Shown: positions 1-64,000 of the stretch, piece by piece
How positions within the stretch are numbered: position 1 is the stretch's first letter
Layout: each line of letters starts with the position of its first letter
Source: Globodera rostochiensis
Lineage: Eukaryota; Nematoda; Chromadorea; Rhabditida; Heteroderidae
DNA: 64,000 nt
Assembly (NCBI GenBank): GCA_018350325.1
Contig: JAEVLN010000006.1
Location: forward strand, 2,370,693-2,434,692
Reading direction: 5' to 3'
The notes under the pieces: generated by a model
What the model was told of the DNA's origin: nothing
Databases searched by the model: none
Seen by the model: only the letters and a program-made list of their open reading frames with translations
Program-made: the position numbers and the translations under genes

Positions 1-2078
1 AAGTTCAATCAAGTTGGATAGTTAATTTCATTTGTCAATAACTCTTCTTCATCTGAAACAGGCTACGGTCAAAGCGTGCCCAGGAATTTTGGGGGGGGGG
101 GGGCTGATTCGAAAACGATTTTAGGTGTGCATTTTTTGCTTTTTATTGCATTTTTGTTAAGCAATTTTGAGAAAAATGTTCAATTTTAAGTGGTGAATTT
201 TTGGTATTTATTTCATTTTTCTTAAAGAATTGTTTACCAAAAAAATTTGAGTTAAAGGAGCATTTTTTTATTACATTTTTCTTAAACTTTTTTTTTTGAA
301 AATTTAGATTTTGGTAAACTTTTTAGAATTTTAACTTTTTCTTATAAAAATTTGTATTAAAATTCGATATTTGCAGATCGAGTTTTTTTTTGAGAATTCT
401 GCTTTATTTTTGGGAGGAAGAGTCGGCGGTGCCGATAGGCGCCGCCGAGAAAATTTTGAATTTTTGACTCAATTTGTTAAAAGATTTGCAACCATAAATT
501 TTAAAAATATGGCAATGTTTTGAAGCTTTTAAGAATGGGAGGGGTCGGCGGTTTCAATTTAGACAAACTCGAAATTAGCGCAAGTATAATTTTTAAAGAA
601 AATTTTAGCAATTTTTGTTGAGAGCCAATTGTTTTGTGAAATTGTCAATTAATTATAAAAAAATACAGAAGCCCATTTCTCTCTATTTAATTTTAATAAG
701 AAATGGCAAATTGTCGCGCAAAATTCAAAAATTTTACTAGCGCTAACACCATCAAAAAAAAATCTCTCCGAAAAAATACCACCATTAGGGGTGCTTAACC
801 CGCCCGGATCCAACCCCCGGATACCGGGTATCCCGGATCCTGGACACCCGGATACCGGTCCCGGATAATTTGTCCAAAACACCCGGATACCGGTCCCGGT
901 TCCGGTTCCGGATACCCGTTCTTGTCCAACCCTAATATTATTCATCAAAACGTTATTCCAAAATCACTTTTAAAATTTGCTTTATTCTACCAATTTATGT
1001 ATTTATTAAATTGGCATAATTTTCTTAAAACTCAAAACGTAAAACCCATTTCTTTACCAGGATTGCGTCCCGTTTGCGCTCTATTGGGCCGAAGTGTTGG
1101 ACCATTTTGATGGCAAAGTGCCGACCCAAACAATTGCCAAGAAATCCTCAAAATATGCAATTTCGTTTTTTTATTGCATTTTTGTTTCAAAAAATGCCAA
1201 AAATATGATTTTTAACAATTTTTGCCAAAATATGCTTCAAAAATCTTCAAAATATGCAAAATCATTTTTGCTAAGAATTTTTAGTCAAAAAATGCCAAAA
1301 ATATGCATTTCTAACAATTTTTGCCTAAAATGATCAAAAATGGAAAAAGATCAACGTAACAATAATACTTTTTTTGAGCTAAGTTAATTAACTAAATCTA
1401 ACTAAAAATATATAAAAATGCATATAATCCGTTCCTAATGATCAATCATTAAAAATAAAATCAATTTAAGGATGGGATTTTTGAGCATCAAATAATGCTT
1501 GGTTGTAGAATTCTTTTAAATTTTTCCGCTTTTTTTAAAAATATTTTAGATACAATTCACAAATACATTTCATTTTTTTGGTTGAACTGAACATACAAAA
1601 CCATAGGGTAGGTAGGCCCTGTTGTTGTGCTACATTCGTTCTTTTTGGACCAATTTTCTTAACAAATCTTGTTAAATTTTGTAAAAAAATTCTACGGACT
1701 CCTTACCTCTCCTAAAAAACTTCATAAAAAGTGCCGTATTTTTAAAATTTTGGTTGCAAATCTCTTAACAAATTAAGCCAAAAATTAAAAATTTTCTTCG
1801 ACCCCCCCCCCCGAGGAAAAAGCCGTCCTCCCCCCAAATTCTTTAACCGGAGGGTCGACGATTTTCCGCAAAACCACAGGGAGGACCCTTTACAGTTCTA
1901 AAATGTTTTGCTTTTTTTCAATAATTTCGAGTGATTCAAAACCCGTTTTTTTTGGGTTTCATCACAAAAATATGTATTTGTAGGGTTTCTAACATAATTT
2001 GAGGAATAAAAAAAATTTTGTGATGAAAACCCAAAAGGGCTCCACTTATGGGTTTGTGGAAAATCGTCAACCCCCCGG
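1..2078. other. Gene-free repeat region
   Basis: No coding exon is supported here. The stretch is AT-rich and holds a G-run near 91, one GC-rich hairpin module at 423-447 (arms CGGCGGTGCC and GGCGCCGCCG around GATA), and a CCGGATACC-word repeat at about 786-934 whose ends resemble hAT-like termini but for which I found no matching target-site duplication. Open frames in it follow repeats and show no protein-like composition. Confidence 0.6.
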
Positions 2079-2086
2079 CTAAAGAA

Positions 2087-2146
2087 TAGAGAAAGGACTT
2101 GAGCCGATCGAGATTTCAATCGAGAATCTCGATTGTCCTTTCTCTA
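2087..2146. mobile_element. 60-bp hAT-like MITE
   Basis: The termini are inverted (tagagaaaggac at the left, its complement at the right) and are flanked by an exact 8-bp direct repeat, ctaaagaa, at 2079-2086 and 2147-2154. The interior is only the word GAGATTCTCGAT in both orientations. An 8-bp target-site duplication and a TAGAG start fit hAT superfamily elements; the small size makes it non-autonomous. Confidence 0.85.
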
Positions 2147-2388
2147 CTAAAGAAGTGCCTAAAACAAAATTCTCAAAAATTACTGGTGATGCAATCGACG
2201 TTAAAGACAATGGGGAATGTATTTTTGCAAATTAAAAAAAATTTTGGTTTCACCTTGTAATCATTACAAAAAAAAAAAAATTTTTGATTGCTAGCCCCGG
2301 TGTTTCTCGTTTCCCGGTCCCGATCCCGGTTTTTGAAAAGGCAAAATAAATCCCGATCCCGGTCCACCAAGATCTTCGAGATTCTCGA

Positions 2389-2594
2389 ATGAAATCTCAA
2401 TCGATAATATTTTACCGAAATTTTTTGAGATTCGAGATTTTATTAATCTCAAACGAATCTCGATCGTTTAATTGTTTTTTGAGATTCTCGATGAAATCTC
2501 AATCGACAAAATTTTACCAAAATTTTTTGAGATTCGAGATTTTATTAATCTCAAACGAATCTCGATCGTTTAATTGTTTTTTGAGATTCTCGAT
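2389..2594. repeat. 102-bp tandem repeat, two units
   Basis: A 102-bp unit starting atgaaatctc at 2389 recurs at 2491, and a third partial copy starts at 2593. The unit is built from GAGATT/AATCTC words of the same kind as the MITEs at 2087, 19545 and 62485. Because 102 is divisible by 3 the repeat stays open in one frame, which makes a spurious ORF. Confidence 0.8.
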
Positions 2595-2722
2595 GAAATC
2601 TCGATCGACAATGGCTCGACCGAGATTTATCGAGATTCTCGATCGAAATCCCGATCGATCCAGAGCTCTAGCAACAGTTCTCAGCGCCGTTTTTGCCGTT
2701 GAGTTTTACAATTATTTTTAAG

Positions 2723-3031
2723 GTACTGAACGACCCTTCCTACGCTCAAAATGCCAAAATATTGAAGCGTAAATTTGACCAAACCCCCTTTGGGGCCAAG
2801 CAACTGTTGACCCGGTGGGTGGAATTCGGGGCCGAATTCACCGATTTGAACGAGTTAAATTTGCCGTGGGAGGACGAACTCGGCACATTGGCCTATTATT
2901 CTATTGACGTCATTCTGTTCACTGCCGTTGTGTTGGCCATATTTGCATACGTTCTATTCAAATTGGCACAATCTGTGGCAAAATGTTTCAAATCAGTTGG
3001 AAAGAGAGGGCAAAAGCTGAAGGAGAATTAA
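2723..3031 (+). CDS. UDP-glucuronosyltransferase, C-terminal exon
   Basis: This is the last exon of a UDP-glucuronosyltransferase-like gene; such enzymes transfer sugar from UDP-sugars to small lipophilic molecules at the ER membrane. The exon begins after the acceptor attatttttaag at 2722 in phase 0 with residues VLNDPSY, a typical stretch near the end of the family, followed by a run ending in LPWEDELGTLAYYSIDV, a hydrophobic membrane segment (about 20 residues around VILFTAVVLAIFAYVLF) and a short basic cytosolic tail rich in Lys. That order, a luminal end, one transmembrane helix and a basic tail, is the family's hallmark. Upstream exons are absent from the window: the DNA directly upstream is repeat. 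The gene may be interrupted by a repeat-filled intron extending left of position 1, or truncated. Confidence 0.72.
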   Translation, partial: VLNDPSYAQNAKILKRKFDQTPFGAKQLLTRWVEFGAEFTDLNELNLPWEDELGTLAYYSIDVILFTAVVLAIFAYVLFKLAQSVAKCFKSVGKRGQKLKEN

Positions 3032-3330
3032 ATACCGAAGCAAACAATAGCGAAATTGTAATTTTTGTACGTTTTTACACTTTTTTTACACATTTTTTTC
3101 TCTTTGATCGCTTCTGTGTAAATTGAATTTGTAAGCATTCGAATGCTATCATGAATAAGCTTGGGGAAAAAGTAGCGAATCTTACCACGGATCCGGATAG
3201 TTTGGCGCAATCAGTCATATAACTTAGTCACAAAAATGATATATTCAGCTTCTCAGCATTTTGAACCTTTATTCAACAAAAAAAAAACTAACCAATTTTT
3301 ATCTTTCTCAAAAAAAGTTATAGTTTAAAA

Positions 3331-3464
3331 TAGGGTTGAGCCCCGTCCCCGAACCCCGACACGGGGTTTTGGCTGGGAAAAACCCCGAACCCCGACTTTT
3401 TTAGTCGGGGACGAAAACCCCGACCCCGACTTTTCCCGCCCCGAGGGGTCGGGGCTCAACCCTA
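3331..3464. mobile_element. hAT-like MITE, CCCCGAC word
   Basis: A 134-bp element with inverted ends tagggttgagccccg / cggggctcaaccctа-type complement and an exact 8-bp target-site duplication gtttaaaa at 3323-3330 and 3465-3472. The interior consists of CCCCGAC words and their complements. Related elements with the same word sit at 10902, 12238, 35170 and 55241. Confidence 0.9.
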
Positions 3465-3472
3465 GTTTAAAA

Positions 3473-4327
3473 CCCAAATTTTTCGTGCCATTTTGACGCG
3501 CCGAGTCCATAACTTCCTTTATTTAAGTTGAATCGAAAAGATCTTTTCTATTATAGCTAAAATAAAAAAAGTTATAATAACGTTCTTAAACTTGTCGTCG
3601 CCAAACTTTCCCCAACAGTTTTTACCAAATAAACCCCCACCCCCCCCCCCAACAATTCTGGCCATTTTCTGCTCTCTCATTGAGTATAAAAATAACGCTT
3701 TTTTCACGACGTCTTCACAAAACTCTCTCATCAACACCAATTTTTGAGACCTTTTACCTAATTGTTCATCCATTTTCTAATTCCTCCCAAGCCCCATTGA
3801 CTCTTTTCTCTGTGTTCCTTTCTCTTCTATACTTTTAACCCAATCAATAGTTAAATTCCATTATTTCTACACAAAATGTGGCCAGAGAACGAGAAAAAGG
3901 AAAAAGGGGGGGCAGACACAGCCGTGAAAGGACCATTCGACGAGCGGTTGAGATTTGAATCTTTAAGCACAATGAGAAGAGAGAGAGACGGAGCGCGAAA
4001 GGGGAACTCGTCGTCCTCTCTGATTGTCTGCCACTCTCTCACAAACGCACGCTGTCTCGCCTATTTTTGCACTCTCTTCCAACCGCGATTTCTGCGTCTC
4101 TGCCCTCTCCGCAAAACGAACGAATGTCCCTTCAACGCTTCCCCATAGTGAAACGCGTACGCCCATTCTCCCTTCTGCTGCTGCGTGTGCGTGCGTGTGG
4201 AGAGGGCAGAGAAAAGTGAAAGGAAGGGGGGGGGGTAGCAGAGAAATACAAATGAAGAAAATAGGACGGTGAGATGAGAGAGCGACAGAGACTTTCTTTT
4301 CTGTTTCTCTCTCTCTTTCTGTTTCTG

Positions 4328-4358
<31 letters not shown>

Positions 4359-5130
4359 TTCTCTCTCTTCAGCTTCTTGAGTTCCAAACTGTCCACTCTC
4401 TCTCTCTCCCCCCCCCCGAGCGCCGACTAGTGATCACCCCCAACTGTGAATCGGTGGGTGGGGGGGGGGGGGGGGGGGGGGGGGGGTAAAATCTGATCGT
4501 TCCATTCCTCCTGAACCTATTGGCAGAACTCCGAATTTGGTTGGCATTTTGTTGGCATAATGTCCCCAAAATGAACACCCTCTTATTCTCATCCATTCTC
4601 TCCCCATTAGAAGGGGATGTGCTCTCTAATGTCAACCGTCCCCCCCCCCCTCCTCCCCTCAACCGAAAATGCAATTGATTGAGAGTGGAGGAGGAGGAGG
4701 AGGAAAGGGGAAGTAGTCCCTCCCCCCCCCCCCCCCCTCTTTTACTCTTCAGCTGAGGGGGGGGGGGGGGGGGGGGGGGGAGGGGGATTTTTTCCCGTTT
4801 TGTCTCTCCATTCCTCTCATTTCATCCTTCCCAAGGCAAAAACACCGCTCGACAACGACGTCGACATCCATGTTAGCGGGCGCGGTCCGTGTGGCGTGTT
4901 CGCGATTCGATAATTCATTTTACCGGATTGTCCCCCCCCCCGCCCACCGCCTAATTGGGGGGTCATTCTTTTCCCAGAGGACAGAGGCCGCCCCGATGCT
5001 TCTTCTTCCCCCCCCCCCCCCCCGGTGTTCCGTTGCCTATTTAAACGGAGGGTTTGATGATTTGAAAGTCTTCCTCTAGAACCCCTTATTCTCTCCTCCC
5101 CCCCCCCCCCTCCACGCCGTTGATGTTTAT
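3473..5130. other. Low-complexity gene-free region with G/C runs
   Basis: The stretch contains (TC)n tracts at about 4294-4372, a run of 27 G at 4460-4486, a run of 24 G at 4757-4780 and several runs of C. Composition is strand-skewed purine/pyrimidine. Short frames are open on both strands here but they are low-complexity products. A promoter role is possible but not shown. Confidence 0.55.
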
Positions 5131-5727
5131 TAGAGCCCGACCTGGATTTTTCTGGATCCAGAAATCCAGATTCAACGGGGGGGGGGGCTTCAGACGGACG
5201 GAGGACGATTCGTTCCCGGCCGATTCGTTCACCCCCGATTCGTTCCCCTTTTCAACAGTTTTTTCGTTATAACTTCTTTCAAAGTTAACCAAATCAAACA
5301 TTTTCGATATCATTCGAAAGCTTGCAGTTAGTAGAAGCTTTCAAAAACAAAAGCTAAGCGATTGGCCAAATCTCAAAAAAGTTATGGCCAGAAAACGTTT
5401 TTTTGGCCATACTTGGCCATAACTTTTTTGAGGTTTGGCCAATGGCTTAGCTTTTGCTTGCTAATAGCTTCTCCTGCTCCTAAGCTTTCGAATAATACTA
5501 AAAATGATTGATTCGGTTAGCTTTGAAAGAAGTTATAACGAAAAAACTGTTGAAAAGGGGAACGAATCGGGGGTGAACGAATCGGCCGGGAACGAATCGT
5601 CTTTTTACCGCTTCAGACGACCTGGATTTTCCTGGATCTGGATTTTTGTCCAGAAAATCCAGATCCAGGCCTTCGTGAAACCCAGGTCCAGAATCCAGAT
5701 CCAGGATTTTCAAAATGTCGGGCTCTA
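5131..5727. mobile_element. hAT-like MITE hosting a nested foldback element
   Basis: Ends tagagcccgac and gtcgggctcta are inverted repeats, flanked by the exact 8-bp direct repeat atgtttat (5123-5130 and 5728-5735). The subterminal word is CTGGATTTTTCTGGATCC in both orientations. A second element with its own target-site duplication is nested inside at 5196-5609. Confidence 0.9.
5196..5609. mobile_element. Nested foldback element, 9-bp TSD
   Basis: Two long inverted arms (about 5205-5345 and 5490-5602, containing gattcgttcccggccgattcg and its complement) form a foldback. It is flanked by an exact 9-bp direct repeat, gcttcagac, at 5187-5195 and 5610-5618, which fits Mutator-like elements. The loop carries aagttatggccagaaaacg, also present in the foldback at 59362-59753. 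Confidence 0.75.
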
Positions 5728-5794
5728 ATGTTTATGTGGACGAACCTCCACTTTTTTTTTCAGAAAATCATTTCTCCTTAGGGTCCCATTCAAG

Positions 5795-6150
5795 GAAAAT
5801 TGGTCACCAGGATATTTCGAGTTTTTCGTTCTAACTTTTTTAAACAACTCAAAAAACTTAGCTTTCTTTTGAAAAAAGCTTCTTCAGACTAAATGCTGTA
5901 AAATGGTTATAACTTCTTCGTATTCTGTAGACCTTTAACAATGTTGTAAGCTGAAAAGTGGTTAGCTTCCAAGAAAACTTGCGCCCCTTTGCGCTAACTT
6001 TGTTTATACTAAGCCTAATTAGTTGCAATTAGTATCAATCAAAAGATCTCTTCGAGTTGAGTAAAATAGCAAAAGAAAAGCTAAGCTTTTAGAGTTGTTT
6101 GAAAAAAGTTAGAACAAAAAACTCGAAATGTCCTAGTGACCGGGGACTCC
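5795..6150. mobile_element. Foldback element
   Basis: Left arm from ggtcaccaggatatttcgag and right arm to ctcgaaatgtcctagtgacc are inverted repeats about 50 bp long, continuing with imperfect pairing through ttagaacaaaaaact. I could not define a target-site duplication. No gene is seen between it and 6506. Confidence 0.6.
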
Positions 6151-6505
6151 TTCATGGCGGTTTGATCAACTTTTGAATTAGTTTGATTTGAAAGCACATT
6201 TTCTTTCTTTGTGCGGACCGCCAATTTTTTTTTTTGTAATTTCCAGAAAATCATCTTCTCGATATCTTTTTTTCTCAAGGTTAATTTTCCAAAATTGTCT
6301 CTGAATCTACTGAACGACAGCTCTAAATTTTCAAAGAATTTCACAGAAATCTTTTTGCTGAAAAATTCTTATTGGAGCTTTAACGCCTCTGAGTGAGGGT
6401 TGCTTTCAAGTCACCTAGAAACTCAAGGTTGAATTGAGATTTTCTAGGTTCGTCGCGAAAAAACAGGACAACATTTTCGGTGTTCGGAGTTTTTCAACTA
6501 AAAAC

Positions 6506-6703
6506 TAGAGACCGGACCCAAAACCAAAATTTTTTTTTTGGGTTTTTGTACAAAACTTGGACCAAAAGTTTTTTGGTTTTGGGTTTTGGGTCAACTTGGA
6601 GTAAAACCCAAAAAAAAACCAAAACCCAAAAAAATCAAAACCCAAAAAATCCCAAAAAAAAATTTTTGGTTTTGGTTTTTTGGGTCCAAGTTTCCGGTCT
6701 CTA
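6506..6703. mobile_element. hAT-like MITE, AACCCAAAA word
   Basis: A 198-bp element with tagagaccgga / ccggtctcta ends and an exact 8-bp target-site duplication ctaaaaac at 6498-6505 and 6704-6711. The interior repeats AACCCAAAA/TTTTGGGTT. It lies about 220 bp upstream of the zinc-finger gene start. Confidence 0.9.
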
Positions 6704-6921
6704 CTAAAAACACTGAAAATCCGGGGGAGGGAGGAAACCCTCCGACCAAAAATGTCGGGGATGCGGGGTACCATCCCAAATTTTAATTGTAGAAGACCAA
6801 CACAACGACGGTTTTTGCTGATCTGTTTTTTTTTCTCCTTTCCCCCCCCCCCCAAAAATTAAGATTAAAAATATTATTTTTCTGATTTGTCTACTGAAAT
6901 CATCAAAATTGGAGAGCAAAA

Positions 6922-9900
6922 ATGGAAGAAACTCCGCCGCCACCCGTCGAGGGATTGCGGCGTTCTAAGCGCAACAACAAATACCATTTGGACGTCGCCT
7001 CGCTGTTGCTAAGCTCCTCCTCAACAATTCGTCGCGATGTGTCGCCACCATCGCCGGTAAAAAAAAGTGCAGGACGCAAGCAACCAGCGCAGCAGCAGGT
7101 ACATCAAGTTCAGCACGTTCAACAACAGACGGCAGTGCTGGTCGTCGAACAACAACAACAATCTGTGCCCGGATTACAGACGCAACAGCAGAAACGTCGT
7201 TCAAAACCAAAAACATCAACGCTGGCAAGCAGTACAGCGACGACGTTGGCGGCCAGTGCAGGGACGACGTTGGCAAGCAGTGCAGCGGCTGTTGTGAAGC
7301 TGAGAACGACTGTGAACAGTGCATTGACTGCGGCAATGGTGGCGGGTATGACGGCGAGCAGTACAGCGACGACTGCTATGACAACAGAGACAACAACAAC
7401 AAGCAGTGCAACAACCATTGCTCTAAAGACGGTGACGACAACTGCTGTGAGCAGTAGTAGTACGGCGATGGCAGGGATGACAACGAGCAGTGCAGGGAAT
7501 GCCATGCCGACGGTGACTAGCAGTTTACCGGCGACAGCAAGCAGTTCGATTGAAATGGTTGGTCCGCAAGCAGTACCAACACCAGCAGAGCATGAAACGC
7601 TTGGCCTTCAAACAGTGGTAAATAGTGACAATTTGAAAGAGGATAAAGCAGAAGCGTGTGTGACGACGACAACGAAAATGCCAAAGAATGTTCAGCAACG
7701 GAAGGATGAGGACAAATTGGAGGCGTTCAGTCCGCCGGCATTGACAACGGCAACATCATTGATGACAACAACGACAAGCATTTTGGAGACAAATCCGCAA
7801 CAAATATTGGACATTCAATTGCCGGATCAGATTTTGGAAGGTGAAGAGACTACTCTGACAAATGAGTGGGGAATTTGTCCAAATTTTAAAATTTAAATAT
7901 TCAAAAAAAAAAAGTTTTCCCCCGCGGGTGGTCGATCGGGGACCGTTAGAGACAGCTTCTTTTAGAACGCTAACAATTGAACCAAAAAAAAGCAACCTGA
8001 AAAAATGGACAACATCCATTGAAATTTCTGGTGGCGCCGAGCGTTTTCGATTTTTTTTTTTCATTTTTGAACCCCCGGGGGGTTTTGAACTCTGAAAATT
8101 ACCCAATAAGTGCCCCCCACCTCCCGGCGATATTCTTCATTCTTTTTTTTTACAGAGGACTCTAGCGAAGATGCACCACTTGCACCACCTTCCGAGCAGC
8201 AGCAACAGGCAACACCAAGTGCAGGTCAACCTGCACAAGTTGTTGCAGCACCATCAGCAGATGCTCCACCAGTAAAATGGACGACGACTGTTGTTGTGAG
8301 AGATTTAGAACACATTTTACACAAAATCCAGTTGAATTTCATAGGGTTAAGGCCTCGAGAACAACAACAAAAAAAACTACGATTTTTTAATTATAACTTC
8401 TGAAAGTGATCGAAACACATTCGTCGATTTGAATACAAAAAATTTCCCAACAAAAAGCTCTCGATTGATACTAAATTTGTCTAGTTGTTTTGATGGTTCC
8501 AAGCGAGTTATTGTACTACTTCAAAGGATCCCTGGCGCCCAACTGAACGACTCCCCCCCCCTCCCCCTCTGATCAAAATGTAATATTATGATCAACTCAA
8601 ACCCGAATTTTCTGATCACTAATCAGCTAAAAGAGTTGCTTTTGAAAAATGAAAATGCCGCCCACAAATTCAGAGCGAAAATGGCACCGGCGGCAGCAGC
8701 AGCAGCAACCGCGGCACATTGCCGCCGAACATGGCACCGCCGGCCACGAACGACAGTGTACAGCAGCAACAGCAGACGAAGCGAAAACGCAAAGTGCCGT
8801 TGAAGCATCAGGACTATTTCAACGGGAAGCAGGCGGACGAGGACGACGACGATTTGGAGGAGCAAATGCTGTTCAAGGCGGTCAAGGTGGAGTACACGAT
8901 GCCGGACGGGAGTAAGGTAGCGTTGGCACTGTATTCCGAGAACCTGGGCCTGTTTTTCTGTGGCTTCGAGATCTTGATCGTGAATTTTTGAACAGAGTTT
9001 AAGAATTAATAAAGCTGGCATACCTTGTGGAAACAATTTTTGCATTTTCTCGATTTTTGATCAATCAAAATGTGTCTTGATCCTCATCCAAAGATAATGT
9101 TTTCTGATTTGAATTTTACGAGGGCTGGGTACCCGGTTGTTCGAAGTTTTTTCAACTAAAACCCTGAGGGAATTCGGGGTTTGGGGCCCAAAAAACACCA
9201 ACAATCGTCCCCCGAGCATTTCAAAATGTTGGCAATTAAAAACCCCGAAAAATCGTAAATTCGGGAGGGAGGGGGGGGGTATTGGTGGAGGAGGCCACCC
9301 CAAATTTTATAACTCGAAACTTTGAATTTGTCAAAAAGCGAGCGATTGAAATGCATAATTTTAATTCCATCCCAAAGTCTGTGGATGAACACGCGTGCCC
9401 AAAGTGTCCGGCTGTTTTTGACTCGCGCGTTGGGCTGACCAATCATTTGAAATTGCACGGATCGAAGAAGGAATTTCCCTGGTGGGGGCGATTGATTTTT
9501 TTGTTTTGATTTTGATCAGATTTTTTTGATCATTTCATTTCAGCGAATTGTGCGACTTCGCTTGCACCAACAAGAAGACGATGCGCCAACATCGGTTGGT
9601 GCTAAATGTGTTTTTGAAAGTTTGAACTCTTCTAGGGTTGGCACTTCGAACCCCTGACATTTTTGATCGGGGGTTTTTTGTTGGCCGCGAAATCTCAGTC
9701 GGACGTCGGGGTGCCAAGTTGGGCTGCACGTAAAAAATTTTGGGGTTTCTCTATTTATTTTTTTTTCAAAATCACGGATCACGCCAAATTACGGCGTTTT
9801 GGGGGGTCCGTGATCACGGATCACGTTCACGGATTTTTTTTCCGATCACGTGCAGCCCTGGTGCCAACCCTAGTTTGAAACTCCTCGAAGTCGGCTGGGT

Positions 9901-10712
9901 TGAGAACAATCGGTCATTTTTGTGCATCAAATTGCTGATCGGGGAATTTTTACAATAATTGTTGCCAAAAATTTGGGAATTCCTCAAATTGTTGAAATTT
10001 TTGGGGGCAAAGTTTCAATCTTATTTAATGGTTTCAAAAGCATTTTTTAGCCGTGTCCATGGACTGAGTCGGCGCTCCCGGAACACAGCCACAACTACAA
10101 ATGTTGTTGTGAAGAGCGAATTTAGTGCCGTGCCAAAGTCGTCGGGAGCATTTGTGCCATCCGCTGAGCATGTTCAACCGGCTTCTTCTTCATGGCCGAA
10201 ACGGTGTTGCTTGAACTTGGACAGATTGGCTGCCCAAAGCCGTGGCAGCATTGAGGTGGGCGGGCATTAATCCGTCCACAATCCCTGGGGTGCACGGTCT
10301 GTCTGATCAGGCATTCTTGACAATTTTTGATCATTTTTTGCCGATGTTTTCGTTCGTTCATGGATAAAAAACAATGGAACTTGTTTTTGTTATTCCCCTG
10401 ATGGTCGTTGATACCCTGATCACTCTCCGATCAACGATCACAAGGGCCTTGTCGGGGAGGTGGGGGGGGGGGGAATTGCTGATCAGATCATGGACGAGGG
10501 GTCAACGGAGCGGAAAGGAGGGTTGAATTCTTCACATATTTAGTTGTAAAATAATTAAATATATAAATATATTACAATTATGCCCTAAAGGTAACAACAA
10601 CAACATTCAAACCGATCAGTAACTGTTCCACTGTCGCTGATGTGGCCAAATTGGTGACGCAAATGCATGAACGAAAATTGCTGAAGGCGGAGGAAGAGCT
10701 CAACAGAAGAAA

Positions 10713-10746
<34 letters not shown>

Positions 10747-13700
10747 AAGCAGGGCGGCGGCGGCATGGACGAAGAAGATGATGAAGAAGATGCCATGCCG
10801 GTGCTGGAACAACAACAACAGCTGCGGCTGAACTCCATGGTAGATGAACAACGGAACATCAACCAGCAACAGCAGCAGCAGCAGCTGGGGTGAGTCGAAT
10901 GTAGGATTGGCATCCCGGACGACCCCGACAATTTGGTGGCATTCCCCGACCGTCGGCAACCCGGTCCTCGACTACTTGTTAACCCCCGATCCCCGACACT
11001 CAACCCGCCGAGAAAACCGACCCCGACTTTTAAACCCCGTCCCCGACTCCCGGACGTCGGGGGCCAACCCTAGTCGGAGGACTTTACGCTTACAAATTAA
11101 TTCGAGAATTGAGAAGAAGCCTCAACTTTTTTTTTTTTTGCTTTTACAAATTTTCTTTTTAAAAAATTTATTTACATTTAGCGCTTATGGCGATGCCGAC
11201 GAGCGTTGCGTTGAAGAAGAAGAAGCCGCAGGAGAGGAAAGCAGCGGCAACGGGCGCAAGGCTTCCACCTCCAGCGCCGGAGGCGGCGGCGGAAAAGCGT
11301 ACGACCGGAACACGGTGCAGTGCCCGCACTGTCCGTTCCGCACACAGAGCAAGCAGCGACTGCAGCCGCATGTCAGCGGCCATACCAGGTGGGGGGAATG
11401 TGCTGTGTCGCCTGTCCCGAAAATCGGACAAAATAACTTTTGGGCAAAATGTCTTTTAATGGTAACTCGGACAAAAGGTTGTCCCTAAATGGTAATTTCG
11501 GACAAAAGGTCCCAAAAAATAAAATTGGACAAAATATCTTCTGTTGGGCAAAATGTCCCAAAATGGTAAATCGGAAACCTTTTGTCGTAATGTACATGTT
11601 TCAGAGCGTCGGGCTTCCGGTGTTCAGCCTGTGGCTTCAAAAGTGAGTCAAGCGGCTTTCTTCGTCGCCACAGTCAGCTGCATGACGAGCCGTGCAAATG
11701 GCCACCGGACTACGTGGGTGTGCCGCATCAACGGATTGCCAAACTGTTGGAGGGGCGAAGCCATAAAGCTGAACTGGTGGTCACTATCGCTGACGACAAC
11801 AATGGCGGCACCACATCATCGTCAAACATGGACGGAAGCGACAAGTTCAACCAGTACATGGAGCGCAACAGCAACCAGCAGCAGCAGATGGAGCAAGAAG
11901 TAGTTGAAGGAGTGGAAAGCGTGCACAAATTAATCAAAATGGAGATGAACGAGTTCAACGAAGATGAACATGATGAAATTGTCGTGGAGGAGATGGAAGT
12001 GGACGAGTGCAAAACGCCTGCTGCAGACGAAGCGGCTGCGGTCAACAAATTTCGTTGGTCAAGCCAGCTGATCGCCGACCGGTGGAACGCGTATCAGAAA
12101 CGATGTTTGGTGAGTGCCATCATTTTCTTTTTAGTACGGCATAAATTTTTTTTTTTGGCTAGTCAATCAATTCAAATAACAAATGTACAGCTTGCAAACC
12201 GCGAAAAAAAGAGCCTTCAGAACGTGACAGTTTATACTAGGGTTCAGCCCGTCCACGAACCCCGACTTTTTTTTTTTAGTCGGGGTTTTCGTCCCCGATC
12301 CCAAATTTTTTGAATTTTTCGGGGTTTTTGCTGGGAAAACCCCAAACCCCGACTTTTTGGTCGGGGACGAAAACCCCGACCCCGACTTTTTCCGCCCGAG
12401 GAGTCGGGGCTGAACCCTAGTTTAAACTCTTCTTTTTTTTTGCTTTTCATTAATCTCCATTAAATCAATTATGTTAGCTTTTGCTTAATCAGAGGATTCT
12501 AAAACTGCAGCTTTCACAAATCATACAAATTTTGTAACAGGATTTGGTCTTAGTGAAACTTTTGGCATACGGGATCGATCGGGAATTTGTTATTTAAGCA
12601 AATTCGACCACCGCATGGACCCTCCTTCATCAACTCCAACGCGACCCTCCGTCCACCATCCTTGCGATGGCTTTTTTGTGGTCGATGCCAACTCCGATGC
12701 CATTCGGGCCCGGCACAATTTGCACTTCACAACACAAGACATCACCGCTTCATGGGCCAAAATCGACTTGCATTGTGCCGTGAACTATTGGCTGAACGGC
12801 TTGCCTGGAGGGTAATTTTTGAATTATTTTTAAATTTTGGCGTAACGTTTTTGAATCTGTTTAAAAACATACCTAACATTTACATAGGACGATCGTGGGG
12901 ATGGAATTGAATATGAATTTACCGCAGCACTTTCTTCATCAAATGGACGAGGCGAAGAGCGGCGGTTTGTTAGCGTTTTGTTTTAAATTTTTTAAATATT
13001 AATTTGGCATAATGTCCAGGACAACGAGTCCGCCCTCATCAGCTGATGTGTCACTTGACGGCACCGCAACATCAACAACAATCACTGGCGCTGCTGGCGG
13101 CAAAGTGTACCGATGTCGGAGCTGCCCGTTCAGTACCGATCAGATCTTCCGATTGCAAAAGCATGAGAACAAACATTTGGTCAAGTCTGATCATCAGGTA
13201 CAGTCAGTAGTGTTTGTTCTGGGCTGGTGATCGGTGTGATCTGATCTGAACTGATCAGAGTGCGGACTTGTTGAAAATTTAAATTCAACTTCTCATGTCT
13301 CCTCTAGCCTAGAGACAAAATTGCCAATTTTTTTTCGAGTTTAGTGCCTGCCTGTTTAGTTCTTTTTTGAAAAATGCAATAAAAACGAAAAATGCCCCTT
13401 TAAAAGCAGATTTTTATTAATTTTAGGTGCTGAAAAAGAATATTCCGTCAAAAATTTGTCTCTCGCTTCGCCTTTAGACCTCTGTTTTAGACCTTGGTAC
13501 TGAAATGACCACTTAAGGAACTAAATTCAGTACCAAGGTCGTCTAAACCCCGGATTTAAACTTTAAATGCGGAGCGACAAAAATTTAGATTTGGAATATT
13601 CGTTTTCAGCATTTGAGAAAACATATTAAATTGATTTTGAGTCTTGGGACCTAGAGCTAGAGCTAGCTCTCTGATGGATTGAATTTGATTTTTCCGGATT

Positions 13701-16700
13701 CAAATTTCAACAATTTCAACAATTTTAATTTTTGTTATTTTAAAGTGCTCTCATTGCTCCTTCTCATGCCGTTCATTGGACATTTTGGCACAGCACAAGC
13801 GACTGCACGAGGATGGCGGTGGTGGCTTCATGACGATGACGATGATGACGGAACAGTGCAGCACCATCAGCAGCATCAATTGCCAGCCGCCCGCCTCGGC
13901 GGCACTGCTTACGGCGACGGCATCGTCGTCGTCGTCGACGACGGCACAACCACCTGTTGATGATGTTGCTGCTGATGCTGCTTCAGTTGAGCAGCCAACG
14001 ACGGCACTCTGTGCACAACAGCAACAGCAAATGGTGGCACTGTCTGCCACTCGATTGGCACCGATTCGTCGCAACGAAGCGCACTACTGTCCCCACTGTC
14101 CGTACTCCTCCAAGCACAACTGTGACATGAAGGCACACATGAAGGTACTGCTTGAACAGTTTGTTAATGAATCAAATATTGCAAAATCAATACCCAATCT
14201 TGACGCTGTTTTTTAGACATGTCGAATCGATCAATATTAGCTTTCACTTTTATTAAAAAAAAAATATTTTCAATTTAAATAATAAAATATTTTTTAGATG
14301 CACGAAGTGCGCAGCAAATTTGCATGTTCATTATGCACGTACAGCACCAAAAGGTAGGGTGTGGGGGGGGGAGGGTGTCAGTTTACAGTTTGCCGAATTT
14401 TCTTTTAAATTTTTTTTACAAATTCTAATTTATTTGTGTCCAATTGGAGCATTTTAGACTGAACCTGCATTAATTTTAAGTCATTTTTTATGCAACACAA
14501 CATTTTAAACTTGGGGGGTACGGTCATCACACTGATCCAAACAAATTTTCCGCTAATGCCCTCAGGCAAAATGCGTTGATCGCGCATGAGCAGCTCCATC
14601 GCAAGGGCCCGCTGTTGGGCAGTCCGGCTGTGTTGGGCCCGCGCGGTGCCAAATGTCGTCGGCTGAAGCGCATCGTTTTGCTGAAGCAGTGCCGCCGTCG
14701 CAACAGCAGCAGCATTATTGTGCCATTCGGTGAACGCATTCGATTTGATGGTAAATCAAATTAATTTATTTTATTTATTTGTATAATATTATTTGTTTTG
14801 TTTAAAAAAAGGTGCCCGCACGCACTTTTACCGTTGTGCCCATCGGGACTGTGGCGAGGAGGTGCCATTCTGTGCGGATTTGGCTCGGCACGCGCGCAAC
14901 CATTGCATGCCGTCGACCGCTGGTGGTGAGTTCAAACATTTTTTTATACCGTATATACTCTTGTAATCCCCCATGGGGGTTTATTTTTCAACCTACTCAG
15001 AATATGGGGTATTATTAGAGGTTGGGGGACTATTAGAGATTGGGGGATTACAAGAGTATATACGGTTATGTCGACATATTTGAATATTAGAATTTGCTAG
15101 TAAAATTTGAAAATATTCAAATATTACGAGGAGTTAGTATAATTTAAGTAATTTAAACTTGAAATATATTTTCTTTTGAACAAAATAGAATTTCACACTA
15201 AAATTCAATTTTTTAAAGGTATTCAAATAATGTTAGGAATATTCGTATAATTTTATATTTAAAAATACACCGACATAAATATTTGTATTGAATTCTATTC
15301 ATTTTTTTGCTTTAACATTGCTCATCATTATTTTGGTAACAAATAGTAACGATTGTGCGCCCCCAAAATTAAAAAAAAATTTATTATTTATGGCAGTCCG
15401 AATGTTTTACTTTCACAGCCATGGTAGCTCAGTTGGGAGAGCGTTAGACTGAAGATCTAAAGGTCCCCGGTTCAATCCCGGGTCGTGGCATTCTTTTTTT
15501 CCCTTTTTTAATTCAAAGGATTTCGCGTACACACTTTACAATTTATGAATATATTTTTATTTAAATACCACAATTTCAATGTTTATGGTTTTGAGCATTT
15601 TTTTTTTGTTCAAGATATGAAAATTAATTGTTTTTGAAAATTTAAAAATTTTGAAAAAATTTCAGCTCCATCGGCGATGCCGTCGATGACTACTGTTGCA
15701 GCATCGTCTCTGTTGCTGTTTCGCTGTGAGCAGTGCAGCTTCAGCACCATGTTGGAGCATCGGCTGAAGGCGCACCAAGCTGCAACACACAACCGGGGCA
15801 TCGGCGGCGAGGAGTTCAGTGAGAAGAATGCGCGCACCGATGCCGGCATATTCAAGTGCAAGTAAGCGTGCGCGCGCGCGCGAGTCTTTAACTATCGATA
15901 TTCTCTTTTCCCTATGCGCTTTAGGGATGTAACCGGATGCCAAAAAAATGTCCGGAATCCGGCATCCGGAATTCCGGCTCCCAAAAAATGTAACAGATTT
16001 GGTGAGGGGGGGGCGGGTGGCGTCCGTCACATAGCCGAAAAGCATCAAATTAATTTTTCTAATTCATTCGTTAAGGTTGCCACGTGAACAGATTAGGCCG
16101 GTTTTGCACCCTCTCCCCCCCGGGGTTTCGGTTTTTGGGCCAAAAAAGCCGGTTTTCGTTTTGGTTAACCGACCGTGCCCCACCCTATTAGCGAGCACAA
16201 ACAACAATTTGTCTACCCAATTTAGTATACAGTTTTTTTAGAAAAATTGAACTTAACAAAAATTTTCCGTTTGGAGGAATTAATATTATTTTTTTTGTGT
16301 GTTAAAGGATTGCCGTTGCAATTTGACAAAAATTAATACAAAAAAAAATTATGTAAATTTTTTTGTGCGCGCAACATTTTTTGTTTGTTTGTTTGCAGGG
16401 AATGTCCCTTCGCCACAGTGAACTACGCCAAATTTTGGAACCATCGGCAGAAGCATAAGCGCACAAACCGGTTCACCTGCAAGCACTGCTCCTTCTCGTC
16501 GGGTTCTGTGCAATGCTATGCGGAACATATGGCTCTGCATGGGCACCTGCAGCAGCAACAGCTGCAGCTGAACGCCGGGGTGGATGACGACAACAATCTG
16601 CCCTCGGGGGAGGAGGAGGAGGCGATGATGTCGACGACGACGACCACGACGACACTGACGGGGACAATGATGATGATGGGCCCGTTAGCGAAAAAATCGA

Positions 16701-19700
16701 CAAAAAACAGGGACAAAGAGTATGATGAAGAGGAGGGAAACACCAAAATGGAAGAGTCGTCGTCGTCGTCGTCACCCGAGGGGACAAAAACTGCGATCAC
16801 AGAAGCTTCTGCTGTTGCTGACACAGAAGTGGTAAATTGATTAAATATATTTTTTGTTTGTGTGCTATCATCGTGCTGCTGCATAAATTCCCCTAAACAG
16901 CAGCTGTTGCCCCAGGCATTCTCCTCCACAATGGCACAAGCCCAGCAGCAACAGCGTCGCTCCCCAATTTTCCAGTGGGACAAGTTCGAGCAGTTCGACG
17001 CCGCGTTGCCGCCAACCAAGCACATGAAAACCATGAATGGCATGGATGTTGGTGAGTGCACGGGAGTCTTGCTTCAACAATTTTGTTCAAAAATTGTTAA
17101 AAATTTACCTATCAATAGTCTGATTCGAGACTTATCAATTTATTTTTCAAGAATTGTCATCTTCTGATTCGTCCAGTGCTGCTACCACCACATCGTCGGC
17201 CTCATCAAAAATTTGTTGCTGCTCTGAATGCCCATTTGGTTCGAATTTCGAATGAAATAGCAACAAAAAAAAAAATTAAAATAATAGAAATGCTTGTCTC
17301 GAATTTCCGTAATTTTTTTTGTACATTATGTTGCGATTACGGTCTAAACAAAAAAAAAAGTGGTGGCATTTTGTTAAAAATGCCCCTAACATAACAGAGA
17401 CAGTGCACGCTGTGCTGCTCAAACTGCACATGGAAATGCATCGGCATGGCGCGTGCCGTCCGTTCGCCTGCGCACTGTGCTCTTTTGGCTGCTTCTCTGC
17501 TGAGTCGTTGCACGCGCATTTGTCCATGCACGCCTCAGCCACGGCACTGGAGGGCGGCGGTAACGGCACGCGCACGGCGGACTCGACGCCAACTGAGAGC
17601 GGAGGCGGCGGACTTTTGTGTGCTGGTGGTGGGTCAACTTTTAGTGATCGGAGGCAAATGTCTATTGATCGCGAAATATTATTGTCATTATATGTATACC
17701 AGGGATGTCGATATCGTCTCCTCAAAATACGATACACGATTTACGATATTCAGGATACACCAAAATACGATACGATTTTGGCCAAAATTACGATATTTAC
17801 GATTACGATACGATACGATATGGCTCTGAATTACGATATTTACGATTACGATACGATACACATCCCTGATGTATACCTATATCATTTTTGTTTTTGTTTT
17901 TATTCTTTTCATTTCCACTATATTTTTAAAATAATTTTAAATTTTTATTATTTTAATATTTTAAGGTCCGTTCTCTGCACTTAACAACGCTACAACAGCA
18001 ACAGCTGCTGCTGCTTCTGTGGTGGTGTCCTCCTCGGTCTACGCGTGTTCTCAGTGCAGCTTTAAAAGTAGGAAATGGTTTTTTGTTTTTGGAAGTGATC
18101 AGATGTTGTTGACTGATCGCATTTGACTATTTCATATCTGAAGTTTTGTTAACCTCAGTTTTTCATAGTCTGAAGAGGAGACAGAAAACAGACAAAAGTT
18201 TTTAAAAAAAGGTTTTTGGGTTTTTGTTTGTGGTTATTTTTTAAAACTTTGGGTCATTAATTGGCTCATTTAACATTTTTATGGCAAGACAGAGCCAGGA
18301 TTTTGAAGCCCGGATTATGATTTTGTATATCCGGTTAATCTGGGGGGGTTTTTTTTGATAAGAAATCTGATTGAATTTTGAATTGACAAATTTAATGAAT
18401 TGATGAATTTAAAGAGTTGATTCGAATTTGAAAACTTGCCCGGTTTTTTGTCCTTCCCTAATTTTAAACTGACAATACATTATTTAATCAGAAAAGTTCA
18501 GGGTGAATTTACTTTATTTCAATATTTTTTCTGTATACCAACCATCATTCAGGCACCGAGTTGGAGCAGTTTCTGAACCATCGCAAGGAACATGTCCAGG
18601 TAGAAAGAAATATGCTATTTAATTGAAATTATTTATATATTTTAAAATTATTTTTCGTCTGAATTTTTTTCTGCAACCTAAAATGATAATTTAACATTTA
18701 AAATCATATAAATTAATTAACATTTAAAATCATATAAATTAATTAGCATTTAAAATCATATAAATTAATTAGCATTTAAAATCATATAAATTAATTAGCA
18801 TTTAAAATCATATAAATTAATTAACATTAAAATCATATAAATTAATTAACATTTAAAATCATATAAATTAATTAGCATTTAAAATCATATAAATTAATTA
18901 GCATTTAAAATCATATAAATTAATTAGCATTTAAAATCATATAAATTAATTAACATTAAAATCATATAAATTAATTAACATTTAAAATCATATAAATTAA
19001 TTAGCATTTAAAATCATATAAATTAATTAACATTAAAATCATATAAATTAATTAACATTTAAAATTATAAATTAATTAGCATTTAAAATCATATAAATTA
19101 ATTAACATTAAATCATATAAATTAATTAACATTTAAATCATATAATTAATATACACAAATTTACTCTAAAAAAATCGATTTTTTTGTAGTTACTTCAACA
19201 GAGGCTGATGACAATTATTAAACGCGCAGCTGTGGACAATTTGAATTCGGCCAGTGTTGGGAATGGCGGCACAAAAATGGACAAAATATCAAAAGCATTG
19301 GGCGGACGGACAATTGACAAACAGCATTACTGTACTCGATGCTCATTTCGTTGTGAGTTTTTTAAATTAAAAATATATATATTAATTAAATTAATTCGAT
19401 GAAGGAGGTTTTTTAATTTAATTAAATCGATGGGTGATTCTATTTTTATTAAAAATATGGAATGATTAGGCTTAATTTTTTACACAAATTTATGCTTAAT
19501 TCATTTTTTTCTGTCCAAAAATTATTGATCAATCAAGTTTAAATTAGAGCAAAGACGATCGAGATTTGTTGATTGATCGACGAAATTTTATTGAGATTCT
19601 TGATCGGTCCTCAAGTCCTTGCTCCAATTTAAATTTATTTATTTAGGTGACAGTGTACAAGCGTTCACGCGCCATTGGGAACATCATCGCATCGACGGAT

Positions 19701-19846
19701 GCCGTCCGGGCATGTTCAAGTGCAGTGTGTGCGACTACAGCTCGAACACGCACAATGTGGTGCTGTTCCATGAACACAATCATCATCTGGTCGGTTTGCC
19801 CCGGAAGTATTTGATTAGGTTTATTTTTGACAAAAAAGCGGAATAG
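6922..19846 (+). CDS. Large poly-C2H2 zinc-finger protein (about 17 fingers)
   Basis: About 25 exons join in phase: 6922-7840, 8156-8295, 8674-8916, 9378-9481, 9544-9594, 10051-10255, 10591-10889, 11182-11388, 11605-12113, 12541-12811, 12888-12968, 13020-13197, 13746-14144, 14298-14353, 14566-14750, 14812-14925, 15666-15861, 16399-16831, 16901-17051, 17152-17238, 17398-17628, 17966-18067, 18553-18599, 19190-19352, 19647-19846; about 1,850 residues. The N-terminus is basic (RRSKRNNKYHLDV) then Ser/Thr/Ala/Gln-rich. Seventeen C-x2-C-x12-H-x3-H type fingers follow, e.g. CPKCPAVFDSRVGLTNHLKLH-like (exon 4), CPHCPFR, CSACGFK, CRSCPFS, CSHCSFS, CPHCPYS, CSLCTYS, CEQCSFS, CKECPFA, CKHCSFS, CALCSFG, CSQCSFK, CTRCSFR, CSVCDYS. 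Aromatic residue two after the second Cys is the REST/Hunchback/SPR-4 style, so a nuclear DNA-binding regulator, perhaps a repressor, is inferred. Many fingers are split by introns. The exon 9-10 junction (weak donor at 12114, chosen for phase) and the 3' end (stop at 19844-19846, or splice to 19920 with stop at 19932) are uncertain. Confidence 0.88.
9633..9872. mobile_element. MITE in intron 5, with nested element
   Basis: Ends tagggttggcac and gtgccaaccctа-type complement are inverted; flanks share gtttgaa-ctc-tc imperfectly on both sides rather than a clean 8-bp duplication. Inside, gggctgcacg and cgtgcagccc (about 9719-9858) form a second inverted pair around a GATCACGGATCACG word, so one element appears nested in another. 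The whole lies between the exons at 9544-9594 and 10051-10255. Confidence 0.6.
10902..11072. mobile_element. hAT-like MITE 12 bp from a splice donor
   Basis: Ends taggattggc and gccaaccctа-type complement with CCCCGAC words inside. Flanking octamers gtcgaatg (10894-10901) and gtcggagg (11073-11080) match at 6 of 8 positions, consistent with an old target-site duplication. The insertion begins 12 bp after the last base of the exon ending at 10889, leaving the gtgagtcg donor intact. Confidence 0.7.
11402..11592. mobile_element. GACAAAATGTCC-word MITE in intron 8
   Basis: The intron between 11388 and 11605 is almost wholly made of repeats of CGGACAAAAGG, GGGCAAAATGTC and TGGTAA words. The same words occur at 63900-64000 at the right edge of the window. 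Target-site duplication not resolved. Confidence 0.55.
12238..12419. mobile_element. hAT-like MITE in intron 9
   Basis: A 182-bp element with tagggttcagccc / ggggctgaaccctа-type ends and CCCCGAC words. Flanking octamers gtttatac (12230-12237) and gtttaaac (12420-12427) match at 7 of 8 positions. It is of the same family as 3331-3464. Confidence 0.85.
13428..13611. mobile_element. Foldback MITE in intron 12
   Basis: Left tgctgaaaaagaatattcc and right ggaatattcgttttcagca are inverted; a second inner inverted pair accttggtactgaa / ttcagtaccaaggt is near the centre. The element fills much of the intron between 13197 and 13746. Confidence 0.6.
14947..15067. mobile_element. TACCGTAT-type palindromic MITE in intron 16
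   Basis: Ends taccgtatatactcttgtaa and ttacaagagtatatacggta are inverted. The word TGTAATCCCCC recurs, and the centre carries ttcaacctactcagaatatggg. Elements at 37254 and 43106 share the terminus and the centre with different words. Confidence 0.75.
15418..15490 (+). tRNA. tRNA-Phe(GAA)
   Basis: A 73-nt cloverleaf folds without gaps: acceptor GCCATGG/TCGTGGC with two G-U pairs, D arm GCTC/GAGC, anticodon stem TTAGA/TCTAA with loop CTGAAGA (U33, anticodon GAA), T arm CCCGG/CCGGG with TTCAATC, discriminator A. Box A (tagctcagttgg) and box B (ggttcaatcc) match Pol III promoters, and a run of eight T follows within 10 bp as terminator. No intron. It decodes UUC/UUU. It lies on the sense strand inside the intron between exons 14812-14925 and 15666-15861 of the zinc-finger gene. 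Confidence 0.95.
17700..17868. mobile_element. hAT-like MITE, TACGATA word
   Basis: A 169-bp element, cagggatgtcg at the left and catccctg at the right, filled with TACGATA words. It is bounded by the exact 8-bp direct repeat atgtatac (17692-17699, 17869-17876). It lies in the intron between the exons ending at 17628 and starting at 17966. Confidence 0.9.
18690..19146. repeat. 26-bp AT-rich satellite in an intron
   Basis: About 17 tandem copies of a 26-bp unit, atttaaaatcatataaatta followed by attaac or attagc. The two endings alternate in blocks, and occasional 25-bp units lack one T. The array sits between the exons ending at 18599 and starting at 19190. The second copy of this intron at about 56325-56345 holds only about one unit, so the array expanded after duplication, or contracted in the copy. 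Confidence 0.9.
19545..19626. mobile_element. 82-bp hAT-like MITE in intron 24
   Basis: Ends tagagcaaagac and gtccttgctcca are imperfect inverted repeats around GATCGAGATT words. Flanking octamers gtttaaat (19537-19544) and atttaaat (19627-19634) match at 7 of 8. The acceptor of the next exon (19647) is only 20 bp away. Confidence 0.75.
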
Positions 19847-20086
19847 TTATTAGGTAGTTGGTGGGAGTTTTCCTAAATCCATACAAAAATTTTAAATTTT
19901 ATTTTGTATACATTGCAAGGACATCCCGCTGACATCGCTTTGCCGGAACATTGAGCTTGTTCAACAGCAACCAGAACAAATGCCCGTAGGCAAAAACATT
20001 GGTTTGAATGATGCCTGAGGTGGCGGATGTGGCCGAACCTTTCTAGCAAATTTTTTTCTTATTTATGATCAGTGATCACTCAAAAT

Positions 20087-20300
20087 TAAGGTGGCACGGT
20101 ACTGGGACTTTTGGAGAAACCGGGACCAGGACTTAATTTGGGTCAAAAAAAAACGTGACTACTGGACAAAAAATGCTTGGTAAAAAAACCGGGACTATTA
20201 TATAAGGGTAAAGGAATTTTGAAAACCGGGACTAAAATTTCAGTACCAAAATGGAAAAAATTGACCATTTCAGTACTGGTCCCGGTCCCATGCCACCCTA
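20087..20300. mobile_element. hAT-like MITE, CCGGGACTA word
   Basis: Left taaggtggcac and right complement of tagggtggcat, with GGTACTGGGAC words inside. Flanking octamers ctcaaaat (20079-20086) and ctcagaat (20301-20308) match at 7 of 8. It lies shortly downstream of the zinc-finger gene. Confidence 0.85.
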
Positions 20301-20622
20301 CTCAGAATGCAGTGGCTTAACATTTCCCGATCCACCCGGGTACCTATTCGATGTTTTATTTTTATGGCATGACAATAATTTTTTCACTTAATGTTTCTTG
20401 CTTTGCGTGTTCCGTCCCGTCCAATCATTGCATAAAATGATTTTGTTTGCCCGCATTTCAAGTGTAGGGGGGTCCAGGGTAATTAGTCGTAGTAATAATT
20501 CAATGATTTAAACGATAAATTTAACATCAAATATCATCACAAAAAAACGCCATAAAATCAGTTGATCGCTTCAGCAATCATTTTCAAGTTTTATTTTTAT
20601 TGCAGACGATAATTTTTCGCTT

Positions 20623-20831
20623 CCGGTCTGAATCCCCCCCCCCCCGCCCAAATCCCCCCACAGCCAAAACTTCCCAATCCCCTCAACGTCTTAGACTAAG
20701 CCTAAGCCTGAGCTTGGTCTAAGCTAAGCTTAAGCAACAAACCCCAAGCCAGAGTGGCTTAGGCCTAAGTCAGGCTTAATCTTACCATCAGTACGGGACT
20801 GAATCAGCCATCGTGAGGGGATTCAGACCGG
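20623..20831. mobile_element. MITE with telomere-like TAAGCC words
   Basis: Left ccggtctgaatcccc and right ggggattcagaccgg are inverted repeats. The core (20690-20790) is a degenerate mixture of TAAGCC/GGCTTA hexamers. A related core lies at 22636-22735. Confidence 0.65.
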
Positions 20832-21016
20832 TAGCCCATTTATTCACATAATGTTTCATGCTTTGCGTTTAAACATCTCAATTTTATTTTATATTGACAA
20901 ATTCATTTTAAACATTAAATGCTTTTTGAATCTAGATCAGTACAATTTCAAATCTGTATGAATTCGAGTCCAACACTATCCTCTTCGGACAATTCAAAAA
21001 ATTCTTCCATATTTTC

Positions 21017-21310
21017 TTGCGGAAAAATCACCCTCTTAAAGCCAGTCTTTTAACGCTGCGACTTTTTGAAATGTCCGACACCGAGAACTTCATGCGCAAC
21101 ACATTTAAAACACGGGTAACTACAGTATCACTTTTTAAGCATTGTCCGCGGGCTAATGACAGAATGGTCAAAAAGGCCGCCGCTGAGCTAGAGGTACCCA
21201 GCAGCCCACTTTCGTGGCCGGTGACTTCTGCCACAGCAAAAAAATCGGTTGCCTCGTCACAGAACGCTCTCGCACTCATACGCTTGGTAAGGACGTCAAG
21301 ATGACTTTCT
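21017..21310. other. Possible degenerate exons, strand unclear
   Basis: Composition is more gene-like (balanced codons, higher GC) than the surrounding repeats, and both strands stay open over long stretches: 21028-21468 minus gives 146 codons, 21017-21304 plus gives 95. No domain is recognised. One plus frame gives a Cys/His-containing stretch (CDFLKCPTPRTSC, then HLKH) that is too short for a standard finger. It could be a decayed exon. Confidence 0.25.
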
Positions 21311-21481
21311 GAAAAAATGGAGAACGACTTAGATGAAGAACGGCTCCAAAGGTCTAAAAACCGTGTGTGCAAACCAACCCAAAAATTTTTTGCTACTGAA
21401 GCTCGAAACTCCCGTGAAAGAAGGCAAAAATTGTTCCAAAATGTGTGCCAACTTTTATTCATCCTCAAAAAAGGTCTCTGT

Positions 21482-22230
21482 TCAAAAAAGGATCAAATCT
21501 CGGAGAGTCACAGAAAAATCCAGGCCCTGGGTCTCGAAATCCAGTGCCAACGCTACCTTACTCCCGTACCTCCCCCCCCCCCCCCCCCCCTCTCCCGAAT
21601 TACGATTTTTCGAGGTTTTTAATGCCAAAATTTTTGAAACGCTCGGGAGATTTTTGTTGGAATTTTTTGGGGCACAAACCCAAAATTCCAATTCGGTATT
21701 TTTTAGTTGAAAAAACTTCGAACAACCGGGGACCCAGCCCTCATAAAATTCATAAAACAAATTCGCTTCATTGACAGAAATCCAGGAACCCTGAATCCCA
21801 GAATCCAATACTAACGCTATCCAACACAACTTACTCCCGTCCGGCATCGTGTACTCCACCTTGACCGCCTTGAACAGCATGAAATAGTCCTGGTGCTTCA
21901 ACGGCACTTTGCGTTTCCGCTTTGTCTGCTGCTGTTGCTGCATACTGTCGTTGGTGACCGACGGTGCCATGTTCGTCGTCCATGTGCAGCCGTTTCTGCT
22001 GCTGCTGCCGGTGCCATTTTCGCCCTGCAATTTGTGGGAGGCATTTTCATTTTTCAAAAGCAATTCTTTTAGCTGATTAGTGATCAGAAAATTCGGGTTT
22101 GAGTTGATCATGATAACTCGCTTGGAACCATCAAAACTACTAGACAAATTTAGTATCAATCGAGAGCTTTTTGTTGGGAAATTTTTGTATTCAAATCAAC
22201 GAATGTGATTCGATCACTTTCAGAAGTTAT
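21482..22230 (-). pseudogene. Inverted partial copy of zinc-finger gene exon 3 and intron
   Basis: On the minus strand the block reproduces 8400-9300 of the zinc-finger gene: the upstream sequence encoding INSNPNFLITNQLKELLLK, the Gln-rich run followed by TKRKRKVPLKHQDYF, and VKVEYTMPDGSK at the donor, then parts of intron 3. A stretch between QDYF and the acidic run is deleted (the GKQADEDDDDLEEQ part is missing). No zinc finger is included, so it is a dead fragment. Confidence 0.85.
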
Positions 22231-22382
22231 AATCAAAAAAATCGTAGTTTTTTTTTGTTCTTTCTGACAAATTTTTGAATTTTTGTACCAAATCGTTTTA
22301 ACTTCTAAAAACTCTGTAAACAAAGAAAGAAATAATGAAGAAGCATTTATCGCCGGGAGAGGGGGGCGACACTTTTCGGTGA

Positions 22383-22949
22383 CCGGAAAAATGCGTCAGT
22401 GGAAAATGCGTCAGTGATTATCAAAAGTCGAGAAAAAAGTGTTTTTATCGGATTTAGGGGCTTAGACTATAATTCTAACATCCATTTCTGCCGATTTCGA
22501 ACCTCGAACCAAATTCGAACAATTTTACAAAAATCCATTTTGGTCTCAAAATCATTCAAAAGTATAAATTCGATTATTACTTTCGTTGTAAAGTGTCTCG
22601 AACCCCACCCAAGCCAAAACTTAATCTCCTAACGTCTTAGGCTAAGCCTAAGCTAGGCTTAAGCTATGCTTAGGCCTCAGCCTAACAATTCCTAAGCGAG
22701 CTTGGCTTAGGCTTAGCTTCAGTACTAGACAGAATTGGCAATCGTGGTTGGCTTCGGACGGGTTAAGCGCCAAACTTGATTTTTGGAAAAATTTGAATTT
22801 TTGACTAAATGTTCGAATTCTGGTCCGGGGTTCGGGATTGGCTGTAACAGAGCTCAGAATTGGATTCTTAGACCCCAAAAACCTCCAAAAACATGTTTTG
22901 CATGACTTTTAATAATCACTGACGCATTTTCCACTGACGCATTTTCCGG
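22383..22949. mobile_element. MITE with about 45-bp inverted ends
   Basis: Left ccggaaaaatgcgtcagtgg followed by aaaatgcgtcagtgattat, and the right end carries the reverse complement (ataatcactgacgcattttc...). The doubled word GCGTCAGTGG-AAAAT occurs in each end. The interior has TAAGCC-like words at 22636-22735. Target-site duplication not resolved. Confidence 0.7.
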
Positions 22950-23234
22950 GAGCCCACTTTTCGGGTTAATTCCCGCATTTCACGTGTAGGGGGGGAGGGG
23001 GGTCCAGGGTTTAGTCGCAGTATTAATTCAATGATTATATGGATTAACAAAGTTTGTAAACGAACCTGGAAGTGAATTGTGAGCCCGTCCCCCTCCTGTT
23101 CCTAAAAAGCTTCAAAAAAACCAACCATTGTTAATAATTTCAGGCAGTTCAGTGTATGTGATCAAAATCCCGATCGGGATTAATTCTCGGCATTTCAGTG
23201 CGAATTTGTAAAATTGTCATTCCCGTTGCAGAAT

Positions 23235-23440
23235 AAAGGTTTTTTGTGTTCAATTATGTCACAGATTGTCAGAAGGCACTCATCCGCGTGGTAAGCTCGC
23301 CGGCACAAAAGTAGTGGCTCAGATAAAACTCCGACAGCGGGAGTGGCAGCTGATTCAGTTGTGCAGCTGCTGATCCACCGTATCAAGAGGCATCAGCGTT
23401 TCGCAGGACTCGTTGAACACCCGCGAAATTCCTGTCAAAA
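23235..23440 (-). pseudogene. Exon-like fragment of unknown gene, frameshifted
   Basis: On the minus strand, after an acceptor ttgacag at about 23440, one frame reads RVFNESCETLMPLDTVDQQL and stops at LHN; shifting one base gives LNQLPLPLSEFYLSHYF ... GELTTRMSAF and a stop. The two parts look like one continuous protein broken by a single-base shift. I do not recognise the family. It precedes the tandem two-finger cassettes, on the other strand. Confidence 0.35.
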
Positions 23441-24104
23441 AAAATACTTAATAAAGAAAAGATCAAAGCAGGAGGGTTTGGTTTCGGTTCAGATACCCAT
23501 CATTTTCGGCACGATCCTAATACTCAAAAATTCGGATTCCAGCTATTGAAACGCATGTACGGCACCAGTGGCCTGAATTTTTTTCTTTTTAAAAAAAAAA
23601 TTAAATCGATTACATTTGGTTTTACCTGTCTGGAATTTTAGGAGGGCGCATGGACTAAAATCAAACTTTAAAAAAAATGCAACGATGACAATCATTCGCA
23701 TGTTTTGTTGAGATCACATATCTCTTTTTCTCTGTTATTACAGACTTACACTATTTCTCTTTTTGCTTTTCTCTAACACACAAAAACAACAATCGATTTG
23801 TCGACTTTTTGAATTTGTTATTGCAAAAAGAGTAAGTGCTTCTGATGCGAGAAGAACAAATAATCCGCCTGCTTTTTTGCTTCAGGCTCCAAACCAAAAA
23901 CCTCACGAGCTTAAAATAAAGCCCTGAAATCACAAAAAAAAACTAACATAAGCTTTTCGTTGCTTTTTTTAATATTTCTTTTCATTTTTTTTCTTAAAAA
24001 AAAACTTCTACGGGTTTTTGAGTCCAAATCTGAATCTGACCCCATTTCGCCGATTCCGACCCAAACAATTAACGCCCAATTTAGATTTTTGTATCTTTTC
24101 ATCA

Positions 24105-24446
24105 ATGTTTCCATGCAACATTGCCGGATGTGACCGGTCTTTCACAACCGGAAACGGCCGGGCCATTCACATTGGCCGGAGCCATAATAAAGTGCAAACA
24201 AATCCCCCTTACCCTTGCAGGTCTATTAAATCAATTTAAAAAAATTAGCTCTAAAACATATCAAAAATCTGACATTAACTTGTTTTTTTTTTTACTACAG
24301 TATCTGTGAATTTGGTGCTCACTCAGCGAGCGCCATCAACCAGCATATGCGACGCCGCCATGAAGACACCACGATTCCGCGCTTGCGCGGAGCGCACCAT
24401 TGGCCGGGGAGGTCGATTGGCATCTACATGTCGGAGAATATGATTG
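24105..24446 (+). CDS. Two-finger C2H2 cassette, copy A
   Basis: Exon 24105-24220 starts with ATG and encodes MFPCNIAGCDRSF then H-IGRSH, a C-x4-C-x12-H-x4-H finger. It ends in phase 2 at the donor cccttgcag/gtctat. Exon 24301-24446, after tttactacag, completes a second finger: the joined sequence reads YPCSICEFGAHSAS with H-MRRRH. The exon ends at a gtaggt donor (24447), so at least one more exon is expected but I cannot place it. A zinc-finger DNA-binding role is inferred. Frames are intact. It might be one end of a paralogue of the 6922-19846 gene, but these fingers have no direct counterpart there. Confidence 0.55.
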
Positions 24447-25279
24447 GTAGGTGTATTTTATTGAGCGTTGGTGTTTTGTGAAACGCAAAAAAATGAGAAT
24501 TACAGCAGAAACCAGTTGACGCCCTTCGAAAAATGGAAAGGGAGGTATCGGCGGTGCCGATAGGCGCCGCCGAGAAAAATTTTTTAAAATAAGTTAATTT
24601 TGTTAAAAAATTTTTCCGATTTCCGACTTCCGATTTCCGACTTTTTTAGGGTCGGAATTCCGATTTCCGAAAAATTTTGAGACCCCGGAATTCCGGTTTC
24701 CGAAAAATTTTAAGGCCTCGGAATTCCGATTTCCGAAATTTTTTGAGGTCGTCGGCTCCCATCCCTGATGTACGGCACCAGTGGCCTGAATTTTTTTTTT
24801 TTTAAATTAAATCGATTGCATTTGGTTTTACCTGTCTGGAATTTTGGGAGGGCGCATGGCCTAAAATCAAACTTCGCATGTTTTGGTGAGATCATATATC
24901 TCTTTTTCTCTGTTATTACAGACTTACACTATTTCTCTTTTGCTTTTCTCTAACACACAAAAACAACAATCGATTTGTCGACTTTTTGCATTTGTTATTG
25001 CAAAAAGAGTAAGTGCTTCTGATGCGAGAAGAACAAATAATCCGCCTGCTTTTTTGCTTCAGGCTCCAAACCAAAAACCTCACGAGCTTAAAATAAAGCC
25101 CTGAAATCACAAAAAAAACTAACATAAGCTTTTCGTTGCTTTTTTAAATATTTCTTTTCATTTTTTTCTTAAAAAAAAACTTCTACGGGTTTTTGAGTCC
25201 AAATCTGAATCTGACCCCATTTCGCCGATTCCGACCCAAACAATTAACGCCCAATTTAGATTTTTGTATCTTTTCATCA

Positions 25280-25620
25280 ATGTTTCCATGCAACATTGCC
25301 GGATGTGACCGGTCTTTCACAACCGGAAACGGCCGGGCCATTCACATTGGCCGGAGCCATAATAAAGTGCAAACAAATCCCCCTTACCCTTGCAGGTCTA
25401 TTAAATCAATTTAAAAAAATTAGCTCTAAAACATATCAAAAATCTGACATTAACTTGTTTTTTTTTTACTACAGTATCTGTGAATTTGGTGCTCACTCAG
25501 CGAGCGCCATCAACCAGCATATGCGACGCCGCCATGAAGACACCACGATTCCGCGCTTGCGCGGAGCGCACCATTGGCCGGGGAGGTCGATTGGCATCTA
25601 CATGTCGGAGAATATGATTG
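25280..25620 (+). CDS. Two-finger C2H2 cassette, copy B
   Basis: Exons 25280-25395 and 25475-25620 are nearly identical in sequence to copy A, including the ATG, both fingers, the phase-2 splice inside the second finger's Cys-x2-Cys, and the gtaggt donor at the end. Near identity points to recent tandem duplication. Confidence 0.55.
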
Positions 25621-26316
25621 GTAGGTGTATTTTATTGAGCGTTGGTGTTTTGTGAAACGCAAAAAAATGAGAATTACAGCAGAAACCAGTTGACGCCCTT
25701 CGAAAAATGGAAAGGGAGGTATCGGCGGTGCCGATAGGCGCCGCCGAGAAAAATTTTTTAAAATAAGTTAATTTTGTTAAAAAATTTTTCCGATTTCCGA
25801 CTTCCGATTTCCGACTTTTTTAGGGTCGGAATTCCGATTTCCGAAAAATTTTGAGACCCCGGAATTCCGGTTTCCGAAAAATTTTAAGGCCTCGGAATTC
25901 CGATTTCCGATTTCCGAAATTTTTTGAGGTCGTCGGCTCCCATCCCTGATGTACGGCACCAGTGGCCTGAATTTTTTTTTTTTAAATTAAATCGATTGCA
26001 TTTGGTTTTACCTGTCTGGAATTTTGGGAGGGCGCATGGCCTAAAATCAAACTTCGCATGTTTTGGTGAGATCATATATCTCTTTTTCTCTGTTATTACA
26101 GACTTACACTATTTCTCTTTTGCTTTTCTCTAACACACAAAAACAACAATCGATTTGTCGACTTTTTGCATTTGTTATTGCAAAAAGAGTAAGTGCTTCT
26201 GATGCGAGAAAATAATGTTTTCTACAGGTTTTTGAGGCAAATCCGAATCTGACCTCATTTCGCCGATTCCGACCCAAACCATTAACGCCCAATTTAGATT
26301 TTTGTATCTTTTATCA

Positions 26317-26654
26317 ATGTTTCAATGCAACATTGCCGGATGTGATCGGTCTTTCACAACCGGAAACGGCCGGGCCATTCACATTGGCCGGAGCCATAAT
26401 AAAGTGCAAACAAATCCCCCTTACCCTTGCAGGTAAATCAATTTAAAAAAAATAGCTCTAAAACGTATCAAAAATCTGACATTAACTTTTTTTTTTACTA
26501 CAGTATCTGTGAATTTGGTGCTTACTCAGCGAGCACCATCAACCAGCATATGCGACGCCGCCATGAAGACACCACGATTCCGCGCTTGCGCGGAGCGCAC
26601 CATTGGCCGGGGAGCTCGATTGGCATCTACATGTCGGAGAATATGATTGGTTGA
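26317..26654 (+). pseudogene. Two-finger C2H2 cassette, copy C (diverged)
   Basis: Exons 26317-26432 and 26504-26654 keep both fingers, with changes P-to-Q at residue 3 and AHSASA to AYSAST in the second finger. The donor that ends copies A and B (gtaggt) is changed to gttgat, so the frame runs to a TGA at 26652-26654. Loss of the donor suggests a truncated or non-functional copy. Confidence 0.5.
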
Positions 26655-26889
26655 TGTATTTCATTGAGCGTTGGTGTTTTGTGAAATGCAAAAAAATGAG
26701 AATTACAGCAGAAACCAGTTGATCGCACTTCAAAAAGTGGATTTTTTTTTTTGGGGTGCTGAACATGATAGTGTACTTTATTTTGCATGTCCAGTTGGTT
26801 GAACTGTTTGAACTTTTTGGGGTGGCGAGAACATATTTAAATGATATTTATGGTTCAAAAACTGGTACTATCTTTTATATTAGCATTTT

Positions 26890-27330
26890 GTAGAATTTTC
26901 GGCGTTCACGCGCCATTGGGAACATCATCGCATCGACGGATGCCGTCCGGGCATGTTCAAGTGCAGTGTGTGCGACTACAGCTCGAATACGCGCAATGTG
27001 GTGCTGTTCCATGAACACAATCATCATCTGGTCGGTTTGCCCCGGAAGGGTTGAAATTTGGAAAATTCTCAATTTTTGATTAGGTTTATTTTTGAACAAA
27101 AAAGCGGATTAGGATTGGTGGGACTTTTTCTATACATTGCAAGGACATCCCGCTGACATCGCTTTGCCGGAACATCGAGCTTGTTCAACAGCAACCAAAA
27201 CAAATGCCCGTAGGCAAAACATTGGGTTTGAATGATGCCTGAGGCGGCGGATGTGGCCGAATTTTTCCATTCACAATTTTTTGCCATTTTTTTTTTAAAT
27301 TTATCATCAGTGATCACTCATAATGCTGGC
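26890..27330 (+). pseudogene. Partial copy of zinc-finger gene 3' end
   Basis: The sequence from ggcgttcacgcgccattgg repeats the exon at 19647-19806 (fingers 16 second half and 17: FKCSVCDYSSNT, then H-EHNHH) and the region to 20040 downstream. The first Cys pair of finger 16 is absent and the reading frame ends at GLPRKG followed by a stop. It lies directly downstream of the triplicated cassettes. Confidence 0.85.
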
Positions 27331-28084
27331 TGAAAATTCCCGTTTATTTAATGTTTCATGCTTCCCGGTTCGCTATATTAAAATGATTTATGCCGCGTTT
27401 CAAGTTAATCTAAAATAAAATGGAAAATATTGGGTCCTGATGGGTCCGTCTTATGTCCGGTTAGCTTTTTGTTCTGACAAGCGGTATTTGATGGATTATT
27501 ACGTCTAATGCATGCACCCTTAAATGGAACTGTCTCCGGGCCGTTTCATCCATCATTAGCAGGGAACTGTTTTATATGGGACGAATCCCCAACTGGCTAC
27601 ACCGGAGAAATGTAAAAAGTTAGATAATATTTATATGCTCCAAAAAAAAGCCAAAAATATGCCGGACCCGGACACTTCAGTGCTGACATTTCAGTAGTTG
27701 GCAGTGAAAAACGGGCAATATTTTATATTGACAAATTTGTTTCAACCACAATAAATGGTCTTGAAATAGATTGATACAATTTAAAAAGAGATTGATACAA
27801 TTCGAAAGGCAGTAAAAAACGAGCAATATTTTATATTGGCAAATTCGTTTCAACCAATAAATGCTTCATTAAATAAAAAGGACATAGGATTTCAATTGAT
27901 TCAAGCGATTGCAACCCTCTAATACTTCGACGTGTTTTAAACAACGGGAAACCCGTTCCACGGCGACTTTTGGGGGGGGGGTAATTGCAAGAAATTGATA
28001 TTTTGGTTTTCCCTACGGCATGCACCGTGTGCCACTTCTCATGACACTCGGAGAACGGAACCTTCACAGACGCCAAGCTTAGCA

Positions 28085-28320
28085 AAATTGGTTTGAGCGT
28101 TGAAGGTATTTGTCGTTGTCATCATCAATGATGTTGCCGTTGTCAATGCCGACGGACTGATCGCCGCCAATTCGTGCTGTTCATTCCGTTGCTGAACATC
28201 CTTTGGCATTTTCGTTGTCGTCGTCACAATCCCTTCTGCTTTATCCTCTTTGCACTATTTGCCAAGTTTGTTGAAGGCCAAACGTTGCATGCTCTGCTGG
28301 TGTTGTTGTTATTGGACGCA
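28085..28320 (-). pseudogene. Inverted partial copy of zinc-finger gene exon 1
   Basis: On the minus strand the block encodes TTTTKMPKDVQQRNEQHEL and ALTTATSLMMTTTNTF, matching the second half of exon 1 (7560-7790) with substitutions and a frameshift upstream near the caaacgttgcatgctct region. It has no finger and no intact frame. Confidence 0.8.
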
Positions 28321-29885
28321 TAAACTGAAGTAGAGACAAAATGAATGGCACTCTGTGGTAGAAATGTGGGGGTGATATATCAGTGCGTCAAGTTTCAGCC
28401 AGAAACTCCGTGGACACCTGGGGACCTTCCCTTTGTGCCACCCCCCCCCCTCCCCTCCCCCCGAATTTTTAGAATTAAAAAATCCCGAAACCTACCATGG
28501 CCTCTTCAGCATGATCACCGACAAAAGTCAAGCCTGCTTGTCCAGCTTTATCACATGGAAATCCCCATTTAACTGAATTCAGTCGATTGTGATAAAGAAT
28601 TTACTGAATTTACCAAACCATAATATAAAATCCGGATCTTTAAAAAATAAATAAGTTCTTATTTTAAAAAAATGTACAGTTTTTAGCTCGATGTATTTTT
28701 TTATCTTTTTATGGAACAACTTTTTCACTAAATATACCCTATGGCCTTTATCTATCCTTCCAATAAATTAATTTGTTATTCCCAGTTCTTTCCCGCCAAA
28801 ACCAAAGCTCTCCTCTACCCAAAACTAGAGATCGAAAATTTCAAATGACACAGGCAAGGGCCTCTTGTTGCAAAAATTTTGGTTCGGTTACCGGTTTCAA
28901 TCTAAAACGACGGTTCGGTTTCGGTTATCCAAAAATTTCGGTTTGTTACCGGTTTCGATTAACCAACCCATAGGGGGGAGGACTCTTTTGGTCAAGATTT
29001 TTGAAAATATTTTTTATTCTAAAATCGTTTGAAAATATGTTATTTGATGCGCTGATTACGAATTCGTCAATAAAAACTAAAAATTGAGAATTTAAAACGG
29101 TTTTGACTGAGCCGATCCGGATTTTTGGGCTCAGAGATTAGTAATGCGAATTCTCGATTACTACCTAAAATCTTAGAAAAAAACTCCTCTTTTTGCATTT
29201 GAATAATTCCTTAAAAAAATAATTCCTTAAAAAATGTAAAAAGATGCGTCTCTATAGATTGACTTTTTAGGGTAGCATTTTTTTGGTAAAATTTTTTTAG
29301 AAATATTTTTGGATTTTATTGCATTGAATTTTAAGGGAAAATTTTTTAAATTTTGTTTATAGAAATTGTCAATGCCAGTCCCGTTTTTCCCGACCCTGGC
29401 TAAAATGTGGTCCCGTCTTTTGCAGTCCCCGATCAATCCGGGTTTTTTTCAAAAATCTCAGTCTGAACAAATCTATTTCATTTATTCTTATCATTATTAT
29501 TTAAATAATAGTTTTTAATTTATTATATTTATTTTCTAAAACGTTTAATGGTGATGTTTATTGGGACGGTTGGCAGATTTGTCGGTGACAGCAGTCCGAT
29601 CACTCCACTCCGTCCCGGATGATTCATTTTGTCCGTTTTGTTTAAACTTTAAAGCATCAAATTTACATTCCATTTATTCACGTTTTTGCTCAACTGTGTT
29701 TGGTTGATGCTTTTCCATTCCGTCGCTATTCTATTTTCAACCAAAACGGCCATTTATTTATATTGTCAATTTCTAAATTTAAGTCTTAAAGGCCAATTTT
29801 CTTCTTGAGGCAATCTTTCTCAACTCCGGAACGCAGCTTCTTTAGGTTTTCGACTTTTATGCGCATTTGTGGTTAACTTTTTGGG
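28321..29885. other. Gene-free region
   Basis: AT-rich DNA with a CGGTTTCGGTTA-word MITE remnant at about 28826-28975 and a short CCCGTTTTTCCCG-word remnant at about 29370-29450. I see no exon with both splice signals and protein-like composition. Confidence 0.5.
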
Positions 29886-30640
29886 GCTTTCAGAAATGGT
29901 CGGCCTGACGTGCCGTGCCGACCGCTTTTCCTCCTCCTTTTCTCCCTGCTTTTCTTGATTCTGGCTTCAAAAAATCGGAATCTTGGACTGCCCCCTATTT
30001 TCTTTTACTCAAAAACATCACAATTACCATCGAAACCGTCTACCACTCGTCGTCTGATTGCGGATCCTCCATAAATGACCGTCCCTCCAATTGGCACCAA
30101 AAACCGGTGTTTGGCATCTTGAAATTCCGGATATTTTTGTCATTGATGCCTTTTGCAATGTCAAACTTGGCGAAATTAACGACATTCTCGACAAAATTCC
30201 CGATGACACCTCACTCGGAATCCCTGATGAGATCACTAAAGACAATGAAAAATGCCACCGCGTCCGGACTTTGGTGCATCTCCATCGGATGCAACTGGGG
30301 AAACTGTCGAAAATTGTATGGAAAAGCCGCAAGCTCTTGTTGTGCCAAAGGCTTCGAATTTGTGTGCTGTCAAGAGGCTGGCCAAAGACATTTCGATGGA
30401 GTAAAGTTGTACGGATTTTTAGAAAAATCCGTGTCCGCGATTACAAAAATTTTAGGTTGAGGGAAGCGTTACTTTTCTGGGAAAGCCTGTGTTTGACCCG
30501 CCAAAAGTATGTTAAATTCAATTTGAATATTAAATGACAACACATCCCTCCATTTTAAAAGGGCCAATTTAACTTTGCCATAAATAATTTATAGGGTTGA
30601 AACCCAGGATTTTGCCGGACGCTGTAAAACTCGGGATTTC
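29886..30640 (+). other. Duplicated coding-like segment, copy 1
   Basis: The block from ggggctttcagaaatggtcgg to the region after 30595 (aactcgggatttcggtt) recurs at 36262. Frames overlap: 29915-30460 is open for 181 codons, 30091-30537 for 148. Between the two copies the differences fall mostly at third positions of the 30091 frame (ctt/ctg Leu, cat/cac His, ctg/ttg Leu are silent), so that frame, with KLGEINDILDKIPDD and KLSKIVWKSRKLLLCQ, is the likelier coding one. An upstream frame gives a hydrophobic PLFLLLFSLLFLILA run like a signal anchor. I do not recognise the family. Confidence 0.4.
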
Positions 30641-31922
30641 GGTTACGTAAAATTTCCGATTCCGTGAATTTCGAGCCTTTTAAAAAAATCAAAACCCAAA
30701 AACAGAATTCTGCGCTCAAAACAACCAGAATGATCAAATATAAATCAGACCAGCACATCCTTGTTGGTAAAATAATGATAAGATGGCTTTAGAAATATTC
30801 TTGGCCAAATTTCCTAAGAGTTTTTTGAAAGAGCAAAAACCACATGACAAAAATTAGCATGTTTAATGCTTATGTTTATAACATGAATGTTTATTGAAAT
30901 TCCAAAATTTTCAACACTTGCGACACGGGTCCGTTTTCAAGTACTGTACTTGGCATCCAAGTACATATGGCAGACCTGTTCTTTACATTTGGATTTTTTA
31001 GGGAACACAACAGCACTCATATCACTGATGAACACTCATTAACTGACCGTGGCGAAATGACCGCAGGGACTTTTCAAATTCGTACAAATGAATAAACTCA
31101 TCTCATGACGGTCATAACCTGGAATTCTGTGCCAATATAATTTTTTTGCCTATCATTCTATGCCGTGCAACTCTTTATTTTACATGAAATCTCACATTTT
31201 TTCTCCAAAATTCTCACTTTACTTTTTGGTTCATTCACTCAGAAACCCTTTCATTTTTATAACATTGTAAAATTCTCAAATTTTTCGTGATAAAAAAGGT
31301 AGATCGAAATGTTTACGGATTTTAAAAATGGGTTGGGATCAAGGCTGGGCGAAGCTTGGCTCACTAGCCAAACATGGTTTTAGTTTTTGTCGTTTTGACT
31401 GACCTACACCGGCCTAAAAAGCCGACGCCTATCGGCGCCCCGCGCATAAAATAAGAGTTATAATTAAGATTTTGAAATTAATGTGCAATTTTACCTAGGT
31501 ATATTGTTTTATCAATTTCCTATCTTTGGGCTAATATTTTGCTTGAAACAAATAAGGCATTTATACTCTCGCAAAATTGGTTGGCCCCGACTTACATTTT
31601 TGGCTAATGCCTGTTTAATTTTAGATTTGCTTTTTATTTTATTTGAGCTTTTAAAAAAATCTTTTAACAAATTGAGTTAAAAATTCAAAATTTTCTCGCT
31701 AACAAATAAGCCTATTTTAAGCTTCTGGGAGGCGGAGGGAGGGTAAGTGGTGCCGAAAATAAAGATGATTTTAACGGGTGTTTGGACATTAATTTCACTT
31801 GTCAATAATCAACAAAGAACAATCAATGCATTAATTAGAGCATAAATTTCACAACATCGTAAAATTTGGCAAATAAAAATGTCTTGTTTAGATATTTTCA
31901 TAAGCGTTCATTTTTGCTTTCT

Positions 31923-33421
31923 TTACGCTTCAGGGGCGTTCTCGATGGGAGGCAACGGCGCATTCTTAAATATATTGTAATTTTAATTAATTTTCATTGA
32001 ATAAACTTGCTTGAAGTTATTTTTATTATTTACACTTGGGGTGAAACAACGAAGTTAAAATTGCTTGCATAAATAATTTATGAAATATAAATTGCAAAAC
32101 TTACGCATTCCTCCTTTTGCTCTGGGTCTGGCAAGCATTTCCGAAGTGCGTCCTAAATTTGTTTATAATTTATTTCATTTTTTTGTCACATTTCTTTAGG
32201 TTTTTCTTAAAAAAGCAATTGAAATTTTAGATTGGAATTTTGTCATAAATAATGAAACTTACATAGTCCGAGTGCTTTCGCTGCAAGCATTTGAGAAACT
32301 TTGGCTAAATGTTGTGTTTTCATTTTTTAATTAATTTTAAAACAAAAACTGTAAACACTTACACATTTTTCAACTTTCTCCTTGATCCTATGAACAATCG
32401 TCCACAGACCCGAGCGAGGGATTTTCTAAATAATGGAAAAAGTTAAATTCAATCAAATAAATTAAAATGCTTAAAAACAATTACAAATTCAAGGAGCTCC
32501 GGCATGCACTTTTTGTAAATGGTATCCTAAATATGAACAATAATAATAAGTTCTGATTTTGCTTCCTACAAATTATCATTCATGATTTTCGGTGCCTTGT
32601 AATTTCACGAAATGACAATTTTGAACGAATTTTCAAAATAAAAATATTCATTTAAATTTGTAAATTTATTAAAATGGAAAAAAATTTGCCAATTGTCAAT
32701 CCCATCTATCCTGGCTCTCACGATCCAGGTTAATCCCGGTCCCGGGTTTTTCCAAAAATCCCGATCCCGTTTTACTCTAAATAAATGGAAGAATGTATGT
32801 ATTAAATATTTTTGAAAATTGTCTAAAGGATCTTTTGCGAATTTGCCAAAATAGACTTTTTCGCGAGACTGGCATTGCTTTTTCCCCCCCTCCCCCCCCT
32901 TATACCCAATCCGGATGACCAGCAAGGATGCAATTTTTCATCTTTATCTGAATTGTTTTAATATATTTTTATAATTTTTTTTTTTAACATTTACAGTTAT
33001 TAGAATAAAATTGCACTTACAATGGCCGGGTCTTTTGACCTCATTTCGTCGATGGTCATCTAAAAGCACCAACTAATCAGCTTAAAAATTGGCGAAATAT
33101 GTAAATGTTTTTGATTTTGCTAGCTGTTTTTATTTTAATTTAAATTTTAAAATACAACAAAATGCTTACATCATCCACACATTTGAAAGCTGACCCTTCA
33201 GGGCAACACGCGTCCCCTTTGGACGCGTTCAGTGGAAAGCATTCACCCCATTTGTCTGTGCAGTTTTCTTTCATTTTGTGGCACGGCATCAGATCTTTTG
33301 GGCACCTAATTAAAAGGTGAATAGAAAAGCAAATAAGTAAAAGAAACTCCCAACTGAGGGCGGGAAAAGTAAGCGCGGTGAAAAGGGCAAAAACGACCAC
33401 GACAGATTTGGAGACGCCCAT
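31923..33421 (-). CDS. Small secreted Cys-rich protein, paralogue 1
   Basis: Eight exons on the minus strand (right to left: 33348-33421, 33170-33305, 33021-33059, 32485-32526, 32363-32425, 32263-32304, 32105-32152, 31923-31964) join in phase to 161 residues. A signal peptide (MGVSKSVVVVFALFTALTFP, then ALS) starts it. Exon 2 carries eight Cys in ECPKDLMPC, ENC, GECFP, DACCPEG, KCVDD. Exons 4-7 repeat a short K-C-[L/M]-[P/Q] module (YKKCMPE, VEKC, LKCLQ, RKCLPDP ... EEC), one or two Cys each. All internal introns are in phase 0 after exon 2. Extracellular location is inferred. In a parasitic nematode such a protein could be an effector, but nothing in the sequence proves that; family not recognised. 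Confidence 0.78.
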
Positions 33422-33973
33422 TTGTTAACTGAATTCGCAGTTCAATTATTTAAAATAGAAATATTTCTTAAAAAATAATAAATTATTCAAATTATGTTTT
33501 ATTCTAATTCAGAACATTTAAATTAGGCAAAATCGCCAGAGAAAAATGAAAAACTTATTCGTTTTTCCAGAATGACCCCCCCCCCGAACAATGGCGGCGG
33601 ATTGATGGATGGCTGATCAACTCAACTCCCGAATTGTCCAAGACGCTCTTTGATCGTTTATTTTTAATTTCGAATTTATTTGTTTATTGGTCTACTTTAA
33701 ATTGTAGTAAACATCAAAAATTTACTTCGCGCAATTTAAAGAGCCATCACCAGAAAAATATGGAATTCGGATTTAATGTTAGATTTAAAGACAAATCCTT
33801 TTAAAAAAAACATTTTGAAATTTAATTATAACAGAAGATTGAAATTCAATTTTCATTCAATTACTAAAATTATTTTCAAATAATAATTAAGTTAAGAAAG
33901 TAAATTAAAGAACGGTTTTATTAAATGGGAATCCTATAAAATGAATTTATTAACCCTTTTAAGAAGTTGGGGC

Positions 33974-34875
33974 CAGGGCTGTGTCGAAAGTTAAAAAAAA
34001 AGTCGAAATCGAAATCGAAACTGAAAGTTCGAAATCGAAAATCGAAAGGAAAAAAACGTCGAAAATCGAAAGGAAAAAAACGTCGAAAATCGAAATTCGA
34101 AAATCGAAATCGAAAGTGAATCGAAATTTTTTTTATGTGACTAAAAAAAAGTATTTTATTAAAATAATTTATTTTAATAAATATTGTTTGATAAGTCGTC
34201 ATTTTTTGCTTCAGTGGCCCTTATTAGGCTTAAAGCTTTTGGGCGGGGGGGGGGGGGTCGGCGGTGCCGATAGGCGCCGCCGAGAAAATTTTGGATTTTT
34301 AACTCAATTTTGTTAAGAAATTTAATCAAAATTTTAGCAAAATTAAGCATTTTGCTTCGGAATTTAGGAAATTTTTTTAAAAAAAAATTACGTAAGTGGA
34401 GGAGTTCGGCGGCGCCTGTCGGCGCCGCAGGGAAATTTTTTGAACATTTTAATGCTATTTGTTAAGAAAATGAAAGCAAAAATTCAAGAAGATGTGATTA
34501 ATTTATTTGAAAAATTCTTTTTTTAGCGCATTTTAGTTTTAAAATATTAGAAAATCATTAAAAATGTTCCGTTAATGGGGGATAGAATGTGAAGGCCAAA
34601 GAAAGGCTTAAAAAAATGATCGCACTGAAGCGGGTTCGAACCCAAACACAACATAGAAAAGACTAACCACTGAGCTATCAGTCTACCGAGGGAAAGCATG
34701 CAAAAAAGATTGAAATTTTGTTCAAAAAGTTGGCAAGCCCACTGCCCGTCCTTGCCAAAAATTTAAAAGCCGGGGCCACGACTTTCGAAATTATTTTCGA
34801 AAACAGCCCATTTTTGTCTAAATCGAAAATCGAAAGGAAAAAAACGTCGAAAATCGAAATTTCGACACAGCCCTG
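33974..34875. mobile_element. 902-bp hAT-like element with tRNA-like module
   Basis: Ends cagggctgtgtcgaaa and tttcgacacagccctg are inverted; the exact 8-bp target-site duplication gttggggc lies at 33966-33973 and 34876-34883. The subterminal regions repeat TCGAAAATCGAAAGGAAAAA words. The interior has two GC-rich hairpins (34259-34283, 34407-34429) and a minus-strand tRNA-like module at 34610-34690. The element at 38647-39583 is the same family in the opposite orientation. No protein-coding frame is seen. Confidence 0.9.
34610..34690 (-). ncRNA. tRNA-like Pol III module inside a MITE
   Basis: Read on the minus strand, it has a box A-like tagctcagtgg (34668-34678), a box B-like cgggttcgaaccc complement (34631-34643) and a run of seven T (34610-34616) at the right distance for termination. 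The T arm pairs, but acceptor and anticodon stems are poor, so it is not a normal tRNA. A homologous module is at 38862-38934. Confidence 0.6.
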
Positions 34876-34928
34876 GTTGGGGCAAGGCATTTTAAGAGAA
34901 ACCGGGTATTTATTGCAGGCATGTGCAC

Positions 34929-35933
34929 CAGAGATGTAACCGGATTCTGGACATTTTTATACCCGGAATTTGCTTGTTGGCAAAAACCCTAAATTAAATC
35001 CGGAATTTTACAAAAAGTGGCAGATTTTTCTTAGGTTTTGGATGAAAATATAGTGTATATTTGTCTGTGTGAATTTCTCAAATACCTAAACTCGGTTTGA
35101 ATGCTTTATTTTTAAATTTTTTTTAATATGAGTTTTTTGGCATCAAAATCTGCCATGTTACACTTTGCATTAGGGTTGTCACCCCGTCCCCGACCCCGCA
35201 AATTTAGGCCTTTTTTCGGGGTTTTCCCCGACCCCGACCCCGACACTTCTGACCCCGACCCCGAACCCCATCCCCGACTCGGAGTCGGGGTTAGCATACA
35301 CCCCTAAAGATGGCATCATTGAGTGACAAAATTCATTTTTTTCGACGGGTTGGCGGTGGTCTTGCGTACTGACAAACAATTTATTTCTTTTTTTACAAAA
35401 TGAGGGACAAGATCGATGGTAAGGCGGTTTGTCTCTACTGTAATTAACGTTCGTGTGGGTTCGAATCCGCTTGAGATCGATCCATTATTAACTTTTATTT
35501 GGCCTCTAGTCTCTTCACTCTTTCATTAAAGAAACATTTTTTAATAATTTTCAAATATTTTTTAATTAAAATGCGTGCAAAAGATCAATTTTTGAATAAT
35601 ATCGCATCTTTCTGAATTGTTTTTTGTTTTCATTTTCTTAACCAAGATTGCCGATATATGTAAAAATTTTGCTTTACGAGACCTCTCCCACTCCTAAAAA
35701 GCTTCAAAAAATTACCGCAAAATCCCTTAACAAATTAGTCAAAAATTCAAAATTTTCTCGTCGGCGCCTATCGGCACCGCCGAGCCCCCTTCTCCCCCAC
35801 TCAAAAGTGATAAAAATTCTCAAAAAACTTATTTGACAAATTAAAAATTATTTTCAAAATTTGAATTTTCCGGGCATTTTTGGGTCAGGAATTACGGCTT
35901 TAGGACACTGTTTGGGTCCCGTTTACATCACTG
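34929..35933. mobile_element. Possible 1-kb hAT-like element with nested insert
   Basis: Left cagagatgtaaccgg and right complement of cagtgatgtaaac pair as termini; flanking octamers match only in part (atgtgcac versus atgccctt). A CCCCGAC-word element (about 35170-35305, ends agggttgtcaccccg and complement) is nested. A weaker tRNA-like module with box B gggttcgaatccg lies at about 35425-35480. Confidence 0.45.
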
Positions 35934-36261
35934 ATGCCCTTCCCTTCTCTTCAAAATAAGAACAAATTTAAAAAATTATCGGCTCTAATGCCAATAAATT
36001 TTGGAAATTATTCAAAAAAAAAAATTTTGACCTCTAATTTTGAAGAATTTAAAAAACCCCGCAACCCCGACCCCGACCCCGACCGATTTGGGTAACCCCG
36101 ACACCGACCCCGACAGTCCCGCCCCCGAAAAACCCCGACCCCGCAATTCTCAACCCCGCACGCGGGGTGACAACCCTACTTTGCATTCTCGCAGTCCAAA
36201 GCCACCAGCCTTTTCGGCTCAAACGGGGGGCATTATTTGTTGATGAACAATGTCAGCAATG

Positions 36262-36900
36262 TTCGGGGCTTTCAGAAATGGTCGGCTTGACGTGCCATGC
36301 CGACCGCTTTTCCTCCTCCTTTTCTCCCTGCTTTTCTTGATTCTGGCTTCAAAAAATCGGAATCTTGGACTGCCCCCTATTTTCTTTTACTCAAAAACAT
36401 CACAATTACCATCGAAACCGTCTACCACTCGTCGTCTGATTGCGGATCCTCCATAAATGACCGTCCCTCCAATTGGCACCAAAAACCGGTGTTTGGCATC
36501 TGGAAATTCCGGATATTTTTGTCATTGATGCCTTTTGCAATTTCAAACTTGGCGAAATTAACGACATTCTCGACAAAATTCCCGATGACACCTCACTCGG
36601 AATCCCTGATGAGATCACTAAAGACAATGAAAAATGCCACCGCGTCCGGACTTTTGTGCACCTCCATCGGATGCAACTGGGGAAATTGTCGAAAATTGTA
36701 TGGAAAAGCCGCAAGCTCTTGTTGTGCCAAAAAGTTCAAAACATTTATTTGGAATTACTGTCAAAATCAACCATTGTCGGGATCACCTGATGCGAGTTTA
36801 ACTTTACCAACTTCGCCATAAATAATTTATAGGACTGACAACCGGGATTTTCCCGGACGCTGTAAAACTCGGGATTTCGGTTTGAGAATTTGGCGGCGTG
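36262..36900 (+). other. Duplicated coding-like segment, copy 2
   Basis: Nearly identical to 29886-30340 over about 460 bp, then diverges after gttgtgccaaa, and regains similarity at about 36797 (ttaactttaccaacttcgccataaataatt). Frame 36473-36790 corresponds to the likelier coding frame of copy 1 with two amino-acid changes (Val to Phe, Leu to Phe) and several silent changes. Copies are in the same orientation 6.4 kb apart and flank the first secreted Cys-rich gene. Confidence 0.4.
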
Positions 36901-37253
36901 AGTGTTGAAAATTTTGGATTTTTAATAAACACCGACCCGACCGACCCTCCAAAACTGACCCAAACACGAAAAATCCGCCAATTCTTAAAAAATTCCGAAT
37001 TTAATTCCGGAGTTTTTTTTTGCTAAAAAGTCCAGATTCCTGACCAAAAAATGTCCGGAAATCGAAATCGGTTACATCTTGGTTCTTACCGTGCTCGTAT
37101 TTGCTTTAACCATTCGCCCAACGCTTAAGTAACAATTGGTCAAACGGAATTGATACTCGGGTATGTGCCCATTTCTTTTGGAATTGTATAAAACAAATTA
37201 CTTCAAAAAGCAACTCGTTGGGAAATTTTTAGAAACCATTTGTTGAATGGGAT

Positions 37254-37523
37254 TACCGTATTTCCTCAAATAGAAGACCCGGGTCTTCTATTGTTCAACC
37301 CCTCTCCAAAGGGGTCTTCTATTAGGGGGAGGGGGGGGGGTCTTCTAATTGAGGGGGGTCTTCTATTGTTCAACCCCTCTCCAAAGGGGTCTTCTATTAG
37401 GGGGGGGGGTCTTCTAATTGAGGGGGGTCTTCTATTGTTCAACCCCTCTCCAAAGGGGTCTTCTATTAGGGGGGGGGGGGGTCTTCTAATTGAGGGGGGT
37501 CTTCTATTTGAGGAAATACGGTA
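37254..37523. mobile_element. TACCGTAT-type MITE with threefold internal repeat
   Basis: Ends taccgtatttcctcaaatag and its complement (ctatttgaggaaatacggta) are inverted. Inside, a unit of about 75 bp with GTCTTCTATTAGGGGG, ttcaacccctctccaaaggg and GTCTTCTAATTGAGGGG is repeated three times in tandem. Confidence 0.85.
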
Positions 37524-37974
37524 TTTGGACGAAAATGGGCAACGTTTTGGGCGTTAATTGATTGTGAGTGTTGGGCGAAGGCACCATCCACTTAAGTGAA
37601 GTGGCATTGGTGGGAAAGTGGGGGTGGTCTAATTGAGGGACACTTTGATAAGGAAGAAAATTAAAGCTAATTAGAATATGTGTACAACACGCAAATTAAC
37701 AGCAAAGAGCCCATTTTTGGGGCTTTTAGTTGTGCAAAATTCGGTGTATTTCTTGAAGAATTCTTGTTCAAAATTTTAAAACATTATAAAAAAGTAAGTT
37801 CCGTTGCTCGTGAAATTGTCAGTAAATTCATTTAACAAAATTTTACAAAAATAAATCACCAAAAATCGTCTACAGTAAAAAGGAACCTACCCTCCATAAA
37901 AAAGGCGTCAACAAAGTATTTCTTGAATTAAACAATAAAAGGCATTATTACACCAAATCCCGACCACCGTGTTT

Positions 37975-38125
37975 CAAAAAATCAAAATCCCGATCCCCAA
38001 GCTTGAAAAATCGAAATTCCGATCCCCGGTTTAGAAAAATCGAAATCCCGCTCACCGTTTTGGAAACGAAATCCCGATTCCCAGTTTTGAAAAATCGAAA
38101 TCCCGATTCGAATCACCAGAATTTT
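37975..38125. repeat. AAATCGAAATCCCGAT word array
   Basis: Irregular repeats of AAAAATCGAAATCCCGATCCCC over about 150 bp, continued weakly at 38370-38410. It looks like the filler of a further MITE family but I could not place both ends. Confidence 0.5.
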
Positions 38126-38493
38126 TGTTGAAAAAGCCCGAATAAGTAAAAAATTTGTTTCAAATATTTTTAAAATCGATTTGAATTGGCAATAAAAAAA
38201 TTGAGAGGTTTCGTTTAAAAAGAGTGGCAGGCACATGCCATCCCATTCTCACACGCACCTTAATTGACTTATTTGGCCAAGCCGAAGGACGAACTCCCTG
38301 AAGAAGCCATGCGCCAGGAAAATATTTGAGAAACACCGCCGGAGGCGCAAAACTACGTATCATAAATTTTTCCGATCCCCGTTTCAGAAAAATCGAGATT
38401 CCGATCTCTCAAAATCTACTCAAACGGGCAATCCAACATTAACTTTTTCAATTCCTTTATAATTAAGCTAAAGTAAAGAATAGGCAAAATGTT

Positions 38494-38566
38494 AGCCCCG
38501 GGTGGGACTCGAACCCACGTCCTTCACCCAATCCGTGGGCAGCTCTTCCAACTGAGCTACCGGGGC
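38494..38566 (-). tRNA. tRNA-like gene with non-standard anticodon arm
   Basis: On the minus strand a perfect 7-bp acceptor stem (GCCCCGG/CCGGGGC), D arm (GCTC/GAGC), and perfect T arm (GTGGG/CCCAC with TTCGAGT) are present, with good box A and box B. The anticodon arm does not fit: the only 5-bp stem is TGCCC/GGGTG using the usual base 26, with loop ACGGATT, so base 33 is C and base 37 is T; the formal anticodon would be GGA. It has no long variable arm. Either a tRNA pseudogene or an aberrant tRNA. Confidence 0.6.
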
Positions 38567-38646
38567 GTCCCATTAGCCTTCTTCTTTATGCTTGATCTTT
38601 TGCCCCTGCCATAGGCGTTTTAACCGTCTCGTCCAACCAGCGGGAA

Positions 38647-39583
38647 CAGGGCTGTGTCGAAATTTCGATTTTCGATTTTCGAATTTCGATTTTCGACGTT
38701 TTTTTCCTTTCGATTTTCGATTTCGACAAAAATGGGCTGTTTTTCGAAAATAATTTCGAAAGTCGGAGGTCCAGGTTTTTAAATTTTTGGCAAGGATGGG
38801 CAGTGGTCTTGCCAACTTTTTGACAAACTTTCAATCTTTTTTACATGCGTCCAACAGGTAAATTTATAGCTCAGTGGTTTGTCTTTACGATTTTGTCTTT
38901 TGGGTTCGAACCCGCTACAGTGCATCACTTTTTTAACCTTTCTTCGGCCTTCACATTCTATCCCCCATTAACGGAACATTTTTAATGATTTTCAATTATT
39001 TTTAAATTAAAATACTTACAAAAAAAGACCGTCGTACATTCACCACTCTTATGTAAAAATGTTTTCCCCGAAATTACGAAGAAAAAAGCTCAATTTTGCG
39101 AAAATTTTGGTGAAATTGCTTAACAAAACTCCCAAATTTCTCCCAGCGGCGCCTATCGGCACCGACGGGCCGCCACTGAAAGCATAAAGTCGACCAATTC
39201 ATTGTGGTTTTTGGATCATTTTTCTTAACAAATTGAGTCAAAAAATCAAAATTTTCTCGGCGGCGCCTATCGGCACCGCCGACACCCCACCCTCCTAAAA
39301 GCTTAAAATGGGCATATGAAGGCCTCTGAAATAAAAAATGCATCCTTCAAAAATTTAAAAATGAACAAGTGAATATTTCAAAAAATATTTATTAAATAAA
39401 TTATTTAAAAAAAATTTTTTCTAATCACATAAAAAAATTTTCGATTTTGTTTCGATTTTCGATTTTCGAATTTCGATTTTCGACGTTTTTTTCCTTTCGA
39501 TTTTCGATTTTCGATTTCGAACTTTTCAGTTTCGATTTTCGATTTTCGATTTCGACTTTTTTTTTACTTTCGACACAGCCCTG
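38647..39583. mobile_element. 937-bp hAT-like element with tRNA-like module
   Basis: Ends cagggctgtgtcgaaa and complement, with the exact 8-bp target-site duplication agcgggaa (38639-38646 and 39584-39591). Layout is the mirror image of 33974-34875: TCGAAA words, plus-strand tRNA-like module (38862-38934), two GC-rich hairpins (39146-39169, 39258-39283) and TCGAAA words again. The two copies differ enough to be independent insertions. Confidence 0.9.
38862..38934 (+). ncRNA. tRNA-like Pol III module inside a MITE
   Basis: Box A tagctcagtgg at 38867-38877, box B gggttcgaaccc at 38902-38913, and a T6 run at 38929-38934. Same position and strand relative to the element as in 33974-34875. Box spacing is shorter than in a typical tRNA. 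Confidence 0.6.
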
Positions 39584-40280
39584 AGCGGGAACACTCAAAT
39601 CCTTACACTAATTTTTTAAAGTTATCCTAACCCGTGTCATATCGAAAATTTTCTGAGATTTTGGGGTCCAAAATAAAGACAAATGTTGAAAAATGCAGCA
39701 AAATGTTTATTTTTGGCATATAATGTGCTTTTTTAATCATATTTCTCTCCACCAACAATTTTCTCAATATTTGGGAGTTGCAAAGAAGAAAATTATAAAA
39801 TTCGAAACAATTGTGATCATAATTCACTTTGACTTGCACAAACTTTTCACTGTCTCTACTTCAAGTGAATGAGAATTTTTGAAAATTTTAATGAATCTTG
39901 TTAGCAGAATGAGAGGCTAAAAATCAAAATTCAAAAATAAGGACGAAGGCCAGAAATAAGGACAAATCTTATAAATAAGGACAGATACGACTTCTGGTTT
40001 TATGGGACTTCATTTATTTCTTTTAAGCAATTCATCATTCGACCAATCCGGTCAATTTCATTATTTGTTTTGGGATTGTTCTGCTGATGAGCCATTCGAA
40101 TTGCGCCGCAAAAAAATAAAAAATCAAAATTTAAAAAAAAAAAATAAATATTACTTTTGTGTTAATTAGGCTTGCTGAAGGCCCAAAATCAGCACAATTA
40201 TTAAAAAAACAAATTTAGATATTTTCATAAGCGTTCATTTTTGCTTTCTTTACGCTTCCGGTGGCGTTCTCGATTGGATG

Positions 40281-42850
40281 CTAGGGCGCATTCTTAAATA
40301 AATTTATCATTTTCAGAAAAAAATTTATCAAAAGAACAAATTAATAAAAAAATGTTTTTTTTTTGAAGATAACGGAATATAATTAATTTTTTTAATAAAC
40401 GTTCATCAAATAAACTTGTTTAAAGTCGTTTATCATTTTGTGTGCCTTTTAGCGGAGAATACGGGTGAAAATATCGAAGGTGAAATTGGATGCATAAATA
40501 TAATTTTTGAATAATTGCAAAACACACGCATTCCGTCTCGCTGAGGTCCCTGGGCCAGCATTTCATAAATGCCTCCTAAATTTGTTTTTAAATTTATTTA
40601 ATTTTTGTTTGGTCACATTCTTTATGTAGCCTAAAAGGTGCTGAGCACCCTAGTTGTCTAGGCATTGTGGTTAGCAATCCATTTTATAATTTGATTTAGC
40701 TACCAACCCAGTAAGATGATGTAATGGGCGTAAAAGATAATATGAATTGGGGAAAATGCGGGGGGCAATGACTAGAGACCGGCGGGAACGGGATTCCCGC
40801 GGGAAAAGTACGGGATTCCCGCGGGAAAAGTACGGGATTCCCGCGGGAAAAGTACGGGATTCCCGGTCCCGTTCCCGTCTTTTTTGCCGGGCGGGATTTT
40901 AACGGGAACGAGAAAAAGACGGGATTCCCGATACGGGATTCCCGTCCCGTACTTTTTGAAATTCCCGTACCCGTTCCAGGAATTTCATTTTAGTCTTTTT
41001 CGCGTTCACGTTCATTTTTCTTGGCAATTTTTTTTTACCGGTCTCTAGCAATGACAATGGAAGACAGGGATTGTTGATCAAGGAACTCAGGCCCTTGGGG
41101 CTTATGGCTTCCCTAGTCTTGCCTGGCCCCAAGCAATGCCCATCAGGGATGTAAGCAGGCGCCAAAAAAAATGTCGGGAACCGGAGTTACGGGACGCCAA
41201 AAACGTCCAGAAACCGGAAAATGTCGAAATCTCAAAAATTTGATTTTTATCAAATTTTTCTGATAATTTTTTCGCCCTTCCGCGATGTAGTACTGTACCA
41301 TTTAACTTAACAAAATTAAAGTTTCAAAACACTTTGGGCTCAGAACACAAAATAAAAATTTATCAGCGGCGCCGACCCGCCCCAAAATTATCTCATAAAT
41401 AATGAAAAACCCTTACCAAGTTCGAGTGTTTTTGCAGCCAGCATTTGAGCAACTTCGGCTAAATTTGTTTTAATATTTTTTAAATTTTGCATTAAAAAGT
41501 TTTTTCATTTTTTAATTTATTTTAAAACTGAAAATGTAAACACTTACACATTTTTCAATTTGCCCCCTGGACTCATCAGAGCCGAGCGAACACCAACGCG
41601 GGCTTTTCTAAATATGTAATGGAAAAAAGTTAAATTCAAACTAATATAGTATTAATTAAATACATAATAATAAAAACAATTACACAGTCCGTTGGTTTCG
41701 GCAAACACTGTTTAACGCTTGCCTAAATATTAACAATTAATAATAAAGATTTTACTTCTTACAAATTAATCATTGAAGATTTTCAACATTTTTAGGCATT
41801 ATAACTTATATGTGCTTATATAAGTAGAACGAGATAAGCTTTTTGGCCATTTTTGAGAACTCCCACCCGTGCCCTATCATTTCTCGAAAGACAATTTTGG
41901 ACGAATTTTAAAATAAAAAATAATTTTAAATTTTACAATAGAGTTGAGCGGGATAGTATCCAAATCCCGAACAGACCGGGATGAGGCAACCGGGAAATTT
42001 AATTTCTGATCAGGAAATTTTCATTAAAAATTGTCCGTGTAAGAAGCGAAGGGCAATCTGTCCTTCGGGCAAAGCTCTGAAAAAGCAAAGAAAATTCTTT
42101 TTCAATTTGGAAAAAAATTTAAAAAATTTTTAATTTCGGTTTCCATTCATCGGCTTTGGCACCGTTCTACTCTAATTTAAAATAAATGGGCACAATGTAT
42201 GTATTAAATATATTTTATTTTTAAAAATTCGTCCAAAATGATCTTTCACGAATTGGCCAAAATGGACTTCTTCACAAACGGACCTTGCACCTCCTCCCCC
42301 CCCCCCTCACTTTTTTACCAAATCCGGATGTTCTGCAAGCACGCAATTGACCATCCTTGCCTAAATTATTTACTATATTTTTACAATATTTTATTAAAAC
42401 TTTTACAGTTATTTAAACAAAGTTGCACTTACGTAGGCGGCGTCTTTCGTAATTCTTTCGTATGTCGTCATCTAATTGTATTCCAACCAATCGACAGAAT
42501 AAGACAAAAATAAGTAAATTGATTTTTTAAGCTGTTTTAATTTTAATTTAAATTTTAAAATACAACAAAATCTTACATCATCGACACATTTGAAAGCTGA
42601 CCCTTCAGAGCAACATGCGTCCCCGTTGTATCCGTTGTATCCGGCTAGTGGAAAGCAGGAACCGTAATTGTCTTGGCACTTTTCCGCCATTTTATTGCAT
42701 GGAGTCTAATTGAATGATGAATTAAATTAATTAAAAGATCAATTAAAAGGAGCCCACTGAGGAGGAGTTGTACCACCAGACGAGGCCGCCGCCGGAAAGA
42801 GCAAGCGCGATGAGAATGGCAAAAGTGACCATGACAAATTTGGAGTCCAT
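40281..42850 (-). CDS. Small secreted Cys-rich protein, paralogue 2
   Basis: Eight exons on the minus strand (42758-42850, 42577-42705, 42433-42471, 41684-41722, 41548-41607, 41417-41458, 40528-40575, 40281-40292) join in phase to 153 residues. Signal peptide MDSKFVMVTFAILIALALSG; then TPCNKMAEKC, GSCFPL, DACCSEG, KCVDD match paralogue 1 Cys for Cys, and the short C-terminal exons carry VKQCLPKP, IEKC, LKCW, MKCWPRD ... EC. Intron positions and phases equal those of paralogue 1 apart from the first (phase 0 here, phase 2 there). The last exon stops after NAP, 10 residues earlier than paralogue 1. Same strand, about 9 kb from its sister. Confidence 0.76.
40773..41047. mobile_element. hAT-like MITE, ACGGGATTCCCG word
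   Basis: Ends tagagaccgg and ccggtctcta with exact 8-bp target-site duplication gcaatgac at 40765-40772 and 41048-41055. The interior repeats GGGAAAAGTACGGGATTCCCG. It lies in the seventh intron of the second secreted-protein gene (between 40575 and 41417). Confidence 0.92.
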
Positions 42851-43105
42851 TTGTTGCCGGATTCGCAGTTGGATTATTTAAAATGGAAATTTGAGAAAAT
42901 ATTTCTTTAGAAATAAAAACCAAAAAATTTTTTATTCTAATCAAAAACATTTAAAATTAAGCATAAAATGGAGACCATTTGGCAGTTTCAAATAATGCCC
43001 GGGATCGTGATTTACCGGCCCGAGATCCCGGTCGGGTTAAAGTAAATTTAAAATTAGACAAAAAATGGAGGCCAATTAGTACTTAAGTCTTCGATTTTAC
43101 CCCGA

Positions 43106-44146
43106 TACCGTATATACTGTTTTAATTCCACCGGCGACATTATTTTTCAACCTCCTCAGAAAGGGCGACATTATTACAGGGGGTGCCATTATTACAGGTG
43201 GCGACATTAATTTTCAAATTGTTTGGCGATATGTTCATCTATCACAAAAATTCTTCACATTTTCCACACAATTTCCATACTTCAGCTAGCGAAAAAATTT
43301 GAGAAAAAACCATAGGGAGGACCCTTTTGTTTTTCAAATTTAGTAGTTTTTGGACCAATTTTAATTAGAAAATTCCATCACAAAACACAAAAATTTGACC
43401 CCCAAATTGATTTTGGAGAAAATTTTCTTCTGGAAAAATTCTTTAAGAAAAATGTAATAAAACCCGAAAATGTACCACTAAAGATTGACTTTTTTCAAAT
43501 TGTGTGAAAGAAGCGGGGTCGTCAAAAAATGAGAATGATTTGGAGCTAGGCGGTGTTGGCGAAGATGATGAATTATTTTTTTGTAAAATTTTGAACATCA
43601 TATCTTTGAATTTTTGCTTCAATTTCCTTAACAAAGATTGCCAATTTTTGTAAAAATTTCTCCGGCGGCGCCTGTCGGCATCGCCGGACATACTCCACTC
43701 TTACGTAAACCAGTTTTTTTCTCTGAAATTCCGAAGCAAAATTCATTTTGATATTAAAACTTTGTAGTGTTTGATAAAAGAAAATTTTTTTCTTGAAAAG
43801 TCCCGGTTGGTTCCGGAACCGGTCCCGGTTGAAAATCTTGGTCCCCGTCCCGACCCCGGTTTTTCTGGTCCCGGTAAGTCCCGGTCCCGATTTTTCCCAA
43901 AAGTCCCAGTCCCGTGCCACCCTAGTTTATACATTTTCCCTGTTACATCTCGTCAAATTTTACCCAGTGGAAGAGAAATTATAAATTTAAATTCCTACAA
44001 ATGGGGGGGGGCGACATTATTACAGGGGTTGACAGGCGACATTATTACAGGGGGCGACATTAATTTCCAACCCCCTCAGAAAGGGCGACATTATTACAGG
44101 GGGTGCCATTATTACAGGGGGTGGAATTAAAACAGTATATACGGTA
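43106..44146. mobile_element. TACCGTAT-type MITE, interrupted
   Basis: Ends taccgtatatactgttttaa and ttaaaacagtatatacggta are inverted. GACATTATTACAGGGGG words and ttcaacctcctcagaaaggg centre pieces lie next to each end (43120-43220 and 43995-44130). About 0.8 kb of other repeats, including a GC-rich hairpin at 43662-43687 and a GTCCCGGTTTTT-word remnant at 43800-43924, separates them, so other elements probably inserted into it. Confidence 0.7.
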
Positions 44147-44295
44147 TGTTTCCTTTTTTATTTATTTATTTCGGCCTCGGACCGGTGGAGGAGGAAGGGG
44201 GGGGGCTATTGCACAGATTGAGCAATGGGAACACCAAACACAATTGGTGGGGAAACAGTTGGCAGCAATCGGCGCTGGCTGTCTTTGGTCTTGAG

Positions 44296-44920
44296 CAGGG
44301 GTGCCAACAAAAATTTTTCAAAATCAGTACATTGGAATCAAATTATCAGATTTTGGGGTCAAAAATCAGTACATTTAAAAAATGTCTCAAAATATAATAA
44401 ATCATTAATTTTTCGCATGAAATGTGCGTTTTTAACCATATTTCACTCCTCCAACAATTTTTCTCAACAATTCGGGGTTGGAAATTGCAGCTTTTCACAT
44501 GGATTTTTTTTCGAAAACCTTGCCGATTTTCGTTTTTTCAAAAAAGCAATTTTTTTTTGTGAAATCTGCTTTAGTAGGGAGGGGGGTCGGCGGTGCCGAT
44601 AGGCGCCGCCGAGAAAATTTTTGGATTTTTGAAGCAATTTGTTGAGATTTGCAACCAAAATTTTAAAAATATGGTAATTTTTTGAACGTTTTTTAAGAAT
44701 AGAAGGGGTCCGGCGGTGCCCATAGGTGCCGCCGGGTAAATTTTTGGATTTTCGACTCAATTTGTTAACAAAATTGGTCCAAAAATGCGAATTATCCTGA
44801 AAATCAGTACGCCGAGCTAAAATCAGTACATTTCTGACAAAGCAATACATTTTTAATTTGTCAGATTCTGCCTTCTAATATCAGTACATTTCTGATAAAT
44901 AAGTACAAATGGCACCCCTG
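44296..44920. mobile_element. 625-bp hAT-like MITE with two hairpins
   Basis: Ends caggggtgcca and tggcacccctg with exact 8-bp target-site duplication gtcttgag at 44288-44295 and 44921-44928. Subterminal words are AATCAGTACATTT. Two GC-rich hairpins lie inside at 44587-44612 and 44710-44735. Confidence 0.92.
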
Positions 44921-45339
44921 GTCTTGAGTCATTCGGGAGCACTGTGGGGGAGGGGGGGGGGGGGGGGGGGAAGAGAGAGTGAGTGGACGAGAGGGGAAAA
45001 AAGGGAAAGTGATTAATGTGGTGTTACTTCAAATAGCCTGGCACCAGGCCGATTCTCCGGACTTTCTGGCGAACGCCGAGAAAATAAATTTCGATTATTG
45101 ATGGAATTTGTAAACCCAAAAAAATCAAAAAGGAAATTTAAATTAAAAGTGTCCTTTTTATCGCTTTTTAATGAGACCAAATGTTTACGAGGGACAATGC
45201 AATGTTTATACGACCAGCAGACAATAAAAAATAAATATTATATTTTAGTCATTGAAAAATTGTATGAAAGAGATTATAAATCAAAATTTTATTGAACAAA
45301 TCTCGTGTTAAGCTCAATTCAGTTATGGAATAATTTTGA

Positions 45340-45425
45340 GCTTGAAAAAAATTCGTAACCGTGAGCACGCTTAGCACGCTTCTGGTTGATGGTCGTCTTC
45401 TTCTTTTCACTCATCATTGGCTGCT
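45340..45425 (-). other. Short basic open frame
   Basis: The minus strand reads MMSEKKKTTINQKRAKRAHG then YEFF and a stop after about 32 residues. Lys/Arg richness resembles a nuclear or ribosomal tail, but the length is small and there is no recognised family. It may be a single exon remnant. Confidence 0.2.
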
Positions 45426-45889
45426 TTAATCATAAACTTACAATTAGTAAATTTAGCAACAGCGACTTCCAATCAAAATACACTTTATTCAAAAATATTC
45501 GATTTTCAAATCTGAAAATGAAATTTTGATATTTTTTTTTGAACAATTTAAATTTGCCTGCTTTTCTTATTGTCAGCAAATATGTGTCGGAAAAGCGATC
45601 TTTTATTATTAAATTCGGGCATGTGAAGCAGGATTTGCAAAAAAACTTCGGCAAAATTTTTGACTGCGGATTTCGATTCTACCCAAGCATTTGATAATTT
45701 TTTATGCGATTCTGATTTGCTAGACTAAGTCAAGTACGGCGAAAAGTTTCATTAATACATTTTTGGCATTAAATTAATATAATTAAGCACTTAAATATCG
45801 TGCCTGATTTTTGCATAGGGTGATCCTGATTTTTCCTGATTTTGCAACTGCTAATCCTGATTAGATTTTGTCGATGGTCACCCTGTTGA

Positions 45890-46320
45890 TAAGCCTGTAA
45901 CTGAAAAAGCCAAATTGGGAAAAGCCAAAGAAGAGATGCCAAAAAGAAAGAAAATGCCCAAGAAAAAATGCCAAAAAGGTAAATGCCAAAGAAGAGAAAA
46001 TGCAAAAGAGTAGAGAATTCCAAAGGGTAGAAAATGCCAAAAGGGAAAATGCTAAAAGAGAAATGCCAAAGAAGAGATGCCAAAAAGGAAAAAGCCAAAG
46101 GAGAGAAAATTCTAAAAGGTAGAGAATGCCAAAGGGAAACTCCCAAAAGATGCCAAAGAAGAGAAATGCCAAATTGGAGAAAATGCCAAAGGAGAGAAAA
46201 TGCCAAAAGGGGAAAAGCTAAAACAAAGAAATGCCTAAGGGGAGGAAATGCCAAAAGGGAGAAAATGCCATAAGGGAAATGCCAAGAAAGAAAGTGCCAA
46301 AGGGAGAAAGTGCCTGCCCA
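45890..46320. repeat. AATGCCAAAAGGGAGAAA minisatellite
   Basis: Irregular tandem repeats of about 17-22 bp built on GAAAATGCCAAAGGGAGA. The long open frames seen on both strands here are artefacts of the repeat. A short GGTGATCCTGAT-word element (45826-45883, ends tagggtgatcc and ggtcaccctg) lies just left. Confidence 0.8.
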
Positions 46321-47023
46321 TCTCTGCTGATATAGAAACTATCAATGTGATAAATGTATTTTTTTAGTTTTCTACCATTTTGGATAGTTTTAAAACAATT
46401 TTTATGATTATAGAGAAATTTCTCGTGGCAGCGCCTCGGTCAGTCGAGAAAACAATGGTTTTACTTATTTTTAATTACCTAAATACTAAATGATCAAAGT
46501 GATGAATCAGATTTCCAATCACTTTTCACATGTTTATGGGCACTTCGACGAATGGAATGGGACGGACGGACAGTTTCAATTTTTGTATTTCTTTGCAAGT
46601 TGCGACATTCGTTTTACCGTCAAAAGACTCACGAGTTCAAGTTAAAAACAGAGATTGGAAAATAAATTTTGCATATCCAAAAACCCAAAATTTTATTGAC
46701 TGGGCCAAATGAAATTAAACATTTTGACTCCTATTTCCTATTTTTAAATGAAAAAACTGCTTAATTAATTATCGATTTTTCAACAAAAAAAAAATCGAAA
46801 CTTGCGTCGTTTTTCGAAGTTTTATGTTGACAGGCTCTTAAATAAAAATAACAACCAGAAATTTTAATGCCACTTTTTCAGATTTTTTATTAAAGAAATT
46901 TTAGTAAGCAAAAAATAAAAAAATTTATGAATGAAAAATTTGCAAATTAATCCCACCAAAACGCTGAAGAAACAATTTTTTAATTCGCACTTTTGGCCAC
47001 TTTCGTTTTTTAAATATTCTACA

Positions 47024-47119
47024 GAACTTCCGTCGGGTTATCGGAGGCTAATTGGAAACTTCACCGCTGACAACAATCAGCAACAGAAACCGATTAAAAA
47101 AGTGGTGGATTTTAATTAA
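47024..47119 (+). CDS. Poss. terminal exon of an unknown gene
   Basis: After an acceptor attctacag, one frame reads LPSGYRRLIGNFTADNNQQQ and KPIKKVVDFN to a TAA. Codon use looks protein-like and the acceptor is good, but upstream exons were not found and the family is unknown. Confidence 0.28.
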   Translation, partial: ELPSGYRRLIGNFTADNNQQQKPIKKVVDFN

Positions 47120-47199
47120 GAACAAATTGGTGCACCCAAAAATTTAAAAAAACTCCTGGCCCGACAGAAATGTTAAAGCATTTATTCCTTTTGTCTCAT

Positions 47200-47995
47200 T
47201 CAAATGGGCATTTCCGTTTCGTTGAAAGTGCCGTCGCCGCCAACTTGTTTTGTAAATTTGTAGGCACGGAACACAATCGAATACACCCAACACCAAAAAG
47301 CAAGAATAACAACCATAGAAAGTATATAGAATGCAAAGGCGCCTGTTGATGAACTGACGAGCTGTTCATATTCTTCAAGTGAAAGGCCAACCATTACTTA
47401 AACAAAAACAATCTTTTTTATTAAAATAAAAAATATAAATAATACCATAAATTGAATCCGGCGATTTAAACATCAGAATGCGCTGCAGAACAAAATATAA
47501 AACTGCTAAAAATGCGTACACCGTCGAAATTGCCTTTATAATTAAACATTATCATTCATTAAATACGCTTTAAAGGTCCTTACAAATAAGTACAGAAAGG
47601 GCAAATACATTTGATGGGACCGTTTCCCACAAATATGCCCACACAAAATTGGTAACCAACAGAGCAATGACACCAATGTGGTCTGAAATTTGCGACATTT
47701 TATACAATTAAATTTAATCTAAAATAATAATTATTAAAGCTTATTACCACAACTTTGTAAATTATCTTTGCATTTAAACCCGTTGAAATGAACGAAATTC
47801 CGGCGATTAGGCATCCGACAATGCTCAGAATCGTAAAAAGCAACCCCAATTTATATGCTTCCTAAATTGCATTTGTTTAAGACCAAATTCCGCTTACAGA
47901 ATTTGTTGAAAACTAATTAAATTTATAAAATTTACTTCTGTTACATGACGTCGACGTCTACGACAGCACATCCCTTTGTCAACAGAACGCGTCAT
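47200..47995 (-). CDS. Four-helix membrane protein, unknown family
   Basis: Five exons on the minus strand (47945-47995, 47748-47861, 47584-47682, 47446-47533, 47200-47396) join in phase, about 180 residues. The N-terminus is short and basic (MTRSVDKGMCCRRRRRH). Hydrophobic segments are LGLLFTILSIVGCLIAGISF (exon 2), one in exon 3, VYAFLAVLYFVLQRILMF (exon 4) and AFAFYILSMVVILAFWCWVY (exon 5), then a soluble tail GDGTFNETEMPI. A small four-transmembrane protein is the plain reading. In exon 3 the frame required by phase gives LVSLLCWLPILCG, but the alternative frame (VIALLVTNFVWAY) looks equally membrane-like, so the exon 2 donor may be mis-set. Introns are 38-85 bp, typical of nematodes. Confidence 0.68.
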
Positions 47996-48434
47996 TTTTA
48001 ACATTAAACAATTTTAAAAAATTATTTAAAAATTCTAAAATTTAAAATAGTTTAATTTAAACGCCATTTAAACTCTTCGAAATTTTGTTTTACAATAAAC
48101 AAAAGCATTAATAAATGTACAAACTTGAAGAATTGTTGTCACCAGTTTAAATTGATGAAATTAATAGAAGCTCTATTTAATTTGAAGAAAGGGGTTTTTG
48201 TAGGTGAACGGCGATGCCGATAGGCGTCGCCGAGAGGAAAAAATAAAATTCTTACAATTTTATTAAGAAATCTTGTCCAATTTCGATAACTGAAATGGTG
48301 AAAAAAAGTAATTCTTTATGTAAATGAAGTTTTGAATCGGTTTAAATTTTTAAAATTAATTAGCTAATAAGATCAGATTATTGTAAGTAATCACAAAAAT
48401 AATAAATTTCTGGGATAAAAATGTGTTGAACATA

Positions 48435-48575
48435 AAGGGACATATAAGTAAGAATGGTCGTGCCCAATAAAAATTTCATTCTGCTCTTCAAACAACGGCA
48501 TATTTTTCTCCGCCGTTTCTTCCACTATCTCTTCCGGAGTTTCTTCTTCGGCACCAATCGTTTGAAAGAAAGAAC
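48435..48575 (-). CDS. Possible acidic exon
   Basis: After the acceptor ttattatttag on the minus strand, the sequence reads FFQTIGAEEETPEEIVEETA then EKNMPLFEEQNEIF and IGHDHSYLY. The Glu-rich composition is unlike the repeats around it. No partner exons could be linked; it lies downstream of the GPCR exons on the same strand, but a link is only a guess. Confidence 0.3.
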
Positions 48576-49194
48576 TAAATAATAAATCTGAAATTGATCA
48601 GATTTTGCTTTTTGCAGTGAAAAAAATTAGAATTCGACACTTGGTCGTATTTGTTTTATTCGACACTTAGACTTTTCGACACTCGGACATTTTTTGTTCT
48701 GTTCGACACTCGGACCCAAAAAATATATTTTGGCTCATTTTGGACATTTTTTAATCGAAGAAAAAACAAATCTTTAAAAAAAGGACAGATACGACCTCTG
48801 TCTTAGCTGCAGTTTTTTTTTTTGGGGGGGGGGGGGGAAGAGGACGAAGGTAGGCGGCAACTCCCTTTTATTATTCAATCTCCGCCAAAATGTTAGCCGA
48901 ACAAACTGACTCCGAGCACAAAAAGACCCAATCTTATAAACGATCAATAGGGAAGGATTTGGCCCACAACAACTGTTCGGGGGATGAGCAAGAAACATAA
49001 CGGGTAGGGTTGGAGACAGGCCGTTAGAGGAAAAAGGGAGAGGAGAGGAAGAGAGGAAGATTGCGTTTGTCGGTTAGCTGATCAAAGGCCGATCATTCGC
49101 TCTCTCTCTCTCTCTCTCTTTCTCCCCCCCCCCCCCCCGCGGCGAATGTGTTTGATGGCATGCGATGAAATACCAAAATGAGTAAAAGCAAAAA

Positions 49195-49349
49195 ATGACG
49201 ACTTATCAAACAATATTTTATTAAAATAAATTATTTTAATAAAATAATTTTTTAGTCACATAAAAAAAATTTCGATTTTCCTTTCGATTTTCGACATTTT
49301 TTTCCTTTCGATTTTCGATTTCGACTTTTTTTTAACTTTCGACACAGCC
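49195..49349. mobile_element. Truncated TCGAAA-family element
   Basis: Carries the right end tttcgacacagccc and the AT-rich ttattaaaataaattatttt inner part of the family at 33974 and 38647, without the left end. It is followed directly by CCCCGAC-type words (49350-49440), so two elements abut. Confidence 0.65.
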
Positions 49350-50543
49350 CGGGTTGAGCCCCGACCCCTCGGGGCGGGAAAGCCGGGGGTCGAGCGGGGT
49401 TGACGATGTCGGGGGTTGGGGTTGGTGGTCGGTGCTTAACCCAGTCAATCATCCGAATATTTTGACCCTTTTGTTGTTTTGCCATCCAGAAAAGTCAATT
49501 CACTTTGGTCTAGAAAACGAAATATGTTAAATAGTAAAGAATTACACGCCTCCTGTTCCAGGTTTATTTCTTATGAATGTATTTGTATATCGGGGATATA
49601 ACCGGATGCTCAAAAACGGAATCCGGAAACGGGAATTCCGGCTCCCAAAAAGTCCGGAAAATTTCAAAATTTTTTAATTTTGAAAAATTATAGCAAAGAT
49701 AATTACAATACTATTAATATTTTCAGATTTTTTTAATATGTTTAAAAGATTTGATTGGCCATTGTCTGGAACTACCAGATTTTTTTTTTTGCCAAAAAGT
49801 CCGGAATCTGGTAACAAGCGTCGCTGAATTTGAATTCTATCTTTATTTCAACCAGTTGAAACGCCCTCAAATTCAAATATTTTACAGAAATGTTAAGCCA
49901 CAATTTGTATTTTCCTAAAATAGAATCACCGAGCATTTTTATTTATAATTAATTTTAAAAAAATAAAAGATTTTTGCCAATAATTGTTATTTAGGTAAAA
50001 AAAACTGTCTTAAAATAGAGGCAAATTAAATGTTTGTTGATTCCGCCAATCACAGATTGGTCAGTTCTGCTCGTAACAAATAAATGGCAATATAAATTTT
50101 TTAATGTTACATTTTTATGTTTTTTATATTCAATTGACATTTATTTTTTAACTCCCTTTAAAATGTATTTATAATTAATTAAATTAGGTATTATAATTAA
50201 ATATTTTCCTTTTTACAGCTCGTGATCGTGCTTTTGTCCAAAATTCTCTTGTGGCAAATATCGTATGCAAGGTAACCGAGAAGACTTTTTTTTAATAAAC
50301 CTGTTACAAATTTATTTATTGTAATTTAGACACAAAAGATTTGTAAGGAAAACGGGAATGCAAAAGAAGAAAATCGAATTCGACATTTTGAATGATTTGT
50401 GAAAAAAAATCGCTTTTTGGGTGACTTGGAGCGCCTGGGTGATCAGTCGGTCCTCTAGATCGGGCCGACCAGCTCCCAGCTCTGAGTGCACAATGCCGCC
50501 GGCGCTGTCGAGAATGTTGAAAAAACCCCGCGCCATTTGGGTG

Positions 50544-50950
50544 CAGGGCTGTGTCGAAACTAAAGAAAAGTCGAAATCGAAAAGAAAAAGTAAATCGAAA
50601 TTTTTTTTATGTGACTAAAAAAAATTTTTTTATTAAAAATTTTAATAAAATATTGTTTGGGGGGGGGGGTCGGCGGTGCCAACAGGCGCCGCCGAGAAAA
50701 TTTTTTGTACTTTTGACTCAATTTTGTTAAGAAATTTCATTAAAATTTTAGCAAAATTAAGCATTTTGCTTCGACATATAGGAAAATTTTTTTTTAATTA
50801 CCTAAGAGTGGAGGAGTTTTCGGCGGCGCATGTCGGCGCCGCTGGGGCAATTTTTTGAACATATTAATGTGTTAAGAAAATAAAAGCAAAAATTCACTGA
50901 ATTTATTCAAAAAATTCTGCCGATAAGCGCCGCCGGGAAAATTTTTGATT
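50544..50950. mobile_element. Truncated TCGAAA-family element
   Basis: Starts cagggctgtgtcgaaa at 50544, then TCGAAATCG words, the AT-rich core and GC-rich hairpins at 50671-50695 and 50821-50843. No right terminus found. It abuts a coding-like minus-strand frame (50412-50540, FFNILDSAGGIVHSELGAG) that I cannot assign. Confidence 0.6.
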
Positions 50951-51234
50951 TCCGATGGCAATTTGCTAAGAAATTGGATTTTCTGCGTTTTATGACACTA
51001 AACAACTTTGAACAAAGTTATAAATTTTTTAAATATTCAGCGAATTCTACAATCAAAAAATGAAATAAAAACTTGGGTATTGTGTATAAAATATAAAAAA
51101 AAAATTTTAAAAACGAAAAATATTTTGGAATTGTTTAGCCACAGTAAATGCTCAGACAAAAGTAGTAAATAGTTAAACAGACTCAGGGATTTGAAGCACC
51201 TCACCACGAACCAAGTGCCCCCAACACTCACCAC

Positions 51235-51380
51235 TAGTGCTGCACGAGAGTCTCGGTCTCGAGTCTCGACTCGAAAAATTTCTCGGGTTTTTTGGGTCTC
51301 GGTCTTGAGTCTCGGGGTCATTTCTCGGTCTCGGTCTCGACTCTCGAGTCTCGGTAAATTTCGGGTCTCGTGCAGCACTA
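51235..51380. mobile_element. hAT-like MITE, GTCTCGGTCTCGA word
   Basis: Ends tagtgctgcacgaga and tctcgtgcagcacta with exact 8-bp target-site duplication ctcaccac at 51227-51234 and 51381-51388. The interior repeats TCGGTCTCGAGTCTCG. Confidence 0.92.
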
Positions 51381-51638
51381 CTCACCACTACACTATCACC
51401 AAACTTGCTCTTATTTCAAAAATCCTATCCTTAGGGTGTGTAAAATCCAAAATTTAACCCCAAATTCCGAAAAACGGCCAAAAAACCCGAAATTTTCCCG
51501 GAATCCGAAATTTCGGATCCGTCTGCCAAGCCCTGGTTTAAAAAATCAACGACATTTTGGAGAATGTTTGATCAGCTCCTGATTATTATAAATCAATCAT
51601 TGTGTAAATCTTGGTCAATGAAAAAGGGCTAAACTCAC

Positions 51639-52876
51639 CAATAGGGTGTCCAACAAATGAAATATAATGCGGCGATCAGACTAAAATTTGTCAAAAAATT
51701 ATTCAAATATTAAAATATATTTAAATTTTACGATGTGTAAATGGTGATCCGACGCATCGGAATGTCGCTTCGAACTTGGCTGAAAAATGTTGCAAAATGC
51801 TTAAAAACAAAGTTTTCACACAATATTCACTTTGTGTGCCTGTACAGCTTTTGGATCAGACACGAATTGAAGCACACAATGAGCACCAACGGAACACAGT
51901 AGCCGAGCACAAATGTGCTGGACGTGAACCTGAAGTTGATTGTTTAAATTTATGGCGTTTTGGTGCACCAACAATTCAAATCTGGGCATCAATTTTGACC
52001 ATTTAAAATAGAAGCGCCCCTCTCTAACAGTGGCGCTAGGAAAATTGCGCACAACAGTTTTGGATAGGGCCCGGTGAAATTAAATTTCCGGATCCGGATT
52101 TTCATTTTTGAAAATTTACCGAAGGGCATTTTTCCGGATTTTTCTGGATAAATCGGGGTCCGGAAAAATCCGGAAACATCAAAAAACCCGGATTCCGGAC
52201 CCGGAAAAATGCGGAAACATCAAAAAACCCGGATTCCGGACCCGGAAAAATGCGGAAACATCAAAAAACCCGGATTCCGGACCCGGAAAAATGTGGAAAC
52301 ATCAAAAAACCCGGATTCCGGACCTGGAAAAATGCGGAAACATCAAAAAACCCGGATTTCGGACCCGGAAAAATCCGGAAACATCAAAAAACCCGGATTC
52401 CGGACTCGGAAAAATCCGGCCGGAGTTTGGCCCGACACCGGGCCCTAGAGTGGAGAATTTACACGGTGCGCAATTCTCTGCGCAATTCTCCGTCCTCCCT
52501 AACAGCCGTCCCAATTCTTAAGGACCGATCGTTTTGATGGCCGCCGTGAATCTCATAAAATTTCGGTCAATCCAAATTTCATTTCGAGAATCTCGACGAG
52601 AACTCTCGATCAGTCCCTTGGGCTCTAGTGTTTAACAAATTTTTTAAAATTATCGAAAATTAAAGAACAAAATTTTGCTTACCAGTAAAACGCCAGCGGT
52701 GGCAGCATGTCGGAACACCTTGGAAAATTTGAAGATTTTAATTTTTAACATTACAAAAATTGGATGTCTGTTGTTGTACAACACACACACACACACCAAA
52801 CATACTTGAACACCCGAACTCTGGTGATGTTCACCACGCCAATGCGTTGCTGGTCGGGCAGTCGTAGTTGATTAAG
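51639..52876 (-). CDS. Rhodopsin-class peptide GPCR, partial
   Basis: Five minus-strand exons join in phase: 52806-52876, 52683-52718, 51831-51929, 51732-51779, 51639-51680. They give extracellular loop 2 with its Cys (FKCSDMLPPLAFYW), TM5 (STFVLGYCVPLVLIVCFNSC), the loop LIQKLYRHT then VRSDIPMRRIT, and TM6 (YTSLIAALYFICWTPYW). The TM5 Pro and the TM6 CWxPYW motif are hallmarks of class A receptors for neuropeptides. Such a receptor would sit in the plasma membrane and couple to G proteins. TM1-4 upstream and TM7 downstream were not found; flanks are MITE-filled (51235-51380, 52075-52447, 52983-53480). The gene may have long introns with missed exons, or may be decayed. Confidence 0.7.
52075..52447. 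mobile_element. CCGGATTCCGGA-word element with 41-bp tandem array
   Basis: Ends tagggcccggtg and caccgggccctа-type complement. The core (52142-52430) is about six tandem copies of a 41-bp unit, aaaaatgcggaaacatcaaa followed by aaacccggattccggacccgg-like sequence. Flanking octamers do not match. It lies in an intron of the GPCR gene. Confidence 0.7.
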
Positions 52877-52982
52877 CTTAACAATTAATTTTATTCGTTT
52901 ATATATAAAAATGTAAATTTAAATCGAGATGCTCGTAACTGAATTTTAAAATTCGAAATCCGTAATACGTAACATCCCGTAA

Positions 52983-53480
52983 CAGGAATGGGCGGAAATC
53001 TATTTAAAAAACGGATAACGGAAAGATTTTTTTAAACGAAAAAGGAAAAGCCCAAAGACAACGGAAACACGGAAAAATTTTAAAGTAAATTAAAAAATAT
53101 ATATATATTTTTTAAATAATTAATTTAAATAATTATTTTAATAAAATGGTCCAAAAACTGCAGAAATTAGTCACCTTTAGGCTTTTAGTGATTTATCATT
53201 TAAATATTTCTTTTTAAAAAGTCAAAATAAGAAATTTTATTGCATAGTTTATTATAATTAACATGTCCGACGGCGCCGATAGGTGCCATTTAAATTGTGC
53301 TTTGTTTTATTAAGAAATTCGCACAAAATTTTTGAAAATAAGCCTAAAAATTGACTAATTTTTTTTTACCAAAATCCCATTCTTAGGGGAGTATATTTTT
53401 CCGTTTTTTCCGTAAAAAAGGGCATTTTAACGGAAAACGGGTAAAAAGGCCAAAAAAGAACGGAATTCCGCCCATCCCGG
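52983..53480. mobile_element. hAT-like element, AACGGAAAA word
   Basis: Ends caggaatgggcggaa and ttccgcccatcccg; flanking octamers tcccgtaa and gtccgtaa match at 6 of 8. A truncated GC-rich hairpin at 53271-53290 lies inside. The interior repeats GGAAAAAGGCAAAACGGAAA-like words. Confidence 0.65.
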
Positions 53481-53516
53481 GTCCGTAACATGTAATTACC
53501 TAATTGAATGTCAAGA

Positions 53517-54061
53517 GAAACTAGTTTCTATACGTTTTTCTGGTCGTAGAATCCGAATCCGACCTCCGTTTCGACCAATCCGAAGCCCGGAAAAGGTTTT
53601 TTGAACCGGTTTAAAATTTTGAAAAAAAATTAAGGAAAAAGCGACTTTTAAGTAAACCAAAGCCCGATAGGGGGAAAAGTTAGACAGTAAGGTGGAAAAT
53701 AGCAGCCAAAGTACCGCACACTCGACTACGGCGGCCAGTAGGTGGGGCGCGAGACTCCGGGCTCTGGAAGAAGTCCGCGCGTGACGCGGCTGGGGGTCTC
53801 GCGCGCGCCCGCTCCGCGGGTCCCCGCGCGCTCGCCCCCAGTGGCGCTCGTCAGACTTCTTCCTCCGCCCTCCGTCTCGCTGTTGGCGGGCCATTACACG
53901 GCCTTTCATTTTATACCCGGCTTTTGTTGCTTAAAAGTCGTTTTTTGCTTAATTTTCAAAAATTAAAATTGGTTCAAAAATCCGTTTTCCGGGCTTCAGA
54001 ATTGGTCAAATGGAGGTCGGAATTGGATTCTACGACCGGAAAACCTATAGAAACTAGTTTA
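53517..54061. mobile_element. Foldback element with GC-rich core
   Basis: Inverted arms (aaactagtttctata ... gtcgtagaatccgaatccga at the left; complement at the right) enclose a core at about 53725-53850 that is strikingly GC-rich (gcgcgagactccggg, gtctcgcgcgcgcccgctcc). Arms are related to sequences at 24005-24085 and 63540-63850. No gene is recognised in the core. Confidence 0.75.
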
Positions 54062-54149
54062 TCTCGACATTGAATACTAAATTTCTTTTTTCAAAAGGGG
54101 GGGGGGTACCATCTAAATAATACCCTTGAATTCCTTTACTCAATTTCAG

Positions 54150-54768
54150 GCATTCGTCAATTCAACTGCTCAGCTCAATTTCATCTTCTGCCTTCGGAGT
54201 TGGTCTTCTGCTTACATTGTGCCATTTGAACTAAAGAACAATTTGACGGGGGAACGATTGGAGTTGCGAAGCTTAAACAGCGACAAATGGCTTTTGGTTC
54301 GTTGTCCAATTGAGCGCGACGAAGACAAATGGGCCGAGTGGGAAAATGAGGCGGTTGAATGGGATTGGCATCGTCAGAGCAATCGCATTCACATTCATCT
54401 CGCAGACGCTCAGATCGCACGGGTTAAGGATCTTTAAAAAATGGCAACTTCACGCGGCCTTTTCAAAATGATGCATTTTAAGAAAATAAACGGAATTTAG
54501 ATTTTCTGCACGCAAAATTTCCCAGAAAAAGCCGGTTCGGGTGCCAAGCCCAGGTGTCTCCGGACTAACCGGTTTGGCCCGGTCCGGGTCTGTTTGAGCT
54601 GCGAAAATCCGGGCACCCACCCGGTCCCTGCTTTTTCAAAATTCCAATCTCGACTACCATTTTTTAATATTTCCAAATTTAGCTCATTTTTGTTTCTTAC
54701 ACATTTTAATTTTTAGAATGTTTGACGCAAAAGAAGGTCCGAGTGAGCCCAAAAAGCGAAAGAACTGA
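54150..54768 (+). pseudogene. Truncated 3' copy of F-box-like gene
   Basis: After the acceptor caatttcag, 54150-54437 encodes [49 protein letters not shown], closely matching exon 4 of the gene at 56611-59206. A tail exon at 54717-54768 gives FDAKEGPSEPKKRKN and a stop. The first three exons are missing; a foldback element lies directly upstream, and the exon 4 donor no longer gives the phase needed by the tail. A partial, probably inactive copy, inverted relative to its relative. Confidence 0.7.
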
Positions 54769-56155
54769 GGACAGACAGAATTTGGAGGGAAATTCAAGCC
54801 GAGAAAATGGACTAAACACTTAAAATTGTTGATTTTTAACCACAAAATTCCGATTTATACATAATGGGCAATCGTGCAGAATTAGTCTCCCTGAAAATTT
54901 TTTGTTTTATTTATTCCACGAACCTTTTAACAGGTTTTTGACGGTATCTTAAAGTTTACAGGTCACAAAAAAAAAAGTTTTAAGAGAGTTTGACGAAATT
55001 TTGAGAAGTACTCGGGGGTTATCGAGGTCGCTGATCACAATATGCCATCACATTTACCGTATGAGATTTAACATGACGCTTTTAACGATGCCACTCCCAA
55101 AAAAAAAATCCCGCAGCGATATTATTTGTTATTTTCTGCGGGAAGGAGGGGACGAATCAAAGTCCGAGAGTCAATTCACCAATGATTCTTTCTTTATTTA
55201 TAATTGCACAAATTTTGCAAAAAATTTTCTGATTTCGATTAGGGTTGCTCCCCGACCCCTCGGGGTTGGAAAAGTCGGGGTCGGGGTTAGCAATGTCGGG
55301 CTCGGGGACGACCAATTTTTCGGGGTCGGGGTTCAGGGTTGAAGAAATTTTTTTTGAATAAAATTTTATTTTTAAATCCGTTCATCATCTTTTAATTTCT
55401 AAAAAAAAAATATTTGATGGAATTTTCACGTCATGTTTGACTTCAAACAACTCAGAATAATAAAAATCATCAAAATTTTTCGGAAGGCAAAAACTTCTTC
55501 GGATTTGCAATCAAAAAGTTTAAAAAATGGTTGTGTTTTTAGAAGCTTTTTAGGAATGGGAGGAGTCGGCGGTGCCGATAGGCGCCGCCGGAAATTTTTT
55601 TTGAAAGTTTTAGCAATGTTTGTTAAGAAAATTGCTTCAAAATTAACGAAATTCGGCTAACACTTCTTAAAGTTCGGGGGTCGTTGGTCGGGGCTTAACC
55701 CAGTTTAGTAAATGTGAAAAAATGGGCTGATAATTGGCGGCGGGGGATTAGGACGTTCGTACGTCAATGGACAAAGGGAGGCCTGCTGTTAGTCGTTGTT
55801 TTTGGGTCTAATCGGAAGAAGTTGAACACTTTTTGATCAAAATTTTTGAGTTTAGTCAGATAGATGATCACTCAGCTAGAGCCAGAGTCTCTTAAGGGCT
55901 TGGGATCCGATCAATTTTTGAAGCTAAAGCAAGGATTTTAAAACAACATTTCGGGTCTGATCACATCGTCAGGTAGAGCCAGGGTCACTTAAAGGTTGAA
56001 TCGGAAAATTTGATCAAAAATTGTTTGACAAATAGATCATTCAGTTCAGTTGGAAAAAGATCTCTTAAAAACATTTCGGGTCAGATCAGTCAGCTATAAC
56101 ACGGATTTCACATTGATTACACAGTTTTATTAAAAACAATTATTATGTTTTTGAG
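54769..56155. other. Gene-free repeat region
   Basis: Contains a CCCCGAC-word MITE (about 55241-55350, one end agggttgctccccgacc), a GC-rich hairpin at 55567-55590 and GATCAG/AGCCAG-rich sequence at 55800-56100. No exon is supported. Confidence 0.5.
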
Positions 56156-56236
56156 GTTGTCACACTGTTCAACGGCCTCTACCTGGCGTTTGACAGCGTG
56201 ATGGACAACTTTCAGGAGTTCAAAGTGGAGACCATC
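56156..56236 (+). pseudogene. Orphan exon of a guanylyl cyclase catalytic domain
   Basis: After an ag at 56154-56155, 81 bp encode 27 residues, VVTLFNGLYLAFDSVMDNFQ followed by EFKVETI, and end at a gtgatt donor. The order V-x-L-x-N-x-L-Y ... F-D-x-x-x-D-N-F ... KVETI is the classic segment just before GDAYM in class III nucleotide cyclases, so the source was a (receptor) guanylyl cyclase making cGMP. No neighbouring cyclase exon exists in the window; the next sequence is a copy of a zinc-finger gene intron. A transposed fragment is the best reading. Confidence 0.7.
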
Positions 56237-56249
56237 GTGATTTTAATTG

Positions 56250-56465
56250 AAAATATTTATATATATTTTAAAATTATTTTCCAATTTAATTTCTGCAACC
56301 CGAAGTGATAATTTAATATTTAAAATCATATAAATTAATTAACACAAGTTACTCTAAAAAATAACAATTTTTTGCAGTTACTTCAACAGAAGCTAATGAC
56401 AATTATTAAACGTGCAGCTGTGGACAATTTAAATTCGGCCAGTGTTGGGAATGGCGCTTCGTGCC
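56250..56465 (+). pseudogene. Partial copy of zinc-finger gene exon 24
   Basis: The block reproduces 18640-18690 and 19140-19265: intron end, acceptor ttttttgcag, and LLQQKLMTIIKRAAVDNLNS, ASVGNG, then diverges at the point where GGTKMDK follows in the parent. The satellite expanded in the parent intron is reduced to about one unit here. Confidence 0.85.
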
Positions 56466-56610
56466 GTCGAACCTTTTTAAATTAATATTTAAAAAAAACA
56501 AATTCCTGAAAAATTAAAATAATATTTTTTTTTTCAAAATTCTGATTAAAAAAACAATGACATTTTGAATGTTTAGTCCAATTTGAATTTCATCCAATTC
56601 CCGTTCGTCC

Positions 56611-59206
56611 TCATTTCTTTCTCCTCTTTTTGGGCTTACTCGGGCCTTCGTTTGCGTCAAACAAACTGAAAATTATTAATATTAGGGCCCGGATTTATAT
56701 TGATTAAACGCGAAATATTGACCAAAAACCCCAAATAGTGCCAAAATATTGATTAAAAAATGTGCAAAAACTGACCAAATCCACAAAACTGACCAAATCC
56801 AGTCAGTTTTTGCGTGAAAACCTTCAAAAAAAATTCGTCATTTTTTATTAATTTTTCTCTCAGAATAGAAAATGTACATTTTTCACATGTTTTGGAAAAT
56901 TTTATAAAAAATATATAAAAAATTTTGGGGGAAATGTCGATCTTTGAAGATGGATTTTTGGTCCAACAAAAAGTCATTTTTAGGAGTGCATTTTTGGTTT
57001 GAATTTTTGGGACAAATTTTGTCGTTTTTAAGGAAAAAGTCTAGAAATATTGATTTTTTTTTTCGGAAAAATGCCTAAAAATTGTATGTTTCTCAATAAA
57101 AATGCCTAAAATATTGATTTATTACTGAAAAATGGCGAAATATTGATTTATTCTCAAAAAAAAGGCTAAAATATTGATTAATATTGACTAAAAAGGCGAC
57201 TAAATGTAAAATTTTTCGAAATGAATGCCCCATTTCTGGGCTTCTCTATGATTCCCTATTCTATTCAAAAAAATAGGTTAAAATCTGAAAATCCGGGCCC
57301 TAATTAAGCAATCAAGCTTCTTACTCGTCGCCGATGCCCCCCCTGTCTTTGAAGATAATGCCGAAGCGATTCCACTGATCACGCCATTCCCGCTTGACAG
57401 CCTCCTTTTCCAACTCGGCCCATTTCGCCTCGTCGCGCTCAATTGGACAACGAACCAACAACGATTCCCGTGGCAGGCCTTGGCGTCGCAACACCAATCG
57501 CTCTCCCGTCAAATTGTTCTTCACTTCGAATGGCACCGGCACAATGTCAGCAGCAAAACAAAACAAAGGCATGATGAAATTGACCGGGTTGACAGAATTG
57601 AAAAATGCCTAAAATGGAATATGGAAGGTATAAATTGGAGATTCCAAAAAAGAAATTCAAAAATCCACCATTTTGAGTGCTTCCATTCCCGTCGGACAAA
57701 GTCTGCATCGCAACACCTTCGGAAGTCCATCCCCGCGGGGTGTGTGCAACCATTTGGCCAAAGCTTGGGTAGAAGAAGCGCCGGCACTGTCATCGGCCGG
57801 GAACTCGGGAGAAAGATAATAGGAAGTGATCGCTCGAAGTTTTGGGCAATCGCCGAGAACGGTGGGAGAGATTCGGCGCAAACGGTCGAGAGTGGAGGAA
57901 TGTAAGCGAAATCCACAAATGTTGTTTTTGATCAATGGCCAAATCCGGTGCCAAATGATTTCCCAACTGCGGTTTTGGTCATCGTCTGTGAAAATGAAAA
58001 GATTGACCCCGTTGGAGTCGAAAAGTCGGCGGATGCGTTCGAGAAAATCGATGACACTTCGGTCGATGTAACTAAAAGTATTGTAAAAAAATTGATTGAG
58101 TGAAAGACTTTTGTGGGCTTTCAAACAGGCGAGTATCCAGAAAAATTTCCGGAGGGGGAGGGAAGTCGATTCTTGGGATGTATTTTTCCCTTTTTATTGC
58201 ATTTTTGTTAAGCAATTCCCCCAAAAAATTTACTCCATTTTTGTTAAAATTTTCAAAAAAGCGAATGTTTTTTTTGCGAATTCTGCTTATTTTGGGGAGG
58301 GGGGGGGGTGTAAATTTTTTGGAAATTTTAATGAATTTTAGGGGGGGGGGGGCATGCTCCAGGGACGTAACCAGGGGGGGGGGGGGGGAAGGGGGGGGCA
58401 TGCCCCCCCCCCAAAATGAAATTTGACAAAAAAAACAAGAGGGGGACCCTATTGTTTTGCACTTTTACAATTTTTGACCAATTTTTTTAACAAATTGCCA
58501 TCAAAAGTCAAAAAAATTTGCTTTTTTGAAAATTCCTTTAAACAAAATACCTTGGCACTCAAGCCATTTGAGCGCCGCGCTCAAATTGTTCAAATTCCCC
58601 CTCCCAAAAATTTTTTCTGGTTACGTCCCTGGCATGCTCCCCCCTGCCCCCCCCCCTCCCCTCCCTGCATACGCGCCTGCTTTCAAACAATTTAAACCGA
58701 AAATGACCTTATCCAGAGGCCTTCAAATCCGATCACTTTGTCTGGAAGCGGTTCTTGCGGAACTGACAGCCGACGCTCGACTTCATGGCCAATGCATTTG
58801 ACAATTTTAGCGCAATCCCCATTAATTGCGCGAATGTACAATAGACCCAACGACCATCCATTCAATTTGAAATGCGCGTCCACCAAACGGTCAAATCGAT
58901 CGCTGATCAACGCAACTTTTAGTCCGAGCACAAAAGGGCCACCACAGAATTTGAAAACATCGAACAAAACGTCGTCGCAAACGAAACTGAAAATTCGGGA
59001 GTTTAAATGAGATGAATGGGCGCAGCAAATACACAAGTCTTCGTTTCTGTTAAATTAGTCTAAAAACTGCAAAAATTTCTCGTTAAGCCAAAAAGGGCGG
59101 CGAAACCCTTCAAAAATTAGCAGGAATTCCTTTTGGCTGTTGCGAAATAAAGCAAAACTCACATTTCTTTCAACCGTTTCTCCACTTTCTTCGGATTGTC
59201 CGACAT
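56611..59206 (-). CDS. F-box-like protein of an expanded nematode family
   Basis: Five exons on the minus strand (59163-59206, 58708-58986, 57669-58071, 57325-57608, 56611-56665) join in phase to 354 residues, [14 protein letters not shown] ... to a Lys-rich tail. Residues about 15-60 ([33 protein letters not shown]) look like an F-box helix bundle; the middle has [32 protein letters not shown] and Leu-rich turns; the end has [31 protein letters not shown] and [17 protein letters not shown] associate this arrangement with a large Globodera-type family; substrate-adaptor activity in an SCF ubiquitin ligase is inference. The last intron holds a 610-bp hAT-like element and the second intron (58072-58707) CCCCC/GGGGG-rich repeats. 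Confidence 0.75.
56693..57302. mobile_element. hAT-like element in terminal intron
   Basis: Ends tagggcccggattt and aaatccgggccctа-type complement are inverted. The interior repeats AAATATTGATTAAAA words. Flanking octamers attaatat and attaagca share only the first five bases. It fills the intron between 56665 and 57325. Confidence 0.7.
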
Positions 59207-59352
59207 TTTTTGTTGTTGCAAATTCCAAATGTTTAATATGATTCTAATAAGCTAAAACTGTGAAAAGCTGGTTGGCATTAATCAAAATTTGAAAAATAAG
59301 AACAAAATAAGGACAAAATCTTACAAATAATATTTAAATTAAATGTGTTGAA
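59207..59352. other. Upstream region of the F-box-like gene
   Basis: About 150 bp of AT-rich DNA between the start codon and the foldback element. No TATA box or other clear promoter signal is distinguished. Confidence 0.3.
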
Positions 59353-59361
59353 GGGAAATTC

Positions 59362-59753
59362 GGGTCTCCCCCATCTCATCGACACCCAACTCATCAACAA
59401 TCAAGATCGGACAATAACTTGCTTTAACCTTAACCGATTCAAAAATACTTAAATCCATTCAAAAGAGCTCGAAGAGTTGAAGCTAACATTAAGTTAAAGT
59501 TTTGTGATTGGACAAGTTTCAAAAAAGTTATGGCCAGAAAACCAATAAGAAACGGAATTTTTAAATTTTATCAAGTTTTCTAGCCGTAACTTTTTTGAAA
59601 CTTATCCAATCACAAAACTTTAACTTAATGTTAGCTTCAACTCTTCGAGCTCTTTCGAATGGCGTTAAGTATTTTTGAATCGGTTAAGGTTGAAGCAAGT
59701 TATTGTCCGATCTTGATTGTTGATGAGTTGGGTGTTGATGATGGGTTGACCCC
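59362..59753. mobile_element. Foldback MITE with 9-bp TSD
   Basis: Two arms of about 180 bp are inverted repeats (caactcatcaacaatcaaga and complement; ttgaagctaacattaagtta and complement). Exact 9-bp direct repeats gggaaattc lie at 59353-59361 and 59754-59762, fitting Mutator-like elements. The short loop includes aagttatggccagaaaac, shared with 5196-5609. Confidence 0.85.
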
Positions 59754-59774
59754 GGGAAATTCAACATTTTCAGC

Positions 59775-59905
59775 ATTTTTCTCCTTTTTGTGAACAATTT
59801 GCGCTAAACTTTTTAGAAAATTAAAATCTGCAAAATTTTCAATAAATAAATAATTTAACAATTACAAAAGGAGAAAAACAGAATTTGTACATATTGGAGA
59901 CAAAT
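59775..59905. repeat. 130-bp dispersed repeat, two copies
   Basis: The sequence gctaaactttttagaaaa ... ttaacaattacaaaaggaga-aaaacagaatttgta recurs at 61610-61710 in the same orientation with substitutions. No coding potential is evident. Confidence 0.7.
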
Positions 59906-61900
59906 TCATCAAAACCAGGGGTCCCAGATGTGAGGTTTTAGCCCTCATTTTGTGGCTTTTTGATAGTCCAATAAGGCTAATTTTTAAAATCAGGTTTAGC
60001 CACTTCTTGTGGCTTTTTAGAGTTTGATGAGGTTTTTTGAGGCTTTTTGAAATTTTTCACTGATGAAATGGAAAATTTCTATTAATTTTGAATATTTGGC
60101 GTAATGTTCTTCCATGTTTTTTTCTGTATTTTCATTTTTAATGAATAGGGCCACAAATTATATAGACAAAAAATCTCGAAATATGGTCATAAAATACGGA
60201 TGAAAAATTGTAAAATATGGATCAAATATAGGCAAAATACGAAATAGGCAAAAAGTGCCAAATAGGCTCCAAAAATTGGGTTTAACCAATCAGGTAGGTA
60301 GGTTATTCATATCATTTCTTGAAATTAAAAGAATTCTAGCGGAGTTTTTTTTGAAATATCAAAAATGCTTGAAAACTTCGGTCTTAAAAAGTTCGATAAT
60401 TATGGGGTGCATTTTTGGCAATAAAACAATTTCTTGAAGGATTCACATGTAAATAACAAATTAACACCCACTCTAACTTATTTCATCATCATTGGTTACA
60501 AATGTTATGCATAAGTATTTTTATGCTTAAAAACCAAAAAAGAACATCAAGAGCCAAAAAAAAAGATTTTGGGGTCCGAAAAAAGGATATTTTACAAAAT
60601 GTACAAAAATGCAGCAAAATGTTTATTTTTGGCATAAAATGTGCTTTTTTAATCATATTTTTCTTCGCCAACAATTTTCCTCAACATTCGGGGTTTGAAA
60701 TTGCAGCTTCTCCCATGGAGTTTCGAAAAATTTGCCGATTTTCGATTTTTCAAAAATGCAATTTTTTTTTTTGCGAATTCTACTTTAGTAGAGGGGGGGG
60801 GGGAGGTCGGCGGTGCCGATAGGCGCCCGCCGGGAAAATTTTTTGATTTTCGACTCAATTTAGTAAGAGATTTGGTCCAATAATATGATCCTAAAAATCA
60901 GTACAAACAGAATTTGGATAAAAATTAACAAATATTGTTACATTTTGGACATTTTCAAGCGAAAAATTCAAAAAAGGATGCGAAAAATGCTTGAAAATTA
61001 ACAAATTTGGCCATCTGTCTAAAGATTATTCAAACTTTAAACAAAAATTCTCCAAAAACTCCAGAAATCTCAAATAAAGGCCAAAAAAGGACGTGTACCC
61101 CAAATAAAGGACAAATCTTTAAAAAAAGGACATTTCTGATTTTATAGATTGGGATACCCTAAAAAAGGACAAATCTTTAAAAAAAGGACAGATGCGACCT
61201 CTGATCGAATAACAGAATAAAAAATGAAAACAAAAAGTTTTTTAAATCTTAGATGTCGAAATCATAGATTAGATGCTGTCATATGATAAATCTGATGTCA
61301 TATCCGTGATCAGCGACCTCAATAACCTCTGAGTCCTTCTCAAAGTTGCGTAAAACCCGTTTTTTTGTGGGACCATGACCCCAATCGTTATGGGCGATGA
61401 ATCAATCGGTGAGGGCAGACACCAGAAAAATGATTAACAAAATCGGCGAGTAAGGGCAAATTCCGTCCAATGTAAGGATTTAAAAGTTTGATTGGCCGCA
61501 CGCAAAAACTAAAGTAGAGCCAATGTCGCTAATACTTTTTCGAGAACCCCATTCGAGAAATCTCAAACGAACAAAATTTCCAGTCTTTTTCCTCCTTTCT
61601 GGGAACATTTTTTTTTCGCTAAACTTTTTAGAAAACTAAAAGCTGCAATTTTTTAATAAATAAATAACTTAACAATTACAAAAGGAGAAAAACAGAATTT
61701 GTATTGGAAACAAATTCACCAAACACTTTCTTTTTTTGCGTGTAAAAGGAAAAAAAAGAGGTTAGAGTTGGTCGGGACCGGTCGGCCGGTTTTTGGAATC
61801 CCTGTCCCGGTTTTTGAAAAGTCGAAATCCCGAACCCGGCAGGATCGGGATTAACCGGGATAAAAATGCACCCCCTAAGAATGGGATTTTTGAGCAGAAT
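59906..61900. other. Gene-free repeat region
   Basis: Word arrays TTTTTGAGGCTTTTTG (59920-60060), AATATGG-TCAAAATACGG (60140-60260), a GC-rich hairpin at 60808-60833 inside a copy of the 44460-44680 core, and AAATAAAGGACAAATC words (61070-61200). No exon is supported. Confidence 0.5.
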
Positions 61901-61903
61901 ATC

Positions 61904-61990
61904 CATATGGTTTAGTGGTGAGTGGTGGAGGCAGTTTAGTGTGGTTGGGGTGGGGGATCAAATCTCCGACTGTGTAAATAATTTTTTCCG
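61904..61990 (+). ncRNA. tRNA-like sequence
   Basis: Box A-like tggtttagtgg at 61908-61918, box B-like ggggatcaaatctcc at 61953-61967 and a T6 run at 61982-61987. Stems do not pair well enough for a functional tRNA. It resembles a decayed tRNA gene or a SINE head. Confidence 0.4.
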
Positions 61991-62484
61991 GCTTTTCTGA
62001 ACATTTACGATGGTTGTAAACAATTCTAAAAATTCTTTTACATTTTTCCCATTTTTAAAAAATATTTCAGATGACAATTCAAAGTTTTTCATTTATTTTT
62101 GTTGGACAAAATCAAAAAACCATAGGGGGCTTTTGTGTTGCATATCATTTTGGACCGATTTTGAACAATTTGGGACTTTATAGATGGGGGAGGGGAGAGT
62201 TGAGTTTTTACAAATTTTTATCAAATAAAATGTTTCCAATGAGATAAAATCAAATTAAGATTTACAAAAATAACGAGAATCATTGACTCCAAATACGACA
62301 CAAGCACCATCAAATCGCACTTTAGAAAATAATTGTTCTTTTTATTGCGGAAATCCATTTTTATTTTTTGATACACACAGCTTGTGGGTTTTTCTGTTTG
62401 TTTGAAAGAAATAGAAAATGGGAAAAGCGTAAAATGAATTTCACAAAATCTTTCACATTCCGTCTGGTTCCGCCGTGTTGTTTT

Positions 62485-62619
62485 TAGAGACCGGACCGAA
62501 CGAGATTCTCGATCGTAATCTCGATCGAAAAAATTTGTCATGACCGAGATTTTTCGAGATTCGAGAATTTTCGAGATTCTCAATCGAGAATCTCGATCGG
62601 TCCCCAAGTCCGATCTCTA
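62485..62619. mobile_element. hAT-like MITE, GAGATTCTCGATCG word
   Basis: Ends tagagaccggacc and ccgatctcta; flanking octamers gttgtttt (62477-62484) and gttgttgt (62620-62627) match at 7 of 8. It ends 14 bp from the stop codon of the gene at 62634-62935. Confidence 0.8.
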
Positions 62620-62633
62620 GTTGTTGTTGTTGT

Positions 62634-62935
62634 TCACTTGCCACTGCGGTGGCCAACATAATCATGCTCGTACATTGGCCGTGTTGGCACTTTTTCCAAT
62701 TCGGCAACCGCCACTTCCACCGGGGATGAGGTCGCATTGCCTCCGGAATGATTGATTTGGCTGTGCCCACATTGGCATTGATCACTTTTGCGTATTGAAG
62801 TCGCATCGAAGACTTGGCATTGGCATAAGTTGCACCCTATAAAATGACACCGACTGAGTTGAAGGCGGAACTTGTGTGTTGTGGAGGAATAGGAAAGCAG
62901 AAACCAATGGCGTTTTCGTTACCTCGATCACTCAT
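62634..62935 (-). CDS. 71-residue Cys-rich protein, two exons
   Basis: Exon 62923-62935 encodes MSDRG with the last codon split at a gtaacg donor; after attttatag, exon 62634-62836 reads CNLCQCQVFDATSIRKSDQC then QCGHSQINHSGG, and ends VEVAVAELEKVPTRPMYEHD then YVGHRSGK before TGA. The Cys-x2-Cys-x-Cys ... Cys-x-Cys-Gly-His-x4-His spacing suggests a small zinc-binding fold, probably intracellular since there is no signal peptide. The intron is 86 bp. I do not recognise the family. The alternative single-exon frame on the same DNA (62453-62806) runs into the MITE and is less likely. Confidence 0.65.
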
Positions 62936-63507
62936 TTTTGGTGAATTTATTTTAAGTGAGTTCGTAAAAGTGTTAGAGGAGCAAAAAGTGAGTAATTCGG
63001 TAATCTGATAGATAAAAATACTTATGAGAATAATTTTAAATAATATTTTTTCCAATATTATGGACGAATTGATCGATTAAACATTGAATAAATAACTGAT
63101 AACCTTGTTTATGTTTACGTACAAAGAATTGAAAGTACAAATTTGTGTTACCCCTAAGGTGGAATGACAGAGGGCGTGCGTTGATAAAATTTTTTTGAGG
63201 AATCAATTAAGCCAGAAACAATTGAGCCGCTGAACCCCGTAAACCGGAATCCGGTTACTTTGTTTTATAAGCAACTGTAAAATTCATCGAACTCTTGTCC
63301 ATTTTTTTCGATACAACCTGATAGATTATAATATTAAGAATATTTTTAAATATAGTTATTAAGATAATCATGGACGATTTGATCGATTAACGTTGAATAA
63401 ATCACTGCTAACGTTTTGATGTTTACGTACAAAGAATTGAATGTACAAATTTGTGCGCTAAATTTGTTTTTTCCTTTGGCATTTGGTTACCTAGTTGTTG
63501 TTACGGA

Positions 63508-63935
63508 CCTTTCGACACTGGACGTTTCGACACTGAGTTTAAAAGTTTCCAAAAGGGTCCTTTTTAGAGTTTCAATCCGAATCTGGCCTCAATTTCGACC
63601 AATTTCGAACCCCGGACTCGAACTTTTTTTCGAAAATTCAAAAATTTCCAAAAATAATTTATGTGTTTCAGAATCATTCAAAGCACAAACAAAAAGGCAA
63701 GTAAGTAACAATCTAATTCATTTAGTACTTTCCGTTCTGCTGGGGTCACAAATTTAAATAGTTTTTGGAAATTTCGAAAAATTGTTAGTATTCGGAATTG
63801 GTCGAAACAGAGGTCAGATTTGGATTCAACGGCCCCGAAACCCCTATTTTGGAGACATTAGAAACTCAGAAACGTCCAGTGTCGAAAAGTCCAGTGTCGA
63901 AATGTCCAGTGTCGAAATTCGTTTTCTTCACTAAC
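63508..63935. mobile_element. Foldback element, GTCCAGTGTCGAAA words
   Basis: Left cgacactggacgtttcgaca and right tgtcgaaaagtccagtgtcg are inverted; inner arms (aatccgaatctggcctcaat, and complement at 63795-63830) resemble the arms of 53517-54061. Related words are at 48630-48720. Two short similar inverted segments also occur at 63085-63140 and 63390-63440. Confidence 0.6.
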
Positions 63936-64000
63936 GGACATTTTGTCCGATTTGGCTTACCGAACCTTTTGTCGTTTTCCTCACTAACTGACATTTTGTC

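Follow-up and report, generated by a model that had tools for sequence, protein, structure and literature searches.

The 64,000-nucleotide stretch of Globodera rostochiensis DNA analyzed here, hereafter the window, carries 15 elements with inverted tips and 8-bp target-site duplications (TSDs), which together make up 9.2% of its length. YARNG is the consensus of hAT terminal inverted repeats (TIRs). We scanned the window for inverted YARNG tips matching at 9 or more of 10 positions and lying 40–3000 bp apart, a scan that tips of another type would escape. Among the 65 pairs obtained, the longest exact flanking repeat was 8 bp in 12 and 3 bp in three, and 50 had none; repeats of 4–7 bp or of more than 8 bp flanked 0 of the 65. 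Forty dinucleotide shuffles of the window yielded a mean of 69 pairs and no flanking repeat of 8 bp or more, which rules out chance tips. Three further elements, starting at 12238, 20087, and 62485, have TSDs with one mismatch. The initial annotation of this DNA had counted nine exact TSDs and named ten; all ten are exact, as are two more, CTTTGCAT and GCATGCTC. The TSD-flanked elements made of a tip and a repeated word are thereby confirmed as real. The features are as follows:

2087..2146, unstranded: hAT MITE, tip TAGAGAAAGGAC, word TCGAGA/ATCGAG, TSD CTAAAGAA
3331..3464, unstranded: hAT MITE, tip TAGGGTTGAGCC, word CCCCGAC, TSD GTTTAAAA
5131..5727, unstranded: hAT element, tip TAGAGCCCGAC, word CTGGAT/ATCCAG, TSD ATGTTTAT
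6506..6703, unstranded: hAT MITE, tip TAGAGACCGG, word CCCAAAA, TSD CTAAAAAC
9633..9872, unstranded: TAGGGTTGGCAC inverted tips, no adjacent TSD
12238..12419, unstranded: hAT MITE, tip TAGGGTTCAGCC, word CCCCGAC, TSD with one mismatch
17700..17868, unstranded: hAT MITE, tip CAGGGATGT, word ACGATA/ATCGTA, TSD ATGTATAC
20087..20300, unstranded: hAT MITE, tips TAAGGTGGCA/TAGGGTGGCA, words CCGGGAC and CAGTAC, TSD with one mismatch
33974..34875, unstranded: hAT element, tip CAGGGCTGTG, word TCGAAA, TSD GTTGGGGC
35171..36178, unstranded: hAT element absent from the initial list, tip TAGGGTTGTCAC, word CCCCGA, TSD CTTTGCAT
38647..39583, unstranded: hAT element, second copy with tip CAGGGCTGTG and word TCGAAA, TSD AGCGGGAA
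40773..41047, unstranded: hAT MITE, tip TAGAGACCGG, word CGGGA, TSD GCAATGAC
44296..44920, unstranded: hAT element, tip CAGGGGTGCCA, word CAGTACA, TSD GTCTTGAG
51235..51380, unstranded: hAT MITE, tip TAGTGCTGCAC, word CGAGAC, TSD CTCACCAC
52065..52447, unstranded: TAGGGCCCGG inverted tips, interior CCGGATTCCGGA repeats, no TSD
56683..57302, unstranded: TAGGGCCCGG inverted tips, interior ATATTGATT word, no 8-bp TSD
58360..58631, unstranded: hAT-like element absent from the initial list, tip CAGGGACGTAAC, no clear word, TSD GCATGCTC
62485..62619, unstranded: hAT MITE, tip TAGAGACCGG, word TCGAGA, TSD with one mismatch

The words are enriched at both ends of the TSD-flanked elements and lie close to the tips at both ends, also in elements of 60–900 bp. 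The 15 elements hold 10 of the 11 window copies of TACGATA, 6/6 of ACGGGATTCCCG, 6/14 of AACCCAAAA, 1/2 of GAGATTCTCGATCG, and both copies of each of CCGGGACTA, AATCAGTACATTT, and GTCTCGGTCTCGA. They also hold 26 of 43 copies of CCCCGAC and 31 of 60 copies of TCGAAAA. The word list of the initial annotation is not supported for AACGGAAAA, with none of its three window copies inside the 15 elements, nor for CCGGATTCCGGA and ATATTGATTAAAA, which lie between the TAGGGCCCGG tips at 52065–52447 and 56683–57302, where no 8-bp duplication was seen. Tandem arrays occur in the window with units of 22 bp (40788–40865), 41 bp (52160–52419), and 102 bp (2378–2611). Genome searches with TAGGGTTGAGCCCC, from element 3331..3464, gave 39 + 56 matches, and 0 + 0 for the reversed pattern.

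The hAT dimerisation domain (PF05699) had 100 matches in the genome and was seen again in two rechecked exons. Among 41 hAT loci examined, 26 sit in elements with an exact TSD, their own tip, and an end word; this count leaves out L065, whose TSD has one mismatch, and includes L018, for which the full tip pattern was missing in one tip search. With the exact 8-bp TSDs and YARNG tips, these matches bear out the hAT identity proposed at the outset. The zf-BED profile had 49 genome matches, several of them upstream of a hAT domain on the same strand, and BED-like fingers are present in many of the hAT loci examined. The fingers of J010 and J013 fall below the Pfam zf-BED threshold (E 0.001) and are BED by relationship only. 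PDB searches with two BED regions returned no significant match; one BED-domain chain was listed at E 0.53.

A search for transposases with the same ends, suggested in the initial annotation, found transposase-bearing partners sharing the word for many families. Nine of the 15 window elements have a word in common with a hAT gene locus. Transposase-domain elements L016 and L017 partner 62485..62619 (TCGAGA), L023, with core CTGGA, partners 5131..5727, and L022, L032, and J021 are transposase-bearing partners of 33974..34875 (TCGAAA). L069 and L059, which carry a hAT domain and a BED-like finger, are partners of 51235..51380. The first words of 40773..41047 lie at bases 11, 17, 23, and 28, matching transposase-bearing J010. 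For two of the nine, partner ends were not seen: the hAT gene locus J027 (contig C3) shares CCCAAAA with 6506..6703, and its ends were looked for and not found; L139–L141 and L146 (word CGATAT, tips not seen) are possible partner genes of 17700..17868. Among the loci examined, none sharing a word was seen for 3331, 12238, 20087, 35171, 44296 (CAGTACA), or 58360. The short window elements were classed as MITEs on length, TIR, TSD, and a word-sharing transposase relative, this last being found for nine of the 15. A nearly fixed tip with a family-specific word, the design first proposed from the window, is supported by both the window and the transposase-bearing elements.

Outside the window, we took every plus/minus tip pair less than 1 kb apart among the first 100 matches listed for each of two tip searches, on contig C1 and the start of C2. 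Among these 37 pairs, 17 have exact TSDs, 11 have one mismatch, and nine have more; 28 thus have an 8-bp repeat with at most one mismatch. In 60 exact TSDs, a set outside which stand three exact TSDs of a spaced sample and that of L142, T occupies position 2 in 47 and A position 7 in 51; both occur in 39 against 5.7 expected (nTnnnnAn). We take Hermes as standing for the Ac group. Its TSD pattern is nTnnnnAn (PMC10368747), and that of the Buster group is nnnTAnnn (PMC3517528). Buster-type target sites were rejected, TA being found at positions 4–5 in just 7 of the 60 TSDs.

One tip occurs with several words. Among the matches listed, the 17 elements with tip TAGAGACCGG carry TCGAGA (12), CCCAAA (two), CTGGA (two), or GGGATC (one), and the 20 with tip TAGAGCCCGG carry TCGAGA (nine), CGGGAA (three), CCGAGA (three), GATCGA (three), CTGGA (one), or no word (one). 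At least five clearly different words are found on the tip TAGAG(A/C)CCGG.

Between families of one clade, the letters of the word differ, and its placement and orientation are largely kept. At the DOWN end, 8 of 12 entries, spanning CGGGA, CGGTA, CGAGA, and CTGGA, have their first word beginning at base 25; CCCAAA starts at 21, L102 at 28, and W40773 has none within 64 bp. DOWN bases 11–24 have 1–7 of 14 letters in common between families. At the UP end, in the same clade comparison, the first word starts at 11–13 in 10 of 12 entries and at 16–17 in L102 and L109. A circular-shift test on four families, with CCCAAA left out and word cores picked by eye, gave p 0.0005 (UP) and 0.0003 (DOWN) for this register. 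Over all 26 elements, the UP-end start falls at 11–13 in 19, the others being L018, J029, L062, L063, L064, L067, and L037. The clade with this register has support of 89/94, in a tree where 2 of 11 inner branches are strongly supported.

Within one family, CGGTAA and CGGTAT forms coexist, each keeping its own letter at most word copies. Over the opening 160 columns of their alignment, 9 of which are gaps, L019 and L081, a pair picked after viewing the alignments, show six substitutions, and every one falls on base 6 of a word. In pairs of unlike type, differences fall at 435 of 867 word-base-6 columns vs 687 of 11,027 other columns, a comparison in which types are defined by the compared base, pairs share ancestry, and L084 and L092, with a single usable site apiece, are left out. 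From these alignments, word letters seem to change in place rather than by re-amplification. A search for an intact BED in CGGTAT-type transposases found none.

The initial annotation suggested that words perhaps change in step with diverging transposases. Each word does have its own transposase family, but from one family to another, similarity of the word shows no significant correlation with similarity of transposase or BED. Mantel tests of the transposase domain, with one element per family and CCCAAA omitted (no ends), gave r −0.10, p 0.77 against the word (12 families) and r 0.15, p 0.12 against the tip. For 12 BEDs against the word, r was 0.16 (p 0.14), with variants at r 0.19 (p 0.11) and r 0.10 (p 0.21), and for tip against word it was 0.27 (p 0.027). 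Close BEDs go with unlike words (J013 CGGTAA, L139 CGATAT), and distant clades share a near-identical word (L016 and L069, both CGAGA). In 11 of the 16 transposase families, the top 6-mer fits CGNNA, a pattern seen first and tested after; three of the eleven are CGGTA variants. Among null windows, 27 of 391 fit (nine of 400, without a top word, were dropped). Some MITE-only families have words outside CGNNA, for example ATATGC, TAGGCA, CAGTAC, CCCCGA, and CTGTTC.

Taken as a whole, the following explanation is likely the best. The elements are hAT DNA transposons, of Ac type according to the TSD consensus, and their short derivatives, with a conserved tip and with words that are most likely sites of BED zinc fingers. 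The outer ~10 bp would be the TIR handled by the conserved transposase core, and the inner word a half-site for the N-terminal BED finger of the transposase of its own family; multiple copies, fixed in position and orientation, would hold a transposase multimer at the element end. Half-site letters would have diverged between lineages with geometry largely retained, and one tip therefore occurs with many words. The letter changes would occur within the existing copies, reaching most of those in an element, and would be driven by selection for a match to an altered finger. In Hermes, no BED binds the right end (PMC10368747), so DOWN-end words may serve another role. More tentatively, and with somewhat less confidence than doubt, BED specificity may have moved stepwise through the CGNNA words CGGGA, CGAGA, CGAAA, CGGAA, CGGTA, and CGATA, with site number, spacing, and orientation nearly constant and the sites of an element rewritten in concert.

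The lack of correspondence between transposase and word similarity would also be expected of independent hAT families with unrelated histories, through old divergence or horizontal entry, each bringing its own word, with little word change within the genome. The near-same word in the distant clades of L016 and L069 and the few strongly supported inner branches point the same way. We nevertheless find this unlikely, as tips are similar and the register is common inside one supported clade, and as a single family of this genome includes both CGGTAA and CGGTAT forms as close relatives. The replacement and re-amplification originally proposed, in which a new word, once inside an element end, multiplies there through tandem or slippage copying and erases the old one, would account for the tandem arrays (22-, 41-, and 102-bp units) and for the extra unit of L012 relative to L019, and VANDAL targets are reported to evolve via tandem repeats (PMC5735166). 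It appears a little less likely still: families that differ in word mostly place and orient their first words alike, and CGGTAA and CGGTAT differ by one letter with surroundings little changed.

That the words are silencing-escape or host-factor sites, comparable to VANC targets, rather than transposase sites is improbable. The VANC motifs of VANDAL21 do show a similar one-letter difference between types, YAGTATTAC vs YAGTATTAT (PMC5735166), but the words lie near both tips, also in elements of 60–900 bp, and such repeats are bound by hAT transposases (PMC10368747, PMC3260210). Low-complexity or minisatellite DNA lying near tips by chance would fit the presence of several words outside the 15 elements (17/43 CCCCGAC, 29/60 TCGAAAA). 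We reject it as scarcely credible given the concentration of words toward the two ends of elements with TSDs, the register, and the transposase elements with the same words.

The preferred reading, BED-read half-sites with diverged letters and kept geometry, has parallels in known systems. VANDAL elements of Arabidopsis belong to the Mutator-like superfamily. Hermes, a hAT of the house fly, similarly has 8-bp nTnnnnAn TSDs, a short TIR, and a BED finger that binds AAG(T/C) subterminal repeats. Its half-sites likewise point both ways, and its two ends are unequal, one of them having a quasi-palindrome next to the TIR (PMC10368747). However, it has one word in one element, with BED at the left end only, whereas many words are found here on nearly one tip. 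Maize Ac/Ds has an 11-bp TIR, and the Ac transposase binds its AAACGG subterminal repeats; there are short elements sharing just the TIR and a few repeats, and some Ds1 elements without AAACGG still move (PMC3260210). Unlike here, there is a single family word, and its turnover is not described in the part of that paper used.

In VANDAL elements, a short non-coding repeated motif has changed as a set between C-type and T-type subfamilies and is proposed to coevolve with its reader, VANC (PMC5735166). In contrast to our elements, the superfamily is another, the reader is an anti-silencing protein and not a transposase, and the repeats are internal and tandem, whereas the register here is at the tips. 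The plant CACTA element Jozin combines a fixed CACTA tip with a many-copy 12-bp subterminal motif spelled differently from species to species (TATTTGTAACTA, TATTTGTAACGG, TATTTGCGTCAC) (PMC8978399). It differs in superfamily, in its 3-bp TSD, and in varying between species, vs many words per genome here. Similar motif turnover is already known from VANDAL/VANC (PMC5735166) and CACTA (PMC8978399) elements. The initial annotation knew of no described mechanism; motif turnover in VANDAL/VANC is a published precedent. What is new here is that the word changes while its placement mostly does not. Among the matches listed in the open-licence PMC literature, no title or abstract opening dealt with a single hAT tip combined with many different subterminal words.

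The system bears on how DNA-binding specificity shifts when many sites must shift too. With many related transposases and sites in one genome, the geometry largely held and the letters changed, the coupling is testable with few BED domains. It may be what keeps related transposases that share a nucleus from mobilizing one another's short derivatives. If true, stepwise concerted rewriting would be a natural record of protein–DNA code change across dozens of sites. Tip, word, and register together offer a practical rule for assigning orphan MITEs to transposases.

Separately, and pointing to a nematode, the SL1 RNA model had 46 genome matches spanning the whole model, all below the cut-off and many of them in arrays.

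The window (G000:C56:2370693-2434692; genome scanned, 92.6 Mb in 80 contigs) contains 65 inverted pairs of YARNG tips. Exact repeats flanking these pairs are 8 bp long in 12 cases and 3 bp in three; the other 50 pairs have none. No flanking repeat of 8 bp or more was found in 40 shuffled windows scanned as a control. Three further window elements have a target-site duplication (TSD) with one mismatch. The window is richer in elements than 20 spaced 3-kb stretches, as this sample, which also misses long elements, gave three exact-TSD elements and one with one mismatch among 40 tip pairs. Among 60 exact TSDs pooled from the window, transposase-bearing loci and fetched tip-pair elements, 47 have T as the second base and 51 have A as the seventh; 39 have both (5.7 expected). 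The same preference, nTnnnnAn, is stated for Hermes (PMC10368747).

The genome has 100 profile matches to the hAT dimerization domain (PF05699) and 49 to zf-BED. We examined 41 hAT domain loci. Thirty of these are the best matches, ten of them also examined in longer stretches (nine in all); the remaining 11 have a BED match close by. In 26 of the 41, an exact-TSD element encloses the domain (14 at first look, four after extension, and eight of the 11 BED-adjacent loci); L065 is enclosed with a one-mismatch TSD. Element ends were not found for 12 of the 30 best loci, six after extension (L011, L013, L020, L027, L028, and L034) and six at first look, without extension (L024, L026, L030, L035, L036, and L038), nor for L061 and L066 among the BED-adjacent loci. 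Several transposase-bearing elements measure 2.2–3.5 kb, and their reading frames are split into several parts, a pattern consistent with introns or decay.

Tips and words of the enclosed families
TAGAGCCCGG: CGGGA
TAGTGTTNGGC: CGGTAA or CGGTAT
TAGAGCCCGG: CGAGA
TAGAGACCGA: CTGGA
CAGGGNTGNG: TCGAAA
CAGGGATGG: TCGGAA
CAGGGATGTG: CCAGAA
(T/C)AGTGNTGCAC: CGAGAC
TAGGGCTGCTC: CCGAGA
TAGGGTTGCTC: AAACCG/AACCGA
TAGAGTAGGTC: CCGGGA(C)
TAGGGTTGCAG: CGGGGA

Nine of the 15 window elements share their word with a transposase-bearing element or gene locus; elements 3331, 12238, 20087, 35171, 44296, and 58360 have no word partner among the loci examined.

Window elements (by start) with a word partner
2087, 62485: TCGAGA
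5131: CTGGA
6506: CCCAAAA (partner gene's ends not found)
17700: ACGATA (partner gene tips not seen)
33974, 38647: TCGAAA
40773: CGGGA
51235: CGAGAC

A single tip carries several words. The tips TAGAGACCGG and TAGAGCCCGG have 698+652 and 736+762 genome matches, respectively (reversed controls, 312+30 and 66+26). Taking every +/− pair less than 1 kb apart among the first 100 places listed per search (on contig C1 and, for TAGAGACCGG only, the start of C2), we obtained 17 elements for the first tip and 20 for the second. For TAGAGACCGG, six TSDs are exact, four have one mismatch, and seven have more; for TAGAGCCCGG, the corresponding numbers are 11, seven, and two. The TAGAGACCGG elements harbor TCGAGA (12), CCCAAA (2), CTGGA (2), and GGGATC (1); the TAGAGCCCGG elements TCGAGA (9), CGGGAA (3), CCGAGA (3), GATCGA (3), CTGGA (1), and none (1). 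Because CCGAGA and GATCGA resemble TCGAGA, the number of clearly distinct words is put at five. CGGTAC, CCCAAA, and ATATGC occur in three unpaired tip matches that were also fetched.

The positions of the words mostly follow a register that differs between the two ends. Read from both tips, the first word at the upstream end starts at base 11–13 in 19 of 26 transposase-bearing elements (exceptions: L018, J029, L062, L063, L064, L067, and L037). At the downstream end, the first word lies farther from the tip than at the upstream end in 20 elements, equally far in five (J021, L022, L032, L059, and L068), and nearer in L037. In the TAGAG/TAGTG-tip clade, downstream words start at base 25 in one orientation for CGGGA, CGGTA, CGAGA, and CTGGA; in the first three families they follow at 31–32 and 37–38, and upstream words lie at 11–13 and 17–18 with an inverted copy at 22–24. 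A circular-shift test of register agreement gave P = 0.0005 (upstream) and 0.0003 (downstream). At downstream bases 11–24, families have 1–7 of 14 letters in common. Of eight entries outside this test, four use base 25 (L142, L043, L109, and L118), three do not (L053, L102, and window element W6506), and window element W40773 has no word within 64 bp of its downstream end. The MITE end with the nearer word was labelled upstream, which favors the upstream pattern. Two CAGGGATG families (TCGGAA and CCAGAA) have downstream positions 33 and 40 in common.

The initial annotation suggested that words are replaced perhaps in step with diverging transposases. Matching of word and transposase holds at the family level, to which we restrict it because, across 12 families, neither the dimerization domain (r = −0.10, P = 0.77) nor BED (r = 0.16, P = 0.14) predicts word similarity and because CGAGA is common to distant transposase clades; no general word-reader code is established. 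The transposase tree, based on 81 columns, has strong support on two of 11 inner branches; support for the TAG(A/T)G-tip clade is 89/94. Relatives of the CGGTAA finger have CGGTAC (L145) or CGATAT (L139, L140, L141, and L146), each one letter off CGGTAA or CGGTAT. In the sister pair L069/L060, the fingers resemble each other (distance 0.33) and the words are CGAGAC/CCGAGA.

Two word types coexist in one family. TAGTGTTNGGCACGGTACGGTA has 66+63 genome matches and none for the reversed pattern. Sampling every fifth of 100 listed matches, we found CGGTAT at most word sites in 18 of 20 copies (masked palindromes excluded); the other two have one usable site only (CGGTAA). Five transposase-bearing copies use CGGTAA (7–18 sites vs. 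0–3) and one, L015, CGGTAT (14 vs. 2). Over the first 160 alignment columns (nine gapped), beyond which the alignment is no longer good, all six substitutions between L019 and L081 fall on word base 6, four of them in forward words and two in reverse ones. This is the cleanest of four unlike-type pairs shown; L014/L090 also has spacer changes. Taken together, unlike-type pairs differ at 435/867 word-base-6 columns versus 687/11027 others, and like-type pairs at 9/152 versus 85/2611 and at 112/1332 versus 915/17538; as the types are defined by word base 6, these counts show that sites within a copy agree and do not bear on the base difference as such. CGGTAT may be the newer form, because CGGTAA predominates (47 vs. 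7 CGGTAT, both strands) in L142, a relative that shares the tip and has an exact TSD.

Hermes BED fingers read short subterminal repeats, two of which form a quasi-palindrome beside the left-end TIR, and no BED binds the right end (PMC10368747); Ac binds AAACGG repeats, and some Ds1 elements lacking them are still mobile (PMC3260210). As palindromic words (ACGGGATTCCCG, CGAGATTCTCG, and CGGAATTCCG) and unequal ends fit this picture, we read the words as putative BED half-sites in a set geometry. This kind of change is already known, as VANDAL/VANC motifs are reported to change in a coordinated way (PMC5735166) and CACTA motifs to differ from species to species (PMC8978399). The combination of many words on a single hAT tip and a conserved register within one genome was not found among the matches listed from open-licence papers.

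Other repeats were observed. The inverted tip TAGGGCCCGG is common to window 52065-52447 and 56683-57302, which have different fillings and no 8-bp duplication; these are perhaps older members of the tip-plus-word design. The GC-rich near-palindrome GGCGGTGCCGATAGGCGCCGCCGA occurs at about ten places in the window, including inside at least two hAT elements (33974 and 44296).

Copies of GGCGGTGCCGATAGGCGCCGCCGA in the window, among others
413-508
24538-24633
34248-34343
44577-44672
50662-50757
55549-55617
60790-60858

A unit of about 1175 bp in two to three tandem copies (window 23761-26786) contains TTCCGATTTCCGAC arrays similar to the ends of L025, a hAT element with the word TCGGAA. Window 18691-19150 is a 26-bp minisatellite of about 18 copies, its leader recurring at 56290, and a gene region is duplicated inversely (8383-9161 vs. 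21701-22240; pieces 88–100% complementary). Elsewhere, L027, L078, and L028 (C3:1838445-1846664) form a large inverted pair with two facing hAT gene copies, the word CCCAAA and identical BED regions, and G000:C11:100852-112057 has five equal-scoring hAT domains in tandem, spaced by about 2.7 kb, with one stop in each. SL1-like RNA matches, all below the family's cut-off, make a nematode genome probable and are often in arrays, including a long one at G000:C12:4258591-4283892 with a spacing of about 1.2 kb.
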